Assembly (NCBI RefSeq): GCF_900104725.1
Contig: NZ_LT629758.1
Coordinates: forward strand, 3,658,001-3,722,000
DNA: 64,000 nt
Direction of reading: 5' to 3'
Origin: Actinoplanes derwentensis
GTDB taxonomy: Bacteria > Actinomycetota > Actinomycetes > Mycobacteriales > Micromonosporaceae
The position numbers were made by a program, and so were the translations under genes. Positions 1-64,000 of the stretch are shown here, piece by piece (the stretch's first letter is position 1; each line of letters starts with the position of its first letter). Under the pieces are notes generated by a model. It searched no databases, was not told where the DNA came from, and saw only the letters and a list, made by a program, of their open reading frames with translations.

Positions 1-1321
1 CGGCGCCGTCGACGTCGAGGGCTTCGCGGCTGCACCAGTAGGCCAGGGCGTTCGCCGCGGCGCACGAGGCGGTGTGGCAGCGCCACAGGAGGCTCGACTT
101 GTCCCACGGCTCGCCGCACTGGGGGCACACCTCGGGCGCCACCCACGGGGTCAGGCCGTGTGGCTGGTCACCGATCGGGGCGGTCACCCGCGGGATGACG
201 TCACCGGCCCGCCACACCGCGACGGTCTGGCCGAGGGCGAGGCCCTGCTCGGCGACCCACTGCGGGTTGTGCAGGGTGGCCTTGGTGACGGTGGTGCCGC
301 TGACGTGGACCGGGTCGATGATGGCGCGCAGGCTGATCCGCCCGGTGCGGCCGACCCGCACTTCGATGTCGCGCAGCACGGTGGACGCGGTGTCGGGCGG
401 GTATTTGAAGGCGACCGCCCAGTACGGCGTGCGGCTCGCCAGGCCCAGCCGTCGCCGGGTGGACTCGGCGTCGGCTTTGATGACCGCACCGTCGATGGGG
501 AACCCGAGGGTCGCGCGCCGGGCACCGATCAGCTCGATCGCGGCGGTCACCTGCTCGGTGGTGAAACACTGCCCGGCGGCTTCCGGAATGAGTCGGCAGG
601 CGGCGGGAAAGCCCAGCTCCTGCGCCCGGTCCATCCGCTCGAGATGACTGCCGGCGGGGTCGGTGATCTCGTAGGTCGCGAACGTCATGGGAGCGTCGTA
701 CGCCCGGTCGATGCTCCGGATCGCCCCGGCCACCGCACCGCGCGAGTTGACGAACGCCTTGCCACCGGCGGTGACCCGGTTGGCGCTGGCGGCCTCGAAG
801 TCACCGACGGTCATGTAGACCTCGCCGCGCACCTCACCACTCCACGGGGTGGCCAGCTCAGCGGGCAGCCCGGCGACACCCCGGCGCACCTGGGCGGTCA
901 CCTCCTCACCGGTGGCACCGTCGCCCCGGAGTGCGGCCAGGGTCAGTCTGCCGTCGACATATTCGGCGCGGAGCGCGAGGCCGTCGAGTTTCACCTCCAC
1001 CAGGCAGCCGTCGCCGGCCAGGGTGGTGACGAAGGCCTCGACCTCCTCCGGCGTCTTGATCTTGTCGAGGGAGAGCATCGCGGTGGGGTGCCGCACGTCG
1101 CCACCGGCAGAGGCCCCCGCGGCCACTGCGGTGGTGATGCCCTGGTCATCCCACTCGGGGCGCTCGGCGATGGCCGCCGCGATCCGGTCGGCGAGCGTGT
1201 CGTAGTCGGCGTCGGTCATCACGGCGTCGCCGGTGTCGTAGTAGGCCCGGGCGGCACGCCGCGCCGTCTCGACCGCCTCGTCGAACTCGGAGCGGTCGGA
1301 AAAGGTTGAACGAGTGACCAT
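1..1321 (-). CDS. ligA: NAD-dependent DNA ligase, LigA type (C-terminus cut by window edge)
   Basis: This would seal nicks in duplex DNA using NAD+. The frame is open from an ATG at 1321 down to base 1, giving about 440 residues of the usual 670 or so; the OB-fold/zinc part ends at the edge, and the HhH and BRCT domains lie outside. Visible features are the Ia-domain helices, the adenylation motif KLDG with Lys111, RGDGATGEEVT, RGEVY, and a zinc cluster at Cys399, Cys402, Cys415 and Cys420 followed by CSREALDVDG. It is divergent from housekeeping LigA: the usual NPRNAAAGSLRQ block reads NSRGAVAGAIRS here. It could therefore be a second, accessory ligase. It is transcribed divergently from the lyase gene across a 293-base gap in which I see no gene. 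Confidence 0.9.
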   Translation of the reverse strand, partial: MVTRSTFSDRSEFDEAVETARRAARAYYDTGDAVMTDADYDTLADRIAAAIAERPEWDDQGITTAVAAGASAGGDVRHPTAMLSLDKIKTPEEVEAFVTTLAGDGCLVEVKLDGLALRAEYVDGRLTLAALRGDGATGEEVTAQVRRGVAGLPAELATPWSGEVRGEVYMTVGDFEAASANRVTAGGKAFVNSRGAVAGAIRSIDRAYDAPMTFATYEITDPAGSHLERMDRAQELGFPAACRLIPEAAGQCFTTEQVTAAIELIGARRATLGFPIDGAVIKADAESTRRRLGLASRTPYWAVAFKYPPDTASTVLRDIEVRVGRTGRISLRAIIDPVHVSGTTVTKATLHNPQWVAEQGLALGQTVAVWRAGDVIPRVTAPIGDQPHGLTPWVAPEVCPQCGEPWDKSSLLWRCHTASCAAANALAYWCSREALDVDGA

Positions 1322-1614
1322 GCCCGAAGGTTACGGCTGGGGTCCGACAAAAAAGTGGGACCGCCGAGAACCACCGGGAACAGCAATCGATGCGCACCTC
1401 TGCCACCCGAGCCGTGAAACGATCCAGAATTTACCGGCCGGAAACCGTTGACGACCTCGTTACATCGATGCAGACTCCCTTGGAAAGCGCATTCCTACTG
1501 CTGAAACCGGCCCGAGCCACTGATCACCATCGGCTCGGTGGCGCCGGGCAGTACAAGATCAAGAGCTTTTCCCCGCTGCGGTACGCCCACCGAACGCCAC
1601 TCGGAGGAACGCGC

Positions 1615-3843
1615 ATGCCCACCCGTACCAGCAAATGGTTGAGAACCTGCACCACGGCGATCGTCCTCGTCGCCGCCATCCCCACCCCCGCCGTGGCGTC
1701 CGCGCCGCGCGGGCCCCGGTTGGAACGTCTCGATCGCGGCCTGGTCGCCGCCCCCACCAGCGAGGGCGTCTTCCTGAGCTGGCGGCTGCTCGGCCAGGAG
1801 GCGACCGGGCACTCGGCGACCGGGCTGACCGGGGTGAACTTCCACGTCTACCGCGACGGCCGGCGGATCGCGACCGTCTCGGACAGCACGAACTACCTGG
1901 ACAAGGCCGGTTCGGGCACCGCGAAGTACCGGGTCGTCCCGGTCAAGGGCGGGCCGTCCGGCAGCGCGACAGCGTGGCAGAACGGCTTCTACGAGATGCC
2001 GCTGAGCAAACCGGCCGACGGTGTGACCCCGGCCGGTGAGGCCTACACGTACTCGGCGAACGACATGAGCGTCGGCGACGTGGACGGCGACGGCAAGTAC
2101 GAGTACGTCGTCAAGTGGGATCCGTCGAACTCCAAGGACGTGTCGCAGATCGGCTGGACCGGGCCGGTCTACATCGACACCTATCGCGCCGACGGGAAGC
2201 TGCTGCACCGCATCGACCTGGGGGTCAACATTCGGGCCGGGGCGCATTACACCCAGTTCCTGGTGTACGACTTCGACGGTGACGGCCGCTCGGAGATGAT
2301 GTTGAAGACGGCGCCCGGCACGAGGACGATCCGAGACGGGAAGTCGCGCTACATCACGACGCCGGGTCACGCTCCGACCGAGGACTACCGGTTGAGCGCG
2401 GCCGGATACTACGAGCACGTCGTGGACATGTTCCTCGGCTGGCACCAGCATCCGGAAGTGGTGGCCGGGCGCTGGCCGGCGACGCTGGAGCAGGCGTTCG
2501 GCATCGCGCCGCGGTATCAGTACCCGCTCAGCCGGGCGGACGCCGAAGCGCTCACGGACTACTTCATGGACGTGTACGCACCGGCCCGCAGCACTCGCAA
2601 CAATCTGCGCGCGTTCGAGGGGTTCATCGTCGACGGCCCCGAGTACCTGACCGTTTTCGACGGTGCCACCGGGCGTGAGTTGCAGTCCATCGAGTACAAG
2701 CCGGGGCGGCACGACGACGGCCTGATGTGGGGCGACTACGCGATGGCGCGCATCGAGCCGGGCAACCGGGTCGACCGGTTCCTGTCCGGGGTGGCCTACC
2801 TGGACGGCAGGCATCCGTCGGCGGTCTTCGCCCGGGGCTACTACACCCGCACGACACTTGTCGCCTACCGGTGGAACGGGCGCAAGCTGGTCGAGGACTG
2901 GTTCGTGGATTCGGGCTGGACACCGATGACGAACCCGTTCAACGACTCGCCGCACGGCCGGGACGGGACGTCGCCCGTCTACGGGACGCTCACCACGCAG
3001 GGCTTCCACTCACTGAGCGTCGCGGACGTGGACGGCGACCGGAAGCAGGAGATCATCTACGGGTCGGCCACCATCGACGACGACGGTGACCTGCTGTACT
3101 CGTCGTTCGCCACGATGCCCGAGGGCAGCGCGACACCCGGGATCCAAGCCCGGCTCGGGCACGGTGACGCCATGCACGTGACCGATATCGATCCGGACCG
3201 TCCCGGGTTGGAGATCTTCACCGTGCACGAGGGCGGGACCTATGCGCCGTACGGGATGGCGATGCGCGACGCCCGTACCGGCGAAGTGTTGTTCGGCACC
3301 TACTCCGGTCGCGACACCGGCCGCGGCATGGTCGGGGACGTGCTGCCCGGCACCCGGGGCATCGAGTCGTGGGCGAGCATGCCCGGTGGATCCGAGGCGC
3401 TCGGGCTGCACAGCGCCAAGGGCGAGATCCTGACGAACACCATTCCCGGTACGAATCAGAGCATCCGTTGGTCCGCCGACCTCACCACGCAGATCCTCAA
3501 CGGCGCGCAGGACGTCACGCCCAGCATCGACGACTGGAACCATGGCCGGTTGCTCACCGCCGAGGGCACCCGCACCAACAACGGCACCAAGGGCACCGCG
3601 AGCCTGATCGCGGACGTCTTCGGCGACTGGCGGGAGGAGTTGCTGGTACGCACCACCGACAGCTCGGCCATCCGGATCCACCTGAGCACCGAACTGACCG
3701 GCCACAAGCTCTACACGCTGATGCACGATCCGCAGTACCGGGTCGAGGTGGCTCGCCAGCAGACCACTTACAACCAGCCGTCGTATCCCGGCTTCCACCT
3801 CGCCTCGGACACCGACTGGTCGAAGGTTCCGATCCCCCACTGA
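1615..3843 (+). CDS. Secreted rhamnogalacturonan lyase, PL11 family
   Basis: This is likely an exported polysaccharide lyase that cleaves the rhamnogalacturonan I backbone of pectin by beta-elimination. I chose the ATG at 1615 because GGAGG sits 8 bases upstream and the protein then opens with a Sec signal peptide (TSKWLRT, a hydrophobic run, then AVASA). Next come a fibronectin-like N-terminal domain (FHVYRDG) and the PL11 beta-propeller, with calcium-binding loops DVDGDGKYE (about residue 155), DFDGDGRSE (about 219) and DVDGDRKQE (about 470). The 742 residues are longer than Bacillus YesW (about 620), and no extra carbohydrate-binding module is obvious. An open frame continues upstream to 1390 but lacks a ribosome-binding site. 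It appears to be transcribed alone. Confidence 0.9.
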   Translation: MPTRTSKWLRTCTTAIVLVAAIPTPAVASAPRGPRLERLDRGLVAAPTSEGVFLSWRLLGQEATGHSATGLTGVNFHVYRDGRRIATVSDSTNYLDKAGSGTAKYRVVPVKGGPSGSATAWQNGFYEMPLSKPADGVTPAGEAYTYSANDMSVGDVDGDGKYEYVVKWDPSNSKDVSQIGWTGPVYIDTYRADGKLLHRIDLGVNIRAGAHYTQFLVYDFDGDGRSEMMLKTAPGTRTIRDGKSRYITTPGHAPTEDYRLSAAGYYEHVVDMFLGWHQHPEVVAGRWPATLEQAFGIAPRYQYPLSRADAEALTDYFMDVYAPARSTRNNLRAFEGFIVDGPEYLTVFDGATGRELQSIEYKPGRHDDGLMWGDYAMARIEPGNRVDRFLSGVAYLDGRHPSAVFARGYYTRTTLVAYRWNGRKLVEDWFVDSGWTPMTNPFNDSPHGRDGTSPVYGTLTTQGFHSLSVADVDGDRKQEIIYGSATIDDDGDLLYSSFATMPEGSATPGIQARLGHGDAMHVTDIDPDRPGLEIFTVHEGGTYAPYGMAMRDARTGEVLFGTYSGRDTGRGMVGDVLPGTRGIESWASMPGGSEALGLHSAKGEILTNTIPGTNQSIRWSADLTTQILNGAQDVTPSIDDWNHGRLLTAEGTRTNNGTKGTASLIADVFGDWREELLVRTTDSSAIRIHLSTELTGHKLYTLMHDPQYRVEVARQQTTYNQPSYPGFHLASDTDWSKVPIPH

Positions 3844-3872
3844 GCCCGGATATATTTTATATTGGCGCCATC

Positions 3873-4019
3873 ATGGACAGCAGTCAGGAGATTCGCGCCA
3901 ACGAGAACCGGACGACGACCGACGAGCTGGACCGGCTCTGGGACTCGCTGCCCGCCGTGCGGCCCGAGGAGATCCTCGGGCCGTGGCGGGGCAGCGAGTT
4001 CGTCACCGGGTGGCGCTGA
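3873..4019 (+). pseudogene. Truncated GXWXG/DUF4334 protein (N-terminus only)
   Basis: The frame starts at an ATG preceded by a strongly AT-rich stretch (3850-3862) that looks like a promoter. It encodes only 48 residues. The end matches the start of GXWXG (DUF4334-type) proteins, with DELDRLWDSLPAVRPEEI followed by GPWRGSEF, and then stops at TGA 4017-4019. The remaining ~100 residues of the family are missing, and the sequence passes straight into the middle of an alcohol dehydrogenase. This looks like a deletion that fused two former genes. Assignment rests on the GXWXG motif only. Confidence 0.6.
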
Positions 4020-4791
4020 GTTACCGCAGTTGCCGTGAGTGCGCGGAATGCCGGGCCGGGCATCCGGCCTACTGCCTGCTCAGCGACCTGAACATGCGCG
4101 GCACACCCACGTTTCGGCTACCCGATGGCTCGCCCGTCCACGGGGGCTTCTTCGGGCAGTCCAGTTTCGCGAGCCATGCGGTGGCGTACCAGAGCAATGT
4201 CGTGAAGATCTCGCCCACCCTGTCCCCGTCCTCGCCGCGCCGCTCGGCTGCAGCGTCCAGACCGGCGCCGGGACCGTCCTCAACGTCCTGCGGCCCTCCC
4301 CCGGCGACACCGTCGCGGTCTACGGCACCGGCAGTGTCGGCCTGAGCGCGGTGATGGCCGCGGTCGCCCTGGGCTGCACGGTGATCCCCGTCGACGTCCA
4401 TCCGGGGCGGCGCGACCTGGCCCTCGCGCTGGGCGCGACGGACCTCGCCCCGGACAAGGTGCACCACGCCGTCGACACCACCGGGCGCCCCGACGTGATC
4501 GCCCGCGCCATCGGCGCCCTGCACCGCCGGGGAACCCTCGCCCTGGTCGGCATCGGCGGGGAAGCCACGTTCGACATCATGACCGTGATGCGCAACGGCA
4601 TCCGGATCCGCGGCGTCATCGAAGGCGACGCCGATCCCGCCACCTTCCTGCCCCAGCTCATCGACCTGCACGGCCGGGGACTGCTGCCGATCGAAAAGCT
4701 GATCACCGAGTACCCGTTCGAGGAGATCGAGACCGCCGCCCGGGACGCCGCCGCCGGAAAGGTGGTCAAGCCGGTACTCACCTTCGGGTAG
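4010..4791 (+). pseudogene. Zinc-dependent alcohol dehydrogenase remnant (5' deleted, frameshifted)
   Basis: This is the remnant of a medium-chain zinc alcohol dehydrogenase of the aryl-alcohol dehydrogenase type. The first ~85 residues, including the first catalytic zinc ligand, are absent: the reading enters at VALSYRSC and goes straight into the structural zinc site CRECAECRAGHPAYC. Near 4210-4230 the reading moves to another frame: VVKISP is in one frame, while LAAPLGCSVQTGAG, the Rossmann motif GTGSVGL and the C-terminus VVKPVLTFG are in the next. With two lesions no functional enzyme can be made. The neighbour is the truncated GXWXG fragment, so one deletion probably removed both the end of that gene and the start of this one. 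Confidence 0.85.
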
Positions 4792-4800
4792 ACATAGGAC

Positions 4801-5280
4801 ATGTCTTATCCACCGCCGCAGTACTTCGGGGAATCCGGGGAGAAGAGCGCGCTGTACCGGCCTGCCGCCGCCGCGCCCGAACTCGTCGACCACAACGGGA
4901 CTCGTGTCCACTACCTCGCCACCGGGGAGTCGACGGGTGGGCTGTTCGGGATCTACCGGTGGGAGTGCGGGCCGGCCGAGGTCGGGCCCGCTCCGCACTT
5001 CCACCGTTCGATCAGCGAATCGTTCTACATCCTGTCCGGGGTGATGAGCATCTACAACGGTACGGAATGGATCGACGCCGAACCGCATGACTGGGTGCAC
5101 GTGCCGATCGGCGGGGTGCACGGGTTCAAGAACCGGTCCGGGGCGCCCGTTTCGATGCTGCTGCACTTCTCGCCCGGAGCGTCCCGGGAAGGCTACTTCG
5201 AAGGACTCGCGGACCTCGGGGAGATGACTGATGACGAACGTGCCGCCTTCTTCCTCGAACACGACAACTACTGGCTCTGA
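4801..5280 (+). CDS. Cupin-domain protein
   Basis: This is a 159-residue single-domain cupin with probable metal-binding residues His66, His68 and Glu73 in the HFHRSISESFYILSG motif and a second conserved block around HVPIGGVHGF. Cupins of this size act as small oxygenases, isomerases or ligand sensors; nothing here fixes the substrate. The ATG lies 9 bases after the decayed dehydrogenase, so it was probably once co-transcribed with it. Its 3' end overlaps the NUDIX gene start by 50 bases, which suggests translational coupling. Confidence 0.8.
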   Translation: MSYPPPQYFGESGEKSALYRPAAAAPELVDHNGTRVHYLATGESTGGLFGIYRWECGPAEVGPAPHFHRSISESFYILSGVMSIYNGTEWIDAEPHDWVHVPIGGVHGFKNRSGAPVSMLLHFSPGASREGYFEGLADLGEMTDDERAAFFLEHDNYWL

Positions 5281-5743
5281 GTACATCGCCGGTCTGCCCC
5301 GGAAACGGATGGGGGCCGGGGTGCTGCTCACCGACTCACTCGGGCGGGTGCTGCTCGTCGAACCGACCTACAAGCCGTACTGGGAGGTGCCGGGCGGGGC
5401 GGTCGAGGCCGGCGAGTCGCCGTACTCCGCGGCGGGACGCGAAGTCACCGAGGAACTCGGGCTGTCCGTCGAGGTGGGGCGGCTGCTGGTCACCGACTGG
5501 GTGCCGCCGCGTGAGGATCGTACCGACGGATTGATGTTGATCTTTGAGGGTGGCCTGTTGTCCTCCGCGGCCGCCGAACGGATCACGCTGCCCGCCGACG
5601 AACTACGGTCCTGGGCGTGGTGCACCCCGGCCGAGGCCACCGAACGGCTGATCCCGCTGCTGGCCAGGCGAGTCACCGCCGCACTACGGGCCAGCGCCGA
5701 CGGCACCTCCGTCTACCTGGAGGACGGTCACCTCATCGTGTGA
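5231..5743 (+). CDS. NUDIX hydrolase
   Basis: This is probably a pyrophosphohydrolase acting on nucleoside diphosphate-type substrates. The Nudix box is complete: Gly56, Glu62 and REVTEELGL (residues 70-78), preceded by YWEVPGGAVEAGE. It has 170 residues if the ATG at 5231 is used, which overlaps the cupin by 50 bases; an ATG at 5309 (MGAGVLL) would avoid the overlap but removes residues (LPRKR) that homologues usually keep. Substrate unknown. Confidence 0.85.
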   Translation: MTNVPPSSSNTTTTGSEYIAGLPRKRMGAGVLLTDSLGRVLLVEPTYKPYWEVPGGAVEAGESPYSAAGREVTEELGLSVEVGRLLVTDWVPPREDRTDGLMLIFEGGLLSSAAAERITLPADELRSWAWCTPAEATERLIPLLARRVTAALRASADGTSVYLEDGHLIV

Positions 5744-5868
5744 ACAAATTCCGTCACGCCGGTAGTAGCGGGCCGGGCCCGTTCGTCAACAGGGTGAAGG
5801 ACGCGCTCGGGGATGGTCTCCGGGACAGAATCGACGAGATGGGCAGCGATGACCATGGGAGCGACACG

Positions 5869-6210
5869 ATGAGATACCTGATGCTGGTCTGTATCGACCC
5901 GGACTTCACACCGGGAGCGGACGACGGGGCGCCGGACGTGGACGACTGGGCCGGGGAGATGGACGGCAAAGGGATCCGGCTGATGGGTGACCGGACCCGG
6001 CCGGCCAGTGCGGCCACCACGGTGCGGGTCCGCAACCGGGAAGTGCTCATCACCGACGGCCCCTACATCGAGACCAAGGACGTGATCGCCGGCTTCGACG
6101 TGCTCGAATGCGACGACCTGGATCAAGCGATCGAGGTGGCGTCGAAACACCCGATGGCCTGGTCCGGAGTGATCGAACTGCGCCCGGTCTGGCCATGGGA
6201 CGAGGACTGA
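5869..6210 (+). CDS. YCII-related (DGPF) protein, ECF42 partner
   Basis: This is a 113-residue ferredoxin-like alpha/beta protein of the YCII/DGPF family, starting MRYLMLV as relatives do, with GGGAG 7 bases upstream of the ATG. The family motif is DGPYIETKDVIAGF. In actinobacteria these proteins are encoded next to ECF42-type sigma factors and are thought to be part of the same regulon; a sigma factor of that type follows 27 bases downstream. The biochemical function of DGPF proteins is not established. Confidence 0.85.
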   Translation: MRYLMLVCIDPDFTPGADDGAPDVDDWAGEMDGKGIRLMGDRTRPASAATTVRVRNREVLITDGPYIETKDVIAGFDVLECDDLDQAIEVASKHPMAWSGVIELRPVWPWDED

Positions 6211-6237
6211 GCCACACTCACCGGCCCGGCATTCGCG

Positions 6238-7545
6238 GTGGGGCGGGGCGGCGTCTTGGTTGAGCGGATCGCGGAGATCTATACCGACGGGTGGGGCCGG
6301 ATCGTCGCGGCGATGATCCGGTTCACCGGTGGGGACTGGAGCCTGGCGGAGGAGTGTGCGCAGGACGCCTTCGCCCAGGCTCTGCGGACCTGGCCCGAGT
6401 CGGGGGTGCCGGAACAGCCGATCGCCTGGCTCACCACGACGGCCCGGCGGCGGGCGATCGACGTCATCCGGCGGGCCGGGGTGGAGCGGGCGAAACTGCG
6501 GGAGGTGGCGATCGACGCCAGCCGTCGGGCGGCCGGACAGCCGGAAGAGCCACGCGACTTTCCGGGCGACTTTCCGGGTTCGATGGAGGATGCGTCGGAC
6601 GAGCGACTGGAACTGATCTTCACCTGTTGTCACCCGGCGCTGAGTAACGAGGCGCAGGTGGCACTCACGCTGCGGAGTGTGGCGGGGTTGAGCACCGCCG
6701 AGATCGCCCGGGCCTTTCTCGTCTCGGAGAAGACCATGGGACAGCGGATCTTCCGGGCCAAGCAGCGGATCAGGCACGCCGGGATCCCCTTCCGGGTGCC
6801 GCCGCCGCATCTGCTGCCGGACCGGTTGTCGGCGGTGCTGCAGGTGCTGTATCTGCTGTTCAACGAGGGCTACTCGGGCGATCCGCGGCTGTGCCGGGAG
6901 GCGGTACGGCTCGGGCGGGTGCTGGTCGCCCTCATGCCGGACGAGCCGGAGGTGATGGGCGCGCTCGCGCTGATGCTCCTGCAGGAGGCCCGCCGTGCGG
7001 CCCGGCTCGACGCCGACGGTGACCTCGTCGAGCTCGCCGACCAGGACCGGTCGCTGTGGAACGCCGGGCAGATCACCGAAGGTGCGCAGTGGTGTGAGCG
7101 GGCACTGCGGCACGGGCGGGCGGGACCATACCAACTGCAGGCGGCGATCGTGGCCTGCCACGCGACCGCGACCGGCCTGGACGACACCGACTGGGCGCAG
7201 ATCGCCGGGCTCTACACCGCACTGCGGAAGGTCGCGCCGAGCCCGGTCGTGGAGTTGAACCGGGCCGTCGCGGTGAGCATGACCGAAACCGGGCCCACCG
7301 AGGCGCTCCGGCTGGTCGACGACATCGATGGGCTGCACGACTATCACCTTTTCCATGCTGTTCGTGCCGATCTGCTGTTCCGGGCCGGGCACGATCCCGA
7401 CGACGCTTACCGGTCCGCGATCCGTCTCGCCCCGACCGAAGCGGAGCGGCGGCTGCTCACCGCACGGCTGGCCGACCGGTCAGCAACCTCACCGCGAAGC
7501 GAGCCTCGAACCGGGCCGCCCACCCGGCCACCGGCGGCAAGGTGA
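6238..7545 (+). CDS. ECF-type RNA polymerase sigma factor (ECF42-like, with C-terminal TPR-type extension)
   Basis: This is an alternative sigma factor. The sigma-2 region is visible (DWSLAEECAQDAFAQALRTW, then WLTTTARRRAIDVIRR), as is sigma-4 (LSTAEIARAFLVSEKTMGQR, then AKQRI). A long helical C-terminal part of about 200 residues (LSAVLQVLYLLFNEGY, RDRSLWNAGQI-like and LNRAVAVS motifs) is typical of the ECF42 group, where it replaces a classical anti-sigma factor. The start is uncertain: GTG 6238 gives 435 residues, and a TTG at 6256 is also possible; neither has a clear ribosome-binding site. The 3' end overlaps the converging membrane-protein gene by 89 bases. Confidence 0.85.
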   Translation: MGRGGVLVERIAEIYTDGWGRIVAAMIRFTGGDWSLAEECAQDAFAQALRTWPESGVPEQPIAWLTTTARRRAIDVIRRAGVERAKLREVAIDASRRAAGQPEEPRDFPGDFPGSMEDASDERLELIFTCCHPALSNEAQVALTLRSVAGLSTAEIARAFLVSEKTMGQRIFRAKQRIRHAGIPFRVPPPHLLPDRLSAVLQVLYLLFNEGYSGDPRLCREAVRLGRVLVALMPDEPEVMGALALMLLQEARRAARLDADGDLVELADQDRSLWNAGQITEGAQWCERALRHGRAGPYQLQAAIVACHATATGLDDTDWAQIAGLYTALRKVAPSPVVELNRAVAVSMTETGPTEALRLVDDIDGLHDYHLFHAVRADLLFRAGHDPDDAYRSAIRLAPTEAERRLLTARLADRSATSPRSEPRTGPPTRPPAAR

Positions 7546-8065
7546 GAGCGAACCCGAGGGTGACCGTGGCGTAGAAGCCGGCGGCCATCAGGTAGGAGCC
7601 GTCGTCACTCGGCCGGGACCAGCCCCACAGTGCCCAGCTCAGGCCGCCGAGGATCGCCGCCCACCAGGTGGCTACCAGCGTGAACGAGACGACACTCGGG
7701 ATCCAGCGGAACGCGGCATGCCCCAGATCGCGCCACGTCTGCCGGTCGAGGAGCACCGACAGCAGCTTTCCGGGGAGGGTGGCGGCTCCCACCGTACGAT
7801 AAACGGGGTGTGGGATCTCCCGGCCGAGGACCACCGCGACCCTCTCGCGCTCGGCGGCGGCGAAGCCGCGAGCCTGCATCAACGCGAACATCATCAGCGG
7901 CAGCCCCACCCCGGCCACCGCCAGCCCGGCGCCGATCACCAGCACGGTGACCGGAACCAGCAGAGCCCCGGCGGCCAGCGGAAGTCCGGTGAGGACATAA
8001 CGGGAGTCGGACGCGGCCCGTGCCACCGGAGCGGGCGTCAGAGCCGGTTCGAACCGCGTCGTCAT
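7457..8065 (-). CDS. Sensor-domain membrane protein
   Basis: The 202-residue integral membrane protein has a hydrophobic pair near residues 28-62, a cytoplasmic-looking stretch (RGFAAAERERVAVVLG), and a second pair near 115-180. The pattern resembles the 'putative sensor' domain that is often fused to histidine kinases, here standing alone. The ATG at 8065 was chosen because upstream codons run through a shared 41-bp element. That element (8101-8141) is repeated upstream of the next gene back, which suggests joint control. Function unknown; the domain match is tentative. Confidence 0.7.
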   Translation of the reverse strand: MTTRFEPALTPAPVARAASDSRYVLTGLPLAAGALLVPVTVLVIGAGLAVAGVGLPLMMFALMQARGFAAAERERVAVVLGREIPHPVYRTVGAATLPGKLLSVLLDRQTWRDLGHAAFRWIPSVVSFTLVATWWAAILGGLSWALWGWSRPSDDGSYLMAAGFYATVTLGFALTLPPVAGWAARFEARFAVRLLTGRPAVR

Positions 8066-8100
8066 GCTGAGAACGCTAGTGAACCGGGCCTGGTTTGCCG

Positions 8101-8141
8101 ATGATGCCAGCCCACCGTTCCCTGGTAGTGCTAGCACTACC
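8101..8141 (-). promoter_or_regulatory. Copy 1 of a 41-bp shared upstream element with an 18-bp palindrome
   Basis: It lies 36 bases upstream of the sensor-domain gene. Bases 8124-8141 form a perfect palindrome, GGTAGTGCTAGCACTACC, followed on the minus strand by AGGGAACG and GGCTGGCATCAT. A copy with about six differences in 41 bases is found at 9644-9684 in the same orientation, before the next minus-strand gene. The likely role is operator plus promoter; GntR-type regulators often bind palindromes like the 18-mer, but the binder is unknown. Confidence 0.65.
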
Positions 8142-8147
8142 TCCGCG

Positions 8148-9638
8148 CTAGAGGATCTCCCAGTCGAGGATCTTGTCCTCGTCGATACGGGGACGGTAGG
8201 CACCGGCGAACGGCTCACCCGTCTCCAGCGCGGCCGCCGTCTGATCCAGCAGGTCAGCGACCGAATCCGGCCAGCGCTCGAACCGGGTGCCGCTCTCCGC
8301 GTCGAACTCGCCCACCCGGCCGTGGCCGCCCGGCCGCTGATCGGTGAGCAGACTGCCACCGGCACCGTCCGCGGCGAACGGGACGAAACGCGGATGCCAC
8401 CACACCTCGGCCCAGGTGGTGTCGGCCCCGGCCAGGACCTGACAGCTGGTCTGCCAGTCCTGAAAGATCCCCTCCAGCGATGACGGATGGAAGAAGGGCG
8501 GCAGCGAGAAACGGTGCGCCCCGTCGTGGCGCAGCAACGAGACCGTCAGATCGGGTGGGAACTCCACCGACATCCGCCGCTGAAGTTCGTCGATCTTCTC
8601 CGGTGTCGCCGGGGGACCCAGCGATGCCAAGGTCTCCGGCGTGTTGGCGGCCAGCCACATCTCGATGCGTTTCCAGGCCGCGTTCACCCGGATGGTCGTC
8701 GCGGTGTCCGGTTTTGCGGGCGTGACCCGGCGACGGCCTTCCCAACACGGGTCGGGGCGCTTCGACGGTGTCAGATCGGCACTCAGGCTCGGAACCGTCG
8801 CAACCCGAGGACCCGTCGGATCCTCGAACTGGGACGTCGCCAGGGTGGTCGGGGTGGCGCATCGACCCAGGACACAGGCGACGAGCACGCAGACCGCGAA
8901 GACTCCGAGCAGCGCGGTCACGACCCGCCGGCCGCTGAAGCCCTCCACCGGGGGCGGCGGCACGGGCGTACCGGTCGCTCGCAGCATCGGATCGAAGCTG
9001 TCGCCGGTCACGTCGGCGGCGATCCGGCCCGCCACCGGAACGGGCAGTTCGACATCACCGACGGTGACGACCGCGCCGTGCAGCCCCCGCCCTTCGAGGG
9101 CGTCCAGGGCGAGCGTGGTGAGATTGGCCGCGTCCTCGTCCGGCCCGGTGACCAGCACCACCGGCGCTTTCAGCACCACCGCGAGATCAGCGAGAGCCCA
9201 GCCCTCCGGCCCCAAGGCCAGAAGAAGACCGGCTTCGCCGCTGACGATCACCAGCGGGTACGCCCGGGTAAGCGCCTCGATCAACTCCATGGCGCGCCGC
9301 AGGTCCAGCCGCTCCACTCCCTCGAGCAGCCCCGCCGCGTGCTCACGCACGAGCTCCCCCGAGCCCACCGGCCCACCGGAACCCACCTCATCGGCGGCCA
9401 CCGAACTGTCGACCGCCGCCGGGCTTTCAACGGCCACCGGGCTTTCGACGGTCACCGGCGCTCCGAGGGCCACGACCGCCACCGGCACCTCGGCCGCCGC
9501 GGCGAGCCCCGCCACCGCCCGCCGCCAGTCGACCTCCGCCGAGGTCGCCGCCACGATCCAGGCCCCCGAGCCGGGCCAATTCCGCTCCACCGAGCCACAG
9601 TAGACGGCGCTGCTCACCACGCGCTGCCCGCTGTTCAC
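8148..9638 (-). CDS. BioD-like / transmembrane / SMI1-KNR4 (SUKH) fusion protein
   Basis: This is an unusual three-part protein of about 496 residues. Residues about 110-195 (AGLLLALGPEGWALADLAVV, APVVLVTGPDED) resemble the C-terminal half of dethiobiotin synthetase BioD, but the N-terminal P-loop is absent, so catalysis is unlikely. A single membrane segment follows (about 238-257, VVTALLGVFAVCVLVACVLG). The C-terminal ~170 residues look like an SMI1/KNR4 (SUKH) domain (ATPEKIDELQRRM, LPPFF, LVGEF-like blocks). SUKH domains are known in toxin immunity and protein-binding roles. The start is uncertain: GTG codons at 9638, 9620, 9617 and 9590 are possible, and 9638 is the first after the regulatory element. 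Residues 62-85 hold imperfect VESP repeats. Confidence 0.7.
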   Translation of the reverse strand: MNSGQRVVSSAVYCGSVERNWPGSGAWIVAATSAEVDWRRAVAGLAAAAEVPVAVVALGAPVTVESPVAVESPAAVDSSVAADEVGSGGPVGSGELVREHAAGLLEGVERLDLRRAMELIEALTRAYPLVIVSGEAGLLLALGPEGWALADLAVVLKAPVVLVTGPDEDAANLTTLALDALEGRGLHGAVVTVGDVELPVPVAGRIAADVTGDSFDPMLRATGTPVPPPPVEGFSGRRVVTALLGVFAVCVLVACVLGRCATPTTLATSQFEDPTGPRVATVPSLSADLTPSKRPDPCWEGRRRVTPAKPDTATTIRVNAAWKRIEMWLAANTPETLASLGPPATPEKIDELQRRMSVEFPPDLTVSLLRHDGAHRFSLPPFFHPSSLEGIFQDWQTSCQVLAGADTTWAEVWWHPRFVPFAADGAGGSLLTDQRPGGHGRVGEFDAESGTRFERWPDSVADLLDQTAAALETGEPFAGAYRPRIDEDKILDWEIL

Positions 9639-9643
9639 AGCCA

Positions 9644-9684
9644 ATGATGCCAGCCAATCGGTCCCTGGTAGTGCCACCGCTACC
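9644..9684 (-). promoter_or_regulatory. Copy 2 of the 41-bp shared upstream element
   Basis: It is about 85% identical to 8101-8141. GGCTGGCATCAT and GCACTACCAGGGA (minus strand) are preserved exactly. Here the palindrome is less perfect at its centre, but the flanks form a 10-base stem with an 8-base loop (TCCCTGGTAG at 9662-9671, CTACCAGGGA at 9680-9689). It sits directly upstream of the BioD-like/SUKH gene and just after the antitoxin stop codon, where it could also act as a terminator. Confidence 0.65.
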
Positions 9685-9693
9685 AGGGAACCG

Positions 9694-10011
9694 TCAGACG
9701 GCGACCAGCACCGCGCCGCCGTTGGCGATGTCGACGCGGAAGGTCAAGCCGGTCGCTCTGGTCAGCTTCGCCAGGGTCGCCAGTGCGGGAGCTTCGCCAC
9801 CGCTCTCCAGACGGGCGATCGCTGGTTGGTGCAGTCCGGTCAGGCCGGCCAGGTCACGTTGGGACAGTCCGTGCTCGGTCCGGTACTTCACCACGGCGAC
9901 GCCCACCTCACGAGCGAAAGCCGTCTTGTCCCATTCCACACGGAACTGGACATCCGCTTCCAGCCGTTCGGCACGAACCTCGTCGGCGGTCCTCAGGTCG
10001 GACAGCTCCAT
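9694..10011 (-). CDS. XRE-family antitoxin (HigA-like)
   Basis: This is a 105-residue DNA-binding protein with a Cro/C1-type helix-turn-helix near residues 48-75 (LSQRDLAGLTGLHQPAIARL). It would bind and neutralise the upstream-encoded RelE/HigB-like toxin and repress the operon, probably through the inverted repeat at 10353-10372. The ATG at 10011 follows the toxin's original stop by one base, so the pair was translationally coupled; a longer frame to 10032 exists but lies inside the toxin gene. The gene is intact although the toxin is interrupted. Confidence 0.85.
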   Translation of the reverse strand: MELSDLRTADEVRAERLEADVQFRVEWDKTAFAREVGVAVVKYRTEHGLSQRDLAGLTGLHQPAIARLESGGEAPALATLAKLTRATGLTFRVDIANGGAVLVAV

Positions 10012-10012
10012 A

Positions 10013-10345
10013 TCAGTCCTCCCGCAGCTCACTCAGTCGCTGCTCGGCAAGCTTCACTGCCTGCGCGAATCCTCTGCGATCGCTTTTCGCCTCCGGGCTG
10101 ATGGCGGCGACCACGAACACGTCACCGATCCGTCGGCACAAAGCCCGTCAGGGGCTGTTGCCAGCCCGTGGTCGCAACTCACGGATCTTCTCGGCAGCGT
10201 TGACATTACTGCTGTGCGGGTCCGGCAACGCAGGTCCGAGAGCCTCGAGTTTCTCGAACGCGTGGAAGATCGCTACAGCCTCGGCACTCGGAATTTTGGC
10301 TAGTTCAAGCTCGGCTTCCGGGTGGACGACGACCTCCCAATCCAT
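10013..10345 (-). pseudogene. RelE/HigB-like (Gp49/DUF891) toxin with premature stop
   Basis: The reading begins MDWEVVVHPEAELELAKIP and continues through FEKLEALGPALPDPHSS and IRELRPRAGNSP. It then meets TGA at 10150-10148 (codon 66). The same frame resumes at once with RALCRRIGDVFVVAAISPEA and ends SELRED at 10013, the full 110-residue length expected. Homologues have Trp at this place (GNSPWRAFYRRIGD), so a single TGG to TGA change would explain it. As it stands only a 65-residue fragment without the catalytic C-terminal half is made. The order toxin then antitoxin matches HigBA-type modules. Confidence 0.85.
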
Positions 10346-10352
10346 TCCCCCA

Positions 10353-10372
10353 CGATAACGATCCTGTTATCG
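10353..10372. promoter_or_regulatory. Inverted repeat upstream of toxin-antitoxin operon (putative antitoxin operator)
   Basis: CGATAAC (10353-10359) and GTTATCG (10366-10372) form a 7-bp inverted repeat with a 6-base centre, 8 bases before the toxin ATG. The placement fits autorepression by the XRE antitoxin. Confidence 0.55.
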
Positions 10373-10386
10373 CTCTGACGATACCC

Positions 10387-10419
10387 CTTTCGGGGTCGAC
10401 GGACCACTGACCCCGAAAG
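10387..10419 (-). terminator. Hairpin downstream of the DMT transporter gene
   Basis: CTTTCGGGGTC (10387-10397) pairs with GACCCCGAAAG (10409-10419), an 11-bp perfect stem with an 11-base loop, 21 bases after the transporter stop. There is no clear U-run, as is usual in high-GC actinobacteria. Confidence 0.65.
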
Positions 10420-10440
10420 AGTCACGGTTGATCACGCTTT

Positions 10441-11397
10441 TCACAGCGCGTTAGCGGCGGGTTCGCGGGCCGGCACGCTGGCGGGTGGCGGGGCAGGGGT
10501 GTCGTCCGGGGGTGGGATCACGGCGATGCCTACCAGGATCAGGGCTCCGCCGGCCATCTGGAGTGGGGTCAGGGACTCGCCGACCACAATCCAGGCGAGG
10601 ATCGAGGCGAAGACCACCTCGAGGAGGCCGACGAACGACGCGAGGCGGGAGCCCAGTTTGTTGGAGCCGTAGATGCCGGTGGCGTACGCGACGGCCGTGC
10701 CGAGGAACGCGACCACCATCAGTGGCACCCACCACGCCACCGGGGAGCCGAGCAGCAGCACCTCACCGAACGTCATGCTGACCGGCACCAGGCCCACCAG
10801 CCCGGCCAGGCCCAGGGTCACGCCGCCCAGCAGAAGACCGAAACCGGCCAGCGCCACCGGCGGCAGCCCGTCGGCGGGGCGGGCGGCGACCACGAAGTAG
10901 ACGGCGCATCCGATCGCTGCGGCGAAGGCCAGCAGAATGCCGACCGGGTCGACGGCGTTCAGTGCTCCGGGGCCGATGACCAGCACCAGGCCGCCGATGG
11001 CGAGCACCGAGCCGATCAGGACGGCCGGGCGGGGCAGCCGCCGGGTGGCGACGGCGACCCACACGACCAGTAGCAGCGGCGCCAGATATTCCACCAGCAG
11101 CGCGGTCGACACCGGGATCCGGCGGAGTGCCGCGAAGTAGGTGAGCTGGGTGAACGCCACCGCGATGACGCCCATGCCGACGACACGCCAGCGGCCCCGC
11201 CACAGCGCGTCCCAGCGGCCGCGCAGGGAGAAGACGACGATCGGCAGCAGCAGGACGCCGGCGATGAGCGCTCGGGCGGTGACCGCGGCGGCCGGTGACC
11301 ACCCGGCTTCCAGCAACGGCTTGATGAACGCGCCCGACGTGGCGAACGTCGCGGCGGAGGTGACGGCGGCGGCCAACCCGGTGTAGAGCGGCTTCAC
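10441..11397 (-). CDS. EamA/DMT-family transporter
   Basis: The 318-residue inner-membrane protein has ten predicted hydrophobic segments arranged as two EamA repeats (SAAFATSGAFIKPLLEAGW-like start; second repeat ending GESLTPLQMAGGALILVGI). Drug/metabolite transporters of this type usually export amino acids or small metabolites; the substrate is not predictable. The start is GTG 11397 with GGAGGG upstream. It diverges from the CGNR regulator gene across 70 bases that contain a TCAGGG/CCCTGA inverted repeat (11410-11437), so the regulator may control it. The Pro-rich tail is not conserved in the family. Confidence 0.88.
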   Translation of the reverse strand: MKPLYTGLAAAVTSAATFATSGAFIKPLLEAGWSPAAAVTARALIAGVLLLPIVVFSLRGRWDALWRGRWRVVGMGVIAVAFTQLTYFAALRRIPVSTALLVEYLAPLLLVVWVAVATRRLPRPAVLIGSVLAIGGLVLVIGPGALNAVDPVGILLAFAAAIGCAVYFVVAARPADGLPPVALAGFGLLLGGVTLGLAGLVGLVPVSMTFGEVLLLGSPVAWWVPLMVVAFLGTAVAYATGIYGSNKLGSRLASFVGLLEVVFASILAWIVVGESLTPLQMAGGALILVGIAVIPPPDDTPAPPPASVPAREPAANAL

Positions 11398-11467
11398 AAC
11401 ACCCTCCAGTCAGGGTCTAAAATCTGTACGGCCCTGACGCTAGGCTGTTCCCGGATAAGGAGTCAAC

Positions 11468-12028
11468 TTGCTTTTTGCCCCTGACACCGAGGAGGCGCTG
11501 GAATTCGTCGTCGCCCTCGCCAACACCGCCGAGGGCGCCTCCCGCACCGGCGACGACGAGCTGGTCACGGTGGCGGAGCTGGCCGAACTGCTGGCCCGTT
11601 ATCCGTACTCGGGCCGCATCGACCACGACGCCACCGAACTGGCCGCGGTGCGTGAGGCCCGGGACCAGCTGCGGGCACTCTGGACACTCGGCCGCGACGA
11701 CGCGGTCACCGTCGTCAACCGGATGCTGCGTGAGGCCCGGGCGCTGCCGTTCCTGACCCGGCACGACTCGCTGGACTGGCACATCCACGCCACCGAGCCG
11801 GACGCCCCGCTGGCCGAGCGGATCCGGGTCGAGGCGGCCCTGGCCCTGATCGACGTGATCCGGATGGACGAGAGCGGCCGCCTGCGGGTCTGTGCCGCCG
11901 ACGACTGCACCGGCATCTTCATCGATCTGTCCCGCAACGGTTCCCGGCGTTTCTGCTCGGTCCGCTGCGGCAACCGGATCAACATGGTCGCGTTCCGGGC
12001 CCGCGGCCGGAGTGGTAAGGACCACTGA
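11468..12028 (+). CDS. CGNR zinc-finger regulator (ABATE domain)
   Basis: This is a likely transcriptional regulator of 186 residues. The N-terminal ABATE-type helical domain binds a ligand or the transcription machinery. The C-terminal zinc finger has Cys142, Cys147, Cys163 and Cys167, ending in the name-giving CGNR (167-170) and a basic tail. The start codon is TTG 11468 with AAGGAG five bases upstream. It lies between a divergent DMT transporter and a downstream MFS exporter, a setting in which CGNR proteins commonly regulate export genes. Confidence 0.85.
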   Translation: MLFAPDTEEALEFVVALANTAEGASRTGDDELVTVAELAELLARYPYSGRIDHDATELAAVREARDQLRALWTLGRDDAVTVVNRMLREARALPFLTRHDSLDWHIHATEPDAPLAERIRVEAALALIDVIRMDESGRLRVCAADDCTGIFIDLSRNGSRRFCSVRCGNRINMVAFRARGRSGKDH

Positions 12029-12061
12029 CTGCGACAGGGCCGTACTCGATAGGGTCGGTGG

Positions 12062-13435
12062 GTGCCCCGCCGGAACGCCGTAGCTCTTGCCGTCTGTCTC
12101 GCTGCCGCGTTCACCACCCTGCTTGACCAGGCCAGTCTCAACAGCGCGATCCCGGCTCTGCGCAGTGAGCTGGGTGCCGGCCCGGCCACCCTGCAGTGGA
12201 TCATCGCGGGTTATTCGCTGACGTTCGGGCTGGCGATGATCCCGGCCGGGCGGCTCGGGGACGCGCACGGGCGCAAGTGGCTGTTCGTCGGCGGGGTGGC
12301 CCTGTTCACCCTGGCCGGCATCGTGGCGGCCACCGCCGACGAGGCGTGGGTGGTGGCGGTGGCCCGGCTGACCCAGGGCGCCGGGGCCGGCATCGTGAAC
12401 CCGCAGGTCTACGGCATCTTCCAGGATCTGTTCACCGGACGGGAGCGGGCTCGGGCACTGGGTGCCTATGCGACCGTCGGCGGGGTCACGGCGGTGCTCG
12501 GGCCGCTGGTCGGCGGGGCCGTGCTCGGTACGGTCGGTGCGGATCTGGGCTGGCGGATCGTACTGCTGCTGAATGTGCCCTTCGGTCTGATCACCGTGCC
12601 ACTGGCGATCAAGTACCTGCCGAGCGGAACGACGAGGACCCCGCGCCGGACCGCCCTGGATCTGCCGGGTCTCGCCCTGCTGGCGACGGTGACACTGTGC
12701 CTGTTGCTGCCGTTCGTGCTGCCGGGCACCCGGATGATCCTGCTGATCGCGGTGGCGGCGCTGGGGGCGCTGATCTGGTGGGAGCGGCGGTACGCCCGGT
12801 CGGGCCGGACCCCGGTGCTGATGCCGGAACTGTTGCGCTCCCGCGGGTTCACCCTGGGGACGCTGTCGGCGATGTTCCAGTTCGGGGCGACCCTGTCGGC
12901 GAACCTGGTGCTGATCCTCTACCTGCAGGACGGGCTCGGCTGGACCCCGTTGCGGGCCGCGCTGCCGATGATCCCGGGGGCGCTCGGGTTCGCCGTGGCC
13001 TCGTCGCTGAGCTGGCGGGTGCTGGCCCGGTTCGGGCGGGCCGGAGTGGTCGGGGCGCTGCTGGGTTCGGTGACGGCGTTCGGGGCGGCCCTGCTGGTGG
13101 TGCTGACGGTGCCGGAGTCCCGGCTCGTGGTGGCGCTCGGGCTGACCCAGCTCGCGTCCGGGATCGCCGGTGGTCTGATGCTGTCGCCGAACCAGGCGCT
13201 GACCCTGGCGCACGCGCCCGCCGGAGCGGCCGGCCTGGCCGGAGCGTTCCTGCAGGTGTCGCAGCGGATCTCGGCGACGCTGGCGACGGCCGCGGTCACC
13301 GGGATCATGGTCGTCAGCTCGGGGGTCACCGCCGGGCTGACACTGTGCGTGGCGATGATGGCGGCCTCGGCCGTCTGTTCGGCGCTGGACCTGCGCACAC
13401 GGCAGCCGGCCGGCGAACCCCTGGCCGTACCGTGA
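12062..13435 (+). CDS. MFS drug exporter (DHA2/EmrB-QacA type)
   Basis: The 457-residue proton-coupled efflux protein has about 12-14 membrane segments. Motif A is seen as [13 protein letters not shown] and motif C-like glycines as [13 protein letters not shown]2-type exporters remove antibiotics and dyes. The GTG start lies 33 bases after the CGNR gene. The stop (13433-13435) overlaps a GTG 9 bases before the phosphotransferase ATG, so the exporter and the antibiotic-modifying enzyme appear to be translated together. That suggests a resistance role. Confidence 0.88.
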
Positions 13436-13440
13436 CCCGG

Positions 13441-13968
13441 ATGACGACTCGGGTGATCGTGATCAACGGCGGGTCCAGTTCGGGGAAATCCGGGATCATC
13501 CGCTGCCTGCAGGCGATCCTGCCGGATCCGTGGCTGGCCCTCGGGACGGACACGTTCGTCGACGCGCTGCCGAGGACGAGTGACGTCATCGCGTTCGGTC
13601 CGGACGGCGGAGTGGAGGTCGGCCCGGCGTTCCGCGACCTGGAGGCGGCCTGGATCGACGGGGTCGCCGCGATCGCCCGGTCCGGCGCCCGGGTGATCGT
13701 CGACGAGGTCTTCCTAGGCGGCGCCTATTCGCGGCAGCGCTGGCAGAAGGCCCTCGGTGACCTGCCGGTGCTGTGGGTCGGGGTCCGGTGTGACGCGACG
13801 GTGGCCGCGGGCCGGGAGATCGCGCGCGGTGACCGCACCCCCGGAATGGCCGCGAAACAGGCGGACCTGGTCCATCAGGGCCTGACCTACGACCTGGAAG
13901 TGGACACCACGCACACGGAGGCGGTCGTATGCGCCCGGATCATCGCGGCGCGGCTCACTCCGGCTTGA
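13441..13968 (+). CDS. cpt: Chloramphenicol 3-O-phosphotransferase-like kinase
   Basis: This is a 175-residue P-loop kinase that closely resembles the Streptomyces venezuelae chloramphenicol phosphotransferase through its whole length. It has Walker A GGSSSGKS (residues 10-17), the catalytic Asp37 in [45 protein letters not shown] and GMAAKQA. It would transfer phosphate from ATP to the primary hydroxyl of the drug. The ATG at 13441 places the catalytic Asp at 37, as in the known enzyme; a GTG at 13432 overlapping the exporter stop is the alternative. Its last 14 bases overlap the converging kinase gene. Whether chloramphenicol is the real substrate is not shown. Confidence 0.85.
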
Positions 13969-15307
13969 AGAAGCTGCCCGCCGACTCGCCGCCGGGTGCG
14001 CTCGCGATGCAGTGCAGCATCGTGGTCGACCCGACCGGCACCGGCCACGCGTCGACCTGCCACTTGCGGGTCTTGTCGGGTTGACGGCTGCGGGTGGCCA
14101 TGAATTCGGCGGAGCACACCGCCCCCACCTCCGGGCGGGCGGTGAGGGGATCCTCGCCGATCACCACACCACCGGCCGGCAGGGGCACCGCCGCGAACGT
14201 CTCCCAGTAGTGGTCCTCCGCACAGTCCTTGCGGCGCGGCGGTGACGCCACACCCGAGTTCGCGACCAGGCCGCCCCAGCACATCGGCTCGGTCGGGCAC
14301 CAGCCGTCGTCACATTCGGTGAAAAGATCCGGCATCGTCACGACCCGGTCGGAAGTCGCGATCGGGTCGTCCTGCCGGACCACTCCCCAGGCCACCACGC
14401 CGCCGACCACGATCAGCAGCCCGGCCAGGGCGGCCAGCAGGACCGGAGTCCGGGAGGCCGGACGCGGGCCGGACAGCGAGACCGACTGCGGCGTCTTCAG
14501 GGCGAGAGCGTCCCGGGCTGCGCCCGCCAACTCCCGGGCCGACGGCCAGCGGTCCAACGGGTCGACGGCGAGAGCCCGCTCGACCACCGCCTGCACCGGC
14601 AACGGCAGGTCCACCTTGATCGTGCGCGGACCGCCCTGGAGCCGCTGCAACGCGACCGCGTACGGGTTGTCGCCCACGAACGGTTTCTCGCCCGCCAGAC
14701 ATTCGTAGGCCACGAGTCCCAGCGAGTAGACGTCGCTGAGTGGCCCGGCCGGTTCGCCGCGGACCTGCTCCGGCGAGAGGTAGGTGGGCGTACCGAGAAT
14801 GGCCCCGGAAGCGGTCAACTGGCTGGCGGACTCGTGACGGGCGATGCCGAAGTCGGTGATGACGACGGTTCCGTCCCGGCGTACCAGCAGATTGGCGGGT
14901 TTGATGTCGCGGTGGACCAGACCCTGATCGTGCACCGCCTGCAGACCGGCGGCGGCCTGCTCGATCAGCCGCATCGTCTCGTCCGGCGCGAGCCGCCCGC
15001 GAGCCAGCCGCTGCGCGAGAGACTCGCCGTCGACGAACTCCATCACCAGGAACAACACACCCTGGTCCCGCCCGAAGTCGTGGATCGCGGCGACGGCCGG
15101 GTGATTGATCCGGGCCATCGAGGTGGCCTCGGCCTCGAACCGTTTCGCGAAATCCGGATCGCCGGCGACGGCGGAGAGCATGACCTTCACCGCGACGGTA
15201 CGCCGGAGCACCTCGTCGACCGCAAGCCACACCTCACCCATGCCGCCCGCGCCGACGCGCTTCTGCAGCAGGTAACGGTTCCCGATTCGCACTCCGGCCT
15301 GTAGCAC
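13955..15307 (-). CDS. PknB-type Ser/Thr protein kinase with extracytoplasmic domain
   Basis: This is a receptor-like eukaryotic-type kinase of 450 residues. The kinase domain (about 10-270) has the glycine loop GAGGMG (19-24), Lys41, HRD (132-134), IKPANL, DFG (152-154) and [11 protein letters not shown] membrane segment at about 288-310 leads to an outer domain of ~140 residues that is not PASTA; it has five or more cysteines ([41 protein letters not shown]), implying disulfides and a secreted ligand-binding or structural role. The start is GTG 15307. No phosphatase or FHA gene is nearby. Confidence 0.9.
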
Positions 15308-15402
15308 CGCGACATCCTAATGGCCCGGCACATCAGCAGGTAAATACGTTGCCGCCGGTCCGGATCAGGGCGATCATGGCGGCATGTCAATCTCTTGGAG
15401 CC

Positions 15403-15792
15403 ATGCCGCGTAACCCCGGCATCCCCGGCCTGTCCCCGGCCACCGAACGCGCGATCGGCAGACTGGAACGCGACCGTTTCCAGCCCGGCGACACCAGTGC
15501 CGCCTACCGCCTCTGGCGACGGACGGCCACCGGTTCGTTCACCTCCTGGGAACGATCCGTGTTGGAGGTCAACGGCATCGATTTCACCGACACCGACGAC
15601 TACCAGTGCTCCTACACCCAGGGCCGCGGCCGCTCGACACTCGCCCAGGTCATCCGGCTGCTACCGGCCGGCCCGGCCGCCGAACTGCGCCGCCAGGTCC
15701 AACGGCTCGACACCCAGATGTGGAACAAGGCCCGCCACGCCGGAGCCACCTACCGCTTGACCGCCTGGTTCGACTGGCAGGGCATATGGTGA
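15403..15792 (+). CDS. Hypothetical protein
   Basis: I do not recognise this 129-residue soluble, basic protein (MPRNPGIPGLSPATERAIGRL and on to WFDWQGIW). It has no signal or membrane segment. Codon use and the unbroken frame look genuine. The start is either ATG 15403 (GGAG too close, two bases away) or ATG 15376. It diverges from the kinase gene. Confidence 0.55.
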   Translation: MPRNPGIPGLSPATERAIGRLERDRFQPGDTSAAYRLWRRTATGSFTSWERSVLEVNGIDFTDTDDYQCSYTQGRGRSTLAQVIRLLPAGPAAELRRQVQRLDTQMWNKARHAGATYRLTAWFDWQGIW

Positions 15793-15816
15793 CGGGCACG
15801 AATCCCCGCGGGCTGG

Positions 15817-15836
15817 GGCCCCACCCGATCGGGGCC
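15817..15836. terminator. Hairpin between converging genes
   Basis: GGCCCC (15817-15822) pairs with GGGGCC (15831-15836) in the 74-base gap between two converging genes. It is GC-rich and could end both transcripts. The stem is short, so confidence is low. Confidence 0.4.
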
Positions 15837-15866
15837 GGGGTGCGTCCCGCTGGTGGCCATGCCGGC

Positions 15867-16664
15867 TCAGTGCGGCCAGAAGAGGGAATCGATCTCGGAG
15901 TAGCCGGGCGCCCGCTCCAGAGACCGGTAGGTGCCCTCGGTCAACAGTTCCCGGGTGGACCGCTCGGCCAGACCATAAGCGGCCTGGGCGATCGCCGTGC
16001 CCACACTGACCCGGCGGACCCCGGCGGCGGCCAACTCGGCAATCGACGGGCCACCCGGGCCGGCCATCACATTGACCGGCAACGGCGAGACGGCAACCAG
16101 GTCACGCAGCGCCGCGAGGTCCAGCAGACCCGGAACGAACAGGCAGTCCACACCGGCCGCGGCATAGGCGGTGGCACGTTCCAGAACGTCACCGGTGCCG
16201 AGTAGGTAGACGTCGGTGCGAGCGTTGATCACCAGCTCGGGGAGCCCGGCACTCGCCGCCGCCTCGCGGGCCGCCGTCAACCGCTCGGCCTGCTCACCGA
16301 CCGGCACCAGCATGCCGCTGCGGGAATCCTCGATGTTGACGCCGGCCGCGCCGGCTTCGACCACCGCCCGGACGATGGCCGCCACGTCGCCGTAGCCGCC
16401 CTCCACGTCAGCGGTCACCGGGACGGCCACGGCCGCCGCGATCCGGCGTACCGCCGCGATCATGTCCTTTGATGTCAGCCCCTCCCCGTCGGAACGGCCC
16501 AGCGACCAGGACACACCGCCGCTGGTCGTCGCCACCGCCTCGGCACCGGCCCGGACGGCGACGGCGGCACTCCCCGGATCCCAGATGTTCGGCAGCACCA
16601 GCAGGGGCCGCTCGTGCAGTGCCCGCAGCGTGCGGGCCTTCCCGGCAACAGATGAATCGATCAC
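15867..16664 (-). CDS. Isocitrate lyase / phosphoenolpyruvate mutase family protein
   Basis: This 265-residue alpha/beta-barrel enzyme of the PEP mutase/isocitrate lyase superfamily forms or cleaves C-C or C-P bonds next to a carboxylate. Seen are LPNIWDPGSAAV (start of the barrel), ATTSGGVSWSLG, the metal-site strand VTADVEGGYG, GVNIEDS and NARTDVYL. It lacks the KKCGH motif of true isocitrate lyase, so it is one of the many actinobacterial paralogues, perhaps a carboxyphosphonoenolpyruvate or oxaloacetate-lyase-like enzyme. GTG 16664 was chosen because the codons upstream are unconserved and Arg-rich. Confidence 0.88.
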   Translation of the reverse strand: MIDSSVAGKARTLRALHERPLLVLPNIWDPGSAAVAVRAGAEAVATTSGGVSWSLGRSDGEGLTSKDMIAAVRRIAAAVAVPVTADVEGGYGDVAAIVRAVVEAGAAGVNIEDSRSGMLVPVGEQAERLTAAREAAASAGLPELVINARTDVYLLGTGDVLERATAYAAAGVDCLFVPGLLDLAALRDLVAVSPLPVNVMAGPGGPSIAELAAAGVRRVSVGTAIAQAAYGLAERSTRELLTEGTYRSLERAPGYSEIDSLFWPH

Positions 16665-16931
16665 GAGTCGAGTCTTCCCGCGACCCACCGTCCGTGGCTG
16701 GCGGTTATCGGCCCTCACCGTCCGTCCGGCGGCCCGGCGCACCTTTCGAGCGCCGGACTCCGGGAACCGGCCCACTCGGCGATCGATGCGCCGTTTTGCA
16801 CGCCGAAAGAGGAGTACGTCACCACTGACGACTGCGGACGGCGACTCGGAAGGCGGTCAACGCCCGGGCAGGCTCCCCGGCGGCCGGGAGCGCATTCATG
16901 GGTGTCGCCGTCCGTCGGGGAGGATGGGGGC

Positions 16932-17558
16932 ATGCGGGTGGCGGCGGAGCGGATGATGGCGGCGATCGAGGCGTGTGTTCCGGAGGCCGCCGGTGGGGAG
17001 ACGATCGTCCGGGCGGACGGGTCGGTTCGGGTGATCACCGATGGGGCCACGATCAGTGCGGCTGCCGCTGACTGGTGGATCGGTGACACGCCGGGGGTGG
17101 AGGCGGCGATCCGGATCCGGCGGGACACGTGGACCTACAACGCCAATCCGGTGTACGGGGTGCTGCTCGTCGACGGCGGGATGTGGCTGCTCAACGAGCG
17201 GGTCACGATGGACGATCTGGGGCGGCGGCTCGGCGATGACGTGGACCCGTTCGCGTACGCCGAAGTGCTCGCCGAATTCTGGTCCGGGGAGACCGCCGAC
17301 GGGCCGGTGTCCAGCGCGTGTGCCGCCGATTTCGCCTGGCCGGCCGGTGAGCTCTTCCTCGACTCCGGCGTCTACCCGGATCCGGTCGTCGACCGGGACG
17401 GCGACCAGCTGGTGATCGACTTCTTCTCCGGGCGTGGTTTCATCCCCCGGCACACGGCGGCCGGTTACCACGTCTACCGCTGGCGGATCACCGCCCGCCC
17501 CGGACGGCGCCCGAAGTGGGAGCGTGAGCATCTGGGGTTCGACGGCCCCGGATCTTGA
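16932..17558 (+). CDS. Hypothetical protein
   Basis: This is a 208-residue acidic soluble protein, not recognised. The ATG at 16932 has GGGGAGG upstream. Blocks such as TWTYNANPVYGVLLVDGG and DGDQLVIDFFSGRGFIPRHT suggest an all-beta or alpha/beta fold. There is no signal peptide and no membrane segment. The 267 bases upstream hold no gene that I can support. A small hairpin (CCAGGT 17635-17640 / ACCTGG 17645-17650) follows it. Confidence 0.6.
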   Translation: MRVAAERMMAAIEACVPEAAGGETIVRADGSVRVITDGATISAAAADWWIGDTPGVEAAIRIRRDTWTYNANPVYGVLLVDGGMWLLNERVTMDDLGRRLGDDVDPFAYAEVLAEFWSGETADGPVSSACAADFAWPAGELFLDSGVYPDPVVDRDGDQLVIDFFSGRGFIPRHTAAGYHVYRWRITARPGRRPKWEREHLGFDGPGS

Positions 17559-17663
17559 CCCCGCCGCGACGTCATGGCGTCGCCGGCTACCACGCGGCGC
17601 TGGGTCACCCGGGCGACGAACGGTTCGGCGAGGTCCAGGTACGGACCTGGGCCACCGCCGTGA

Positions 17664-18533
17664 TCATCGACGGCGGGACAGGTGCCGGGCCCGGTCGAGG
17701 AGCTTCTCCACCCGCTGGGCGGCCCGTCCGTCGTCGACCGTCTCCAGGTCGCCGAGCAGGTCCGCGTAGTCGCCGGCCAGCGTGACGTAGCGGCGCCGGA
17801 AGTTGTCGTCGCCGTGCCGGTACCGCGAGTCCAGGTCGATGATCTGCTGGGCGACGACGGCCGCGGCGGCACTCACCGCGACCCGGCCGTCGGTGGCCGA
17901 GTCCCGGCGCTCCCGCCGGTCCATCGCGACCCGTCCGGCGCGGCGCCCGCCGAGCCAGATCAGCAGCGAACCGAACAGCACGGCCAGCACTGCCGCGCCG
18001 GCCATCAGATAGCGCGGCAGGTACGGGCTGATCGTGCGCGGCCCGTCGGACAGGTATCCGGCCCGGACGATCCGGTCGTAGTTGACCACGACCACCTTGA
18101 TCGTCGCGAGCGGGTCGTCGCCGAACTGCTGGATGCCAACGCCGAGGGTGCCCTCCATCGCCATCAGCTCACCGCCGCCGTCGAACATGGCGCAGCCGTA
18201 CCGTTTCCAGCCGTCCGGTTGACTGCGCAGCACCATGACCATCGTGCCGTCGGCGGCCCGGTCGAGCGCGTCGCAGATCAGGCCGGGATCGGGGGTGTCC
18301 GGTTCCGCGAAGACCACGATCAGCCGGCGGTTGCCGATGATCCGCTCGGCCGCGGCGACGTCCAGGCCGACGCTGGGTACGGCGTAGACCGAGGACGTAC
18401 GGACCTGCCGGGCGATCGGGCCCTCGAACACCCCACCGGTCCACAGTGACCAGCCGGCCAGGATCAGACAGGCCACCGAGGCCCAGGTGAAAGGTGCCGT
18501 CAGCACCCGGCGCCACCATGCTGTCCGGGTCAT
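17664..18533 (-). CDS. Membrane protein of unknown function (third gene of operon)
   Basis: The 289-residue protein has an N-terminal membrane segment (about 14-34), a ~130-residue domain outside the membrane with RRLIVVFAEPDTPDPGLICDAL and IKVVVVNYDRIVR (alpha/beta strands), a second segment (about 176-196) and a basic cytoplasmic tail predicted to be helical. No family recognised. The start ATG overlaps the stop of the gene before it by four bases, so the two are co-translated. Confidence 0.65.
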   Translation of the reverse strand: MTRTAWWRRVLTAPFTWASVACLILAGWSLWTGGVFEGPIARQVRTSSVYAVPSVGLDVAAAERIIGNRRLIVVFAEPDTPDPGLICDALDRAADGTMVMVLRSQPDGWKRYGCAMFDGGGELMAMEGTLGVGIQQFGDDPLATIKVVVVNYDRIVRAGYLSDGPRTISPYLPRYLMAGAAVLAVLFGSLLIWLGGRRAGRVAMDRRERRDSATDGRVAVSAAAAVVAQQIIDLDSRYRHGDDNFRRRYVTLAGDYADLLGDLETVDDGRAAQRVEKLLDRARHLSRRR

Positions 18534-19861
18534 GCGAGCCGTCCCGTCAGGTACTCGGCCGGCCGGTAACCGCGGTACGGCAGCAGGCGGGCGGCCTGGT
18601 CCAGCTCTGCCTCGGCGGTCCGCAACAGCGCGCGGATGTGCTGGTCCGGAAGGCCGCCGTCGAGTGCCTCCCGGGCGGCGGTGAGGGTGATCAGTGCCCG
18701 GGCCAGCGGGGCCTCGCTGCGCTGGTCGGTGAGCGCGGAGATCTCCACCGCCAGGGCGGTCAGCGCGGCCAACTGGGCCGGAGTCCCGGACACGAAGTCA
18801 CCGATCCGGGGCTTCGCCGGGCCGACGATCGGGCGCATCGACAGCGTGACGAACAGCAGCACACAGGCCACGAAGATCCACGGCAGAGCCGGCCGGGCGA
18901 CCCGCCACGGATCGACCGGCTGATAGGGCAACGGCCGGTCGAACAGGCCCGCGAACCGTACGTCGGTGACCTGTTTCAGGTAGGCGGCGAGCACCTGCTG
19001 CTGGGTGACGGCGTCACGTTCCAACCGGTTGGCGGCCCGCGAGTAGAAGGTGACGGCGGCGATCTCGGCGAAGTCGGCGGCGTGCGGGCCGGCGTACTCG
19101 ATCCAGTCGTCGTACATCACCACGATCGGTGTGCCCGGGAACAGTTCCGCCAGTGCCGGGCCGTACTCCGGAACCGGCTCGCCGGACCGTTGCCGCGGCA
19201 GGGCCACGTAGAGCGCGCGCCCGTCCGGGAAGGCCGGTGAGTCACCCGGCGCGGCGTCGAGGGTCGCCCCGCCGGCCCGGTGGAAACCGCCGGACCGCAG
19301 ATCGGCGGCGACCACCGCGGTCTCGGCGGCGGTCGGCTCCCGCCACCGGAAGCGGTCCACGGTCTGCGGAGTCGGCTGGTCACGCAGACGCGCGACCAGC
19401 AGGAGCAGCCCGTTGGTCACGTCACCGGACGAGAACTGGTCACGCCAGTCGACCAGGTGCGTGCCGCCGACGGTGTAGTCCCCGCCGCTGAGGTAGGTTC
19501 CGATGATCCGCAGGTCGGCGTCCTCGACCTGTTTGAGCCGCTCCTCGGAGGCCTTGTCCACACCGGGCGGCGCGACCAGGATCCGCAGCCCGCTGTCCCC
19601 GATCGCCGCGTCGACCGCCGCGGTGTCCCACTGCGCGATCGCACCCGGCAGCCGGACCACCGGCGATGCCCGGATCAGCCGGGTCATCTCGGCCACCGGC
19701 GGCACGGTCGCCGTCGCGGAGCCGAGGGTGGCCGCCGCGGTGTCGTCACCGGGCGACCCGGCGTAGCTGACGTCGACGCCGACCCGCTGGCTAGCCAGGA
19801 ACAGGATCATGGAGAACGCCGCGACCGCTAGCGCGATCCAGCGCAGAGCTTGATTGATCAT
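18530..19861 (-). CDS. Membrane protein of unknown function (second gene of operon)
   Basis: This is a 443-residue protein with an N-terminal anchor (residues about 8-27), a long extracytoplasmic region of about 300 residues, a second membrane segment (ALPWIFVACVLLFVTLSM) and a helical cytoplasmic tail. The outer part contains Rossmann-like strands (LRILVAPPGVDK, TPIVVMYDDWIEYAG). The topology copies that of the next gene, so the two may be distant paralogues or partners. ATG 19861 overlaps the stop of the upstream gene by four bases (ATGA). Function unknown. Confidence 0.65.
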   Translation of the reverse strand: MINQALRWIALAVAAFSMILFLASQRVGVDVSYAGSPGDDTAAATLGSATATVPPVAEMTRLIRASPVVRLPGAIAQWDTAAVDAAIGDSGLRILVAPPGVDKASEERLKQVEDADLRIIGTYLSGGDYTVGGTHLVDWRDQFSSGDVTNGLLLLVARLRDQPTPQTVDRFRWREPTAAETAVVAADLRSGGFHRAGGATLDAAPGDSPAFPDGRALYVALPRQRSGEPVPEYGPALAELFPGTPIVVMYDDWIEYAGPHAADFAEIAAVTFYSRAANRLERDAVTQQQVLAAYLKQVTDVRFAGLFDRPLPYQPVDPWRVARPALPWIFVACVLLFVTLSMRPIVGPAKPRIGDFVSGTPAQLAALTALAVEISALTDQRSEAPLARALITLTAAREALDGGLPDQHIRALLRTAEAELDQAARLLPYRGYRPAEYLTGRLA

Positions 19862-20151
19862 CGGGAACGCCACATCCGGTCGGCGGACCGGGCCAGTTCC
19901 GCGGCCTCGCCGGCGGCGTCCGGGCCACCCCGCGCCGCGGCGATGCTCTCGGCCCGGCGCAGCAGCTCAGCGGCCTCGTCGTCGCCGGGCCGGGCCGCGT
20001 CCCGGCTTACCTGCGCCGCCGCGATCGCCGTGTGCGTGGCGGACCAGGCGACCCGCCGGGCCATCGCCCGTGCCCGCAGCCGAGGAACCGCGATCATCGC
20101 ATATCCCGCGCCGAACAACACCACCATCCCGGACACCCAGATCCACCACAC
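19858..20151 (-). CDS. Small membrane-anchored protein (first gene of operon)
   Basis: This 97-residue protein has one N-terminal membrane segment (WIWVSGMVVLFGAGYAMIAV) and an Ala/Arg-rich helical cytoplasmic tail likely to form a coiled coil. GTG start 20151. It leads a three-gene operon with 4-base overlaps throughout. Not recognised. Confidence 0.6.
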   Translation of the reverse strand: MWWIWVSGMVVLFGAGYAMIAVPRLRARAMARRVAWSATHTAIAAAQVSRDAARPGDDEAAELLRRAESIAAARGGPDAAGEAAELARSADRMWRSR

Positions 20152-20266
20152 GCGGCCAGGATAACTTGTTGATCAAACAACGACCGTCCACGTGGAACTG
20201 ATCAGAGTGTTCCCTCGATGTTACCCTCCGCTAAATATCCGGGGTCGGGGAGAGCGGATTCCGCGT

Positions 20267-21208
20267 ATGTCAGGCGAAAATTGGTCACAGTATGTCGAAG
20301 TGATTCGCGATCGTGTCCGCGCCGCCATGCGGGCCGACCTGGCGAACACCGTGATCCCCGGGCGGATGCTGTCCCGGCTCGTCGACGCCGGCCAGGTGAA
20401 CCGGGCCGTGCTCACCATGCTGGTCGCGGAAGCGCACGCCGCGGCCGAGTCGCCGATGCTCGACCGGCTCGCGGTGATGGTCGAGCTGATCCATCGGGCG
20501 TCGGTGATCCACGACGACATCCAGGACGACGATCGTCTGCGCCGGGGCCGGCCGACGTTACACATCGCCGAAGGGCTGCCGGTGGCGATCGGCGTAGCGG
20601 ACGTCCTGCTGTCCCGGGCGTTCGTCCTGGCGCGGGAGACCGGATCACCGGCGGTCGTGGCGGACACCCTGAAGACCTATGCGGACATGGCGCACGGGCA
20701 GCTGATGGACTTCGTCGGCCTGGACGCGGCGTCGGCAGCGGACTGGACACTTCCGTCCCGGCTGAAGACAGGCGCGCTGGCCGAACTCGCGTTCCGGTAC
20801 GGGGCGCACGCGGGTGGCGCCGGACCCGGATCAGTGCGCGCCTGGGGTCTGGTCGGTCAGCTCTGCGGCTCCGCATTCCAGCTGTTCAACGACCTTCGTA
20901 ACGCCCGGGCCGAGGAGAACCGAGGTGACGTCGCCTCGGACCTGGACAGCGGCCGCTTCAGCGCGGTGCGCCTGTACGCGCGGCACGCTTTCGGCGCGGA
21001 TCCCCACGGCGATCAGGAACGCTTGACCGCAGCGTGCGAAGCGGTCGAGGCGGAGGCCCATCGCCGTCTGGCCGAGGCACACGAACTCCTCGACGGAATC
21101 GCGCCCGAGGGTTTCGGCGCGCGGGTCCTGTCGGTGCTGACCACCCCGGCGCCGGGATCGGAGTTCACCCTGCGCGACCCGGACGGCGGCGGACGATCCG
21201 CCACATGA
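20267..21208 (+). CDS. Polyprenyl synthetase (trans-isoprenyl diphosphate synthase)
   Basis: This 313-residue all-helical enzyme would condense allylic diphosphate with isopentenyl diphosphate. The first Asp-rich motif is present (HDDIQDD, residues 82-88, then LRRGRPT). The second motif is degraded to NDLRN (about 208-212) instead of DDxxD, though DVASDL follows. The altered second motif may mean changed chain length, slow activity or a non-catalytic subunit role. ATG 20267 is preferred over upstream codons in the same frame. It heads a group with CdsA-like, terpene-cyclase-like and glycosyltransferase genes. Its end overlaps the converging cytidylyltransferase gene by 44 bases. Confidence 0.88.
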   Translation: MSGENWSQYVEVIRDRVRAAMRADLANTVIPGRMLSRLVDAGQVNRAVLTMLVAEAHAAAESPMLDRLAVMVELIHRASVIHDDIQDDDRLRRGRPTLHIAEGLPVAIGVADVLLSRAFVLARETGSPAVVADTLKTYADMAHGQLMDFVGLDAASAADWTLPSRLKTGALAELAFRYGAHAGGAGPGSVRAWGLVGQLCGSAFQLFNDLRNARAEENRGDVASDLDSGRFSAVRLYARHAFGADPHGDQERLTAACEAVEAEAHRRLAEAHELLDGIAPEGFGARVLSVLTTPAPGSEFTLRDPDGGGRSAT

Positions 21209-21902
21209 CGAGGTTGACGAGCGCGCTGTCCATCCGGTCCAGCACCCCGCCGTAACCGGGAAGTACGGTGCCGGAGTCTTTGCTGCCGGCACGTCGTTTC
21301 GCCGCGGACTCCACGATGTCACCGGCCGCGGCGAGCACCCCGATCGCCGCTCCGGTGACCGGTGAGGTGGGCGCGTACCACTGAAGCACTCCGCGAGTCA
21401 GCGCGGCCGCGGCGACGCCCATCCCGTACGCGGAGTAGACCTTCCGTTCGTTGACCCAGCTGGGCAGACGGGGACCGCCGAGCCGGGGCCCGGTGACGTC
21501 CGCGGCCGCGTCCGCGGCCCAGGTGCTGATCAGGATGCTGAGGAAGTCGCGGCGTACGGCGGGATCGGCGTCACTGTCCGCGACCCAGTCGGCCAGTGTC
21601 TTGCCCGCTAGAAGGGAACTGCCGACGGCAGCGGCGGTACCCGAACCGGGACAGGCGACCCCGGCGAGCACCGCCCATCGCCAGGCCGGGCGGACATTCA
21701 GCAGGACACCGAGGCCGGTGGCCAGACCGACCCGGATGGACGCCGCCGGGTTGTCTCCTCTGGTGAGCAGATGGTGCAGCTCGCCGGACGCCGCGCCGGC
21801 GACCGCCGCGGACAACACCCGGAACGGTGTGCCGCCTCGGTGCACCAGAAGAACAACGGGCGGGCCGATGAGGACGAACGTGCGGATGCGCTGGAGATCC
21901 AT
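21165..21902 (-). CDS. CdsA-like CDP-lipid synthase
   Basis: This is a 245-residue membrane protein with about six hydrophobic segments. The C-terminus carries the phosphatidate cytidylyltransferase signature: SAAKRRAGSKDSG followed by LPGYGGVLDRMD, about residues 199-225. It would activate a lipid phosphate with CTP. The housekeeping CdsA is normally longer and lies near frr/dxr. Here the neighbours are a prenyl synthase and a terpene-cyclase-like gene, so a prenyl-lipid phosphate substrate is conceivable (inference). Confidence 0.82.
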   Translation of the reverse strand: MDLQRIRTFVLIGPPVVLLVHRGGTPFRVLSAAVAGAASGELHHLLTRGDNPAASIRVGLATGLGVLLNVRPAWRWAVLAGVACPGSGTAAAVGSSLLAGKTLADWVADSDADPAVRRDFLSILISTWAADAAADVTGPRLGGPRLPSWVNERKVYSAYGMGVAAAALTRGVLQWYAPTSPVTGAAIGVLAAAGDIVESAAKRRAGSKDSGTVLPGYGGVLDRMDSALVNLVMWRIVRRRPGRAG

Positions 21903-22052
21903 CGATGGCCCTTCACCCGGAATCGCCGTACCCAGTGGTGTGGTCTTCGCTTTGCTCAGTGGTGTGGTCCGAGGCTACCCAACCCGTGGGCGTGTCCCGG
22001 TTCGCCCGGCCGGGACCTGCCGATCACGGGGCACTCGTGAGAGGGTTGTCGC

Positions 22053-22772
22053 GTGGAGGCGGCCCTGAAGGTGCTCAGTGGCGTGTGCTGGACGTGCGTC
22101 TACGTGGCGGCCATCCGCGCCGGACTGAGGGACCGGACCTACGCCCTCCCGCTCTTCGCGATCGCTCTCAACCTCGCCTGGGAACTGCTGTACTTCTCCG
22201 GTGGAGTGATCTACTGGGACGACTATCCCGCCGGCATTCATGCCCAGACCGTGATCAATGGACTCTGGCTGATCGTGGACGTCGGAATCATCGTCACGTT
22301 CGTCCGGTTCGGTCCGGCGCAATGGCCGGGACTCACGCGCGAGGGCTTCGCCGTGATGTCGGCGATGGCGCTGATCGCCGCCGCCGGGGTCCAAGCCGCG
22401 TTCCTCGCGCAGTTCGGAGCCGAGGACGGCGCGCGGTACTCGGCGTTCACGCAGAACCTGGTGATGTCCGTCCTGTTCGTGGCGATGCTCCATCGGCGGC
22501 GGGACACATCGGGCCAGTCCAACTTCATCGCGGTCAGCAAACTTCTCGGCACCCTGGCGCCGACGATTGCGTCGGGCTTCATGGGTCAGTTCCGGCCGTT
22601 CGTCGCGATCATCGGATCGGTCTGCTTGGCGGTGGACATCCTGTACCTGCTCTATTTCAACGCTGTGGCGTACCCGGACAGCGGTCCAGGGCGCGCCCTG
22701 GACCGCTTCGTCGTGCCCGTCGCCCGAGCGGAACGAGTGCCAGCCGGCACGACCGCGATGGGCTCCGCATGA
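22053..22772 (+). CDS. Transmembrane terpene cyclase-like protein (Pyr4/PaxB/DmtA1 type)
   Basis: This 239-residue polytopic protein has about seven membrane segments. Its pattern recalls the small integral-membrane terpene cyclases of fungal meroterpenoid pathways (Pyr4, PaxB) and bacterial DmtA1: ALNLAWELLYF with Glu44, GLWLIVDVGII with Asp77, and a late CLAVDILYLLYF with Asp196. In Pyr4, acidic residues at the first and last of these positions are needed for cyclisation by protonation. The start is GTG 22053. The stop overlaps the glycosyltransferase ATG (ATGA). The assignment is by pattern and context; a generic membrane protein is the alternative. Confidence 0.6.
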   Translation: MEAALKVLSGVCWTCVYVAAIRAGLRDRTYALPLFAIALNLAWELLYFSGGVIYWDDYPAGIHAQTVINGLWLIVDVGIIVTFVRFGPAQWPGLTREGFAVMSAMALIAAAGVQAAFLAQFGAEDGARYSAFTQNLVMSVLFVAMLHRRRDTSGQSNFIAVSKLLGTLAPTIASGFMGQFRPFVAIIGSVCLAVDILYLLYFNAVAYPDSGPGRALDRFVVPVARAERVPAGTTAMGSA

Positions 22773-23500
22773 CCGGGATCTCGATAGTCGTCCCGACGCT
22801 CAACGAGCAGCGGTACATCGGTCAGCTGCTCGCATCGCTCGAAGGACAGGCTCATCCGCCGCCGTTCGAGGTGATCGTCGTGGACAGCAGCGACGACGAG
22901 CTGACCCGGCACGCCGTCGTGGAGAGCAAGGGCTCCCTTGATGTCGCCTATGAGCGGAGCCTGGTGAAGGACATCGGCGCTCAGCGCAATCACGGCGCCG
23001 GCCAGGCGCGATACGACCTTCTGCTGTTCTCGGACGCGGACGTCGTGCTGGCTCCCGGAGTGCTGCGCGAATGCGCCACCGCGCCGGTCGACGAGATGTT
23101 CGTCGGAGCGATCATGCACAAGGCCGATGTCGACACCCGTGCGTCCCGCGCCGGGCTGGCAGTCATCTATGCGCTGATCCGCACGGCGAGCGCCGTCGGT
23201 GTCGGCGTCACGAACGGCGACTTCCTCCTGACGAACCGGCTCACCTTCGACCGCGCGCACGGCTTCCAGGAGGGCTTCCTGCTCGGTGAGGACACCGACT
23301 TCGGGGTGCGGAGCTGCCGGCTCGGTGCGCGATTCATCCTGTTCTCGAAGGAACATGTGGTGGCGTCCAGCCGCCGCCTGAGCCAGATGTCGGTGCCGAA
23401 ACTCGTCGCGATCTGGTCGCGGGCCTTTCTCCGGGCCGTGTTCCGCGGGCCGACTCCCCGGTCAAGCCGGATCGACTACCCGTTCGGAACCTGGACCTGA
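22769..23500 (+). CDS. Family 2 glycosyltransferase
   Basis: This 243-residue GT-A fold enzyme has the N-terminus ISIVVPTLNEQRYIGQLL, VVDSSDDE, a DxD-type metal site FSDADVV (Asp89, Asp91) and GEDTDFGVRSCRLG as the catalytic-base region. It has a hydrophobic stretch near the middle but no clear anchor. It would transfer a sugar, perhaps to a prenyl or terpenoid acceptor made by the neighbouring genes. It overlaps the cyclase-like gene by four bases upstream and the converging membrane gene by 39 bases downstream. Confidence 0.88.
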   Translation: MTGISIVVPTLNEQRYIGQLLASLEGQAHPPPFEVIVVDSSDDELTRHAVVESKGSLDVAYERSLVKDIGAQRNHGAGQARYDLLLFSDADVVLAPGVLRECATAPVDEMFVGAIMHKADVDTRASRAGLAVIYALIRTASAVGVGVTNGDFLLTNRLTFDRAHGFQEGFLLGEDTDFGVRSCRLGARFILFSKEHVVASSRRLSQMSVPKLVAIWSRAFLRAVFRGPTPRSSRIDYPFGTWT

Positions 23501-24292
23501 CCCCGCGCCGGACGAGGCGATGACCCGCTGGAATCGCCCTTCCCACGGGCCGATGAAGAGCAGCTGGAGAAGCAGAAGGGTGAAGAGCGCCGCCGCCCAC
23601 CAGACACTCGCCAGTTGATCGTCGCGCAGCCTGATGAAGAGGATCGCCACGAACATCAGCTCGGCGGCGCTGCGAAGTGCCCAGAGCACGCGTGCCCTCC
23701 GCCGCGCCACTCCGACCAGGCTGAGCGGGAAGATCATGTCGGTCAGGATGATGGCGGCGATAAGCGCGAGCTGAAGCCGCCCCGGCTTGCCGATGGTGGC
23801 ACCGAAGAAATAGAAGAGCGCGAACCCCACCGTCATGATGCCGTGCGCGAGAAGGCGCCGCCGGGCGGGCTGCGGCCGGAGCCGGAAGTAGAGCCGGCCG
23901 TTGTGCAGGAAGTAGACGCTGACCCAGATGACGAACGCGCCCAGCTGGAGCACAGTCGTCCACTGCGCGGAGGTGACGGAGGCCGGTGAGCGGGGATCGG
24001 AGAGGTCCACCGGGCCGGCTTGGAACGCGACGATGACGGTGTCGAACGCCTTCTGGAGGCAGAGCGCGTAGAACGCCCCGATGGCGATCTTGTAGGGCTC
24101 CCAGTCCGCGCCGAGCCAGTCGCTCCCGGCATGCGCCGGGAGACGAGCCGGGCTGTCGTTGGGTGGCGGCGGGGTCACGGCTCCGGTCGGGGCCGGTGAC
24201 GGGGCGCGGCGCAGCATCACGAGGCCGGCACCCAGGATCGCGCCGGCCGCTATGTAGGAGATCGTCGCGGACGGCTTCGAACCCTGCCTCAT
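23462..24292 (-). CDS. Polytopic membrane protein of unknown function
   Basis: The 276-residue protein has an N-terminal membrane segment (SYIAAGAILGAGLVML), a Pro-rich linker and about six further segments (VLQLGAFVIWVSVYFL, ALFYFFGATIG, LALIAAIILTDMIFPL, VWWAAALFTLLLLQLLF). The ATG at 24292 has GGAGGG seven bases upstream. No family recognised. It converges on the glycosyltransferase, so it may belong to the same locus without sharing a transcript. Confidence 0.65.
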   Translation of the reverse strand: MRQGSKPSATISYIAAGAILGAGLVMLRRAPSPAPTGAVTPPPPNDSPARLPAHAGSDWLGADWEPYKIAIGAFYALCLQKAFDTVIVAFQAGPVDLSDPRSPASVTSAQWTTVLQLGAFVIWVSVYFLHNGRLYFRLRPQPARRRLLAHGIMTVGFALFYFFGATIGKPGRLQLALIAAIILTDMIFPLSLVGVARRRARVLWALRSAAELMFVAILFIRLRDDQLASVWWAAALFTLLLLQLLFIGPWEGRFQRVIASSGAGSGPGSERVVDPA

Positions 24293-24386
24293 GGTCGACC
24301 CTCCAGGCATCCGTCGCACTGGATTCCATTAAAGGTGACCGTGTCTTGCCGGTTGCCGATCGGAGTGCCTGGTCTGCAGGAACACG

Positions 24387-24419
24387 CCTGCTGTGGGGAC
24401 ACCGAGTCCCCACAGCAGG
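24387..24419 (-). terminator. Strong hairpin after the 73-residue protein gene
   Basis: CCTGCTGTGGGGAC (24387-24400) pairs perfectly with GTCCCCACAGCAGG (24406-24419), a 14-bp stem with a 5-base loop, 17 bases past the stop of the minus-strand gene. Confidence 0.8.
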
Positions 24420-24436
24420 CGACGCCGAACAGTCCG

Positions 24437-24658
24437 CTACTTGGCGTCCTTCAGGGCGGCGAGGGCCTGGGCGGCAATGAAGTACTTGTTGCGGCCCAGC
24501 TCACCGATGGTCTTGACGCCGAGGGCGTCGCGGATCAGCTTGCCGCCGCCCGCGCTGACACCGGCCAGCGCCTCCACCGGCGCGTCCAGGATCTCCTCCA
24601 GGGACTTGTCCTGGTAAGCCTTGTCCAGAACCTTCTCCAGGTTGGCAGAGATAGCCAC
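24437..24658 (-). CDS. Small conserved actinobacterial protein
   Basis: This 73-residue protein (MAISANLEKVLDKAY, ILDAPVEALAGVSAGGGKLI, VKTIGELGRNKYF) is of a type widespread in actinomycetes without assigned function. The 'LAGVS..GGKLIRDALGVKTIGELG' pattern is reminiscent of a helix-hairpin-helix, as in DUF4332-like proteins that bind DNA or RNA (inference). GGAGG lies just upstream of the ATG, and a very strong hairpin follows. The good translation signals and single-gene unit suggest it is well expressed. Confidence 0.75.
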   Translation of the reverse strand: MAISANLEKVLDKAYQDKSLEEILDAPVEALAGVSAGGGKLIRDALGVKTIGELGRNKYFIAAQALAALKDAK

Positions 24659-24748
24659 GTTTCCTCCGATGTCGACATTGGGACTTACGGGCGCGGAGCT
24701 TAACGGATCTTGCTCGGCGGTCCCCGAGAGGCCTCCCCCGGCTGAACG

Positions 24749-25903
24749 TCAGCTCAGCAGGCGGCCGATGTTCTCCGGGGCGAAGAACTCGGCCGGGGAC
24801 GTGACGCCCGAGTTGAGACGCATGAAGGCGTCCATCTTGTCGGGCTTACCGGCGATCGCGGTGACCAGCGCGACCATCTGTTCGTCCGGCGGCTGGAGCG
24901 CGGCGATGCCCAAGGTCATCTGGTAGTGCGGCATCGCCCGGGTGTCCCGCCGGGACTGGTAGCCGGACAGGTCGTCGGCGACGATGGCGTCGGCCAGTAG
25001 TTCGGCGTCCAGGAACGCGTCGGTGATGCCCTGCGCGGTGATGTAGTCGCGGCTGTAACCGGCGTCGCCGACCAGGGCCCAGCCCGGCCCGTACGGCACC
25101 TTGAAGTAGTTGTGCACCGCCGCGCCCACCCAGCGGGTGTCCTGCTTGGCCTCGGCGAAGCGAGCAGCCCACCCGGGGGAGGTCGCGAACATCGCGGCCA
25201 TCGTGGCGTCGATGTCGTTGCGGTGTTCAGCCAGCTCGTCGTGCGGCCAGCCGCCGATCACCATGGTCAGGTCGTCGTTGGTGGGGCAGACCGCCCAGCC
25301 GCGGCCCGGCCGGCTGTACGCCTCGAACGTGTCGGTCGGCAGGTTGCTGAAGTAGGCGTAGTAGCCGACGGTCAGCGGCGGCTGATCCTCGTAGGCGGCG
25401 GCGCCGACGGATTTCGCGACCACCGAGTTCCGGCCGTCCGCGCCGACCACGATCGTGGCGTGCTCGACGGTGCCGTCCTTGCCCCGGATCCCGGTCACCC
25501 GGCCGTCGTCGCCGGTGAGGATCTCCTCCACCGAGTAGCCCTCCCGGACCTCGGCACCAGCGGCGGCGGCCGCGTCCAGCAGGATCTTGTCGAGCAGCTG
25601 GCGGCGGGGTGCGTAGGCGTACGGCTGCTCGGGTGTGCCCGGCGCCCCGGCGAGGGTGACCGGGCCGAAGTCGAAGGAGTAACGCCCCACCGGGGGTACG
25701 CCGGTGGCCACCACCTGGTCGAGCAGGCCCCAGCGCTGCAGCGCGGACACGCCCGGCGGGTGCAGGACGTGGGTGGACACGGTGTCGCTGGGGAAGGTGT
25801 CCCGGTCCACCAGCAGCGTCCGAAGCCCTTGCCGGGCCAGCAACATCGCCAGCGGCGACCCGGCACAGCGGGCCCCCACCACGATCACATCAAAAGTCGT
25901 CAT
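24749..25903 (-). CDS. FAD-dependent monooxygenase / geranylgeranyl-reductase-like oxidoreductase
   Basis: This 384-residue flavoprotein has the dinucleotide-binding motif VVGARCAG (about 8-15), a second motif VVGADGRNS (about 160) and the FAD-ribose motif LVGDAGYSRDYITAQG. Group A monooxygenases and geranylgeranyl reductases share this layout. It would oxidise or reduce an unknown organic substrate with NAD(P)H. ATG 25903 has GGAGA upstream; the long frame upstream of it is antisense to the peptidase gene and is not coding. It diverges from the peptidase gene. With prenyl genes 2-4 kb away, a lipid or terpenoid substrate is possible but unproven. Confidence 0.87.
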   Translation of the reverse strand: MTTFDVIVVGARCAGSPLAMLLARQGLRTLLVDRDTFPSDTVSTHVLHPPGVSALQRWGLLDQVVATGVPPVGRYSFDFGPVTLAGAPGTPEQPYAYAPRRQLLDKILLDAAAAAGAEVREGYSVEEILTGDDGRVTGIRGKDGTVEHATIVVGADGRNSVVAKSVGAAAYEDQPPLTVGYYAYFSNLPTDTFEAYSRPGRGWAVCPTNDDLTMVIGGWPHDELAEHRNDIDATMAAMFATSPGWAARFAEAKQDTRWVGAAVHNYFKVPYGPGWALVGDAGYSRDYITAQGITDAFLDAELLADAIVADDLSGYQSRRDTRAMPHYQMTLGIAALQPPDEQMVALVTAIAGKPDKMDAFMRLNSGVTSPAEFFAPENIGRLLS

Positions 25904-25977
25904 CAGGTCTCCTCGCCGATCTTCAGGCCATAGTGGAGGCTCGAACTTCGGCTGTCGATGGTCCTTGAGGGGGAGAT

Positions 25978-26670
25978 GTGCCGAAACGCCGGTGGATCGT
26001 GGCGGGTGTGGTGGCCGGGCTGCTGGGGCTCGGGATCGGCGGGACCGCTGTCGCGGCGCCGGCGATCGCGGCCATGGCCTGCCCGCAGTGTCACGGCCTG
26101 AGTGGCCTGGGCGGCGGGGTCTACGCGGATCGCGACGATCCCGGGTACCGGCTGATGGTCGAGACCGCACAACAGCGGATCGCGGCGTTCTACGGGGAGC
26201 GGACCTCCGACGCGCGGGTGCTGATCTGTGCCACCGAGGACTGCTACCGGGGAATCGGCGGCGGTGGGGAGAAAGGCCGGGCGTTCGGGCGCTGGGCGCT
26301 GATGCTGTCGCCGGCCGGGGCGAACGAGACGATCGCGACCCACGAACTGGCACACATCGAGATGCACAAGAGACTGGGTTCGTCGTACGACCGGGTGCCT
26401 CGCTGGTTCGACGAGGGTCTGGCCGTGGTGATCTCCGACGACGCCCGGTACCTGCGACCGGCTTCGGAGCCGGACCGGTGCCGCCTGCCGTACGCCGACG
26501 CGGCACCGGTGGTGGACATGGACTGGGCGGTCGCCACGAAAGACGGCAGCGACCGCGGCTACCTGCAGTCGGCGTGTGTGGTGAGCCGCTGGCTGAACGA
26601 CCGCGGCGGCGCACCGGCGGTACTGGCCGCGATCGGCGATCTGCGGGCCGGGCGGTCCGTCACGCCGTGA
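25978..26670 (+). CDS. Membrane-anchored zinc metallopeptidase-like protein
   Basis: This 230-residue protein has an N-terminal membrane or signal segment (WIVAGVVAGLLGLGIGGTAV) and a gluzincin-type active site: HELAH at residues 122-126 and the third ligand Glu146 in WFDEGLAV. A Cys pair (CPQC) near the N-terminus and further cysteines (ICATEDCY, DRC, SACV) suggest an extracytoplasmic, disulfide-bonded domain. Members are usually called peptidase-MA-like; substrates are unknown. Start GTG 25978. The last 11 bases overlap the converging acyltransferase gene. Confidence 0.75.
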   Translation: MPKRRWIVAGVVAGLLGLGIGGTAVAAPAIAAMACPQCHGLSGLGGGVYADRDDPGYRLMVETAQQRIAAFYGERTSDARVLICATEDCYRGIGGGGEKGRAFGRWALMLSPAGANETIATHELAHIEMHKRLGSSYDRVPRWFDEGLAVVISDDARYLRPASEPDRCRLPYADAAPVVDMDWAVATKDGSDRGYLQSACVVSRWLNDRGGAPAVLAAIGDLRAGRSVTP

Positions 26671-27298
26671 CACGGGGGGCGTAGCGGGGCACGTAGTCCT
26701 GGCCGGAGAGGTCGGCGATCGCGGCGACGATGGCGTCGGTGGCGGCCCGGCGGTCGCGGGCGCTGTCCGGGTCGGTGGCGATCGCCGAGAGCTGCACCGG
26801 CTTGCCGAAGACCACCCGGACCCGGGCCGGGCGGGGCACGATCGTGCCGGGCGGCAGGACCCGGTCGGTGCCGAACATCGCCACCGGCACCACCGGGGCC
26901 TTCGACTTCAGGGCCAGCCACGCCACCCCGGTCCGGCCGCGGTAGAGCCGGCCGTCGGGTGACCGGGTGCCTTCCGGGTAGATGCCGAACGGGTCGCCGC
27001 GTTCCAGCACCTCCAGGCAGGAGTCCAGGGAGCGGACCGCGGCCCGGGTGTCGTCGCGGTCCACCGCCACCTGCCCGTCGCGGGACATGAACCAGGACAC
27101 GAAACGGCCCCACGGCCCGCGGCCGGTGAAGTACTCCGCCTTCGCCATGAAGGTGACCTTTCGGCCGAGTGCCATCGGCAGGAACGTCGAATCCGTGACC
27201 GACAGGTGGTTGGAGGCCAGCAGCAACGGCCCGTTCGCCGGTACGTTCTCGGCCCCCTCCACCCGCATGCGGGCCACCTTCTTGACCAGTTCGTACAC
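26660..27298 (-). CDS. 1-acyl-sn-glycerol-3-phosphate acyltransferase (PlsC family)
   Basis: This 212-residue membrane-associated acyltransferase would add an acyl chain to lysophosphatidate. The catalytic HX4D motif is NHLSVTDS (His31, Asp36) and the phosphate-binding motif is EGTRS (111-115), with VPVAMFGTD downstream. The length is standard. GTG start 27298. Three 11-base direct repeats lie 32-62 bases upstream and could be a control site. Confidence 0.88.
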   Translation of the reverse strand: MYELVKKVARMRVEGAENVPANGPLLLASNHLSVTDSTFLPMALGRKVTFMAKAEYFTGRGPWGRFVSWFMSRDGQVAVDRDDTRAAVRSLDSCLEVLERGDPFGIYPEGTRSPDGRLYRGRTGVAWLALKSKAPVVPVAMFGTDRVLPPGTIVPRPARVRVVFGKPVQLSAIATDPDSARDRRAATDAIVAAIADLSGQDYVPRYAPRVTA

Positions 27299-27329
27299 GT
27301 GCCGCCCTCTCCCTCGAACACTCGTTGTC

Positions 27330-27360
27330 TGAGCCTGCTCTGAGTCTGCTCTGAGTCTGC
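27330..27360. repeat. Three tandem 11-base repeats upstream of the acyltransferase gene
   Basis: The unit TGAGTCTGCTC occurs at 27330-27340 (one change), 27341-27351 and 27352-27360 (partial), in the 67-base gap between the acyltransferase start and the P-loop kinase stop. An 11-base period places the copies on one face of the helix, which suits a repeated protein-binding site. Confidence 0.6.
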
Positions 27361-27365
27361 AACGA

Positions 27366-27911
27366 TCAGACGCCGCCGATGCTCTGGCTGATCGCCTCGA
27401 TCAACGGTGACGCCAGCACCGGACGGTCGGTCTCGACGGTGATCACCGGGCCGATCGCGAGTGGCGCCGCCTCGGTCAGCCAGCGGGGCCAGTCGTCCCG
27501 GAGCCGGCGGCTGTCCTCGTGGACGGCGTCACGCCGGCGGGCCCGATAACGTTCGCGGGCCAGTTCCGGCGGCACCGAGCACCAGATCTCGACGACCGTG
27601 CGGGCACCGGACCGGGCCACACCTTCGGTGACGAAACCCAGGTCACGGGGCCGGAACCACCAGCTCTCCAGGATCACCACGCCGGGGGTGGCGGCGGCGA
27701 GTTCCCACATCACCCGGGCCGCGGCGAGCCCGACCGCGCTCGGTGGCACCCCGGGAGCGGCGCCGGACATGGCCTCTTTCAAGGCGTCCTTGGAGATCAG
27801 CGGAACCCGCAGGGCAGGTGCCAGCCGTCCGGCGAGAGTGCTCTTGCCGGACCCGGGAAGACCGTTGACGAGAATCAGCCGGTGGGCCACGGGGAGAATG
27901 CTGCCAAACAC
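27366..27911 (-). CDS. P-loop kinase/ATPase of the adenylate-kinase-like AAA_33 type
   Basis: This 181-residue single-domain NTPase has Walker A GLPGSGKST, ISKDALKEAM (as in zeta-toxin and small-molecule kinases), VVILESWWF and the lid arginines RERYRARRRDAVH. It would phosphorylate a small substrate that is not identifiable. The start may be GTG 27911 (GGGGAG upstream) or GTG 27890 just before VAHRLIL. No partner gene is evident. Confidence 0.78.
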   Translation of the reverse strand: MFGSILPVAHRLILVNGLPGSGKSTLAGRLAPALRVPLISKDALKEAMSGAAPGVPPSAVGLAAARVMWELAAATPGVVILESWWFRPRDLGFVTEGVARSGARTVVEIWCSVPPELARERYRARRRDAVHEDSRRLRDDWPRWLTEAAPLAIGPVITVETDRPVLASPLIEAISQSIGGV

Positions 27912-27930
27912 ATGCTCCCCGCGGCACCGT

Positions 27931-29208
27931 TCAGCCGGACACCAGTTGGTCGTCCCCGGCGGCGGCGGTACGCCACGCCGACTCGGAGCGGGTGTTGCGG
28001 CGACGGTGCGGGACGAGGACCGGGCGGCCGATCACCTTGCCGAGATCGCTGACGAAGTCGTCGATCACGTCGCGTTCGATGCCGGGCATGCAGATGATGT
28101 GGCAGAGGTCGCCGTCGACCGACAGTACCCAGCCGAAGTCCGACACCAGGACCGGCGGGGGTGTCTGCATCACCACGGTGAACGCGGCCGGATGCCGGTA
28201 GACCGGCCAGCCGAGGGAGCTGATGCGTTCCACCGCGTACGCGGCGATCTGGCGCGCGTGTTCGGCCCGCGAGTGGTGGCCGTTACGGCCGTACATCGCG
28301 ATCGCGGCCCAGAGCAGGGCGGACGCCTGTCCGCAGCGCGAGCCGGAGATGGTGCTGTCCACGGTCGCGACGTAGTTGACGTGTTCACCCTTGGACACCC
28401 GCACGCTGTCGCGCATCACGACGACACCGCACGGGATGGGCGTACCCAGGAATTTGTGCCCGGAGATGGAGACGCTGTCGACCGGGCTGCCCGCGCCGAG
28501 GCCGAGCATCCCGTCCAGGGCCAGCGGTATCCCGGACAGTGCCGCGTCGACGTGGACGTGCCGCCGGTCCACTCCGTAACCGTGCAGGATCGCCTCGATC
28601 TGGTCGGTCTGGTCGACCGCCTCCCAGAGCGTGGTGCCGGCGGTGGCGACGACGATCGCGGGCCGGTCGCGCCGCTGGGACACCAGGTATTCGAAGTGTT
28701 CGTAGTCCATCTCGCCGTACCGGCCGTCCTCGACCAGCACCACGTCGGACGGGTGCAGGCCGAGGAGACTCGCGGTCTTCGGGATGGAGTAGTGACTGGC
28801 GTGGGTCAGGTAGAGCACCGCGTCGGGGTAGCGGTCACGCGCTACCCGCAACGCGGCGATGTTGCTCTCCGTCCCGCCCGAAGTGACGTACCCCCAGCGG
28901 TCGTTCTGTGGCAGGCCGACCACGTCGGCGAACCACTGGACGACTTCGACCTCCAGCGAGTTGGTGTGTGCCTCGCCGCCGGGCGCGGTGGACGGATCGC
29001 CGACGTTGTTGAAGAGCCGGCTGAACAGTCCCCGTGTCCGGCTCCAGTCGATGTCCGTCGCCGCGGGGAATCCGATGGTCCGGCGTTGTGCCCGGTTCGC
29101 TCGGATCACCAGGGTGTCGATGACGGCCTCGATGTCGATCAGCGCCGGGGTGCGCCCCAGCCTGATCGCCTCGGACCAGTCCTCCGGCGGTATGACAGAG
29201 GGTGTCAC
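27931..29208 (-). CDS. hdc: PLP-dependent histidine decarboxylase-like enzyme
   Basis: This 425-residue group II decarboxylase has TSGGTESN (109-116), the ring-stacking His139 (HASHYS), Asp221 (VDAALSG) and the PLP lysine Lys252 in SISGHKFLGTPIPCG. These match bacterial PLP histidine decarboxylases, which give histamine and CO2, more closely than glutamate or aromatic decarboxylases. A ~25-residue basic tail is extra. It starts at GTG 29208, four bases after the stop of the Gln-rich gene, and is the third gene of an operon led by an amino-acid permease. That supports an amino-acid substrate. Exact substrate not proven. Confidence 0.82.
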   Translation of the reverse strand: MTPSVIPPEDWSEAIRLGRTPALIDIEAVIDTLVIRANRAQRRTIGFPAATDIDWSRTRGLFSRLFNNVGDPSTAPGGEAHTNSLEVEVVQWFADVVGLPQNDRWGYVTSGGTESNIAALRVARDRYPDAVLYLTHASHYSIPKTASLLGLHPSDVVLVEDGRYGEMDYEHFEYLVSQRRDRPAIVVATAGTTLWEAVDQTDQIEAILHGYGVDRRHVHVDAALSGIPLALDGMLGLGAGSPVDSVSISGHKFLGTPIPCGVVVMRDSVRVSKGEHVNYVATVDSTISGSRCGQASALLWAAIAMYGRNGHHSRAEHARQIAAYAVERISSLGWPVYRHPAAFTVVMQTPPPVLVSDFGWVLSVDGDLCHIICMPGIERDVIDDFVSDLGKVIGRPVLVPHRRRNTRSESAWRTAAAGDDQLVSG

Positions 29209-29212
29209 ATCG

Positions 29213-30214
29213 TCACCACACCTGGCCGTCGGGATTGAGATGGCTGCTCAACGTCGTGGCCAGGTCCAGGAACGCCGGCCAGGCCTGCCTCAGCTGAACG
29301 CCCATCTTCTCGGGGACGTTCTGGGTGACGCTGTATATCTGGGTGGCGTCCAGCGGCTGGTTGCAGATCAGGTCGTTGCCGCGGCCACTGCGGGTGTCGT
29401 CGCGGACCACCCGGATCTCCGAACCGTCGACGAGACGGATCGCCGCCTCGCCCGGCACGTAACTCATCGCCTGGAGGCTGCTGATGCCGGAGCTCTGCAG
29501 GACCGGCACCACCTCGTACCACTGCCGGCTGTCGGTGTTGAGCGTCTCCATGCCGAGCCCGACGTACCGGGCCGGGGTGTCCGAACGCTCTATGTCGCCG
29601 ACGTTCACCATGAGGAAGTCGGGGTCCCGGGGGTCCCAGACACGCTTTATCTTCTGGTGCTGGGCGATGAAGGTCTCAGCGGTGGCCCGCATCCCGGTCA
29701 GGAACGCGACGAGGTTGTCGTACTCCGGGCCGGAGTAGCCCCATCGGGACGCCGACAGGATCTGGTAACCCAGATGCTGGCTCGGCGCCTCGACGACGAA
29801 GAACAGGGTGATGCCGTGCGGTGCCAGCGGCTGCTGCCGCGAGCTGAGCCGTTCCAGCGCCCGGGTGACGTGTATGGCGTTCGTCCCCCGGAGGCTGGTG
29901 CCGGCGCTGTGCCGGAGGTAGGCCCACCGCCGGTCGTCGGTGCTCGGGCCGGCGTTGTTGCGCTGCCACTGAGCGGTCGCCGGGACGGTCGGCTGCCACT
30001 GCCCGGACGGCGCGGGAGCCTGCTGCCACGGCGGCTGCTGCTGTTGCTGCGGGTACTGCTGTTGTGGGTACTGCGAGGGGTACTCCTGCTGCTGGTACCC
30101 CTCCGGCGGCTGGTACTGGCGTTGCTGTGGTGCGGGGTTGGGTCCTCGGGGTGGGGTTTGAGGACTACCGTCCCAGGGCGGCTGGGCATGTCGGCCGGAC
30201 GGGTTGTACGACAT
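29213..30214 (-). CDS. Gln/Pro-rich N-terminus protein of unknown function
   Basis: The 333-residue protein has two parts. Residues 1 to about 90 are low complexity (many QQQYP, PPWQQ and similar), predicted disordered. Residues about 95-333 form a folded domain (WAYLRHSAGTSLRGT, ITLFFVVEAPSQHLGYQ, DPDFLMVNVGDIE, ATQIYSVTQNVPEKMGVQLR) that I do not recognise. No signal or membrane segment. It sits between the permease (28-base gap) and the decarboxylase (4-base gap), so it probably serves amino-acid decarboxylation, perhaps in assembly or regulation. Confidence 0.7.
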   Translation of the reverse strand: MSYNPSGRHAQPPWDGSPQTPPRGPNPAPQQRQYQPPEGYQQQEYPSQYPQQQYPQQQQQPPWQQAPAPSGQWQPTVPATAQWQRNNAGPSTDDRRWAYLRHSAGTSLRGTNAIHVTRALERLSSRQQPLAPHGITLFFVVEAPSQHLGYQILSASRWGYSGPEYDNLVAFLTGMRATAETFIAQHQKIKRVWDPRDPDFLMVNVGDIERSDTPARYVGLGMETLNTDSRQWYEVVPVLQSSGISSLQAMSYVPGEAAIRLVDGSEIRVVRDDTRSGRGNDLICNQPLDATQIYSVTQNVPEKMGVQLRQAWPAFLDLATTLSSHLNPDGQVW

Positions 30215-30242
30215 GGGGCGGGGGGATTCCCTTCTCAGGGGT

Positions 30243-31709
30243 TCAGAGGTCGATCCGGTCGGGTACCGCGTAGACGCTGGGAACGCCGTGGCTGATGCCG
30301 TCGAAGATCTGTGGCTTCGAGCGCTTGAGAGCGCTCGCTCGTCCAGCCCCCGCCAGGGCCGCGACGATCAGGAGTGCCGGCACCCCGTAGGGCAGCAGCG
30401 AACTCGACGAGGTACCGAGCAGTTCGTCGAGCTTGAGCAGCATCGTCACCAGGATGGCGATGCCGAACGCCACTCCGAACAACGGAGCAGCGGTGGTGAC
30501 CAGGCCCTTCTCCCCGGAACCGGGGTTGCGGGCGAAGTAGCGCAGTGCGGCGGCCCCGGCGATGATCAGCAGGGTCAGCAGGCCCATGGCGCCGAGGGTG
30601 GAGGCCCAGCCGAAGAGGACGGCCTGCGGGTCGGCTCCGGCCAGGGCGAAGCCCAGGACGACGACGGCGGCCAGGGCGTTCTGGGCCCGGCTGGCGCCGA
30701 CCGGGGCGTCCGCGGCGGTGCCGCTGCCGGTCTTGTAGAGGAACTGCGGCAGAACCTGCTCGCGGCTCATCGCGAAGGCGTACCGGTTGATGATGTTGTG
30801 GAAGCTGATCACCGAGGTGAGGATCGCCAGGACCAGGACGACCGTGCCGAGGATGCCGACCGCCGGGTGGATCTTGTCGGACAGGATGGTCAGCGGCAGG
30901 TTCGGGTCGTTGCCGGCGGCGGCGGCCACCTCGGCCGCACCGGTGACGGCTTCGAGGGCCCAGGCGGCGGCGGTGTAGACCACGATCAGGGTCAGCGCGC
31001 ACCACATCATGCCGCGGCTGATCGCCTGGCCGTGCCGGCCGGTGCCGCTGTCCTCCTCCTCGATGAAGGCGGCCATGCCTTCCGGGCCGGTGTAGGCGGC
31101 CAGGGTCAGGGCGACGGCGAGGCCGAGGCCGGGCACGCTCAGACCGGCCGGGTCGAAGGCCGCGGTCGGGATGCCGTCGGCGGACGGGGCGAGGAAGCCG
31201 ACCACGACGAAGAGGCCGACGACGACGAACGACAGGATCAGAACGCCCATGACGATCTGGGTGGAGAGCACGATGCGGCGGGTGCCGAGCACGGTGACGA
31301 CCGCGATCGCGACGGCGGCCCAGAACCACCAGGCGCCGAAGCCGGTGATGCCGGACATGATCGCGCCGAAGAGGCCGTAGAGACTGATCTGGAGCGCGTT
31401 GTAGGCGAGCAGCGCGACGAAGCCAGCCGCCACACCGGACTTGGGGCCGATGCCGCGGGCGGTGATCGCGTAGTAGGGCGCGGAGTGGGGCACCGCGCGG
31501 ACCATGGCGGCGTAGCCGACCAGAAGCAGGGTTACCACCGCGCCGACCAGGACGAACAGCAGGGGAAGCGCGGTGGCCTCGGATCCTGCGTAGGTCGCGA
31601 CGATACCGCCGACGAGCACGACCATGGGCGCCGAGGTGGTGGCGCCGAGAGCCCACGCGGCACCCGTCGTCACCGTCCGGCGGGCCATAGCCGCCGCTAC
31701 TGTAGCCAT
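30243..31709 (-). CDS. APC-family amino-acid permease
   Basis: This 488-residue transporter has about 12 membrane segments and the APC consensus near the start (TTGAAWALGATTSAPMVVLVGGIVAT in shortened form), EGMAAFIEEE in the middle and NRYAFAMSREQVLP. As the first gene of the decarboxylase operon it may import histidine or exchange it for the amine. AGGAG lies 11 bases before the ATG. The gene is preceded by a ~580-base region without a convincing gene. Confidence 0.85.
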   Translation of the reverse strand: MATVAAAMARRTVTTGAAWALGATTSAPMVVLVGGIVATYAGSEATALPLLFVLVGAVVTLLLVGYAAMVRAVPHSAPYYAITARGIGPKSGVAAGFVALLAYNALQISLYGLFGAIMSGITGFGAWWFWAAVAIAVVTVLGTRRIVLSTQIVMGVLILSFVVVGLFVVVGFLAPSADGIPTAAFDPAGLSVPGLGLAVALTLAAYTGPEGMAAFIEEEDSGTGRHGQAISRGMMWCALTLIVVYTAAAWALEAVTGAAEVAAAAGNDPNLPLTILSDKIHPAVGILGTVVLVLAILTSVISFHNIINRYAFAMSREQVLPQFLYKTGSGTAADAPVGASRAQNALAAVVVLGFALAGADPQAVLFGWASTLGAMGLLTLLIIAGAAALRYFARNPGSGEKGLVTTAAPLFGVAFGIAILVTMLLKLDELLGTSSSSLLPYGVPALLIVAALAGAGRASALKRSKPQIFDGISHGVPSVYAVPDRIDL

Positions 31710-32228
31710 GATTTTTCTGTCTCCTGAAGGGGGGATCGGAGCGAACAGTCCGTCCTAAGTGGACGAACGGCAAGCAGGATAGAACGCGCTTTCCGATCTC
31801 CTCCGAAGGGGGCGTGGCGCCGCCTAGATCAACAAGCCCGGTGCACCTTACGTGGAGATCCCCCGGTATGGCTATCAGTGGGGTTCAATGCGCCCGCTGG
31901 GCGGTAAGGACTGTTGTTCACGTTCCGTCACCAACCTCCCCGATAGGCGATCGGTGTGCAGTACAGACAGTGCACACGGGCGCTGGAGAGAACTTGAAAC
32001 GAAAAGCATTCGACGACCCCAAGGTGCCCTTCCACCTGGAATCCGTCGTCACTCATCTATTTACTTGCGAGTGGCGGTGACAAACAGTCAACAGCGCACG
32101 GCGGCACGGCCAATACTCACGGTGACAACTGTCGGATAGATACAGAAGATCACTTTTGAATGTGACCAAGAAAGTGACGTACAAAGTTGCGGGTTCGTGA
32201 TCTCAACGGTTGCGGACTTCCGACAACG
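31710..32228. promoter_or_regulatory. 519-base gene-free region upstream of the permease operon
   Basis: I see no credible gene: short frames at 31814-32080 and 31852-32139 lack ribosome-binding sites and actinobacterial codon bias. The DNA is much richer in A+T than its surroundings, above all 32040-32200. It holds an inverted repeat GTGTGCA (31954-31960) / TGCACAC (31971-31977). It probably carries the permease promoter and a long leader; a small RNA is possible but I cannot demonstrate one. Confidence 0.4.
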
Positions 32229-32267
32229 AGACCGGCCCATCGCTCAAGGTGAGCGATGGGCCGGTCT
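32229..32267 (-). terminator. 18-bp stem terminator after the lipoprotein gene
   Basis: Bases 32229-32246 pair perfectly with 32250-32267 around a 3-base loop (AGG); the arms contain GACCGGCCCATCGCT. On the minus strand it lies 26 bases past the lipoprotein stop. This is the strongest hairpin in the window. Confidence 0.85.
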
Positions 32268-32292
32268 ATTCGGATTCAGTCGTACGGGTACC

Positions 32293-33567
32293 TCAGCAGG
32301 CGCCCTCGGCGACCTTCGACTTGCCGGACGTGGTGGCCGGAACGGTCAGGCAGACGACGCTGCTGCCGGAGGTCACCTGCGCCTTGCCACCACCCACGAC
32401 CTTGACCGTGACACCCGGGATGGTCATGTCGGCGGCGGCGTCCTTCAGGTGCGCGGCCGGCTTGCCGCCCTCGCTCAGTGCCTTCAGGGTGGCCTGCGAA
32501 CCGATCAGCTCGGCCCAGGTCTTGGCGTCGCCGCCACCGAGCCCGGTGGGGGCGCCCGCACCGGCGGCACCGTTGATCGCCTCGAAGATCTTGGTCACGT
32601 CGAGCTTGGTGACGTTGTCCGGGACGGCGATGTCAGCACCGTCGGCGATCTCGACCCGCAAGGTCGCGCGGCCGGTGTTGCCCTCGACGAACTGCAGGAA
32701 GTTGACCTCGAACGCTTTGAACTTCCCGTTGTCGACCCAGAGGTCCAGGACGATCGGCTTGTCGGCCGGCGGCTTCTCCAGCTCCGAGCCGAGGCTCTCG
32801 TTCAGCAGGTCGCCGGTACCCTCGCCGGCCAGTTTCGCGGCGGCCTCGACGAAACGCTTGGCCTCGGTGAACGCCTTGACCGTCGTGGTGGTGGCGACCA
32901 GGTGGGTCTTGTCCTTCTCGTCCCGGACGATCGTGGCGCCCTCGAGCAGGTTCTCCGCGCTGGTCTTCAACTCGGCGGCGATCGCGTCGTTCTGCGCGGG
33001 GTCGGCGCTCGGCGCCACCCCGGTGGTGCCCTGGGCGAGCTTCGTCAGGTCCTTGGAGTCGACCGAGACCCAGGAACCCGCGATCAGGGCGTCGATCCCC
33101 GGGATCGCGTTGCCCATCTCCGTGCTCAGCTCGTCGACGTCGGACTGCTTGCCGCCGAACTTGGTGACCAACTCGTTGACCGGCACCTTGACGTAGGCGA
33201 CCTGGTCGACGACCCGGACCTCGGCACCGGTGACGCCGTCGATGGTCGCGTTGATCAGGGCCTTGTCGTCGGCCACACCCTCGCCCGCCTTGTCCCAGGC
33301 GACGGTGAACGACGAGTTGTAGAGCTTGCGGAGGATGTCGGCGTCCTCCTCCTTGAAGGTGCTGTCGTCCTTCTTCGCCAGCGCGATCAGGTCATCGACG
33401 TTGCCACCCGCCTTGATGGTGAAACCGGACTTGCCGGTCGCACCCAGCTCCTGCGCAGCCTGGCGCAGTTCGAGTTTCGGCTCGAGCTGCTGGAACTGGT
33501 TGGCGCACCCCGCGGTGACGGCGAGGGCGGTGACACCGGCGAGGCTGCCGGCCAGAAAGCGCTTCAT
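32293..33567 (-). CDS. Secreted lipoprotein
   Basis: This 424-residue protein has a type II signal peptide; the lipobox LAVTAGC places the lipidated Cys at 21. The mature part is acidic and mixed alpha/beta (FTIKAGGNVDDLIALAK, LVVATTTTVKAFTEA-like, LDLWVDNGKFKAFEVNFLQF), and its repeated use of 'VDNGK' strand pairs resembles LppX/LprG-type fold lipoproteins, but I cannot assign a family with certainty. It ends in a Cys that may pair with the Cys in SSVVCLTV. ATG 33567 has GGAGAAG upstream. Transcribed alone. Confidence 0.75.
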   Translation of the reverse strand: MKRFLAGSLAGVTALAVTAGCANQFQQLEPKLELRQAAQELGATGKSGFTIKAGGNVDDLIALAKKDDSTFKEEDADILRKLYNSSFTVAWDKAGEGVADDKALINATIDGVTGAEVRVVDQVAYVKVPVNELVTKFGGKQSDVDELSTEMGNAIPGIDALIAGSWVSVDSKDLTKLAQGTTGVAPSADPAQNDAIAAELKTSAENLLEGATIVRDEKDKTHLVATTTTVKAFTEAKRFVEAAAKLAGEGTGDLLNESLGSELEKPPADKPIVLDLWVDNGKFKAFEVNFLQFVEGNTGRATLRVEIADGADIAVPDNVTKLDVTKIFEAINGAAGAGAPTGLGGGDAKTWAELIGSQATLKALSEGGKPAAHLKDAAADMTIPGVTVKVVGGGKAQVTSGSSVVCLTVPATTSGKSKVAEGAC

Positions 33568-33754
33568 GCGCGGACTTCTCCATTCGAGGGGCAACGCGAC
33601 ACTCCCCCGGCGTCGCGAACCGGAAGTGTAGGACCATCGATCAACGGCCCGCGCTCCCATTTCCCCCTATTGAGTCGTCCGTCTCCTCCCCGGCCTTCGA
33701 CGACCAGCACCGATACCACTGTTCGACGGCACATTCCGGCCGATCGTCCAGCCG

Positions 33755-36097
<2,343 letters not shown>

Positions 36098-36108
36098 CGG
36101 TGTCCTTG

Positions 36109-36522
36109 TCAGCTCAGTTGGTTGATACGCACCAGGTTGCCCGCGGGGTCACGGAACGCGCAGTCACGGACACCGTACGGCTGATCGGCCGGCTCCTGGA
36201 CCACGTCCGCCCCGGTCGCCTGCAGCTTGTCGAACGTCTCCGCCAGGTCGGAGGCACCCAGGATGATCGCCGCGTAACTGCCCTTGGCCATCAACTCGGC
36301 GATGGTGCGGCGCTCGTCGTCGGTGATGCCCGGGTCGGAGACCGGCGGGTGCAGGACGATCGAGGTCTGCGGCTGGCCGGGCGGGCCGACCGTGATCCAG
36401 CGCATGTCGCCGTAACCGACGTCGTTGCGCACTTCGAAGCCGAGGCCGTCGCGGTAGAACCCGAGCGACTTCTCCGGGTCGTCGGCGGGCAGGAACGCGG
36501 AGTGGATTACCAGGCTGCTCAT
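36109..36522 (-). CDS. VOC-family (glyoxalase-like) protein
   Basis: This 137-residue paired beta-alpha-beta protein begins [21 protein letters not shown] and ends [17 protein letters not shown], the usual glyoxalase/bleomycin-resistance pattern. Members are metalloenzymes or drug-binding proteins. Its ATG overlaps the AraC regulator stop (ATGA), a pairing seen commonly in actinomycetes. With UvrA2 next, a drug-tolerance role is plausible. Confidence 0.85.
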
Positions 36523-36962
36523 GCCTTCGATGCTAGAGACGCGGCGTCGACGGTGGCTTCTCGATTCCTGACCGGCCGGGTCACCTGTTTGGTCACACAT
36601 CCGGGCAGGCCCTGCAGCTCGTCGGCGCCGAGTCTGCGATAGGCGCCCGGCGAGATGCCGACCAGCTCGGTGAACCGGGTGGTGAAGGTGCCCAGCGACG
36701 AGCAGCCGACCGTGAAGCACACGTCGGTGACGGACAGGTCGCCGCGGCGCAGCAGGGTCATCGCGCGCTCGATCCGGCGAGTCATCAGATAGCTGTACGG
36801 CGACTCACCGAACGCGGCCTTGAACTGCCTGCTCAGGTGCCCCGCGGACAGGTGCACGTGACTCGCGAGCGCCTCCACGTCGAGCGGCTGCGCGTAGTCA
36901 CGGTCGATCCGGTCCCGGACACGGCGCATCAGCACGAGCTCCCGCAGGCGTGGATCGGTCAC
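36519..36962 (-). CDS. AraC-family transcriptional regulator
   Basis: This 147-residue protein consists of little more than the AraC DNA-binding domain: DVEALASHVHLSAGHLSRQF and SVTDVCFTVGCSSLGTFTTRF are its two helix-turn-helices, followed by G.SPGAYRR. No ligand-binding N-terminal domain is present, so control may depend on expression level. GTG 36962 overlaps the GNAT stop by four bases. It probably regulates this operon. Confidence 0.85.
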   Translation of the reverse strand: MTDPRLRELVLMRRVRDRIDRDYAQPLDVEALASHVHLSAGHLSRQFKAAFGESPYSYLMTRRIERAMTLLRRGDLSVTDVCFTVGCSSLGTFTTRFTELVGISPGAYRRLGADELQGLPGCVTKQVTRPVRNREATVDAASLASKA

Positions 36963-37501
36963 TGTGCCAGGATAGGGGGCTGGTCGCTGAGGATCCGCTC
37001 GTAGAGATGGCTGTCCTGCCAGGCGCCGTTCAGGTAGAGGTGGCTGTGTGCGGTGCCGTAGTGCGCGAAACCGTTCCTGAGCAGCACCTTCTGGGATGCC
37101 ACGTTGGCCGGAGCGGTGCCGGCCTCGACCCGGTGCAGGCCGCGCTCCCCGGCCGTCCGCAGCAGGGCGCCGACGGCAGTCCCGGCCAGCCCTCGACCCT
37201 GTTCGGCGGCGTCGACCCAGTAGCCGAGGTTCGCGCCGCACAGTGGGGCGGGCGTGATGGCGGAGAGCGAGGCGTAGCCGACGACTGTCGCGCCCCGGGT
37301 CAGCAGCAGGCTGATCAGTTTGCCGTCCTGGTTCTGGCGGACCAGCGACCGGACCCGCTCGCGCTGGCCGTCGAGGGTGAAGAACGATGCGGGGCGCGGG
37401 GGTTCGTGCGGGGCCAGGTGCTCCCGGTTGCGCAGGTGGGCGTCGAGAAGGACAGCCGTGTCGTCCTCGGTGACGGCACGCAGAACGATCGAGTCGGACA
37501 T
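36959..37501 (-). CDS. GNAT-family N-acetyltransferase (RimJ/RimL type)
   Basis: This 180-residue acetyl-CoA-dependent acyltransferase begins with LRAVTEDDTAVLLDAHLRN and has the acetyl-CoA loop QGRGLAGTAV and the C-terminal ANVASQKVLLRNGF typical of RimJ/RimL relatives. The substrate could be a protein N-terminus or a small amine. It is the first gene of the GNAT-AraC-VOC-UvrA2 operon and diverges from the secreted-protein gene. Confidence 0.87.
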   Translation of the reverse strand: MSDSIVLRAVTEDDTAVLLDAHLRNREHLAPHEPPRPASFFTLDGQRERVRSLVRQNQDGKLISLLLTRGATVVGYASLSAITPAPLCGANLGYWVDAAEQGRGLAGTAVGALLRTAGERGLHRVEAGTAPANVASQKVLLRNGFAHYGTAHSHLYLNGAWQDSHLYERILSDQPPILAQ

Positions 37502-37596
37502 CGACGCATCCTATTGGTCGCCTGGGGTTCACGTGATCCCTACCGGGAATAGGCAACCTTCCTTTATATTCACGCGCACCGATACAAGGAGGATGC

Positions 37597-38613
<1,017 letters not shown>

Positions 38614-38659
38614 CTCCAGCAATTCGGCACCTCTGGTCCGCCGGGGACGATGTGGCTGC

Positions 38660-41600
38660 TCAGTCTCCGGCGGACAGGCGGTGCAGGTCGCGCAGGGTCT
38701 CCGAGGCCGCGATCGGGCCGAGCCGGCCGAACTCCGGGACGGCGACGGCGTTGCCGAGGACGCGGGGCTCCGCCATGTCGTACATCATCGGGTCGTAAGC
38801 CGGCGCGAACGCGACCGTCACGGTATGGCCGCCGGGCCAGTCCCGGACCAGACAGCCGTGCCCGTCGCCGAAGCGCCAGCCGCGGGTCGCCATCGCGTAG
38901 AGCAGCCCGGCACTGACCTTGGCACCGGCGAACTCGCTGATCTCGGTGGCCGCCGCCTGCCCCGGACCGAACCGGTGAACCGCCCGGCTGAGCTGTGGAA
39001 ACGGCTGGGTCACCTCGTAGTCCTCCAGAATCCCGGCCCACGTCGCGGTGAGCTCCGGGTCGCCGGTGGCCGGGTGATACAACTGGACCGCCATGCCGTC
39101 GTCCAGGGTCAGCGCCGCGTCGTCGTGTCCGGAGAGGGTGCGGTCCTCGGCGATCCGGAAGCTCGGGCCGTCCACGATCCGCCAGATCAGTGCCCCGGCG
39201 ATGTGCCGGACCAGCGGATGGTCCCGGAGCAAGGCGGTGAAGTCCGGGCCGCGCCAGGTCCGCTCGGTCAGCATCGCTTCCTCGAGGGCGCGCAACCGCT
39301 CGGCGGCCACGTCCTTCAGCTCGCGTTTGAGCGTCGTGTAAGCCGCCTGTGCCTCGGCGGCCCGGTCGGTGTCGTCGGAGGCAGCCGGTTTCGGCAACCG
39401 TTTCAGGACCCGCCCGGCCTGTTCACCGGTCTGCGGCGTCAGCTCACGGATCTGCGGTGTCAGCCACTGGTCGAAGGTGACCACGAACCGGCGCGAACCG
39501 TAGTCGAGGAGCAGCCGCCCGTCCGCGCCCACGTCGAGGTCGGGCACGATCCGGTCGGCCAGCTGTGCGGGGCTGAGGCCACGGACCTCGGCGATCCGGT
39601 CGAGTTTCTCCTCGGCCAGTTTCCGGAAACCCTTCTGTTTCGCCTTGCGCGCCACCCGCCGCAGGTGGGTGAGGGCCACGTCGGAGCCGATCGCGCCGAG
39701 CACTTCGATCCCGGTGCGGACCCGGGCTGCGGCGCCGAACGCCCACTCGCCGAACAGCGCGGACACCGCGGGCACGGTGGTGTCGTCGCCGAGCAGCCCG
39801 AGGGCGAGCATCGCGTGTTTGTCGCCGCTCGGATGATCGGCGGCCCGCCACTGGGTGAACAGCCCCCAGGCGAACGCGGCCAGCCCGGCCCGGTCACACG
39901 TGGTGCGCACCTCGCCGAGACCGGGGCGCGGCGCGGCGAAGGTGGACCGGGCGATCAGGTCGATCAGCTCCCGGACGGCTGGTTCGGGCAGCACGGCCCC
40001 GGTCCGCAACGGCACTCCGGGAAGCGCCCCGACGACCAGCCAGCCGGGCAGCCGCTTGGCCTTCGCGCCGGTCCGCAGCGCCGCGGGCACGTCCGTCCCG
40101 GCGGCGACCGGAACAGCCGGCGTGGCACCGATCTCCTCGATCCGGGCGCGGGCGGCTACACCGAGCGAGGAGGGGCCGGACACGGCGGCTGCGGCCACCT
40201 CGGGGTAGGCGAGCACGTGGTTCCGCAGCACGTCGGCGACGACCGACCGGTGGCGCTCGTCCACTGTCTCCCAGTCGGCCAGCACTCGCAGAGCGCGCGC
40301 CGGATCCCTCTTTGTGACCTTGAGGAGGGCCGGGGTGACGTACTTCAGGTCGGCGCGTTCGGCCAGCAGACCCAAGGCCTCGTCGGTGGGGATCGCGGCC
40401 AGCCAGGTGATCGCCTGTCTACGGTCGGCGGCACGCTCGAACACCGTCGTGTACTTCTCGCCCATGTCGAGCCGGACCGCCAGGCCCCGGCCGAGACCGG
40501 CACCGAGGACCTCGTCGACCAGCACCCTGTCCTGCGCCGGAAGCTCGTCCAGGACGGCGGCGGGAACCGTGGCGATGACGTCCCGGTAGATCGACGGCAA
40601 CCACTGCTGGTTACGCGGCCGTTCACCCAGCTCGCTCCGGGCCAGCACACGCAGCGCCCGAGCCGGATCGCGGGTCAGGGCGCCACACTCGTGGAAGTCG
40701 GCGAGGTGGGTGTCGAGCGTCGTGTCGATGACGCGTTGCAGGGCGTCGTCAGCCGGGATCGCCATCAACGTGCTGAGGGCCTGCTCGGTGAGCCCGTAGG
40801 TGTGGCTCGACCTGATCCCGGCCACGTCCCCGAACCGCCGCTGGTTGAGCACCTGCATCAGGTCGAGGCCGAGGACGTCGGCCAAAGTGCCGAGCATACG
40901 GTCATGGGAGATCCAGGCGTCCTCGATCCCCACCGGGCTCCGGTCCATCGCCTCGTCCAGCGCGCGGAACTGGGCGGGTGTCCCGGCGGCGAGGACGAGC
41001 AGGGTGTGCAACCGCCCTTCCAGGCCCAGGCGGCGGTGGTCGATCTCGAACTGCCCGTACCACTCGGCCATCCCGGCTATGTCCGCGTCGATCCACTCCG
41101 GCCGCGTCGGCGTCAGGAACGACGTGATCATCCGCTGCGGGAGAGGACCGGCTCGGTAGCCACCAAGGGTGGTCAGCGCTGCCGCGTAGTCGTCGTCTCC
41201 GGCGACCGCGAGCCGGGCCCGGACCACCGTCGCGGCCTTGAACAGCGCTTGTTCGTCGGCGTACATCCGGTCCTGCTCTGGATCGTTCCGGTTCCACCAG
41301 TCCTGAAGGCCGCCGCTGCCGAGAGATCGGGCATAAACCGTCTCGTCGCGCCGGAACGGATGGAAGATCAGCGTGACCATCTCGGCGACCGCCCGGGCCG
41401 CGAACACCACACCGCACCGCTGGACCCACGCCTCGGCCGGGAGTGTGGCGTCGTCACCACCGAGCAGCAGAGCAGCCGCGGCGGCACCACGCGGAGTGAG
41501 GGTGCCACCGGCGGCCCAGGCGGCCGCGAACTCCAGCGCCTCAGCGCGCGGGACGTCGTTGAACACCACACCCTCGACGATGCCCAGCGCGGGGTCGGCG

Positions 41601-41719
41601 AGCAGTCGGCCCCACTCGTCGGCGGCGTCTGCGGACGGCTCCGGCCAGGGCACCGTCATCCCACCGCGGCGCGGAACGACCTGTGCCCGCCATTGTTCGG
41701 GGATGACCCAGCCCGACAT
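38660..41719 (-). CDS. Large DUF4132 protein (MolR/YehI-like)
   Basis: This 1019-residue cytoplasmic protein consists mainly of helical repeats (HEAT-like, for example DPARALRVLA occurring twice) with a DUF4132 domain in the last third: YTTLKRELKDVAAERLRALE, RTWRGPDFTALLRDHPLVRHI, LIWRIV. Related bacterial proteins often carry WGR domains and are linked to poly-ADP-ribose or molybdate phenotypes without a defined activity. ATG 41719; transcribed alone. A weak hairpin overlaps its stop codon. Confidence 0.8.
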   Translation of the reverse strand: MSGWVIPEQWRAQVVPRRGGMTVPWPEPSADAADEWGRLLADPALGIVEGVVFNDVPRAEALEFAAAWAAGGTLTPRGAAAAALLLGGDDATLPAEAWVQRCGVVFAARAVAEMVTLIFHPFRRDETVYARSLGSGGLQDWWNRNDPEQDRMYADEQALFKAATVVRARLAVAGDDDYAAALTTLGGYRAGPLPQRMITSFLTPTRPEWIDADIAGMAEWYGQFEIDHRRLGLEGRLHTLLVLAAGTPAQFRALDEAMDRSPVGIEDAWISHDRMLGTLADVLGLDLMQVLNQRRFGDVAGIRSSHTYGLTEQALSTLMAIPADDALQRVIDTTLDTHLADFHECGALTRDPARALRVLARSELGERPRNQQWLPSIYRDVIATVPAAVLDELPAQDRVLVDEVLGAGLGRGLAVRLDMGEKYTTVFERAADRRQAITWLAAIPTDEALGLLAERADLKYVTPALLKVTKRDPARALRVLADWETVDERHRSVVADVLRNHVLAYPEVAAAAVSGPSSLGVAARARIEEIGATPAVPVAAGTDVPAALRTGAKAKRLPGWLVVGALPGVPLRTGAVLPEPAVRELIDLIARSTFAAPRPGLGEVRTTCDRAGLAAFAWGLFTQWRAADHPSGDKHAMLALGLLGDDTTVPAVSALFGEWAFGAAARVRTGIEVLGAIGSDVALTHLRRVARKAKQKGFRKLAEEKLDRIAEVRGLSPAQLADRIVPDLDVGADGRLLLDYGSRRFVVTFDQWLTPQIRELTPQTGEQAGRVLKRLPKPAASDDTDRAAEAQAAYTTLKRELKDVAAERLRALEEAMLTERTWRGPDFTALLRDHPLVRHIAGALIWRIVDGPSFRIAEDRTLSGHDDAALTLDDGMAVQLYHPATGDPELTATWAGILEDYEVTQPFPQLSRAVHRFGPGQAAATEISEFAGAKVSAGLLYAMATRGWRFGDGHGCLVRDWPGGHTVTVAFAPAYDPMMYDMAEPRVLGNAVAVPEFGRLGPIAASETLRDLHRLSAGD

Positions 41720-41774
41720 CCGTACCTCCGTTGGTCTCGATGTCGAGCGAGTCTAGAAGGGGGGTCCGACAGAA

Positions 41775-42080
41775 TCAGTCCGGGAGCACCGCCAGGCCGG
41801 CTCGCGCGACGATCTCCTGGAGGGCGGCCACGTGACCGGCGAAGGCCTCGTGCCCTTGCGGGGTCAGCCGGGCCGACGTCCGGGGGCGTTTGGCCACGAA
41901 GGACTTGCGGATCTCCAGGTAGCCGGCCTCCTCCAGGGTGGTGAGCTGCTTGGAGAGTGCCGAGTCGGACATCGCCAGGCTGTCGCGGAGGAACTTGAAG
42001 TCGGCCCAGTCGGTGGCGGCCAGCATGCTGACCAGCGACAGCCGGGTGGGGGCGTGGATCAGGTCGTCGAAGCGGCTCAC
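41775..42080 (-). CDS. Winged-helix transcriptional regulator
   Basis: This 101-residue single-domain regulator (MarR/PadR-like 'transcriptional regulator' with ALSKQLTTLEEAGYLEIRK as recognition and wing) has IHAPTRLSLVSML at its start, as in DUF5937/HTH_27 proteins. Its ATG overlaps the stop of the membrane-protein gene by four bases. It probably represses this two-gene operon through the ACTTTCC palindrome upstream. Confidence 0.85.
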   Translation of the reverse strand: MSRFDDLIHAPTRLSLVSMLAATDWADFKFLRDSLAMSDSALSKQLTTLEEAGYLEIRKSFVAKRPRTSARLTPQGHEAFAGHVAALQEIVARAGLAVLPD

Positions 42081-42547
42081 CGGGTGCCGGCCAGCGGGCG
42101 GGACAGCATGAGTCCGCGCAGGTGGGACATCAGTCGCGGGCCACCGAGAGCCATGCCCACAGCGACCGGGACGATGGCCACCGTGGCGGCGAACGGCACG
42201 TCGCGCGCGTCGAGGGTGAACCCGAGAGCAAGACCGAGAGCGATCAGTACGGCGGCGAAGCCCAGGATGGTGAGGATGCCACGGGGGCCGATCAACTCGT
42301 ACCGCACCTGGACCTTCGCCTTGCGGACCACCGCGATGATCACCGCGCCCAGCCCGAGGGCGTAGGTCATCGAGCCGACCGCGATCAGCCAGGGGATCTC
42401 GCTCTCGATCGCGGCGACGAAGAGGATCATCAGGACGCCGACGGCGGACCAGAACCAGTTCGGCACGAGGTTGGTGTCGACGACCTGCTCGCGGCGGGCC
42501 TGCATCTCGGCGAGGGCGAGTGCGGCGTCGTTCGGCGGGATACTCAT
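42077..42547 (-). CDS. Small membrane protein paired with the winged-helix regulator
   Basis: The 156-residue protein has four membrane segments (FWSAVGVLMILFVAAIES, AVGSMTYALGLGAVIIAVV, ILGFAAVLIALGLALGF, ATVAIVPVAVGMALGG). Such pairs, membrane protein then winged-helix regulator, are common in actinobacteria, with an unknown job. ATG 42547 has AGGAGGAAG upstream. Confidence 0.75.
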   Translation of the reverse strand: MSIPPNDAALALAEMQARREQVVDTNLVPNWFWSAVGVLMILFVAAIESEIPWLIAVGSMTYALGLGAVIIAVVRKAKVQVRYELIGPRGILTILGFAAVLIALGLALGFTLDARDVPFAATVAIVPVAVGMALGGPRLMSHLRGLMLSRPLAGTR

Positions 42548-42568
42548 TTACTTCCTCCTCCGGAACTA

Positions 42569-42587
42569 ACTTTCCTATCAGGAAAGT
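42569..42587. promoter_or_regulatory. Palindromic operator upstream of the membrane-protein/regulator operon
   Basis: ACTTTCCT (42569-42576) and AGGAAAGT (42580-42587) form an 8-bp inverted repeat with a 3-base centre. Two more ACTTTCC half sites follow at 42596-42602 and 42614-42620. The placement, 22 bases before the ATG, fits autoregulation. Confidence 0.65.
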
Positions 42588-42684
42588 ACACCTCCACTTT
42601 CCCGCCGGGCAAGTACTTTCCTAGAGCAGGTCAGGCCATCAGATGGAAACACGTGCGCCCTTCCGCCGAGATCCAGGTCGTGGC

Positions 42685-42702
42685 AAGATTGGATCCAATC
42701 TT
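42685..42702. promoter_or_regulatory. GntR-type operator 1, upstream of the Rieske oxygenase operon
   Basis: AAGATTGGATCCAATCTT is a perfect 18-bp palindrome ending 35 bases before the oxygenase start. The same core recurs at 46930-46941, 50049-50060 and 52086-52097, always before catabolic genes. FadR-type GntR regulators bind short palindromes of this kind, and one is encoded at 49258-49962. Confidence 0.75.
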
Positions 42703-42737
42703 GGTGAGATCGTATGCCAATGTTGATGGGAGGGCCT

Positions 42738-44057
42738 GTGCTCAAACGCGAGGAGAACGAACGCGTCACCCGCAGCGGGCCGGGCACGCCGCTCGGCAGC
42801 CTGATGCGCGCCTACTGGCAACCCGCCGCCCTGGTCTCCGAAATGAGCCCGGAGCGGCAGGTCAAGCCGGTGCGGCTGCTCGGTGAGGACCTGGTGCTGT
42901 TCCGCAAGCCGGACAAGACATGGGGCCTGGTCGGCCGGTTCTGCGCGCACCGTGGCGTCGACCTGGCCTTCGCCCGGCACGAGGAGGGCGGCCTGCGCTG
43001 CCTCTATCACGGCTGGCTCTACGGTGCCGACGGCCGCTGCAAGGAGCAGCCGGCCGAGCCCGCGCACAGCCGGTTCGCCGAGAAGGTGCGCATCCCCAGC
43101 TACCCCTGCGTGGAGCGCAACGGCATCGTCTTCGCCTACCTCGGTGAGGGCGACCCGCCCCCGCTGCCGGGTTACGACGCCCTGGAGGCCCCCGAGGAGT
43201 TCACCTTCGCCTTCAAGGGCCTCTGGGAGTGCAACTGGCTGCAGGGCCTGGAGGGCGGCATCGACCCGAGCCACGTGTCGTTCCTGCACCGGTTCATCGA
43301 TGAGGACCCCCGCGAGGTGTACGGGCAGCAGTTCAGCGAGATCGTCGAGGGCACCGGGCAGAAACTGTCGAAGCTGGTCGGCGACGCGTACCGTCCGGAC
43401 ATCGAGGTCGAGGAAGCCGAGCACGGCCTCCGGGTGTATGCGTTGCGCCAGCTCACCGAAGAGGTGAAGCACGTCCGCATCACGAACCTGGTGTTCCCCA
43501 ACGCGTTCGTCGTCCCGTTCGGCAACAGCAAGGTCTTCATCCAGTGGCACGTGCCCGTGGACGATTTCAATCACTACTGGTACATGATCTTCTACGACTT
43601 CGCCGAGCAGACCGACAAACAGACGCTGCTGCAACAGCGGCTCACCGAGGTGTCACTGCCGGACTACCGGCCGCTGCGCAACCGGGAGAACAACTGGGGG
43701 TACGACCCCGCCGAGCAGCGTGACCTCACCTACACCGGGATGGGCCTGGACATCAACGTCCACGACCAGTGGGCGGTGGAGAGCATGGGCCGCATCCAGG
43801 ACCGGACGGTCGAGCGCCTCGGCATCTCCGATCGCGCGGTGACCGCGAACCGCCGGATGCTGCTGCGCGCCATCGACGCGTTCGCCGACGGCGGCACCGT
43901 CCCGGCCCGGACCGGCGATCTGGACGGCCCCCTCGCCGTGGACACGATCGCGCCGACCGCCGACTGGGAGGCCACCTGGCGCCGTCGCGAGCAGGAGCGC
44001 CGCGACGCGTCCCCGTGGGCCGGGGAGAAGGAAAGGCAGAACGTTGCGCAGCGTTGA
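42738..44057 (+). CDS. Rieske non-haem iron oxygenase, large subunit (phthalate-dioxygenase type)
   Basis: This 439-residue oxygenase would hydroxylate or N/O-dealkylate an aromatic or amine substrate. Rieske cluster ligands are Cys69, His71, Cys88 and His91; mononuclear iron ligands are His179 and His184 in DPSHVSFLH. GTG 42738 is chosen because GGAGGG precedes it and the N-terminus then matches relatives (LKREENERVTRSGPGTP). No beta subunit, ferredoxin or reductase gene is in the window, so electron transfer must come from elsewhere. First gene of the operon behind operator 1; the next gene overlaps by 14 bases. Confidence 0.9.
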   Translation: MLKREENERVTRSGPGTPLGSLMRAYWQPAALVSEMSPERQVKPVRLLGEDLVLFRKPDKTWGLVGRFCAHRGVDLAFARHEEGGLRCLYHGWLYGADGRCKEQPAEPAHSRFAEKVRIPSYPCVERNGIVFAYLGEGDPPPLPGYDALEAPEEFTFAFKGLWECNWLQGLEGGIDPSHVSFLHRFIDEDPREVYGQQFSEIVEGTGQKLSKLVGDAYRPDIEVEEAEHGLRVYALRQLTEEVKHVRITNLVFPNAFVVPFGNSKVFIQWHVPVDDFNHYWYMIFYDFAEQTDKQTLLQQRLTEVSLPDYRPLRNRENNWGYDPAEQRDLTYTGMGLDINVHDQWAVESMGRIQDRTVERLGISDRAVTANRRMLLRAIDAFADGGTVPARTGDLDGPLAVDTIAPTADWEATWRRREQERRDASPWAGEKERQNVAQR

Positions 44058-45474
44058 CGAGCGCCCGATGGCCGAAGGTGGCGGCGGCTGGGACGCCCGG
44101 CCGATGCTGGCGGCCGAGCGCGGCGGGTTCATCGACCGGCACGGGCTGTGGGACAACCAGCAGTGGGCGGCGGCCGGCCAGATCCGCCGGGTGATCGACG
44201 AGCTGGGCCTGGAGCTGATCCGGTTCTCCTTCGCCGACCAGCACGGGATCCTGCACGGCAAGACGCTGACCAGGTCCTCGATCCCGGGGGCGCTGCGCGA
44301 CGGGGTGACCGCGCCGAGTTCGCTGCTGTTGAAGGACTCGTCGGGCCGCTCGGTGATGCCGGTGTTCACGCCGGACGCCGAGCCGGGTTTCGCCGGAGCC
44401 GGTGACGTGGTGCTGGTGCCGGACCCGACGACGTTCCGGGTGCTGCCGTGGGCGGAGAAGACCGGCTGGGTGCTGTGTGACCTGCGGTTCCCCACCGGCG
44501 CCCCGGTCCCCTACTGCACCCGGAGCATCCTGCGGGAGCAGCTCGGGCGCCTGGAGCGCAGCGGCTACGACATGACGGTCGGCGTGGAGCTGGAGTTCCA
44601 CGTCTTCAAGGACGGCAGACAGAACCGGGGCGGCCAGCTCCTGCTCGAAGAGGGGCTGGACGAGTACGACGAGGTGGTGCAGCTCCTGCAGCGCGGCCTG
44701 CGCAGCCTCGACCTGCCGTTGCGCTCGATCGAGCTGGAGTTCGGCGCCGGGCAACTGGAGATCACGCTTCAGGCCGCGCCGGCCGCCGAGGCCGCCGACC
44801 ACGTCACGCTGCTGCGTTCGGCGATCCGGCAGATGTGCCGGCGGCAGGGTCACCACGCCACGTTCATGTCCCGGCCCGCCGGAACGGCGAGCGCGTCCAC
44901 CGGCTGGCACCTGCACCAGTCGTTGCGGGAGCGGGCGACCGGCCGGGCCGCGTTCGAGCCGGGTGCCGACGAGACGCTGATGTCCAGCACCGCACGGCAC
45001 TGGCTCGGCGGCCTGCTGAAACACGCCCCGGCCGCCGCCGCGTTCGCCACGCCGACAGTCAACGGCTACAAGCGCTACCTGCCGTTCTCGCTGGCTCCGG
45101 ACCGGGTGCTGTGGGGCGCCGACAACAAGGGCGCGATGGTCCGAGCGGTGAGCGGCCGCCTGGAGAACCGGTCCGGCGAGCCGGCTGCCAACCCGTACCT
45201 CTACGTCGCCTCGCAAGTGATCAGCGGCCTGGACGGGCTGATCAAGGCCCTGGACCCGGGACCGCCCACCGAGAGCCCGTACGCCACCGACGCCGTCCTG
45301 CTCCCGCAGTCGCTCGGCGAGGCGATCACCGCTCTCGAAGCCGATCCGGTGTTCGCCGAGGCCCTGGGCCAGAAGACGATCGACTGGTACGGCCGGATCA
45401 AACGCGACGAGTTCGCCCGCTACCTGGCGCATGTCTCCGATTGGGAGCAACGCGAATACTTCGACCTCTTCTGA
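44044..45474 (+). CDS. Glutamine synthetase-like ATP-dependent ligase (gamma-glutamyl-amine synthetase candidate)
   Basis: This 476-residue protein has the GS fold. Metal and substrate residues are recognisable in GVELEFHVF, IELEFGAGQLEITL, GWHLHQSL and NGYKRYLPFSLAPDRVLWG; the usual ANR after the last motif reads ADNK, so substrate handling differs from true GlnA. Relatives join glutamate to amines (PuuA, IpuC, aniline gamma-glutamylation). The start is TTG 44044 inside the oxygenase gene, or ATG 44068. The company of an oxygenase, aldehyde dehydrogenase and flavin oxidase fits an amine-activating step. Lack of the adenylylation-type context argues against nitrogen assimilation. Confidence 0.85.
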   Translation: MRSVDERPMAEGGGGWDARPMLAAERGGFIDRHGLWDNQQWAAAGQIRRVIDELGLELIRFSFADQHGILHGKTLTRSSIPGALRDGVTAPSSLLLKDSSGRSVMPVFTPDAEPGFAGAGDVVLVPDPTTFRVLPWAEKTGWVLCDLRFPTGAPVPYCTRSILREQLGRLERSGYDMTVGVELEFHVFKDGRQNRGGQLLLEEGLDEYDEVVQLLQRGLRSLDLPLRSIELEFGAGQLEITLQAAPAAEAADHVTLLRSAIRQMCRRQGHHATFMSRPAGTASASTGWHLHQSLRERATGRAAFEPGADETLMSSTARHWLGGLLKHAPAAAAFATPTVNGYKRYLPFSLAPDRVLWGADNKGAMVRAVSGRLENRSGEPAANPYLYVASQVISGLDGLIKALDPGPPTESPYATDAVLLPQSLGEAITALEADPVFAEALGQKTIDWYGRIKRDEFARYLAHVSDWEQREYFDLF

Positions 45475-45489
45475 GAGGATATTTCAGAC

Positions 45490-46914
45490 ATGCGCAGCCT
45501 ACTGATCGACGGCGAATGGATCGAACCCGGCGAGCGGGAGACCATCGAGGTCCTCGACCCGTCCACCGGCCAGTCGATCGCCACCATCGCCCAAGCCACC
45601 GACGACGACGTGGACCTGGCCGTGCAAGCGGCGAACCGGGCCCACGCCGACCGCCGCTGGTCGGGTCTCGCCCCCATCGAGCGCACCCGGGTCCTGACCC
45701 GGATCGCCGACCTGATCGAGGAGAACCTCGAGGAACTCGCCGTCCTGGAGACCCGGGACAACGGCAAGCCGATCGAGCGGTCCCGCGCCGACACCGCGTT
45801 CTCGGCCAAGGACTTCCGGCACTTCGCCGGCGCTCCGGGCCGCCTGACCGGCACGGTCGTCCCGATCGACGGTGGCGCGCACCACGTCTACACGGTTCTG
45901 GAACCGGTCGGGGTGGCCGCGCTGATCCTGCCGTGGAACTTCCCGATCATGACGGCCGCCCACAAACTGGCACCGGCCCTGGCGGCCGGCTGCACGGTGG
46001 TGGTGAAACCGGCCGAACAGACCCCGTTGACCATGCTGCGGATGGCCGAGCTGTGCGAGCAGGCCGGGCTGCCGCCGGGCGTGCTGAACGTGCTGACCGG
46101 CGACGGCCGGACCGGTGCGGCCCTGGTGGCGCACCCGGGCGTGGCGAAGGTGTCGTTCACCGGCTCCACCGAGGTCGGCCGCAAGGTGATGGTCTCGGCG
46201 GCGGCGACCACCAAACGGCTGACCCTGGAACTCGGCGGCAAGAGCCCGAACATCATCTTCGCCGACGCCGATCTGGACGCGGCGACGGCAACGGCGATGC
46301 GGGCGAGTTTCGGTCACTCCGGGCAGATGTGTACGGCCGGCAGCCGCATCCTGGTGCAGCGGTCGATCCTGGACGAGATGGTCGAGCGGCTGACCGCGGC
46401 GACCCGCAAGGTGCCGGTCGGCAACGGGCTGGACGGCGGGATCTCGGTCGGGCCACTGGTCTCCGAGGAGCAGCGGGGCATCGTCCTGTCGTACATCGAG
46501 AAGGGTGTCGCCGAAGGCGCGACGGTCGCCACCGGTGGCGGCGTTCCGGAGCGGCCGGGCTACTTCGTCGAGCCGACGCTGTTCACCGGGGTCACGAACA
46601 CGATGACGATCGCCCGGGAGGAGATCTTCGGGCCGGTCGCCGGGGTGATCGCGTTCGAGGACGAGGCGGAGGCGATCGCGATCGCCAACGACACCTGTTT
46701 CGGCCTGGCCGCCGGGGTCTGGACCAAGGATCTGTCCCGCGCGCACCGGATGGCGTCCGCTCTGCACGCCGGCACGGTGTGGGTGAACACGTACAACATC
46801 TTCGACCCGGCGCTCTCGTTCGGCGGCGTCGGCGACTCCGGCCTCGGCCGCGATCTCGGCGACGAGGCCCTGCACTCGTTCTGCGAGCGCAAGGGCGTCG
46901 TGATCGCGCTATGA
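45490..46914 (+). CDS. NAD(P)-dependent aldehyde dehydrogenase
   Basis: This 474-residue aldehyde dehydrogenase has PWNFP, the cofactor loop FTGSTEVG, catalytic Glu in LELGGKSPN and catalytic Cys in GHSGQMCTAG, with EEIFGPV near the end. It would oxidise the aldehyde left after amine oxidation, as PuuC does in putrescine breakdown. It follows the ligase by 15 bases. Its stop overlaps an ATG of the fusion gene frame, but the more likely start of that gene lies 57 bases on. Confidence 0.92.
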   Translation: MRSLLIDGEWIEPGERETIEVLDPSTGQSIATIAQATDDDVDLAVQAANRAHADRRWSGLAPIERTRVLTRIADLIEENLEELAVLETRDNGKPIERSRADTAFSAKDFRHFAGAPGRLTGTVVPIDGGAHHVYTVLEPVGVAALILPWNFPIMTAAHKLAPALAAGCTVVVKPAEQTPLTMLRMAELCEQAGLPPGVLNVLTGDGRTGAALVAHPGVAKVSFTGSTEVGRKVMVSAAATTKRLTLELGGKSPNIIFADADLDAATATAMRASFGHSGQMCTAGSRILVQRSILDEMVERLTAATRKVPVGNGLDGGISVGPLVSEEQRGIVLSYIEKGVAEGATVATGGGVPERPGYFVEPTLFTGVTNTMTIAREEIFGPVAGVIAFEDEAEAIAIANDTCFGLAAGVWTKDLSRAHRMASALHAGTVWVNTYNIFDPALSFGGVGDSGLGRDLGDEALHSFCERKGVVIAL

Positions 46915-46929
46915 GCACCTCTTCGTACG

Positions 46930-46941
46930 ATGGGATCCAAT
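46930..46941. promoter_or_regulatory. GntR-type operator 2, before the aminotransferase-oxidase fusion gene
   Basis: ATGGGATCCAAT differs from the consensus ATTGGATCCAAT at one base. It lies 29 bases before the ATG at 46971 and 15 bases after the aldehyde dehydrogenase stop. Its position supports 46971 as the true start and implies separate control of the fusion gene. Confidence 0.55.
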
Positions 46942-46970
46942 TACGTGACTTTGACATCCAAGGCCGCGCG

Positions 46971-49235
46971 ATGAACACCGCAGCACTGCGGGCCGCCACC
47001 CCCGGCGCCCGGCACGCCCGGCACTTCAACGCCGCCGGATCGGCCCTGCCCAGCGAGGCCGTTCTCGCGACGGTCATCGAGCATCTGCGACTGGAGTCGC
47101 GGATCGGTGGTTACGAGGCCGCGGCGACGGCCAAGGACCAGTCCGAGCAGGTGTACTCCCTGGCCGCGCGGCTGCTCGGTGCCGACCCGGCGGACATCGC
47201 CCTCACCGAGAGCGCCACCGTCGCCTGGCACCGGGCTCTCGACGCGCTGCCACTGAAGCCAGGTGACCGGATCCTGGCCGCCGCCTCCAGCTATGTCAGT
47301 TCCGCCCTGCACCTGCTGGAGCTACGCCGGTCCAAGGGCATCGAGGTCGAGGTGCTGCCCTGCGCCGACGACGGCACGGTCGACCGGCAGGCTCTCGCCG
47401 ACGCGCTGCGCCGGCCGGCCGCCCTGGTCACGGTCGCGCACGTGCCGACCTCGTCCGGCCTGATCGAACCGGCTGCCGAGATCGCCGCCCAGTGCCGTGC
47501 CGCCGGGGTTCCGCTGCTGCTGGACGCCACGCAGTCCCTCGGTCAGATTCCCCTCGACGTGACCAGCGGTGACATCATCGTCGGCACCGGCCGCAAGTTC
47601 CTGCGCGGCCCGCGCGGCACCGGCCTGCTCTACGTCTCCCCCGCGATGCGCGAGATCATGCGGCCGTCGCACCCGGACGTGCGCGGCGCGGTCTGGCAGA
47701 GCGACGACGCCTACGAGCTGGCCGCCGGGGCCCGGCGCTTCGAGACCTGGGAGACGGCGCACGCACTGCGGCTCGGTCTCGGCACCGCGCTGCGCGAGGC
47801 CCTCGATCTGACGATCGAGGAGATCAACCGGCGCACCACGACCCTGGCGGACCGGTTGCGGTCCGCGTTGTCGGCAACCGCGGGGGTACGCCTGACCGAC
47901 CCGTCCGCGGGCGGCGGCGCGATCGTCACGTTCGTGCTCGACGGCGAGCAGCCGGTCGACACGGTCCGCCGGCTGCGGGCCGCCGGGGTGCACGTGGTGT
48001 CGGTCCCGGCCAGCCACGGTCGCTGGGACCTGGAACGCCGCGGCCTGGACGCGGTGGTCCGCGCGTCGGTGCACGTCTACAACGACGACTCCGACGTCGA
48101 CGCTCTGACCGAGGCGCTCAAGGTCCGCAAGAACGCTCCGGCGCTGATCTCCTCGGGCGCCCGGGCCGACACCATCGTGATCGGCGCGGGTGTGCACGGC
48201 GCGTCGGCGGCCTGGCACCTGGCCCAGCGCGGGGTGAGCGTGGTGCAGCTGGACCGCTTCCCGGACGGGCACACCGAGGGTTCGTCGCACGGGCACACCC
48301 GGATGATCCGGCGCGCCTACCCGAACCCGATCTGGGACGACCTCGTCGACCGGGCCTATCTGGCCTGGGCCGAGCTGTCCGAGGCGGCCGGGGTGCCGTT
48401 GCTGACCACGACCGGTGGCCTCTACGCACGGCCCGCCGCTGACGGCTCCCCCGGGCTGCGGGGCCCAGGTGTGCAGACCGTTCCGGTGTCCCGGTTCGCC
48501 GGGCTGCGGCTGGGCAGCGAGTTCACCGCCGTCTTCGACCCCGCCGCCGGAGTCCTCGACGCGGCGGCCACCATGCGGTCGCTGCGGGAGCTGGGCCTGG
48601 CGCACGGGGTGGACCGGCGGGCCGGCTGCACGGTGGAGAGCTGGAGTGCCGACGGGGACGGCGTCACCGTCCGGACCGCGGACGGTCTGCTGCGAGCCGA
48701 TCGCCTGGTCATCGCGGCCGGACCGTGGACCGGGACGCTCGTACCATCACTGAAGGATCTTCTGCAGGTCGTCCGGATCGTCAACATCTTCATCGGTTCG
48801 TCCGATCCGGCCAAGCTGGCGCCGCCGGCGCTCGGGCCGTTCTCGGTCGAGGTGCCCGGGGTGGGGCTGCTCTACGGGCTGCCCGCGTTCGACGGCAGCG
48901 CGGTGAAGATCGGCCTCGACCACGGCCCGGCCGACGACCTCGGCCCGCAGACACCGGTGACCGCGGCCGAGGCGGGTGAACTGCTCGCGCTGGCCCGCCG
49001 ATTCCTGCCCGCGGCCGACGGTGACGTGGTCGACTCGGTGTCGTGCCGGTACACCATGGCGCCGCGGAACCGGTTCGCGGTCGGAGCGCTGCCCGACACA
49101 CCGCAGGTGCTGGTCGCGGCGGCGTGCTCAGGTCACGGGTTCAAGTTCGGCCCGGCGATCGGGGCCGCACTGGCCGACCTGGCTCTCGGCAAGCATCGCC
49201 CGGACCTGGACTTCCTGGCACCGGGCGAACTCTGA
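46971..49235 (+). CDS. Class V aminotransferase / sarcosine-oxidase-type flavoprotein fusion
   Basis: This is a 754-residue bifunctional candidate. Residues 1 to about 385 form a class V aminotransferase (NifS/isopenicillin-epimerase type): RHFNAAGSALP, LTESATVAWHRAL, LLLDATQSLGQIPLDV, and the PLP lysine Lys209 in GTGRKFLRGPRGTG. Residues about 400-754 are a DAO-superfamily oxidase: TIVIGAGVHGASAAW, then SCRYTMAPRNRFAVG, where Cys692 matches the covalent-flavin Cys of monomeric sarcosine oxidase, and CSGHGFKFGP. Fusion could pass an amino or imino intermediate between sites. The start is ATG 46971 (homologue-like start); ATG 46911 would add 20 residues over operator 2. Confidence 0.85.
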   Translation: MNTAALRAATPGARHARHFNAAGSALPSEAVLATVIEHLRLESRIGGYEAAATAKDQSEQVYSLAARLLGADPADIALTESATVAWHRALDALPLKPGDRILAAASSYVSSALHLLELRRSKGIEVEVLPCADDGTVDRQALADALRRPAALVTVAHVPTSSGLIEPAAEIAAQCRAAGVPLLLDATQSLGQIPLDVTSGDIIVGTGRKFLRGPRGTGLLYVSPAMREIMRPSHPDVRGAVWQSDDAYELAAGARRFETWETAHALRLGLGTALREALDLTIEEINRRTTTLADRLRSALSATAGVRLTDPSAGGGAIVTFVLDGEQPVDTVRRLRAAGVHVVSVPASHGRWDLERRGLDAVVRASVHVYNDDSDVDALTEALKVRKNAPALISSGARADTIVIGAGVHGASAAWHLAQRGVSVVQLDRFPDGHTEGSSHGHTRMIRRAYPNPIWDDLVDRAYLAWAELSEAAGVPLLTTTGGLYARPAADGSPGLRGPGVQTVPVSRFAGLRLGSEFTAVFDPAAGVLDAAATMRSLRELGLAHGVDRRAGCTVESWSADGDGVTVRTADGLLRADRLVIAAGPWTGTLVPSLKDLLQVVRIVNIFIGSSDPAKLAPPALGPFSVEVPGVGLLYGLPAFDGSAVKIGLDHGPADDLGPQTPVTAAEAGELLALARRFLPAADGDVVDSVSCRYTMAPRNRFAVGALPDTPQVLVAAACSGHGFKFGPAIGAALADLALGKHRPDLDFLAPGEL

Positions 49236-49257
49236 TGACTGCCGCCGCGCTCGCCGG

Positions 49258-49962
49258 TCAGGCGAAACCGTGGTCGGGCCCGTGGAAGACGGTGCCGGAC
49301 CGGCGCTCGTACCATCGGGCCAGCTGCTCGCCGGCCTCGATCACGTGTGCCTGCATCTCGCGGCGGGCGGTGTCGGCGTCCTCGGCGTCGAGCGCGGCCA
49401 GGATCCGCTCGTGCTCGGCGAAGTTGTCGGCGCGGTGCCGGGGGTGCTCGTGCAGCACCAGCGCGGAGACGTTACGCGGGAACGCCTCGTTGATCTCTTT
49501 GATCACCCGGGCCAGGCGCTCGTTGCCGGCGATGTGGTGGATCATCGTGTGGAACCGGTCGTTGGCGGCGTGCGACGCCGCGTCGGGTGGGGCGTCGCCG
49601 GGGCGCAGCAGCTCGTTGGTGAGCCGCAGCTCGGCCAGGCTGTCCCGGGTGATCCGGCGGACGGCGCGGGCGCAGGACAGGCCCTCCAGCTCGGCACGCA
49701 CCTCATACGCCTCCCGCACCTCCCAGGGCGCCGGGACGCGGACCACCGCGCCACGGTTGGGCACCACCACGATGAGGCCACCGGTCTGGAGCTGGCGCAA
49801 CGCCTCGCGGACCGGGGTGCGGCTCACGCCGAGAGTCTTGGCCAGCTCCGCCTGCCGTAGCTGGGCTCCGATCGGGATCTCACCGGACATGATCCGGGCG
49901 CGGATGGCGGCGGCGGTGTCGTCGACGAGCGCGCTCGACGCGTGGAAGGAAACAGGGTCCAT
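49258..49962 (-). CDS. GntR-family regulator, FadR subfamily
   Basis: This 234-residue regulator has an N-terminal winged helix (LRQAELAKTLGVSRTPVREALR) and a C-terminal FCD ligand-binding domain (NDRFHTMIHHIAGN, with His/Asp residues that usually bind metal and a carboxylate ligand). ATG 49962 has GAGG upstream; GTG 50004 is possible. It lies between the fusion gene (converging) and the amine oxidase (diverging), with operator 3 in the shared promoter. It is the natural candidate to read all four ATTGGATCCAAT sites and to sense a pathway intermediate. Confidence 0.9.
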   Translation of the reverse strand: MDPVSFHASSALVDDTAAAIRARIMSGEIPIGAQLRQAELAKTLGVSRTPVREALRQLQTGGLIVVVPNRGAVVRVPAPWEVREAYEVRAELEGLSCARAVRRITRDSLAELRLTNELLRPGDAPPDAASHAANDRFHTMIHHIAGNERLARVIKEINEAFPRNVSALVLHEHPRHRADNFAEHERILAALDAEDADTARREMQAHVIEAGEQLARWYERRSGTVFHGPDHGFA

Positions 49963-50048
49963 GGCGGCCTCAACGAAAGCAGAGTCGGGGGATGCGGGCG
50001 TCACCCTAGCAATGTCGTCAACCTAGCAAGGTCATCGATGGCCCGCTT

Positions 50049-50060
50049 TATGGATCCAAT
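50049..50060. promoter_or_regulatory. GntR-type operator 3, between regulator and amine oxidase
   Basis: TATGGATCCAAT has an intact right half and two changes in the left half of the consensus. It lies 56 bases before the amine oxidase ATG and 86 bases before the regulator start, so it could serve both directions. Confidence 0.55.
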
Positions 50061-50116
50061 CACTCTATCTTCGTATCCCGAAATCACCTATGGTCATACC
50101 ACGAAAGGAGCCTCCG

Positions 50117-52036
50117 ATGAGCGTGTGCCACACCACAGCCTCACCGGTCCTGCGCTCGCACCCGCTGGACCCGCCGACCACCATCGAGATCAACCTGGCG
50201 GTCGACGCGGCTCGCACGGACGGCCGGCTCGGTGACCGGCCCCGATTCTGGGGCGCCACTCTCGGCGAGACGCATGCCCGCAAGGTCGTCGCCGGCTCCG
50301 CCACCGGTGTGCTGCTGACCCTGGTCGCCATCGCGACCGGCGGGTCGGCCGCCTGGGAGATCGACGCCGTGGTCACCGGCGACAAGGCGGAGGCCGTCGA
50401 CTGGCGTGCGATCGATCCGCGCCGGCCCGGCATCACCTCCGACGAGGCCCGCGCGGCCGCCCAGGCCTGCCGGGAGAGCGAGTTGTTCCGCGAGGTGATG
50501 GCCCGGCGCGGCATCCACGACGTCTCGCTCGTGATGATCGACGCCGAGTCGATGGGCGGTTTCGAGGGGAAATACGCCGGCCGCCGGGTCACCTGGGGCA
50601 CCGTCTGGCACCGGACCGAGGAGGCGGACAACGGTTACGCCCGCCCGGTGCAGGGTGTCGTCCCGATCATCGACATGACCACGATGGAGGTCCTGGAGGT
50701 CGAGGACCACGGGGTCATCCCGGTCTCCGAGGAGGCCGGCCTGCTGACCACCGGCGCGTTCGGCCCCGACCGCGAGGGTCTCAAGCCGCTCGACGTGGTG
50801 CAGCCGGAGGGCCCGAGCTTCTCGGTCGACGGCTGGAAGGTCGACTGGCAGGGCTGGACGTTCCGGATCGGCTTCACCCACCGCGAGGGCCTGGTCCTCT
50901 ACGACCTGGAGTTCCAGGGCCGGTCGGTGCTCAAGCGTGCGGCCTGCAACGAGATGTATGTGCCCTACCTCGACTCCAACTCCACCCAGTTCCGGAAGAA
51001 CTTCTTCGACTGGGGCGAGTACGGTGCCGGCCCGCTGACCAACTCGCTGTCGCTGGGCTGCGACTGTCTCGGCGAGATCTACTACTTCAACGGCATCCAC
51101 CTCGGCGGTTACGGCGAACCGGTCTCGATCGAGAACGCCGTCTGCATGCACGAGGAGGACGCCAGCATCCTCTGGAAGCACAACGACCTGCGCCGCGGGG
51201 TGTCCGAGGTGCGCCGCAGCCGCCGGCTGATCGTCTCGAACTTCCAGACGGTGGCGAACTACGACTACGGCTTCTACTGGTCGCTGCACCAGGACGGCCG
51301 GATCGAGCTGGAGGTCAAGCTCACCGGGATCCTGTCGGCGTCCGGTATCAACGAGGGCGAAGAGGCTCCGTACGGCCGGATCGTCGCCAAGAACGTCCAG
51401 ACCCCGATCCACCAGCACTATTTCGGCGTCCGCCTGGACACCGCGATCGACGGCGACCTGAACCGCCTGGTCGAGGAGCACGCCGAGGCCGAGCCGGACG
51501 ACACGCTCAACCCGTACGGCAACGCGGTCCGCTACGTCCGTGAGCCGCTGACCGTCGAGACGGCCCAGCGCAACGACCCGAGCATCGCCCGGCACTGGCG
51601 GATCGAGAGCGCCGACAAGACGAACCGGTACGGCGAGCCGACCGCGTACCGCCTGGCGATCCCGAACACCACCCGCAGCTTCGGCCGGCCCGAGTCGGTG
51701 ATGTCGCGCCGCGCCCCGTTCATCCACCAGCACCTGTGGGCCACCCCGTTCGACGAGTCCGAGCAGTTCATCGGCGGCCAGTACCCGAACCACGCCGAGC
51801 CCGGCGAGGACGGCGTACACGTGTGGCAGGAGCAGCAGCGTTCGATCGACGGCGTGCCGCTGGTGGTCTGGCCGGTCCTCGGTGTGCATCACCTGCCGCG
51901 CCCCGAGCAGTGGCCGGTCATGCCGGTCGAGGCGATTCACCTGGTCCTGGAGCCGGACGGCTTCTTCGACCGCAACCCAGCACTGGACATTCCGGACCCC
52001 GCGGCATCCCGCGGCGACAGTTCCTGCTGCTCGTAA
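50117..52036 (+). CDS. Copper-containing primary amine oxidase
   Basis: This 639-residue enzyme would oxidise a primary amine to aldehyde, ammonia and hydrogen peroxide. The topaquinone precursor is Tyr382 in ANYDYGFYW; copper ligands His432 and His434 lie in HQHYFGVRLD with a third His in FIHQHLW; the catalytic base is Asp298 in FDWGEYG. ATG 50117 has AAGGAG seven bases upstream. No signal peptide is seen, so it is cytoplasmic like other actinobacterial members (for example Arthrobacter histamine and phenylethylamine oxidases). Appears to be a single-gene unit behind operator 3. Confidence 0.93.
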   Translation: MSVCHTTASPVLRSHPLDPPTTIEINLAVDAARTDGRLGDRPRFWGATLGETHARKVVAGSATGVLLTLVAIATGGSAAWEIDAVVTGDKAEAVDWRAIDPRRPGITSDEARAAAQACRESELFREVMARRGIHDVSLVMIDAESMGGFEGKYAGRRVTWGTVWHRTEEADNGYARPVQGVVPIIDMTTMEVLEVEDHGVIPVSEEAGLLTTGAFGPDREGLKPLDVVQPEGPSFSVDGWKVDWQGWTFRIGFTHREGLVLYDLEFQGRSVLKRAACNEMYVPYLDSNSTQFRKNFFDWGEYGAGPLTNSLSLGCDCLGEIYYFNGIHLGGYGEPVSIENAVCMHEEDASILWKHNDLRRGVSEVRRSRRLIVSNFQTVANYDYGFYWSLHQDGRIELEVKLTGILSASGINEGEEAPYGRIVAKNVQTPIHQHYFGVRLDTAIDGDLNRLVEEHAEAEPDDTLNPYGNAVRYVREPLTVETAQRNDPSIARHWRIESADKTNRYGEPTAYRLAIPNTTRSFGRPESVMSRRAPFIHQHLWATPFDESEQFIGGQYPNHAEPGEDGVHVWQEQQRSIDGVPLVVWPVLGVHHLPRPEQWPVMPVEAIHLVLEPDGFFDRNPALDIPDPAASRGDSSCCS

Positions 52037-52085
52037 ACATCGCGTTCATATAAGGGACACACGCCTGCGATGAGCGGGCCGCAGA

Positions 52086-52097
52086 ATTGGATCCAAT
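52086..52097. promoter_or_regulatory. GntR-type operator 4, upstream of the ABC transporter operon
   Basis: ATTGGATCCAAT is a perfect 12-bp palindrome, 56 bases before the binding-protein ATG. The sequence between it and the gene (CCGAATGACATCCCAAATC) is AT-richer than the surroundings and may hold the promoter. Confidence 0.7.
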
Positions 52098-52153
52098 CTC
52101 CTCCGAATGACATCCCAAATCGGCAGACTTTAATACACCCCCCGGAGTGCCAC

Positions 52154-53782
52154 ATGGAACTAGGCAACCAGGCAGTCTCCCGCCGCACACTGCTGCGCGG
52201 CGCTTCGATACTCGGCATGGGCGCCGGCCTCACCGGCCTCCTCGCCGCCTGCGGTATCGCCGCCGAGGAGGGTGACGCCGGCGGCGCCGCCAAGACCGGC
52301 GGCACCCTCACCCTGGCCATCGACGGCACCAGCGCCGTCAACGACCCGGCCTTCTACACCACCCTCGGCGACTGGATGGTCGTCGACTGCATCTGCCGCG
52401 GCCTGACCTTCATCTCGTACGACACCACCGAGCCCACCCCCGACCTGGCCGAGAGTTGGACCATGTCGGACGACGGCCTGGTCTACACCTTCAAGTTGCG
52501 TCAGGGCGTCACCTTCCACGACGGCACCACCTTCTCCTCGGCCGACGTGGTCGCCAGCTTCAAGCGGCAGTTCGACGAGAAGGACCCCACCCTGCCCGAG
52601 GGCGCGTCCCGCCCGTTCAACTCGGTCGGCAAGAACCTGAAGGAGATGACCGCCCCGGACGCGAACACCTTCGTGATGACCCTGCTGAAGCCGGACCGCA
52701 CGCTGCTCGGCCGGCTCTCCGACATCGGCGCCCGGATCATCTCCAAGGCCGCCCTGGAGAAGTACGGCAAGGACATCGGCAAGAACCTGGTCGGCACCGG
52801 CCCGTTCAAGTTCGCGTCGGCCACCTCCGGGCAGAACGTCACGCTCACCGCGTTCGACGCCTTCCGCCTCGGCAAGCCGCCCATCGACCGCCTGGTGCTC
52901 CAGCAGGTCACCGACCCGTCCACGATCGTCAGCTCGCTGCTGTCCGGGGACGTGTCGGCCACCCAGTTCACGCCGTACTCGGCGCTCTCACAGCTCAAGA
53001 GCGACAAATCGGTGACCGTCTACGACACCCCGAAGAGCTTCGACGCGTTCATCATGATGGACGTCCGGCGCATCCCCGAGCTGGAGGTGCGCCAGGCCAT
53101 CAACCTGGCGATCGACCGGCAGGCCCTGATCGCGCAGGCGTTCTTCGGCGCGGCGGTGCTGCCCGACGGCTACACCATCCCGTCGGGGCAGGACGCGTAC
53201 GACGCCTCTCTCGCCGATCTGTCGAAGACCGACGTCGCGGAGGCCAAGCGGCTGATCCAGGCCGCCGGCGCCACCGGCCGCACGGTCCGGCTGATGGCCG
53301 CCAGTGACTCCTGGCACCCGAAGGCCGCGCAGATCATCGCGCAGAACCTCACCGACATCGGCCTCAAGGTGGAGACCGACTCGGTGGACCCGGCCGCCTA
53401 CTTCAACCGGCTGCTCGCCCCGGACGACAAGTTCCACGACCTGATGATCTGGGAGCGCAACGGCTACTACCCGGACGCCGACGACATGATCGGTTCCCTG
53501 GCCCGGCCGTCCGGCGTCTACGGCGACTTCATCTCCGGCTTCAACACCCTCGACGGTTCGGCGGCGTACGCCGACAAGCTCTTCGAGGCCAAGAACATCG
53601 CCGACACCGCGGCCCGCAAGGCCCGGTACTCGGAGATCCAGCGCGAGTGGGCCGAGAAGTACATGACCCTCTCGATGCTGGTCTGTGCCGCGAACCCGGT
53701 GGTCAGCGGCGCGAAGGTGAAGAACATGAACTGGAAGGCGCTCGGGTCCCACCGCACCTACATGGAAAACGCGAGTGTCTGA
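52154..53782 (+). CDS. Peptide/nickel-type ABC transporter substrate-binding lipoprotein (SBP family 5)
   Basis: This 542-residue binding protein has a Tat-like signal (SRRTLLRGA, then hydrophobic) ending in lipobox LLAAC, so it is anchored outside the membrane. SBP5 features follow: DLAESWTMSDDGLVYTFKLR, GVTFHDGTTFSSADVV, GTGPFKF, VRQAINLAIDRQALI. ATG 52154 has GGAG upstream. It delivers an oligopeptide-like or opine-like solute to the permeases encoded next. First gene of a run of about ten that are almost all overlapping. Confidence 0.9.
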   Translation: MELGNQAVSRRTLLRGASILGMGAGLTGLLAACGIAAEEGDAGGAAKTGGTLTLAIDGTSAVNDPAFYTTLGDWMVVDCICRGLTFISYDTTEPTPDLAESWTMSDDGLVYTFKLRQGVTFHDGTTFSSADVVASFKRQFDEKDPTLPEGASRPFNSVGKNLKEMTAPDANTFVMTLLKPDRTLLGRLSDIGARIISKAALEKYGKDIGKNLVGTGPFKFASATSGQNVTLTAFDAFRLGKPPIDRLVLQQVTDPSTIVSSLLSGDVSATQFTPYSALSQLKSDKSVTVYDTPKSFDAFIMMDVRRIPELEVRQAINLAIDRQALIAQAFFGAAVLPDGYTIPSGQDAYDASLADLSKTDVAEAKRLIQAAGATGRTVRLMAASDSWHPKAAQIIAQNLTDIGLKVETDSVDPAAYFNRLLAPDDKFHDLMIWERNGYYPDADDMIGSLARPSGVYGDFISGFNTLDGSAAYADKLFEAKNIADTAARKARYSEIQREWAEKYMTLSMLVCAANPVVSGAKVKNMNWKALGSHRTYMENASV

Positions 53783-54638
53783 AACGACCACCACGTCCGG
53801 CCTCCGCTCCGCGTTCGCGGGGCGGAGGCTGGGCCGCGGCCCCCTTGCTGCAGGGTCGTGGATCGTGGTGGGGTTCTTCGTGCTCGCCGCGATCGTCGGG
53901 CCGCTGCTGGTGTCGGGCGACCCGACCCGCAACACCAACGACACGCTGCTGCCGATGGGTGCTGCCGGGCATCTGCTCGGCACCGACGACCTGGGCCGTG
54001 ACGAGCTGGCCCGCCTGTTGTACGGCGCCCGGCCGCTGCTGATGGTGGCGTTCCTGTCCACCGCCCTGGCCGCGGTGCTCGGCATCGGTGCCGGGCTGAT
54101 GGCCGGTTACCTGGGCGGCAAGGTCGAGTGGCTGATCATGCGGCTGATGGACCTGGCGCTGGCCTTCCCGTCGATGCTGCTGATCATCCTGATCGTGTCG
54201 GCGTGGCAGCCCGGCGTCAGCAGCCTGGTCGCCGGGATCGGTGTGGCCCTGGCCCCCGGACTCGCCCGGCTGGCGAGAGCCCTGGCCGCCCGTGAGGCCG
54301 GCCGGGACTACGTGCTCGCCGCCAAACTGGGCGGCACCCGCGGGCCGCGCATCCTCGTGCAGGAGATGCTGCCCAACCTCGCCGGGCCGATGCTCGCCCA
54401 GGTGGTGATGACCCTGTCGGTCGCCGCCGGGTTCGCCGCCGGCCTCTCCTACCTCGGGCTGGGCATCCAGCCCCCGACACCGGACTGGGGATACATGGTG
54501 CAGGCCGGACAGGAGTTCCTCTACACCGCGCCACGCCTCGTGGTGCTGCCCGCCGCCGCCACTCTGCTCTTCGTGGTGGCCTGTAACTTCGTCGGCGACG
54601 ACCTGCGCGACGCCCTCGACCCGCGGGCCAACCGATGA
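53775..54638 (+). CDS. ABC transporter permease, DppC type
   Basis: This 287-residue inner-membrane permease of the dipeptide class has LLGTDDLGRDELARLLYGAR, a hallmark of DppC, and the EAA loop (AAREAGRDYVLAAKLGG). About six membrane segments. GTG 53775 overlaps the binding-protein gene by eight bases. The gene order, C before B, is the reverse of the usual dpp operon. Confidence 0.9.
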   Translation: MSETTTTSGLRSAFAGRRLGRGPLAAGSWIVVGFFVLAAIVGPLLVSGDPTRNTNDTLLPMGAAGHLLGTDDLGRDELARLLYGARPLLMVAFLSTALAAVLGIGAGLMAGYLGGKVEWLIMRLMDLALAFPSMLLIILIVSAWQPGVSSLVAGIGVALAPGLARLARALAAREAGRDYVLAAKLGGTRGPRILVQEMLPNLAGPMLAQVVMTLSVAAGFAAGLSYLGLGIQPPTPDWGYMVQAGQEFLYTAPRLVVLPAAATLLFVVACNFVGDDLRDALDPRANR

Positions 54639-55702
54639 CGGCCGCGACGAGCACCCTGACCCGGCTGCGCGGCACCCCGTGGCTGGTGCTCAAGCGCCTG
54701 GCCGCCGTGCCTCTGGTGCTCCTGGGCCTGAGCACGATGGTCTTCATCGCGATGCGGCTGCTGCCCGGTTCGCCGGCCACCAGCCTGGCCGCCGGCGGCA
54801 CCGGCGGGAACCAGAGCGCCGCCGAGATCACCGAGAACGCCGAGAAGATCAACGCAGCGCTGGGCCTCGACAAGTCGCTGCCCGATCAGTACTTCTCCTT
54901 CCTGGGTGACCTGTTCACCCTGAATCTGGGCTCCTCGTTCTACGGCGGCAACTCGATCACCGGGCTGCTCGGCGACTCGCTGCCGGCCACGATCGAACTG
55001 ACCGTCGCGGCCATGCTGATCGCGGTCCTGCTCGGCATGGTCACCGGCATCGTCGCCGCGCTTCGCAAGGACACCTGGATCGACACCACGACCCGGGCCA
55101 TCGGTACGGTCAGCTTCTCCCTGCCCTGGTTCGCCCTCGGCGTCCTGTCGATCGTCGTCTTCGGTGTGTGGCTGCGCTGGCTGCCGGTGATCGGGCGGCT
55201 CCCCAACGAGCTGGACTATCAGCCGTTCACCAACTTCGTCCTGCTCGACGCGGTCCTGCAGGACCGGCCCGAGCTGATCCTGCCGTGGCTGGAACACCTG
55301 CTGCTGCCGGCCGTCACCCTGGCGCTGTCGATGGCCGGGTTCATCACCCGCATCGTCCGGGCGTCGGTGCTGGAGGTGCTCGGCGACGACTTCGTCCGGA
55401 CCGCACGGATGAAGGGCCTGTCCAGCGGGGCCATCCTGCGGCGGCACGTCCTGCGCAACTCGTCGCTGCCGATCGTCACCGTGCTGGGCCTGCAGTTCGG
55501 CTCACTGCTCGGCGGGTCGGTGATCACCGAGACGGTGTTCAGCTATCCCGGCGTCGGCAACCTGCTCGTCAACGGGATCCTCCAGCGCGACTATCCGATC
55601 GTGCAGGGCGCGGCCCTCGCCATCGCTCTGCTCTTCACCCTGGTCAACGTGGCGGTCGACCTGCTCTACCTGGCACTCGACCCACGCCTGAGGAAGGCCT
55701 GA
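54635..55702 (+). CDS. ABC transporter permease, DppB type
   Basis: This 355-residue permease starts LKRLAAVPLVLLGLSTMVFI and has RLLPGSPA, the EAA loop GDDFVRTARMKGLSSGAIL and GGSVITETVFSYPGVGNLL, all typical of DppB. It pairs with the DppC protein to form the channel. It overlaps dppC by four bases (ATGA) and ends one base before the hydrolase gene. Confidence 0.9.
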   Translation: MTAATSTLTRLRGTPWLVLKRLAAVPLVLLGLSTMVFIAMRLLPGSPATSLAAGGTGGNQSAAEITENAEKINAALGLDKSLPDQYFSFLGDLFTLNLGSSFYGGNSITGLLGDSLPATIELTVAAMLIAVLLGMVTGIVAALRKDTWIDTTTRAIGTVSFSLPWFALGVLSIVVFGVWLRWLPVIGRLPNELDYQPFTNFVLLDAVLQDRPELILPWLEHLLLPAVTLALSMAGFITRIVRASVLEVLGDDFVRTARMKGLSSGAILRRHVLRNSSLPIVTVLGLQFGSLLGGSVITETVFSYPGVGNLLVNGILQRDYPIVQGAALAIALLFTLVNVAVDLLYLALDPRLRKA

Positions 55703-55703
55703 C

Positions 55704-56371
55704 ATGCACATCGTCCTCGTCCACGGCGCCGGCGGAACTCCCACCACCTGGTCCGAACTCGTTCCGCTGCTCGGCGACCGCGCACACACCCTGGTCACCA
55801 ACCCGATGTCCTCGCTCACCGACGACGTGGCGCACACCCTCGGCGTCGTCGAGTCGATCGGCGGGCCGGTGCTGCTGGTCGGGCACTCCTACGGCGGCGC
55901 GGTCATCACCAACGTGGGCCGCTCCGAGCAGGTCAAAGGCCTGGTCTACGTGGCGGCGTTCGCCCCGGACGAGGGCGAGAGCGTGAACGGCATCGTCGAG
56001 CGTTATCCCCCGGCCGAGGTGTCGAAGTACATGCGGCGCGGACCGAACGGCGAGTGGAAGTCCGAGCACACCGACGAGTACTGGGACGAGATCGGCTGGG
56101 ACGTGCCCGTCGACCAGCGGCACATCTGGGACAGCGAGTCCCGGCAGAGCGACAACCGGATCTTCTCCGAGGCGACCGGCGAGCCCGCGTGGCGTACCAA
56201 GAAGGCCTGGTATCTGGTCGCCGCCGAGGACAAGACCCTGCCTCCGGGCATCCAGCGGGACATGGCCGCCCGGGCCGGCGCGATCACCAGCGAGGTGCCG
56301 GGCAGCCACTTCACCCCGCGGGTCCGCCCGGCCGATGTCCTCACCGTGATCGACCGGGCCCTGGACGCGCT

Positions 56372-56375
<4 letters not shown>
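55704..56375 (+). CDS. Alpha/beta hydrolase
   Basis: This 223-residue hydrolase has the oxyanion-hole motif VLVHGAGGTPTTW, nucleophile Ser in VGHSYGG, and a C-terminal His in GSHFTPRVRP. It belongs to the small esterase/amidase-like family that starts MHIVLVHGA, to which salicylate esterase-like and pyrethroid-type enzymes belong. Encoded in the middle of the transporter operon, it probably cleaves the imported compound or an intermediate. The stop overlaps the next gene (GTGA). Confidence 0.87.
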
Positions 56376-58358
<1,983 letters not shown>

Positions 58359-58362
<4 letters not shown>

Positions 58363-59117
58363 TCATCGACGCGTACAACACCACCCAGGACGTGCGAGGC
58401 CGCTCCGACTACCTCACCGGAGCCAAGCCGGGGCAGCCGGCGCCGCCGTACACCCCGTTCGACCCCAAGCGCATCCTGGACCGGATGGACGCCGCCGGTG
58501 TCGACATGGCGATGGTCTGCTCGCTCGCCCAGCGCATCGAGAACGACTTCATCGCCGGCCTGGTCAAGGCCCACCCGGACCGGTTCATCGGCTTCGGCCA
58601 GGTGATGCCGCAGGCCGACGACGCCCTCGACGAGATCGCCCGGATGAAGGACCTCGGCATCTCCGGCCTGAAACTGCACCCGTCGATGCACGGCTACCAC
58701 GTCGCCGACCACGGTCTGCTCGACCCGGTGTTCGAGAAGTGCGCCGAACTCGGCATGCCGATCCTGATCAACGCCCTGGACGACGCGTTCTGCGCGCCGC
58801 TCGCGATCGAGGAGATCGCCAAGGGCCATCCGACCGTGCCGACGATCATCGCGCACATGGGCGCCGTCTGGAACGTGCCCGAGGCGATCATCGTGGCCGA
58901 GCGGAACCCGCACATCTACCTGGAGACGTCGGCGACCCTGATCGCGGACGTCCGGCGGGCGTACGCACGGCTCGGCCCGAGCCAGATCCTGTTCGGCAGC
59001 GAGTGGCCGGGATCCGACTTCGACCTGGAGCGCATGAAGATCGCCAAGGCGATTCCGGACGACGCCGACCGGGCGCTGGTCGAGGGCGGCAACATGGCGC
59101 GGATCCTGGGCCTGTGA
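58359..59117 (+). CDS. Amidohydrolase family 2 (TIM-barrel metal hydrolase/decarboxylase)
   Basis: This 252-residue barrel protein (MIIDAYNTTQDV, VKAHPDRFIGFGQV, GISGLKLHPSMHGY, IIAHMGAVWNVPEAI, ILFGSEWPGSDF) is like uronate/aminocarboxymuconate-type amidohydrolases. The usual N-terminal HxH is replaced by DAYN, so the metal site is altered; His in LKLHPS, His in AHMG and Asp in PGSDF remain. It may be a lactonase, decarboxylase or hydrolase. ATG overlaps dppF, and its stop overlaps the deaminase GTG. Confidence 0.82.
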
Positions 59118-59572
59118 TCACCCCGGTAACCGCGCCCGCCCCGGTAACCGCGCCCGCCGGTTTCTCCCCGGAGGACGTCGAACTGCTGCGCCGGGCCGAG
59201 GACATCCTCGGCCGGGTGTGGGTGCACGGCCGGCACGAGGTCGCCACCGCCCTGCGCGCCGCCGACGGCTCGATCCACACCGGCGTCCACGTCGAAGGAT
59301 CCTGCCGGCGCAGCTCGATCTGCGCCGAAGGGGTCGCCCTCGGCACCGCCCGCGCCGCCGGCATCGCGCTCGGAGACGTGGTCAGCGTGGTGTCGGTGCA
59401 GATCAAACCGGCCGACACGTTCCGGATCATCGCACCGTGCGGCGTCTGCCGCGAACTGATCAGCGACTACAGCCCGGACGCCACCGTCTGGCTGACCGCA
59501 CCCGACACCGACGAGGTCATCGCCGTCCGGGCCCTGGACCTGCTGCCCGAGAAGTCACGGCGGCTCTGGTGA
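59114..59572 (+). CDS. Cytidine-deaminase-like zinc enzyme
   Basis: This 152-residue deaminase has zinc ligands Cys70, Cys109 and Cys112 with the proton-shuttle Glu72 (ICAEGVAL and PCGVCREL). The arrangement matches free-nucleoside deaminases of the Cdd/blasticidin-S deaminase group. The nucleoside-binding N-terminal residues are poorly kept (residues 59-64 HVEGSC), so the substrate may not be cytidine. The first 15 residues hold a duplicated PVTAPA. GTG 59114 overlaps the amidohydrolase stop. Confidence 0.82.
   Translation: MITPVTAPAPVTAPAGFSPEDVELLRRAEDILGRVWVHGRHEVATALRAADGSIHTGVHVEGSCRRSSICAEGVALGTARAAGIALGDVVSVVSVQIKPADTFRIIAPCGVCRELISDYSPDATVWLTAPDTDEVIAVRALDLLPEKSRRLW
59121..59156 (+). 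repeat. Perfect tandem duplication of 18 bases in the deaminase gene
   Basis: CCCCGGTAACCGCGCCCG occurs at 59121-59138 and again at 59139-59156, encoding PVTAPA twice. It adds six residues in frame to a tail outside the deaminase fold, so it looks like a recent slippage event. Confidence 0.9.
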
Positions 59573-59589
59573 CTGTTGAAGGAGACGAA

Positions 59590-60345
59590 ATGAGCAATCC
59601 GCAACGCTGGGAAGAGATGACCTGGCAGGAGGCCGGGGAGGCCACCGAACGCACCGACGCGGTGATCATCCCGGTCGGCGCGATCGAACAGCACGGCCCG
59701 CACCTGCCGCTCAACGTCGACACCGTGATCTGCCAGGCCGTCGCCGAAGAGGTCTCCCGGATCACCGGTGTGCCGACGATCCCGCCGCTGAGCTACGGCG
59801 TCTCCGGCTCGCACGGCGACTTCGCCGGCACCATCGCGCTGCGGCCGGAAACCCTGATCGCCATGGTCGAAGACGTGATCGACTCGCTGCATGCCAGCGG
59901 CATCCGCCAGTTCGTGCTGCTCAACGGGCACATCTGGAACAACGGGGCACTAGACGTGTCGGCCGAGAAGCTGCGGGTACGGCACAAGGACTCCCGCATC
60001 CGCGCGATCGGTTACGTCACCATGTACCCCGGTCCCGAAGTCGACGGCCACGTGCAGTACGGCCGCGGCCTGATGCACGCCAACTTCTTCGAGACCTCGG
60101 TCATGCTGCACCTGCGGCCCGACCTGGTCCGGATGGACCGGGCCACCTCGCACGTCGACGTCGACTCGTTCTGGGACTACCGGATGGACCAGGTCAGCGA
60201 GACCGGCGTGTGGGGCCGCGACGTCGCCACCGCCAACCCCGAACACGGCAAGTCCGAATTCGAACGCTGCGTCCGCACCACCGCGAACGCCGTCGCCACC
60301 GCCGTCCGCGAACCCTGGCCGTCCTCCGCCCACCGGCCTCTTTAA
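59590..60345 (+). CDS. Creatininase-family amidohydrolase
   Basis: This 251-residue creatininase-fold metal hydrolase has the metal-binding start PVGAIEQHGPHLPLNVDT, then GVSGSHGDFAGTIAL and LLNGHIWNNGALD. Relatives open cyclic amides (creatinine, mycofactocin peptide, formamidopyrimidine). Here it could open a lactam formed in the pathway. ATG 59590 has GGAGA upstream and lies 17 bases after the deaminase gene. Confidence 0.88.
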   Translation: MSNPQRWEEMTWQEAGEATERTDAVIIPVGAIEQHGPHLPLNVDTVICQAVAEEVSRITGVPTIPPLSYGVSGSHGDFAGTIALRPETLIAMVEDVIDSLHASGIRQFVLLNGHIWNNGALDVSAEKLRVRHKDSRIRAIGYVTMYPGPEVDGHVQYGRGLMHANFFETSVMLHLRPDLVRMDRATSHVDVDSFWDYRMDQVSETGVWGRDVATANPEHGKSEFERCVRTTANAVATAVREPWPSSAHRPL

Positions 60346-60360
60346 GGAAAGGACCTCCCC

Positions 60361-60996
60361 GTGGAGATCTTCGACATCACCCTCCCGATCCACCCGGAGA
60401 TGCTGCACTGGGGCCGCAAACCCGAGGTGGAGATCGTCGAGTCCCTCGCCAACGGTGACGCGTCCAACGTGACCCGCTGGCGGCTCGGCGCCCACACCGG
60501 CACCCACGTGGACGCCCCCGCCCACTTCGTCGACGGCGCCACCCCCGTCGACAAACTCGACCTGCACTCCCTGGTCGGCCCGGCCATCGTCGCCGACCTG
60601 ACCGCCGTCACCGGTGACATCACCGTCGACGACCTCACGGCCGCCGGGGTGGCCGGGCACAAGCGTGTCCTGCTCAAGACCTCGAACTCGGCGGGACCGT
60701 TGAAAGAGGTCGACCGGGCGCCGTCCTGGGTCGGGCTGTCACCCGAGGCCGCGCAGTGGCTGATCGCCGAAGGTGTCGAGCTGATCGGCATCGACTACCT
60801 GACGATCGAGAGCCACACCCGGACCGAGACCTGGGACGCCCACCACGTGCTGCTCGGCGCCGGCCTGATCATCCTGGAGAACGCCGACCTGGACGGGGTG
60901 CCGCCCGGCTTCTACGAACTGGTCTGCCTGCCGGCGAAACTGGTCGACTCGGACGGCTCGTTCGCCCGGGCCATCCTGATCAAGCGAGACGCCTGA
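60361..60996 (+). CDS. Cyclase-family metal hydrolase (kynurenine formamidase-like)
   Basis: This 211-residue member of the cyclase family has the metal motif HTGTHVDAPAHF (His45, His49, Asp51, His55), LLKTSNSAG and IGIDYLTIE. Related enzymes hydrolyse N-formylkynurenine, isatin or similar amides. GTG 60361, with AAGGA upstream, follows the creatininase gene by 15 bases. Its stop overlaps the next ATG (TGATG). Confidence 0.9.
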   Translation: MEIFDITLPIHPEMLHWGRKPEVEIVESLANGDASNVTRWRLGAHTGTHVDAPAHFVDGATPVDKLDLHSLVGPAIVADLTAVTGDITVDDLTAAGVAGHKRVLLKTSNSAGPLKEVDRAPSWVGLSPEAAQWLIAEGVELIGIDYLTIESHTRTETWDAHHVLLGAGLIILENADLDGVPPGFYELVCLPAKLVDSDGSFARAILIKRDA

Positions 60997-62462
60997 TGGC
61001 CGTCGCGGTCGCGGCGCCGCACCCGGCAGCGGTCGAGGCCGCACACGCCGTGATCGAGAGCGGCGGGAACGCACTCGACGCGGCGCTGGCGGCCGCGGCG
61101 GCGCTCACGGTGGCGTACCCCCATCAATGCTCTGTCGGGGGTGACCTGGTCGCCGTCGTCCGCCCGGCCGGCGGCGAACCGCAAGCCGTGCTCTCCATCG
61201 GCGCCGCCGCGGCAGCCGTCGACGTGGACGCGCTGCGTGCTGCCGGGCCGCGCATGCCGTTCGGCGGGGCGCAGACCGTCACCGTGCCCGGAGTGGTCGC
61301 CGGCTGGGCCGCGCTGCACGCCCTCGGCGCCAGCCTGCCGCTCGCCGACCTGCTCGCGCCGGCCCGGTCCCTGGCCACCGGCGGTGTGGCGGTCAGTCCC
61401 GGCCTGCACCGGGCGATCCTGGGCCGGATCGACGGTGTCCGCGCCGACCCCGGCCTGTCCGCGCTGCTGCTCGACGACGCCGGCGAACCGGTGACGACGC
61501 TGTACCAGCCGGCGCTGGCCGAAACCCTCGACAGCATCGGCCGCAACTGGCGGTCCTTCTACCGCGGTCACCTCGGTCATCGCCTGGTCGCCGGCCTCAA
61601 CCGGCTGGGCAGCCCGCTCACGGTCGGCGATTTCGCCGCCCACCAGGCCGAGATCACGTCACCGTTGGCGTCGGTTGCGGAGGGTGTTTCCTGGTACGCC
61701 GCCCCGCCGCCCGTCCAGGGAGCCACCTTCCTCGCCATCGCGGGTTCATCAGCGCTGCTGGCCGACGCGCGCCGGGCTCAACTGGCCCGCGACGCCCTGC
61801 TCGGCGACCCCCGCACCGGCCCGATCGACCTGGACGGCCTGCTGCTCCGGACCACCGCCGACTTCACACCCGCCGACCTCGTCAAACCGGCCGGCGACAC
61901 GGTGGCGGTCACCACGGTCGACTCGTCCGGCACCGCGGTCACCCTGATCCAGAGCGTCTTCCAGAGCTTCGGCTCCGGCCTGCTCGAACCCGACACCGGC
62001 GTCGTCCTGCACAACCGTGGCTCGTCGTTCAGCCTCGACCCGGCACACCCCGGAAGAATCGCCCCCGGTGTACGGCCACCGCACACCCTCTGCCCCACGG
62101 TCGCCGTCTCCGGTGACACGGTGGTGGCCCTGGGCTGTCAGGGTGGCCGCTCCCAGGCGTGGATCCTCGCCCAGGTGGCCGGCGACGTCCTGAGCACTGA
62201 CGATCTGTCCGGGGTGCTGGCCCGGCCGCGGTGGATCATCGGTGCCCGCGAGATCGACCGGGACGTCCCCACCCTGCTCCTGGAACCCGGCACCCCCGAT
62301 GCGGCGACGCTGACCAGCACCGCTTCGGCGCTGGACCTGGCCGTCGAGACCACGGCCGGCCCACACGACGACGCCGGCCACATCCAGGTGGCCCGGCTGG
62401 CAGCGGGCATCCTGTCCGCGGCCAGTGATCCCCGGGCCGACGGGCTGGCCGCCGTCTACTGA
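60996..62462 (+). CDS. Gamma-glutamyltransferase family protein
   Basis: This 488-residue Ntn-hydrolase precursor starts AAPHPAAVEAAHAVIESGGNALDAAL, as GGT does. The autocleavage/catalytic Thr is Thr302 in GDTVAVTTVD; VQSVFQSFGSG-like residues (IQSVFQSFGSGL) and GGRSQ-type C-terminal motif (LGCQGGRSQAW) follow. The usual TTH reads TVA, so autoprocessing may be altered. There is no signal peptide, so it is cytoplasmic. It could remove glutamate from gamma-glutamylated intermediates made by the GS-like ligase, or act as a cephalosporin-acylase-type amidase. Last gene before a hairpin. Confidence 0.85.
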   Translation: MAVAVAAPHPAAVEAAHAVIESGGNALDAALAAAAALTVAYPHQCSVGGDLVAVVRPAGGEPQAVLSIGAAAAAVDVDALRAAGPRMPFGGAQTVTVPGVVAGWAALHALGASLPLADLLAPARSLATGGVAVSPGLHRAILGRIDGVRADPGLSALLLDDAGEPVTTLYQPALAETLDSIGRNWRSFYRGHLGHRLVAGLNRLGSPLTVGDFAAHQAEITSPLASVAEGVSWYAAPPPVQGATFLAIAGSSALLADARRAQLARDALLGDPRTGPIDLDGLLLRTTADFTPADLVKPAGDTVAVTTVDSSGTAVTLIQSVFQSFGSGLLEPDTGVVLHNRGSSFSLDPAHPGRIAPGVRPPHTLCPTVAVSGDTVVALGCQGGRSQAWILAQVAGDVLSTDDLSGVLARPRWIIGAREIDRDVPTLLLEPGTPDAATLTSTASALDLAVETTAGPHDDAGHIQVARLAAGILSAASDPRADGLAAVY

Positions 62463-62498
62463 GCAACACCCCCTGACGTCCGGATCTGGTCCGGCGCA

Positions 62499-62523
62499 CT
62501 GGCCTCATGCCCCTCGAGGCCAG
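62499..62523 (+). terminator. Hairpin after the gamma-glutamyltransferase gene
   Basis: CTGGCCTC (62499-62506) pairs with GAGGCCAG (62516-62523), an 8-bp stem with a 9-base loop, 36 bases past the stop. It may separate the transporter operon from the final amidohydrolase. Confidence 0.55.
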
Positions 62524-62601
62524 CGGCCGGGCCGGATCCGGGCCTCGTTCTCCCGCTCCCGTCAGCACTTCCCCGATCGCGATCCCCCCGGAGGCCCGGC
62601 A

Positions 62602-64000
62602 ATGAGTGGTGAGCTGGTAATCATCGGCGACGTGATCACCCTGGACCCGGTCCGGCCCCGCGTCACCGCGGTCGCGATCGTGAACGGCCGGATAGCCGCC
62701 ACCGGCAGCCCCGCAGACGCGCGCGCGGCGGTTCCGGCCGGAACACCCGAGGTCACCGTGTCCGGCACGATCATCCCCGGTTTCGTCGACAGCCACGTGC
62801 ATCTGCTCTGGGCCGGACGACGGGCATCCCGGGTGTCCCTGACCGGCGCCACCTCGATCGCCGAAGTGCAGCAGCGTATCCGCGCGCACGCCCTCGCGAA
62901 CCCCGGCGACGGCTGGATCGAAGCCGACGACGACCTGGACCCGTGGGACCTGGCCGAGAACCGCCTGCCCACCGCCGCCGAACTGGAGACAGCCGCCCCC
63001 GGCCGCGGCGTCCTGCTGGACCGGCGCGGCCATGACGCCCTGGTCAACACGACCGCACTGCACCGGGCCGGTATCACCTCGGCCACTCCCGACCCGCCGG
63101 GCGGGCGCATCGACCGCGACCCGAACGGCGAACCGACCGGCCTGCTCGTCGAACATCCGGCGGTCGCACTGGCCCGGGCCGTCATCCCACCGCCGTCCGG
63201 CGCCGACCACCACCGCTGGATCGAAAACGGCCAGCGGGAACTCCTCGCCCACGGCATCACCACCGCGATGGACCCGGCGGTGTCCACGGCCGAACTGTCC
63301 GCCTACGCGGACGCGGCCCGCGCCGGCACCCTCCAGCTCCGGGTGACGGCGATGCCGCTCGGTTCGGAGACCACCACGTTCGCGGACCTGGACCGGGCCG
63401 CCGAGACGTGCGGCCTGGAAACCGCAGACCCCCATCTGCTGGTACGAGGCCCCACCAAACTCTTCCTGGACGGCGGCGGCTCCCTCGGCACAGCTCTGCT
63501 CTCCACACCGTGGCCCACTCACCCCACCCCACCGGCGTCTCCCGAGCCGACCCCGGCCGCAGGCCCGTCACCAGCCGAACCGGCGCCGCTGCCCACATCG
63601 ACGCTTACCCCTTCCTCCGCTACCCCTTCCTCCGGTGTCGTGGAGCCCTTGGGTGTCGGCCCTTCCCAACCCTCAGCCGCAGAACCTGGCCCGGTGGACC
63701 CTGCCTACAGCGAGCCGGTTTCCTGCGGGGTCGTCGAGCATTCCGACTACCACGGGAATCAGACGCTGAGCAGGGAAGTCGTGCTCGCGCATTGCCGGGA
63801 AGCGGCGCTGGCCGGGCGTGGAGCAGGGGTGCACGCGGTCGGGGACGCCGCGATCGACCTGGTGCTGGACGTGCTCGGTGAAGTCGACGCGGTGACACCT
63901 GTCGCGGGACTGGGATTCCACCTGATCCACGCCTATCTGGGGCCGAGTCCGGACGCGATGCGCCGTGCCCGGGATCTGGGCGTGCGGGTGTCGGCGCATC
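62602..64000 (+). CDS. Amidohydrolase family 3 (YtcJ-like), C-terminus cut by window edge
   Basis: The frame is open from ATG 62602 (GGAGG upstream) to the last base, 466 residues seen of an expected ~540-600. Metal ligands are His65 and His67 in GFVDSHVH; the lysine region is TKLFLDGGGSLGTALLS; AGVHAVGDAAIDLV and HLIHAYLGPS follow. Between LGTALLS and EHSDYHGN lies a Pro/Ser/Thr-rich insert of about 70 residues (about 306-378) not found in typical members. YtcJ proteins hydrolyse amides such as formamides. It probably belongs to the same catabolic locus. Confidence 0.87.
   Translation, partial: MSGELVIIGDVITLDPVRPRVTAVAIVNGRIAATGSPADARAAVPAGTPEVTVSGTIIPGFVDSHVHLLWAGRRASRVSLTGATSIAEVQQRIRAHALANPGDGWIEADDDLDPWDLAENRLPTAAELETAAPGRGVLLDRRGHDALVNTTALHRAGITSATPDPPGGRIDRDPNGEPTGLLVEHPAVALARAVIPPPSGADHHRWIENGQRELLAHGITTAMDPAVSTAELSAYADAARAGTLQLRVTAMPLGSETTTFADLDRAAETCGLETADPHLLVRGPTKLFLDGGGSLGTALLSTPWPTHPTPPASPEPTPAAGPSPAEPAPLPTSTLTPSSATPSSGVVEPLGVGPSQPSAAEPGPVDPAYSEPVSCGVVEHSDYHGNQTLSREVVLAHCREAALAGRGAGVHAVGDAAIDLVLDVLGEVDAVTPVAGLGFHLIHAYLGPSPDAMRRARDLGVRVSAH
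63606..63635 (+). repeat. 15-base tandem repeat within the amidohydrolase insert
   Basis: TACCCCTTCCTCCGC at 63606-63620 is followed by a copy differing only at the last base (63621-63635). It keeps the frame and lies in the low-complexity Pro/Ser/Thr insert, so slippage probably helped to build the insert. Confidence 0.85.

Follow-up and report, generated by a model that had tools for sequence, protein, structure and literature searches.

The described system that the Rieske oxygenase/ligase pair of the present locus resembles most is the sad operon of Hydrogenophaga intermedia PBC, which encodes 4-aminobenzenesulfonate 3,4-dioxygenase and comprises sadA (oxygenase), sadB (glutamine synthetase, GS), sadC (ferredoxin), and sadD. 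A natural substrate resembling 4-aminobenzenesulfonate was suggested for this system (PMC5632844). The TdnQ/AtdA1/NpaA1 clusters combine a GS-like ligase with a type-1 glutamine amidotransferase and an alpha-beta Rieske oxygenase, while the PuuABCD route uses GS, a DAO flavoenzyme, an aldehyde dehydrogenase (ALDH), and a gamma-glutamyl hydrolase.

We analyzed a window of 64,000 nucleotides of Actinoplanes derwentensis (contig NZ_LT629758.1, positions 3,658,001 to 3,722,000), in which a sequence-only reading had proposed a GntR-controlled amine/amide catabolic island. Approximately 20 soil-bacterial genes form a conserved set, apparently with one regulator as its switch, and the set looks to serve the breakdown of a nitrogen-rich natural compound.

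Gene content of the island

Pfam and NCBIfam matches agreed with all the enzyme classes named from the sequence alone: a Rieske oxygenase, a GS-like ligase, ALDH, a class-V PLP enzyme fused to a DAO flavoenzyme, a copper amine oxidase, an SBP5 importer with two permeases and two ATPases, an alpha/beta hydrolase, Amidohydro_2 and Amidohydro_3 proteins, a CDA-like deaminase, creatininase and cyclase family proteins, and a gamma-glutamyltransferase (GGT) family protein (Table 1). Gene starts were called with our own codon-usage script, not a standard gene finder. One correction concerns the Amidohydro_3 gene, the stop of which lies outside the window. It is followed, past the window end, by a TauE-type gene, which is also found in the Micromonospora-type and G006 loci. 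A Fer2/FNR reductase is encoded beside a cupin gene some 3 kb beyond the end of the window; it is the probable Rieske reductase, and its family adjoins the Rieske and GS genes in eight other loci.

Table 1. Genes and palindromic sites of the island (window coordinates)
Feature	Position	Strand	Remarks
TTGGATCCAA palindrome	42689..42698		Upstream of Rieske gene; position kept in relatives
Rieske oxygenase alpha subunit, SadA-like	42738..44057	+	Alternative ATG 42714; Pfam/NCBIfam and comparison
GS-like gamma-glutamyl arylamine ligase (predicted), SadB-like	44068..45474	+	Family match and tree
Aldehyde dehydrogenase	45490..46914	+	Pfam/NCBIfam
Palindrome, one mismatch	46931..46940		ALDH-fusion gap
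Fusion of class-V PLP enzyme (EgtE-like) and DAO flavin oxidase (sarcosine/N-methyltryptophan oxidase-like)	46971..49235	+	
GntR-family regulator, candidate palindrome binder	49258..49962	-	Own gene call
Palindrome, one mismatch	50050..50059		gntR-amine oxidase gap
Copper amine oxidase with TPQ motif	50117..52036	+	Pfam/NCBIfam
TTGGATCCAA palindrome	52087..52096		Upstream of importer operon
ABC importer, family-5 solute-binding protein	52154..53782	+	Pfam/NCBIfam
ABC importer, permease	53865..54638	+	Start possibly 53775
ABC importer, second permease	54635..55702	+	
Alpha/beta hydrolase	55704..56375	+	
ABC importer, ATPase D type	56372..57388	+	
ABC importer, ATPase F type	57385..58362	+	
Amidohydro_2 protein	58359..59117	+	Extremely conserved
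Cytidine/blasticidin-S deaminase-like deaminase	59114..59572	+	
Creatininase-family amidohydrolase	59590..60345	+	
Cyclase/arylformamidase-family hydrolase	60361..60996	+	
GGT-family protein	60996..62462	+	
Amidohydro_3 protein	62602..64000	+	On to ~64728, past window end

TPQ motifs of copper amine oxidases read NY(D/E). The island's copper amine oxidase exceeded the cut-off of NF008559 (704.3 bits; cut-off, 651) and carries TVANYD at position 378. On the fusion frame, the DAO half scored 253.0 bits against NF008425 (N-methyl-L-tryptophan oxidase; cut-off, 257). The PLP half resembles EgtE and cysteine desulfurases most; it stayed below the TIGR04343 (EgtE) cut-off (165.9 versus 400 bits), and kynureninase was not among its best 25 of 37 models. 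As in creatinine degradation, creatininase family and DAO proteins occur together, and relatives' loci hold hydantoinase A/B, M24, isochorismatase, and allophanate hydrolase families; these were matched by family alone, apart from allophanate hydrolase, which exceeded its own cut-off in locus L130. Unlike in creatinine degradation, the island's creatininase remains below the TIGR04448 cut-off (141.9 versus 235 bits).

The sole NCBIfam match of the cyclase was arylformamidase (128 bits; cut-off, 223), and kynurenine formamidases are among its relatives of solved structure. This would fit a tryptophan/kynurenine-type catabolism, with the cyclase, the class-V PLP enzyme, and the Rieske/GS pair leading via anthranilate to catechol. 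We regard this as very unlikely, given the affinities of the PLP half and the rarity of actinobacterial catechol 1,2-dioxygenase. Of 35 island genomes, a single one (a Rhodococcus, where the gene is on the island's contig) exceeded the cut-off of this model, the one catechol-cleaving family covered, and 7 more gave weaker matches.

The gene set is conserved across genomes

The co-occurrence check proposed along with the sequence-only reading bore out a single island: the PLP-flavin pair and the GS-like gene were present in the same 17 of 150 family genomes, and at the thresholds used neither was found in the remaining 133. Rearranged loci of other actinobacterial families retain the same gene set, including the GntR gene. 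On these data, we reject the idea that the modules are only fortuitously adjacent. A search for GS at E 1e-60 in 20 island genomes (of unstated completeness) gave no match in eight of them, and the GS arm thus looks like an optional part of the island. In those eight genomes, GGT adjoins the PLP-DAO pair, and its presence does not track GS. The protein belongs to the GGT family (PF01019 passed; TIGR00066, 181.8 bits versus a cut-off of 357.85), but given its place in those genomes, it need not act as gamma-glutamyl hydrolase in the Rieske arm.

One alternative is a PuuABCD-like route for an aliphatic amine or polyamine, in which GS would ligate, DAO oxidize, and ALDH and GGT complete the conversion. 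All four classes are present, and the best model for GS is indeed gamma-glutamylputrescine synthetase (NF045547). Its score, however, is 244.9 bits against a cut-off of 650, and GS groups with sad-type ligases and neighbors a Rieske gene, an arm additional to PuuABCD. Moreover, DAO is sarcosine/N-methyltryptophan oxidase-like and occurs where GS was not found, and the Pfam/NCBIfam scan of the island proteins turned up no hydrolase of the PuuD type. Such a route is therefore very unlikely.

A common palindrome marks the island

The palindrome (A)TTGGATCCAA(T) marks the gene set. In 13 loci from 13 genera, its octamer core ranked first among the 256 palindromic 8-mers in intergenic DNA, with 41 intergenic copies (14 for the runner-up) and 2 in coding regions. 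The palindrome was present at 12 of the 13 loci and 5' of 17 of 23 gntR genes. The decamer was detected in 15 of 17 island genomes versus 1 of 18 others; two type-2 island genomes (G057 and G103) lack the exact decamer. Taken together with the co-occurrence of PLP-DAO and GS, this ranking places the island beyond chance.

This site also lies ahead of two other gene groups of the home genome: the cupin-reductase pair and, at position 2925184, unlinked Amidohydro_3, RidA-like, and amidase genes. At site 2415059, the sole island-family matches in the 19 kb examined were two ABC ATPases (34 to 38%) more than 5 kb away. With 115 copies in the home genome, the octamer alone was too unspecific to serve as a regulon finder. 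Far exact decamer sites in relatives (12 stretches) gave no island-family match at E 1e-12; of nine neighbor proteins analyzed by Pfam (plus one from L128), eight of nine belonged to unrelated families and one to none, and these sites were treated as chance occurrences.

The candidate binder of the palindrome is the GntR protein. Its assignment relies on the sequence-only reading, our own inspection, and 35 to 40% matches to plasmid-locus genes that carry a GntR annotation, not on a family-library scan.

The Rieske/GS pair is closest to sad-type systems

A gamma-glutamylation-like arm of the Puu, Ipu, or Tdn kind had been considered for this locus. The Rieske/GS set is present; its nearest analogue, however, is of the sad type, not PuuA, IpuC, or TdnQ. 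In the midpoint-rooted GS tree, the island and sad sequences (the latter being plasmid relatives so labeled, not proven Sad enzymes) were separated from NpaA1, a TdnQ-like protein, and Streptomyces tendae GS with support of 95/96. The island sequences require two changes, since the Streptomyces milbemycinicus type stands with the sad sequences on an open fork. The island GS is approximately 43% identical to aniline/1-naphthylamine-type ligases and retains the catalytic Glu pair, but at the position of NpaA1 F75, all 25 aligned sad/island GS proteins have Lys, whereas NpaA1, the TdnQ-like protein, and S. tendae GS have Phe. Unlike the TdnQ/AtdA1/NpaA1 clusters, the island has no type-1 glutamine amidotransferase, and its Rieske protein belongs to the single-subunit phthalate/isophthalate group, in contrast to the alpha-beta enzymes of aniline systems. 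The closest solved Rieske protein is IPDO KF1 (9ina), the carboxylate-binding Arg of which (R234; the numbering is offset in our alignment) is matched in 24 of 24 Rieske proteins. Unlike in IPDO, the H257 position is Gln in the island alignment and a partner GS gene is present.

The Rieske and GS genes adjoin each other, as in the Hydrogenophaga operon, to which the pair is likened by gene composition. Nearly all loci with a GS gene have a Rieske gene next to it. Among plasmid records with a Rieske match (33), the first 13 of 15 listed also had a GS match, always within 6.4 kb and in 10 cases within 140 bp. In contrast to the sad operon, a ferredoxin and reductase of the sadC/sadD kind were not found; the home genome has the Fer2/FNR protein instead, apart from the pair, and the pair shares its regulon with amine oxidases, the PLP-DAO fusion, the importer, and hydrolases. 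A plasmid relative of the pair, its GS included in the tree, comes from the 4-aminobenzenesulfonate (sulfanilate) degrader Novosphingobium resinovorum SA1, although sulfanilate use in SA1 might involve another pair.

Candidate substrate of the aromatic arm

The sequence-only reading had envisaged an N-containing aromatic or cyclic amide, which is possible. Judged from its relatives and their neighborhoods, the pair is predicted to gamma-glutamylate and dioxygenate an anionic arylamine, with 4-aminobenzoate probably being converted to protocatechuate. In four of nine annotated plasmid loci (four further loci are unannotated), the pair is near protocatechuate or 4-nitrobenzoate-type genes, counted as pca or DUF4863/nitroreductase genes within the stretch examined. 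In Palleronia, pca genes are beside the pair, and a 3-oxoadipate acetyltransferase model was passed. The other three loci have a nitroreductase and DUF4863, which we take to be pfam16155, near the pair. Passages in PMC6449761 link pfam16155 to 4-hydroxylaminobenzoate lyase. Furthermore, of the island genomes, 26 of the 27 with GS had a PcaH match, versus 2 of the 8 without GS; it was also present in 11 of 14 non-island relatives of the host family, and the Patulibacter genome has GS and no PcaH match. The clade-wide Lys and Arg anchors do not single out 4-aminobenzoate.

A sulfonated arylamine, with sulfite exported via TauE, would suit the nearest functionally studied system, 4-aminobenzenesulfonate dioxygenase, as well as the TauE genes and the match of Amidohydro_2 to 4-sulfomuconolactone hydrolase. 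Yet this match is weak (31.6 bits; cut-off, 500), the Palleronia pair sits with carboxylate (pca) genes, and sulfonated anilines are rare in nature, making such a substrate highly improbable. The predicted route makes 4-aminobenzoate a concrete candidate natural substrate for sad-type glutamylating dioxygenases, a question not settled in PMC5632844.

Proposed route

Listings from searches of open-licence PMC papers contained nothing recognizable as this gene combination, in line with the sequence-only reading, nor as its operator or as a 4-aminobenzoate dioxygenase of this kind. We lean toward reading the island as the main locus of a catabolic regulon that is conserved among actinobacteria and serves import, hydrolysis, and oxidation, with a sad-type aromatic arm. 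The GntR repressor would occupy the palindromes until the substrate or an intermediate displaces it. The importer would take up a nitrogen-rich compound, the hydrolases and deaminase would open cyclic amide, ureide, formamide, or ester bonds, and the freed amines would be oxidized by the PLP enzyme/flavin oxidase and the copper amine oxidase, with ALDH yielding acids. In the aromatic arm, the GS-like ligase would glutamylate an anionic arylamine, most likely 4-aminobenzoate, and the Rieske oxygenase with the Fer2/FNR reductase would dioxygenate the product. GGT, an EgtC-like amidotransferase, or another hydrolase could then remove the glutamyl group, and the resulting protocatechuate would enter the pca pathway. 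In this view, some 20 genes of soil actinobacteria that are now annotated separately as "hydrolase" or "oxidase" would become one testable regulon with a defined DNA site, and its parent compound, if found, would reveal a common, undescribed nitrogen-cycling route in soil and on plants.

A more specific proposal, which we consider unlikely, has folate- or pterin-like compounds broken down by a pathway widespread in soil. The C9-N10 bridge would be the target of DAO and ALDH, opening of the pterin/ureide ring would fall to the CDA-like deaminase, creatininase, cyclase, and amidohydrolases, GGT would trim gamma-glutamyl tails, and the released 4-aminobenzoate would pass through the sad-type arm to protocatechuate. 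If true, it would also identify the natural substrate of sad-type pairs. Against it, no known type of 4-aminobenzoyl-glutamate hydrolase was seen among the island proteins. Nor does the proposal account for the copper amine oxidase and the PLP enzyme.

Finally, one regulator might control independent scavenging modules for amine oxidation, heterocycle/amide hydrolysis, and arylamine oxidation, with no common parent compound. We hold this to be possible, though not the probable case. It would be in line with the island genomes lacking detectable GS, with the hydrolases and importers varying among loci (some importers being of Pot type as read from sequence, not from a family scan), and with most plasmid loci examined, where the sad-type pair occurs without the core. 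On the other hand, PLP-DAO keeps together with the amine oxidase, the whole set is found together in many families, and in Nitratireductor and Palleronia the pair is near creatininase, deaminase, Rid, FAD oxidase, or class-V PLP genes. In these two loci, the proteins matching those of the home island are, besides Rieske and GS, creatininase, RidA, and transporter parts only.

Conservation and gene content of the island

All enzyme classes that the sequence-only reading had listed for the island (window 42685-64000) were matched by Pfam and NCBIfam. With gene starts taken from our codon-usage script, the island begins with the Rieske oxygenase, GS-like ligase (GS), aldehyde dehydrogenase (ALDH) and PLP-DAO fusion (class V PLP enzyme and DAO flavin oxidase) genes. 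An opposite-strand gntR gene separates the fusion from the copper amine oxidase gene, which is followed by SBP, two permease, alpha/beta hydrolase, two ATPase, Amidohydro_2, deaminase, creatininase family, cyclase, GGT family and Amidohydro_3 genes. The Amidohydro_3 gene ends at about 64728, beyond the window, and a TauE gene is next. In the Amidohydro_3 gene, the enzyme domain is interrupted by a Pro/Thr/Ser-rich insert and is accompanied by a long tail of low complexity. Two tRNA calls inside island genes are probably both false positives (see table).

The proposed check for co-occurrence of the fusion and GS genes was run on 150 host-family genomes (fusion match at E 1e-60; GS identity ≥65%). 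The fusion was matched to some extent in 37 genomes, and adjacent PLP and flavin halves and a GS above the cut-off were found in the identical 17 genomes (in one, G057, the flavin half came from a separate look at its locus). Beyond these 17, most of the fusion matches were to the PLP half alone. Neither PLP-flavin neighbours nor GS was detected at these thresholds in the other 133 genomes, three of which had a GS paralogue at 37-41%. Among 15 genomes of the home genus, only the home genome belongs to the 17-genome set, showing that the island is patchy in distribution.

A GTDB genome scan with the fusion alignment yielded at least 79 loci; the near-whole fusion was matched in 32 and one half in the rest. 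A tblastn search of these loci (28 queries from 27 home proteins) showed the island's genes again, differently arranged, in Actinoplanes, Winogradskya, Acrocarpospora, Streptomyces, Nonomuraea, Rhodococcus, Lacisediminihabitans, Microbacterium, Micromonospora, Salinibacterium, Curtobacterium, Agreia and others. PLP-DAO is fused in the first group of these and, according to our gene calls, split into two adjoining genes in the Microbacteriaceae and Micromonospora loci. We conclude that the island is a real, conserved single unit.

A palindrome associated with the island

Across the home genome (10.65 Mb), the palindrome decamer TTGGATCCAA occurs five times, against two for the reversed control. 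With as many as two mismatches allowed, copies within the window were no more numerous than expected by chance. When 13 loci, each of a different genus, were compared, the octamer core, TGGATCCA, ranked first among the 256 palindromic 8-mers between genes (41 copies, next 14; two coding copies) and had intergenic copies in 12 of the loci. The counts were 46 intergenic, next 16 and coding 3 for 15 loci (present in 14), and 65, 23 and 9 for 25 loci (present in 23); 17 of 23 gntR genes had the octamer within 350 bp upstream. The decamer was present in 15/17 island genomes versus 1/18 non-island relatives. Two results call for caution in reading the motif: genome-wide, the octamer has 115 copies at home (control, 12), and no island genes were found at distant palindrome sites in relatives. 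We infer that GntR binds the palindrome.

Coordinates of features in the home genome and in compared stretches of DNA (L) and genomes (G)
Feature	Location	Context
TTGGATCCAA site	home genome	before Rieske gene
TTGGATCCAA site	home genome	before SBP gene
TTGGATCCAA site	4.4 kb past window end	before cupin and Fer2/FNR reductase genes
TTGGATCCAA site	home genome 2925184	Amidohydro_3 and RidA-like genes, amidase gene divergent
TTGGATCCAA site	home genome 2415059	island genes absent within 5 kb
One-mismatch copy	window 46931	
One-mismatch copy	window 50050	
Two palindromes	G130:C19:179675 and 179727 (L128)	genome of the home genus that lacks the island; a gntR (30% to home) follows
tRNA-Asp call (ARAGORN)	window 50341-50431	inside amine oxidase gene
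tRNA-Thr call (ARAGORN)	window 52276-52369	inside SBP gene
Amidohydro_2	window 58359-59117	
Amidohydro_3	window 62602-64000 and L006 1-1728	
EgtC-like class II amidotransferase gene	L087 5344-6144; equivalents in L038, L042, L051	Microbacterium; divergent from PLP gene, palindrome between (only L087 protein family-scanned)
N,N-dimethylformamidase-like large subunit gene	L026 2250-4469; L048; L135	beside island, with small adjoining gene (PF20254, scanned in L026)
SfnG/RutA-like flavin monooxygenase gene; hydantoinase A/B (caprolactamase-like) pair	L160 5649-12970	Microbacterium; both near palindrome
Annotated CBASS cyclase gene	L184 4508-7539	Polaromonas JS666 plasmid, near sad-type pair

The aromatic arm

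The best solved relative of the home GS is NpaA1 (8wwu), for which gamma-glutamylation of arylamines is described (PMC11335346). Plasmid searches revealed nearer GS relatives. Among the best 15 of 33 plasmid Rieske records, the first 13 also had a GS match, within 6.4 kb in all and within 140 bp in 10; for the other two, GS was absent among the best 25 of 100 GS records. One such pair is from Novosphingobium resinovorum SA1, described as a 4-aminobenzenesulfonate degrader in PMC5632844. That paper also gives sadA as 4-aminobenzenesulfonate 3,4-dioxygenase and sadB as glutamine synthetase, and proposes that the natural substrate resembles 4-aminobenzenesulfonate in shape.

In a GS tree (n=28), the island and sad-type rows (plasmid relatives so labelled by us) were apart from NpaA1, a TdnQ-like protein and the Streptomyces tendae GS (95/96), and one starred group comprised 15 of the 16 island rows. 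The Streptomyces milbemycinicus type joined the sad rows at an open fork. In islands of this type (L029, L030, L034), Rieske and GS belong to another lineage (~49-50% to home) that may have been acquired in a second event.

Every island (n=16) and sad-type (n=9) GS row has Lys at the position of NpaA1 F75, in a loop lining the amine pocket; NpaA1, the TdnQ-like protein and the S. tendae GS have Phe there. In isophthalate dioxygenase, R234 holds the carboxylate (PMC12445078). The equivalent Arg is present in 24/24 Rieske rows. Because two solved relatives, 7fjl and 7fhr, share it, this residue marks a wide clade. The pocket Lys of GS and the Arg of the Rieske protein point to a putative anionic arylamine substrate. 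In eight other loci, a Fer2/FNR reductase gene adjoins the Rieske-GS pair, an arrangement that favors the home reductase as candidate electron donor.

The aromatic arm is of a known kind in a new setting. For the unit as a whole, we recognised no description in the open-licence PMC papers searched.

Product of the aromatic arm

Neighboring genes gave a product hint in 4 of 9 annotated plasmid loci (four further loci lacked annotation and are outside the 9). The Palleronia pair adjoins pcaH, pcaG, 3-carboxymuconate cycloisomerase, pcaC, pcaD and 3-oxoadipate acetyltransferase genes. The Methylobacterium nodulans, Cupriavidus and Caballeronia insecticola pairs have DUF4863 (which we take to be pfam16155) and nitroreductase genes close by. 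A pfam16155 protein is described as homologous to 4-hydroxylaminobenzoate lyase (PMC6449761); two of the plasmid proteins had no NCBIfam match. Neither pca nor DUF4863/nitroreductase genes were present in the stretch seen of Polaromonas, SA1, Pseudooceanicola, Nitratireductor and Methylobacterium aquaticum; the SA1 locus contains a maleylacetate reductase gene.

PcaH was detected in 26/27 GS-bearing versus 2/8 GS-less island genomes (Fisher p 1e-4; genomes related), and in Microbacteriaceae in 7/7 versus 2/8 (p 0.007; genomes related). It was also detected in 11/14 non-island relatives, and not in the GS-bearing Patulibacter genome. Actinobacterial catechol 1,2-dioxygenase was above the cut-off in 1/35 island genomes, with weaker matches in seven more. 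Given the neighboring genes, the PcaH distribution and the rarity of catechol 1,2-dioxygenase, protocatechuate, and hence 4-aminobenzoate, would be a more probable reading than aniline or anthranilate giving catechol.

The hydrolase and amine oxidase core

PLP-DAO, amine oxidase and GGT remain together in eight genomes without detected GS. Amidohydro_2 was found in 19/24 genomes (74-90% identity), and most columns of a nine-row alignment were invariant; the home protein lacks the N-terminal HxH that is usual in this family. Extra hydrolases in relatives include PTE-like, isochorismatase (weak biuret hydrolase/RutB-like), hydantoinase A/B, M24, dimethylformamidase-like, EgtC-like, allophanate hydrolase and DUF1989 proteins.

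On plasmids, genes for creatininase-family, cytosine deaminase, Rid and FAD oxidase proteins neighbor the Nitratireductor pair, and those for an Opp-type importer, RidA and a class V PLP enzyme neighbor the Palleronia pair. Leaving aside Rieske and GS, matches to home proteins in these loci were confined to creatininase (35%), RidA (35%) and parts of transporters; the Palleronia PLP enzyme had no match at the threshold used. In six other plasmid loci, a GntR (35-40% to home) is near the pair, and Amidohydro_3 relatives and ALDH are each near it in one.

These gene families hint that the core acts on a cyclic amide or ureide. The boldest reading, a folate or pterin as parent compound of the regulon, is improbable. 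Near the island in several families (L023, L046, L047, L130, L161), we also observed carboxylase (urea/guanidine type by our reading), DUF1989 and allophanate hydrolase genes.
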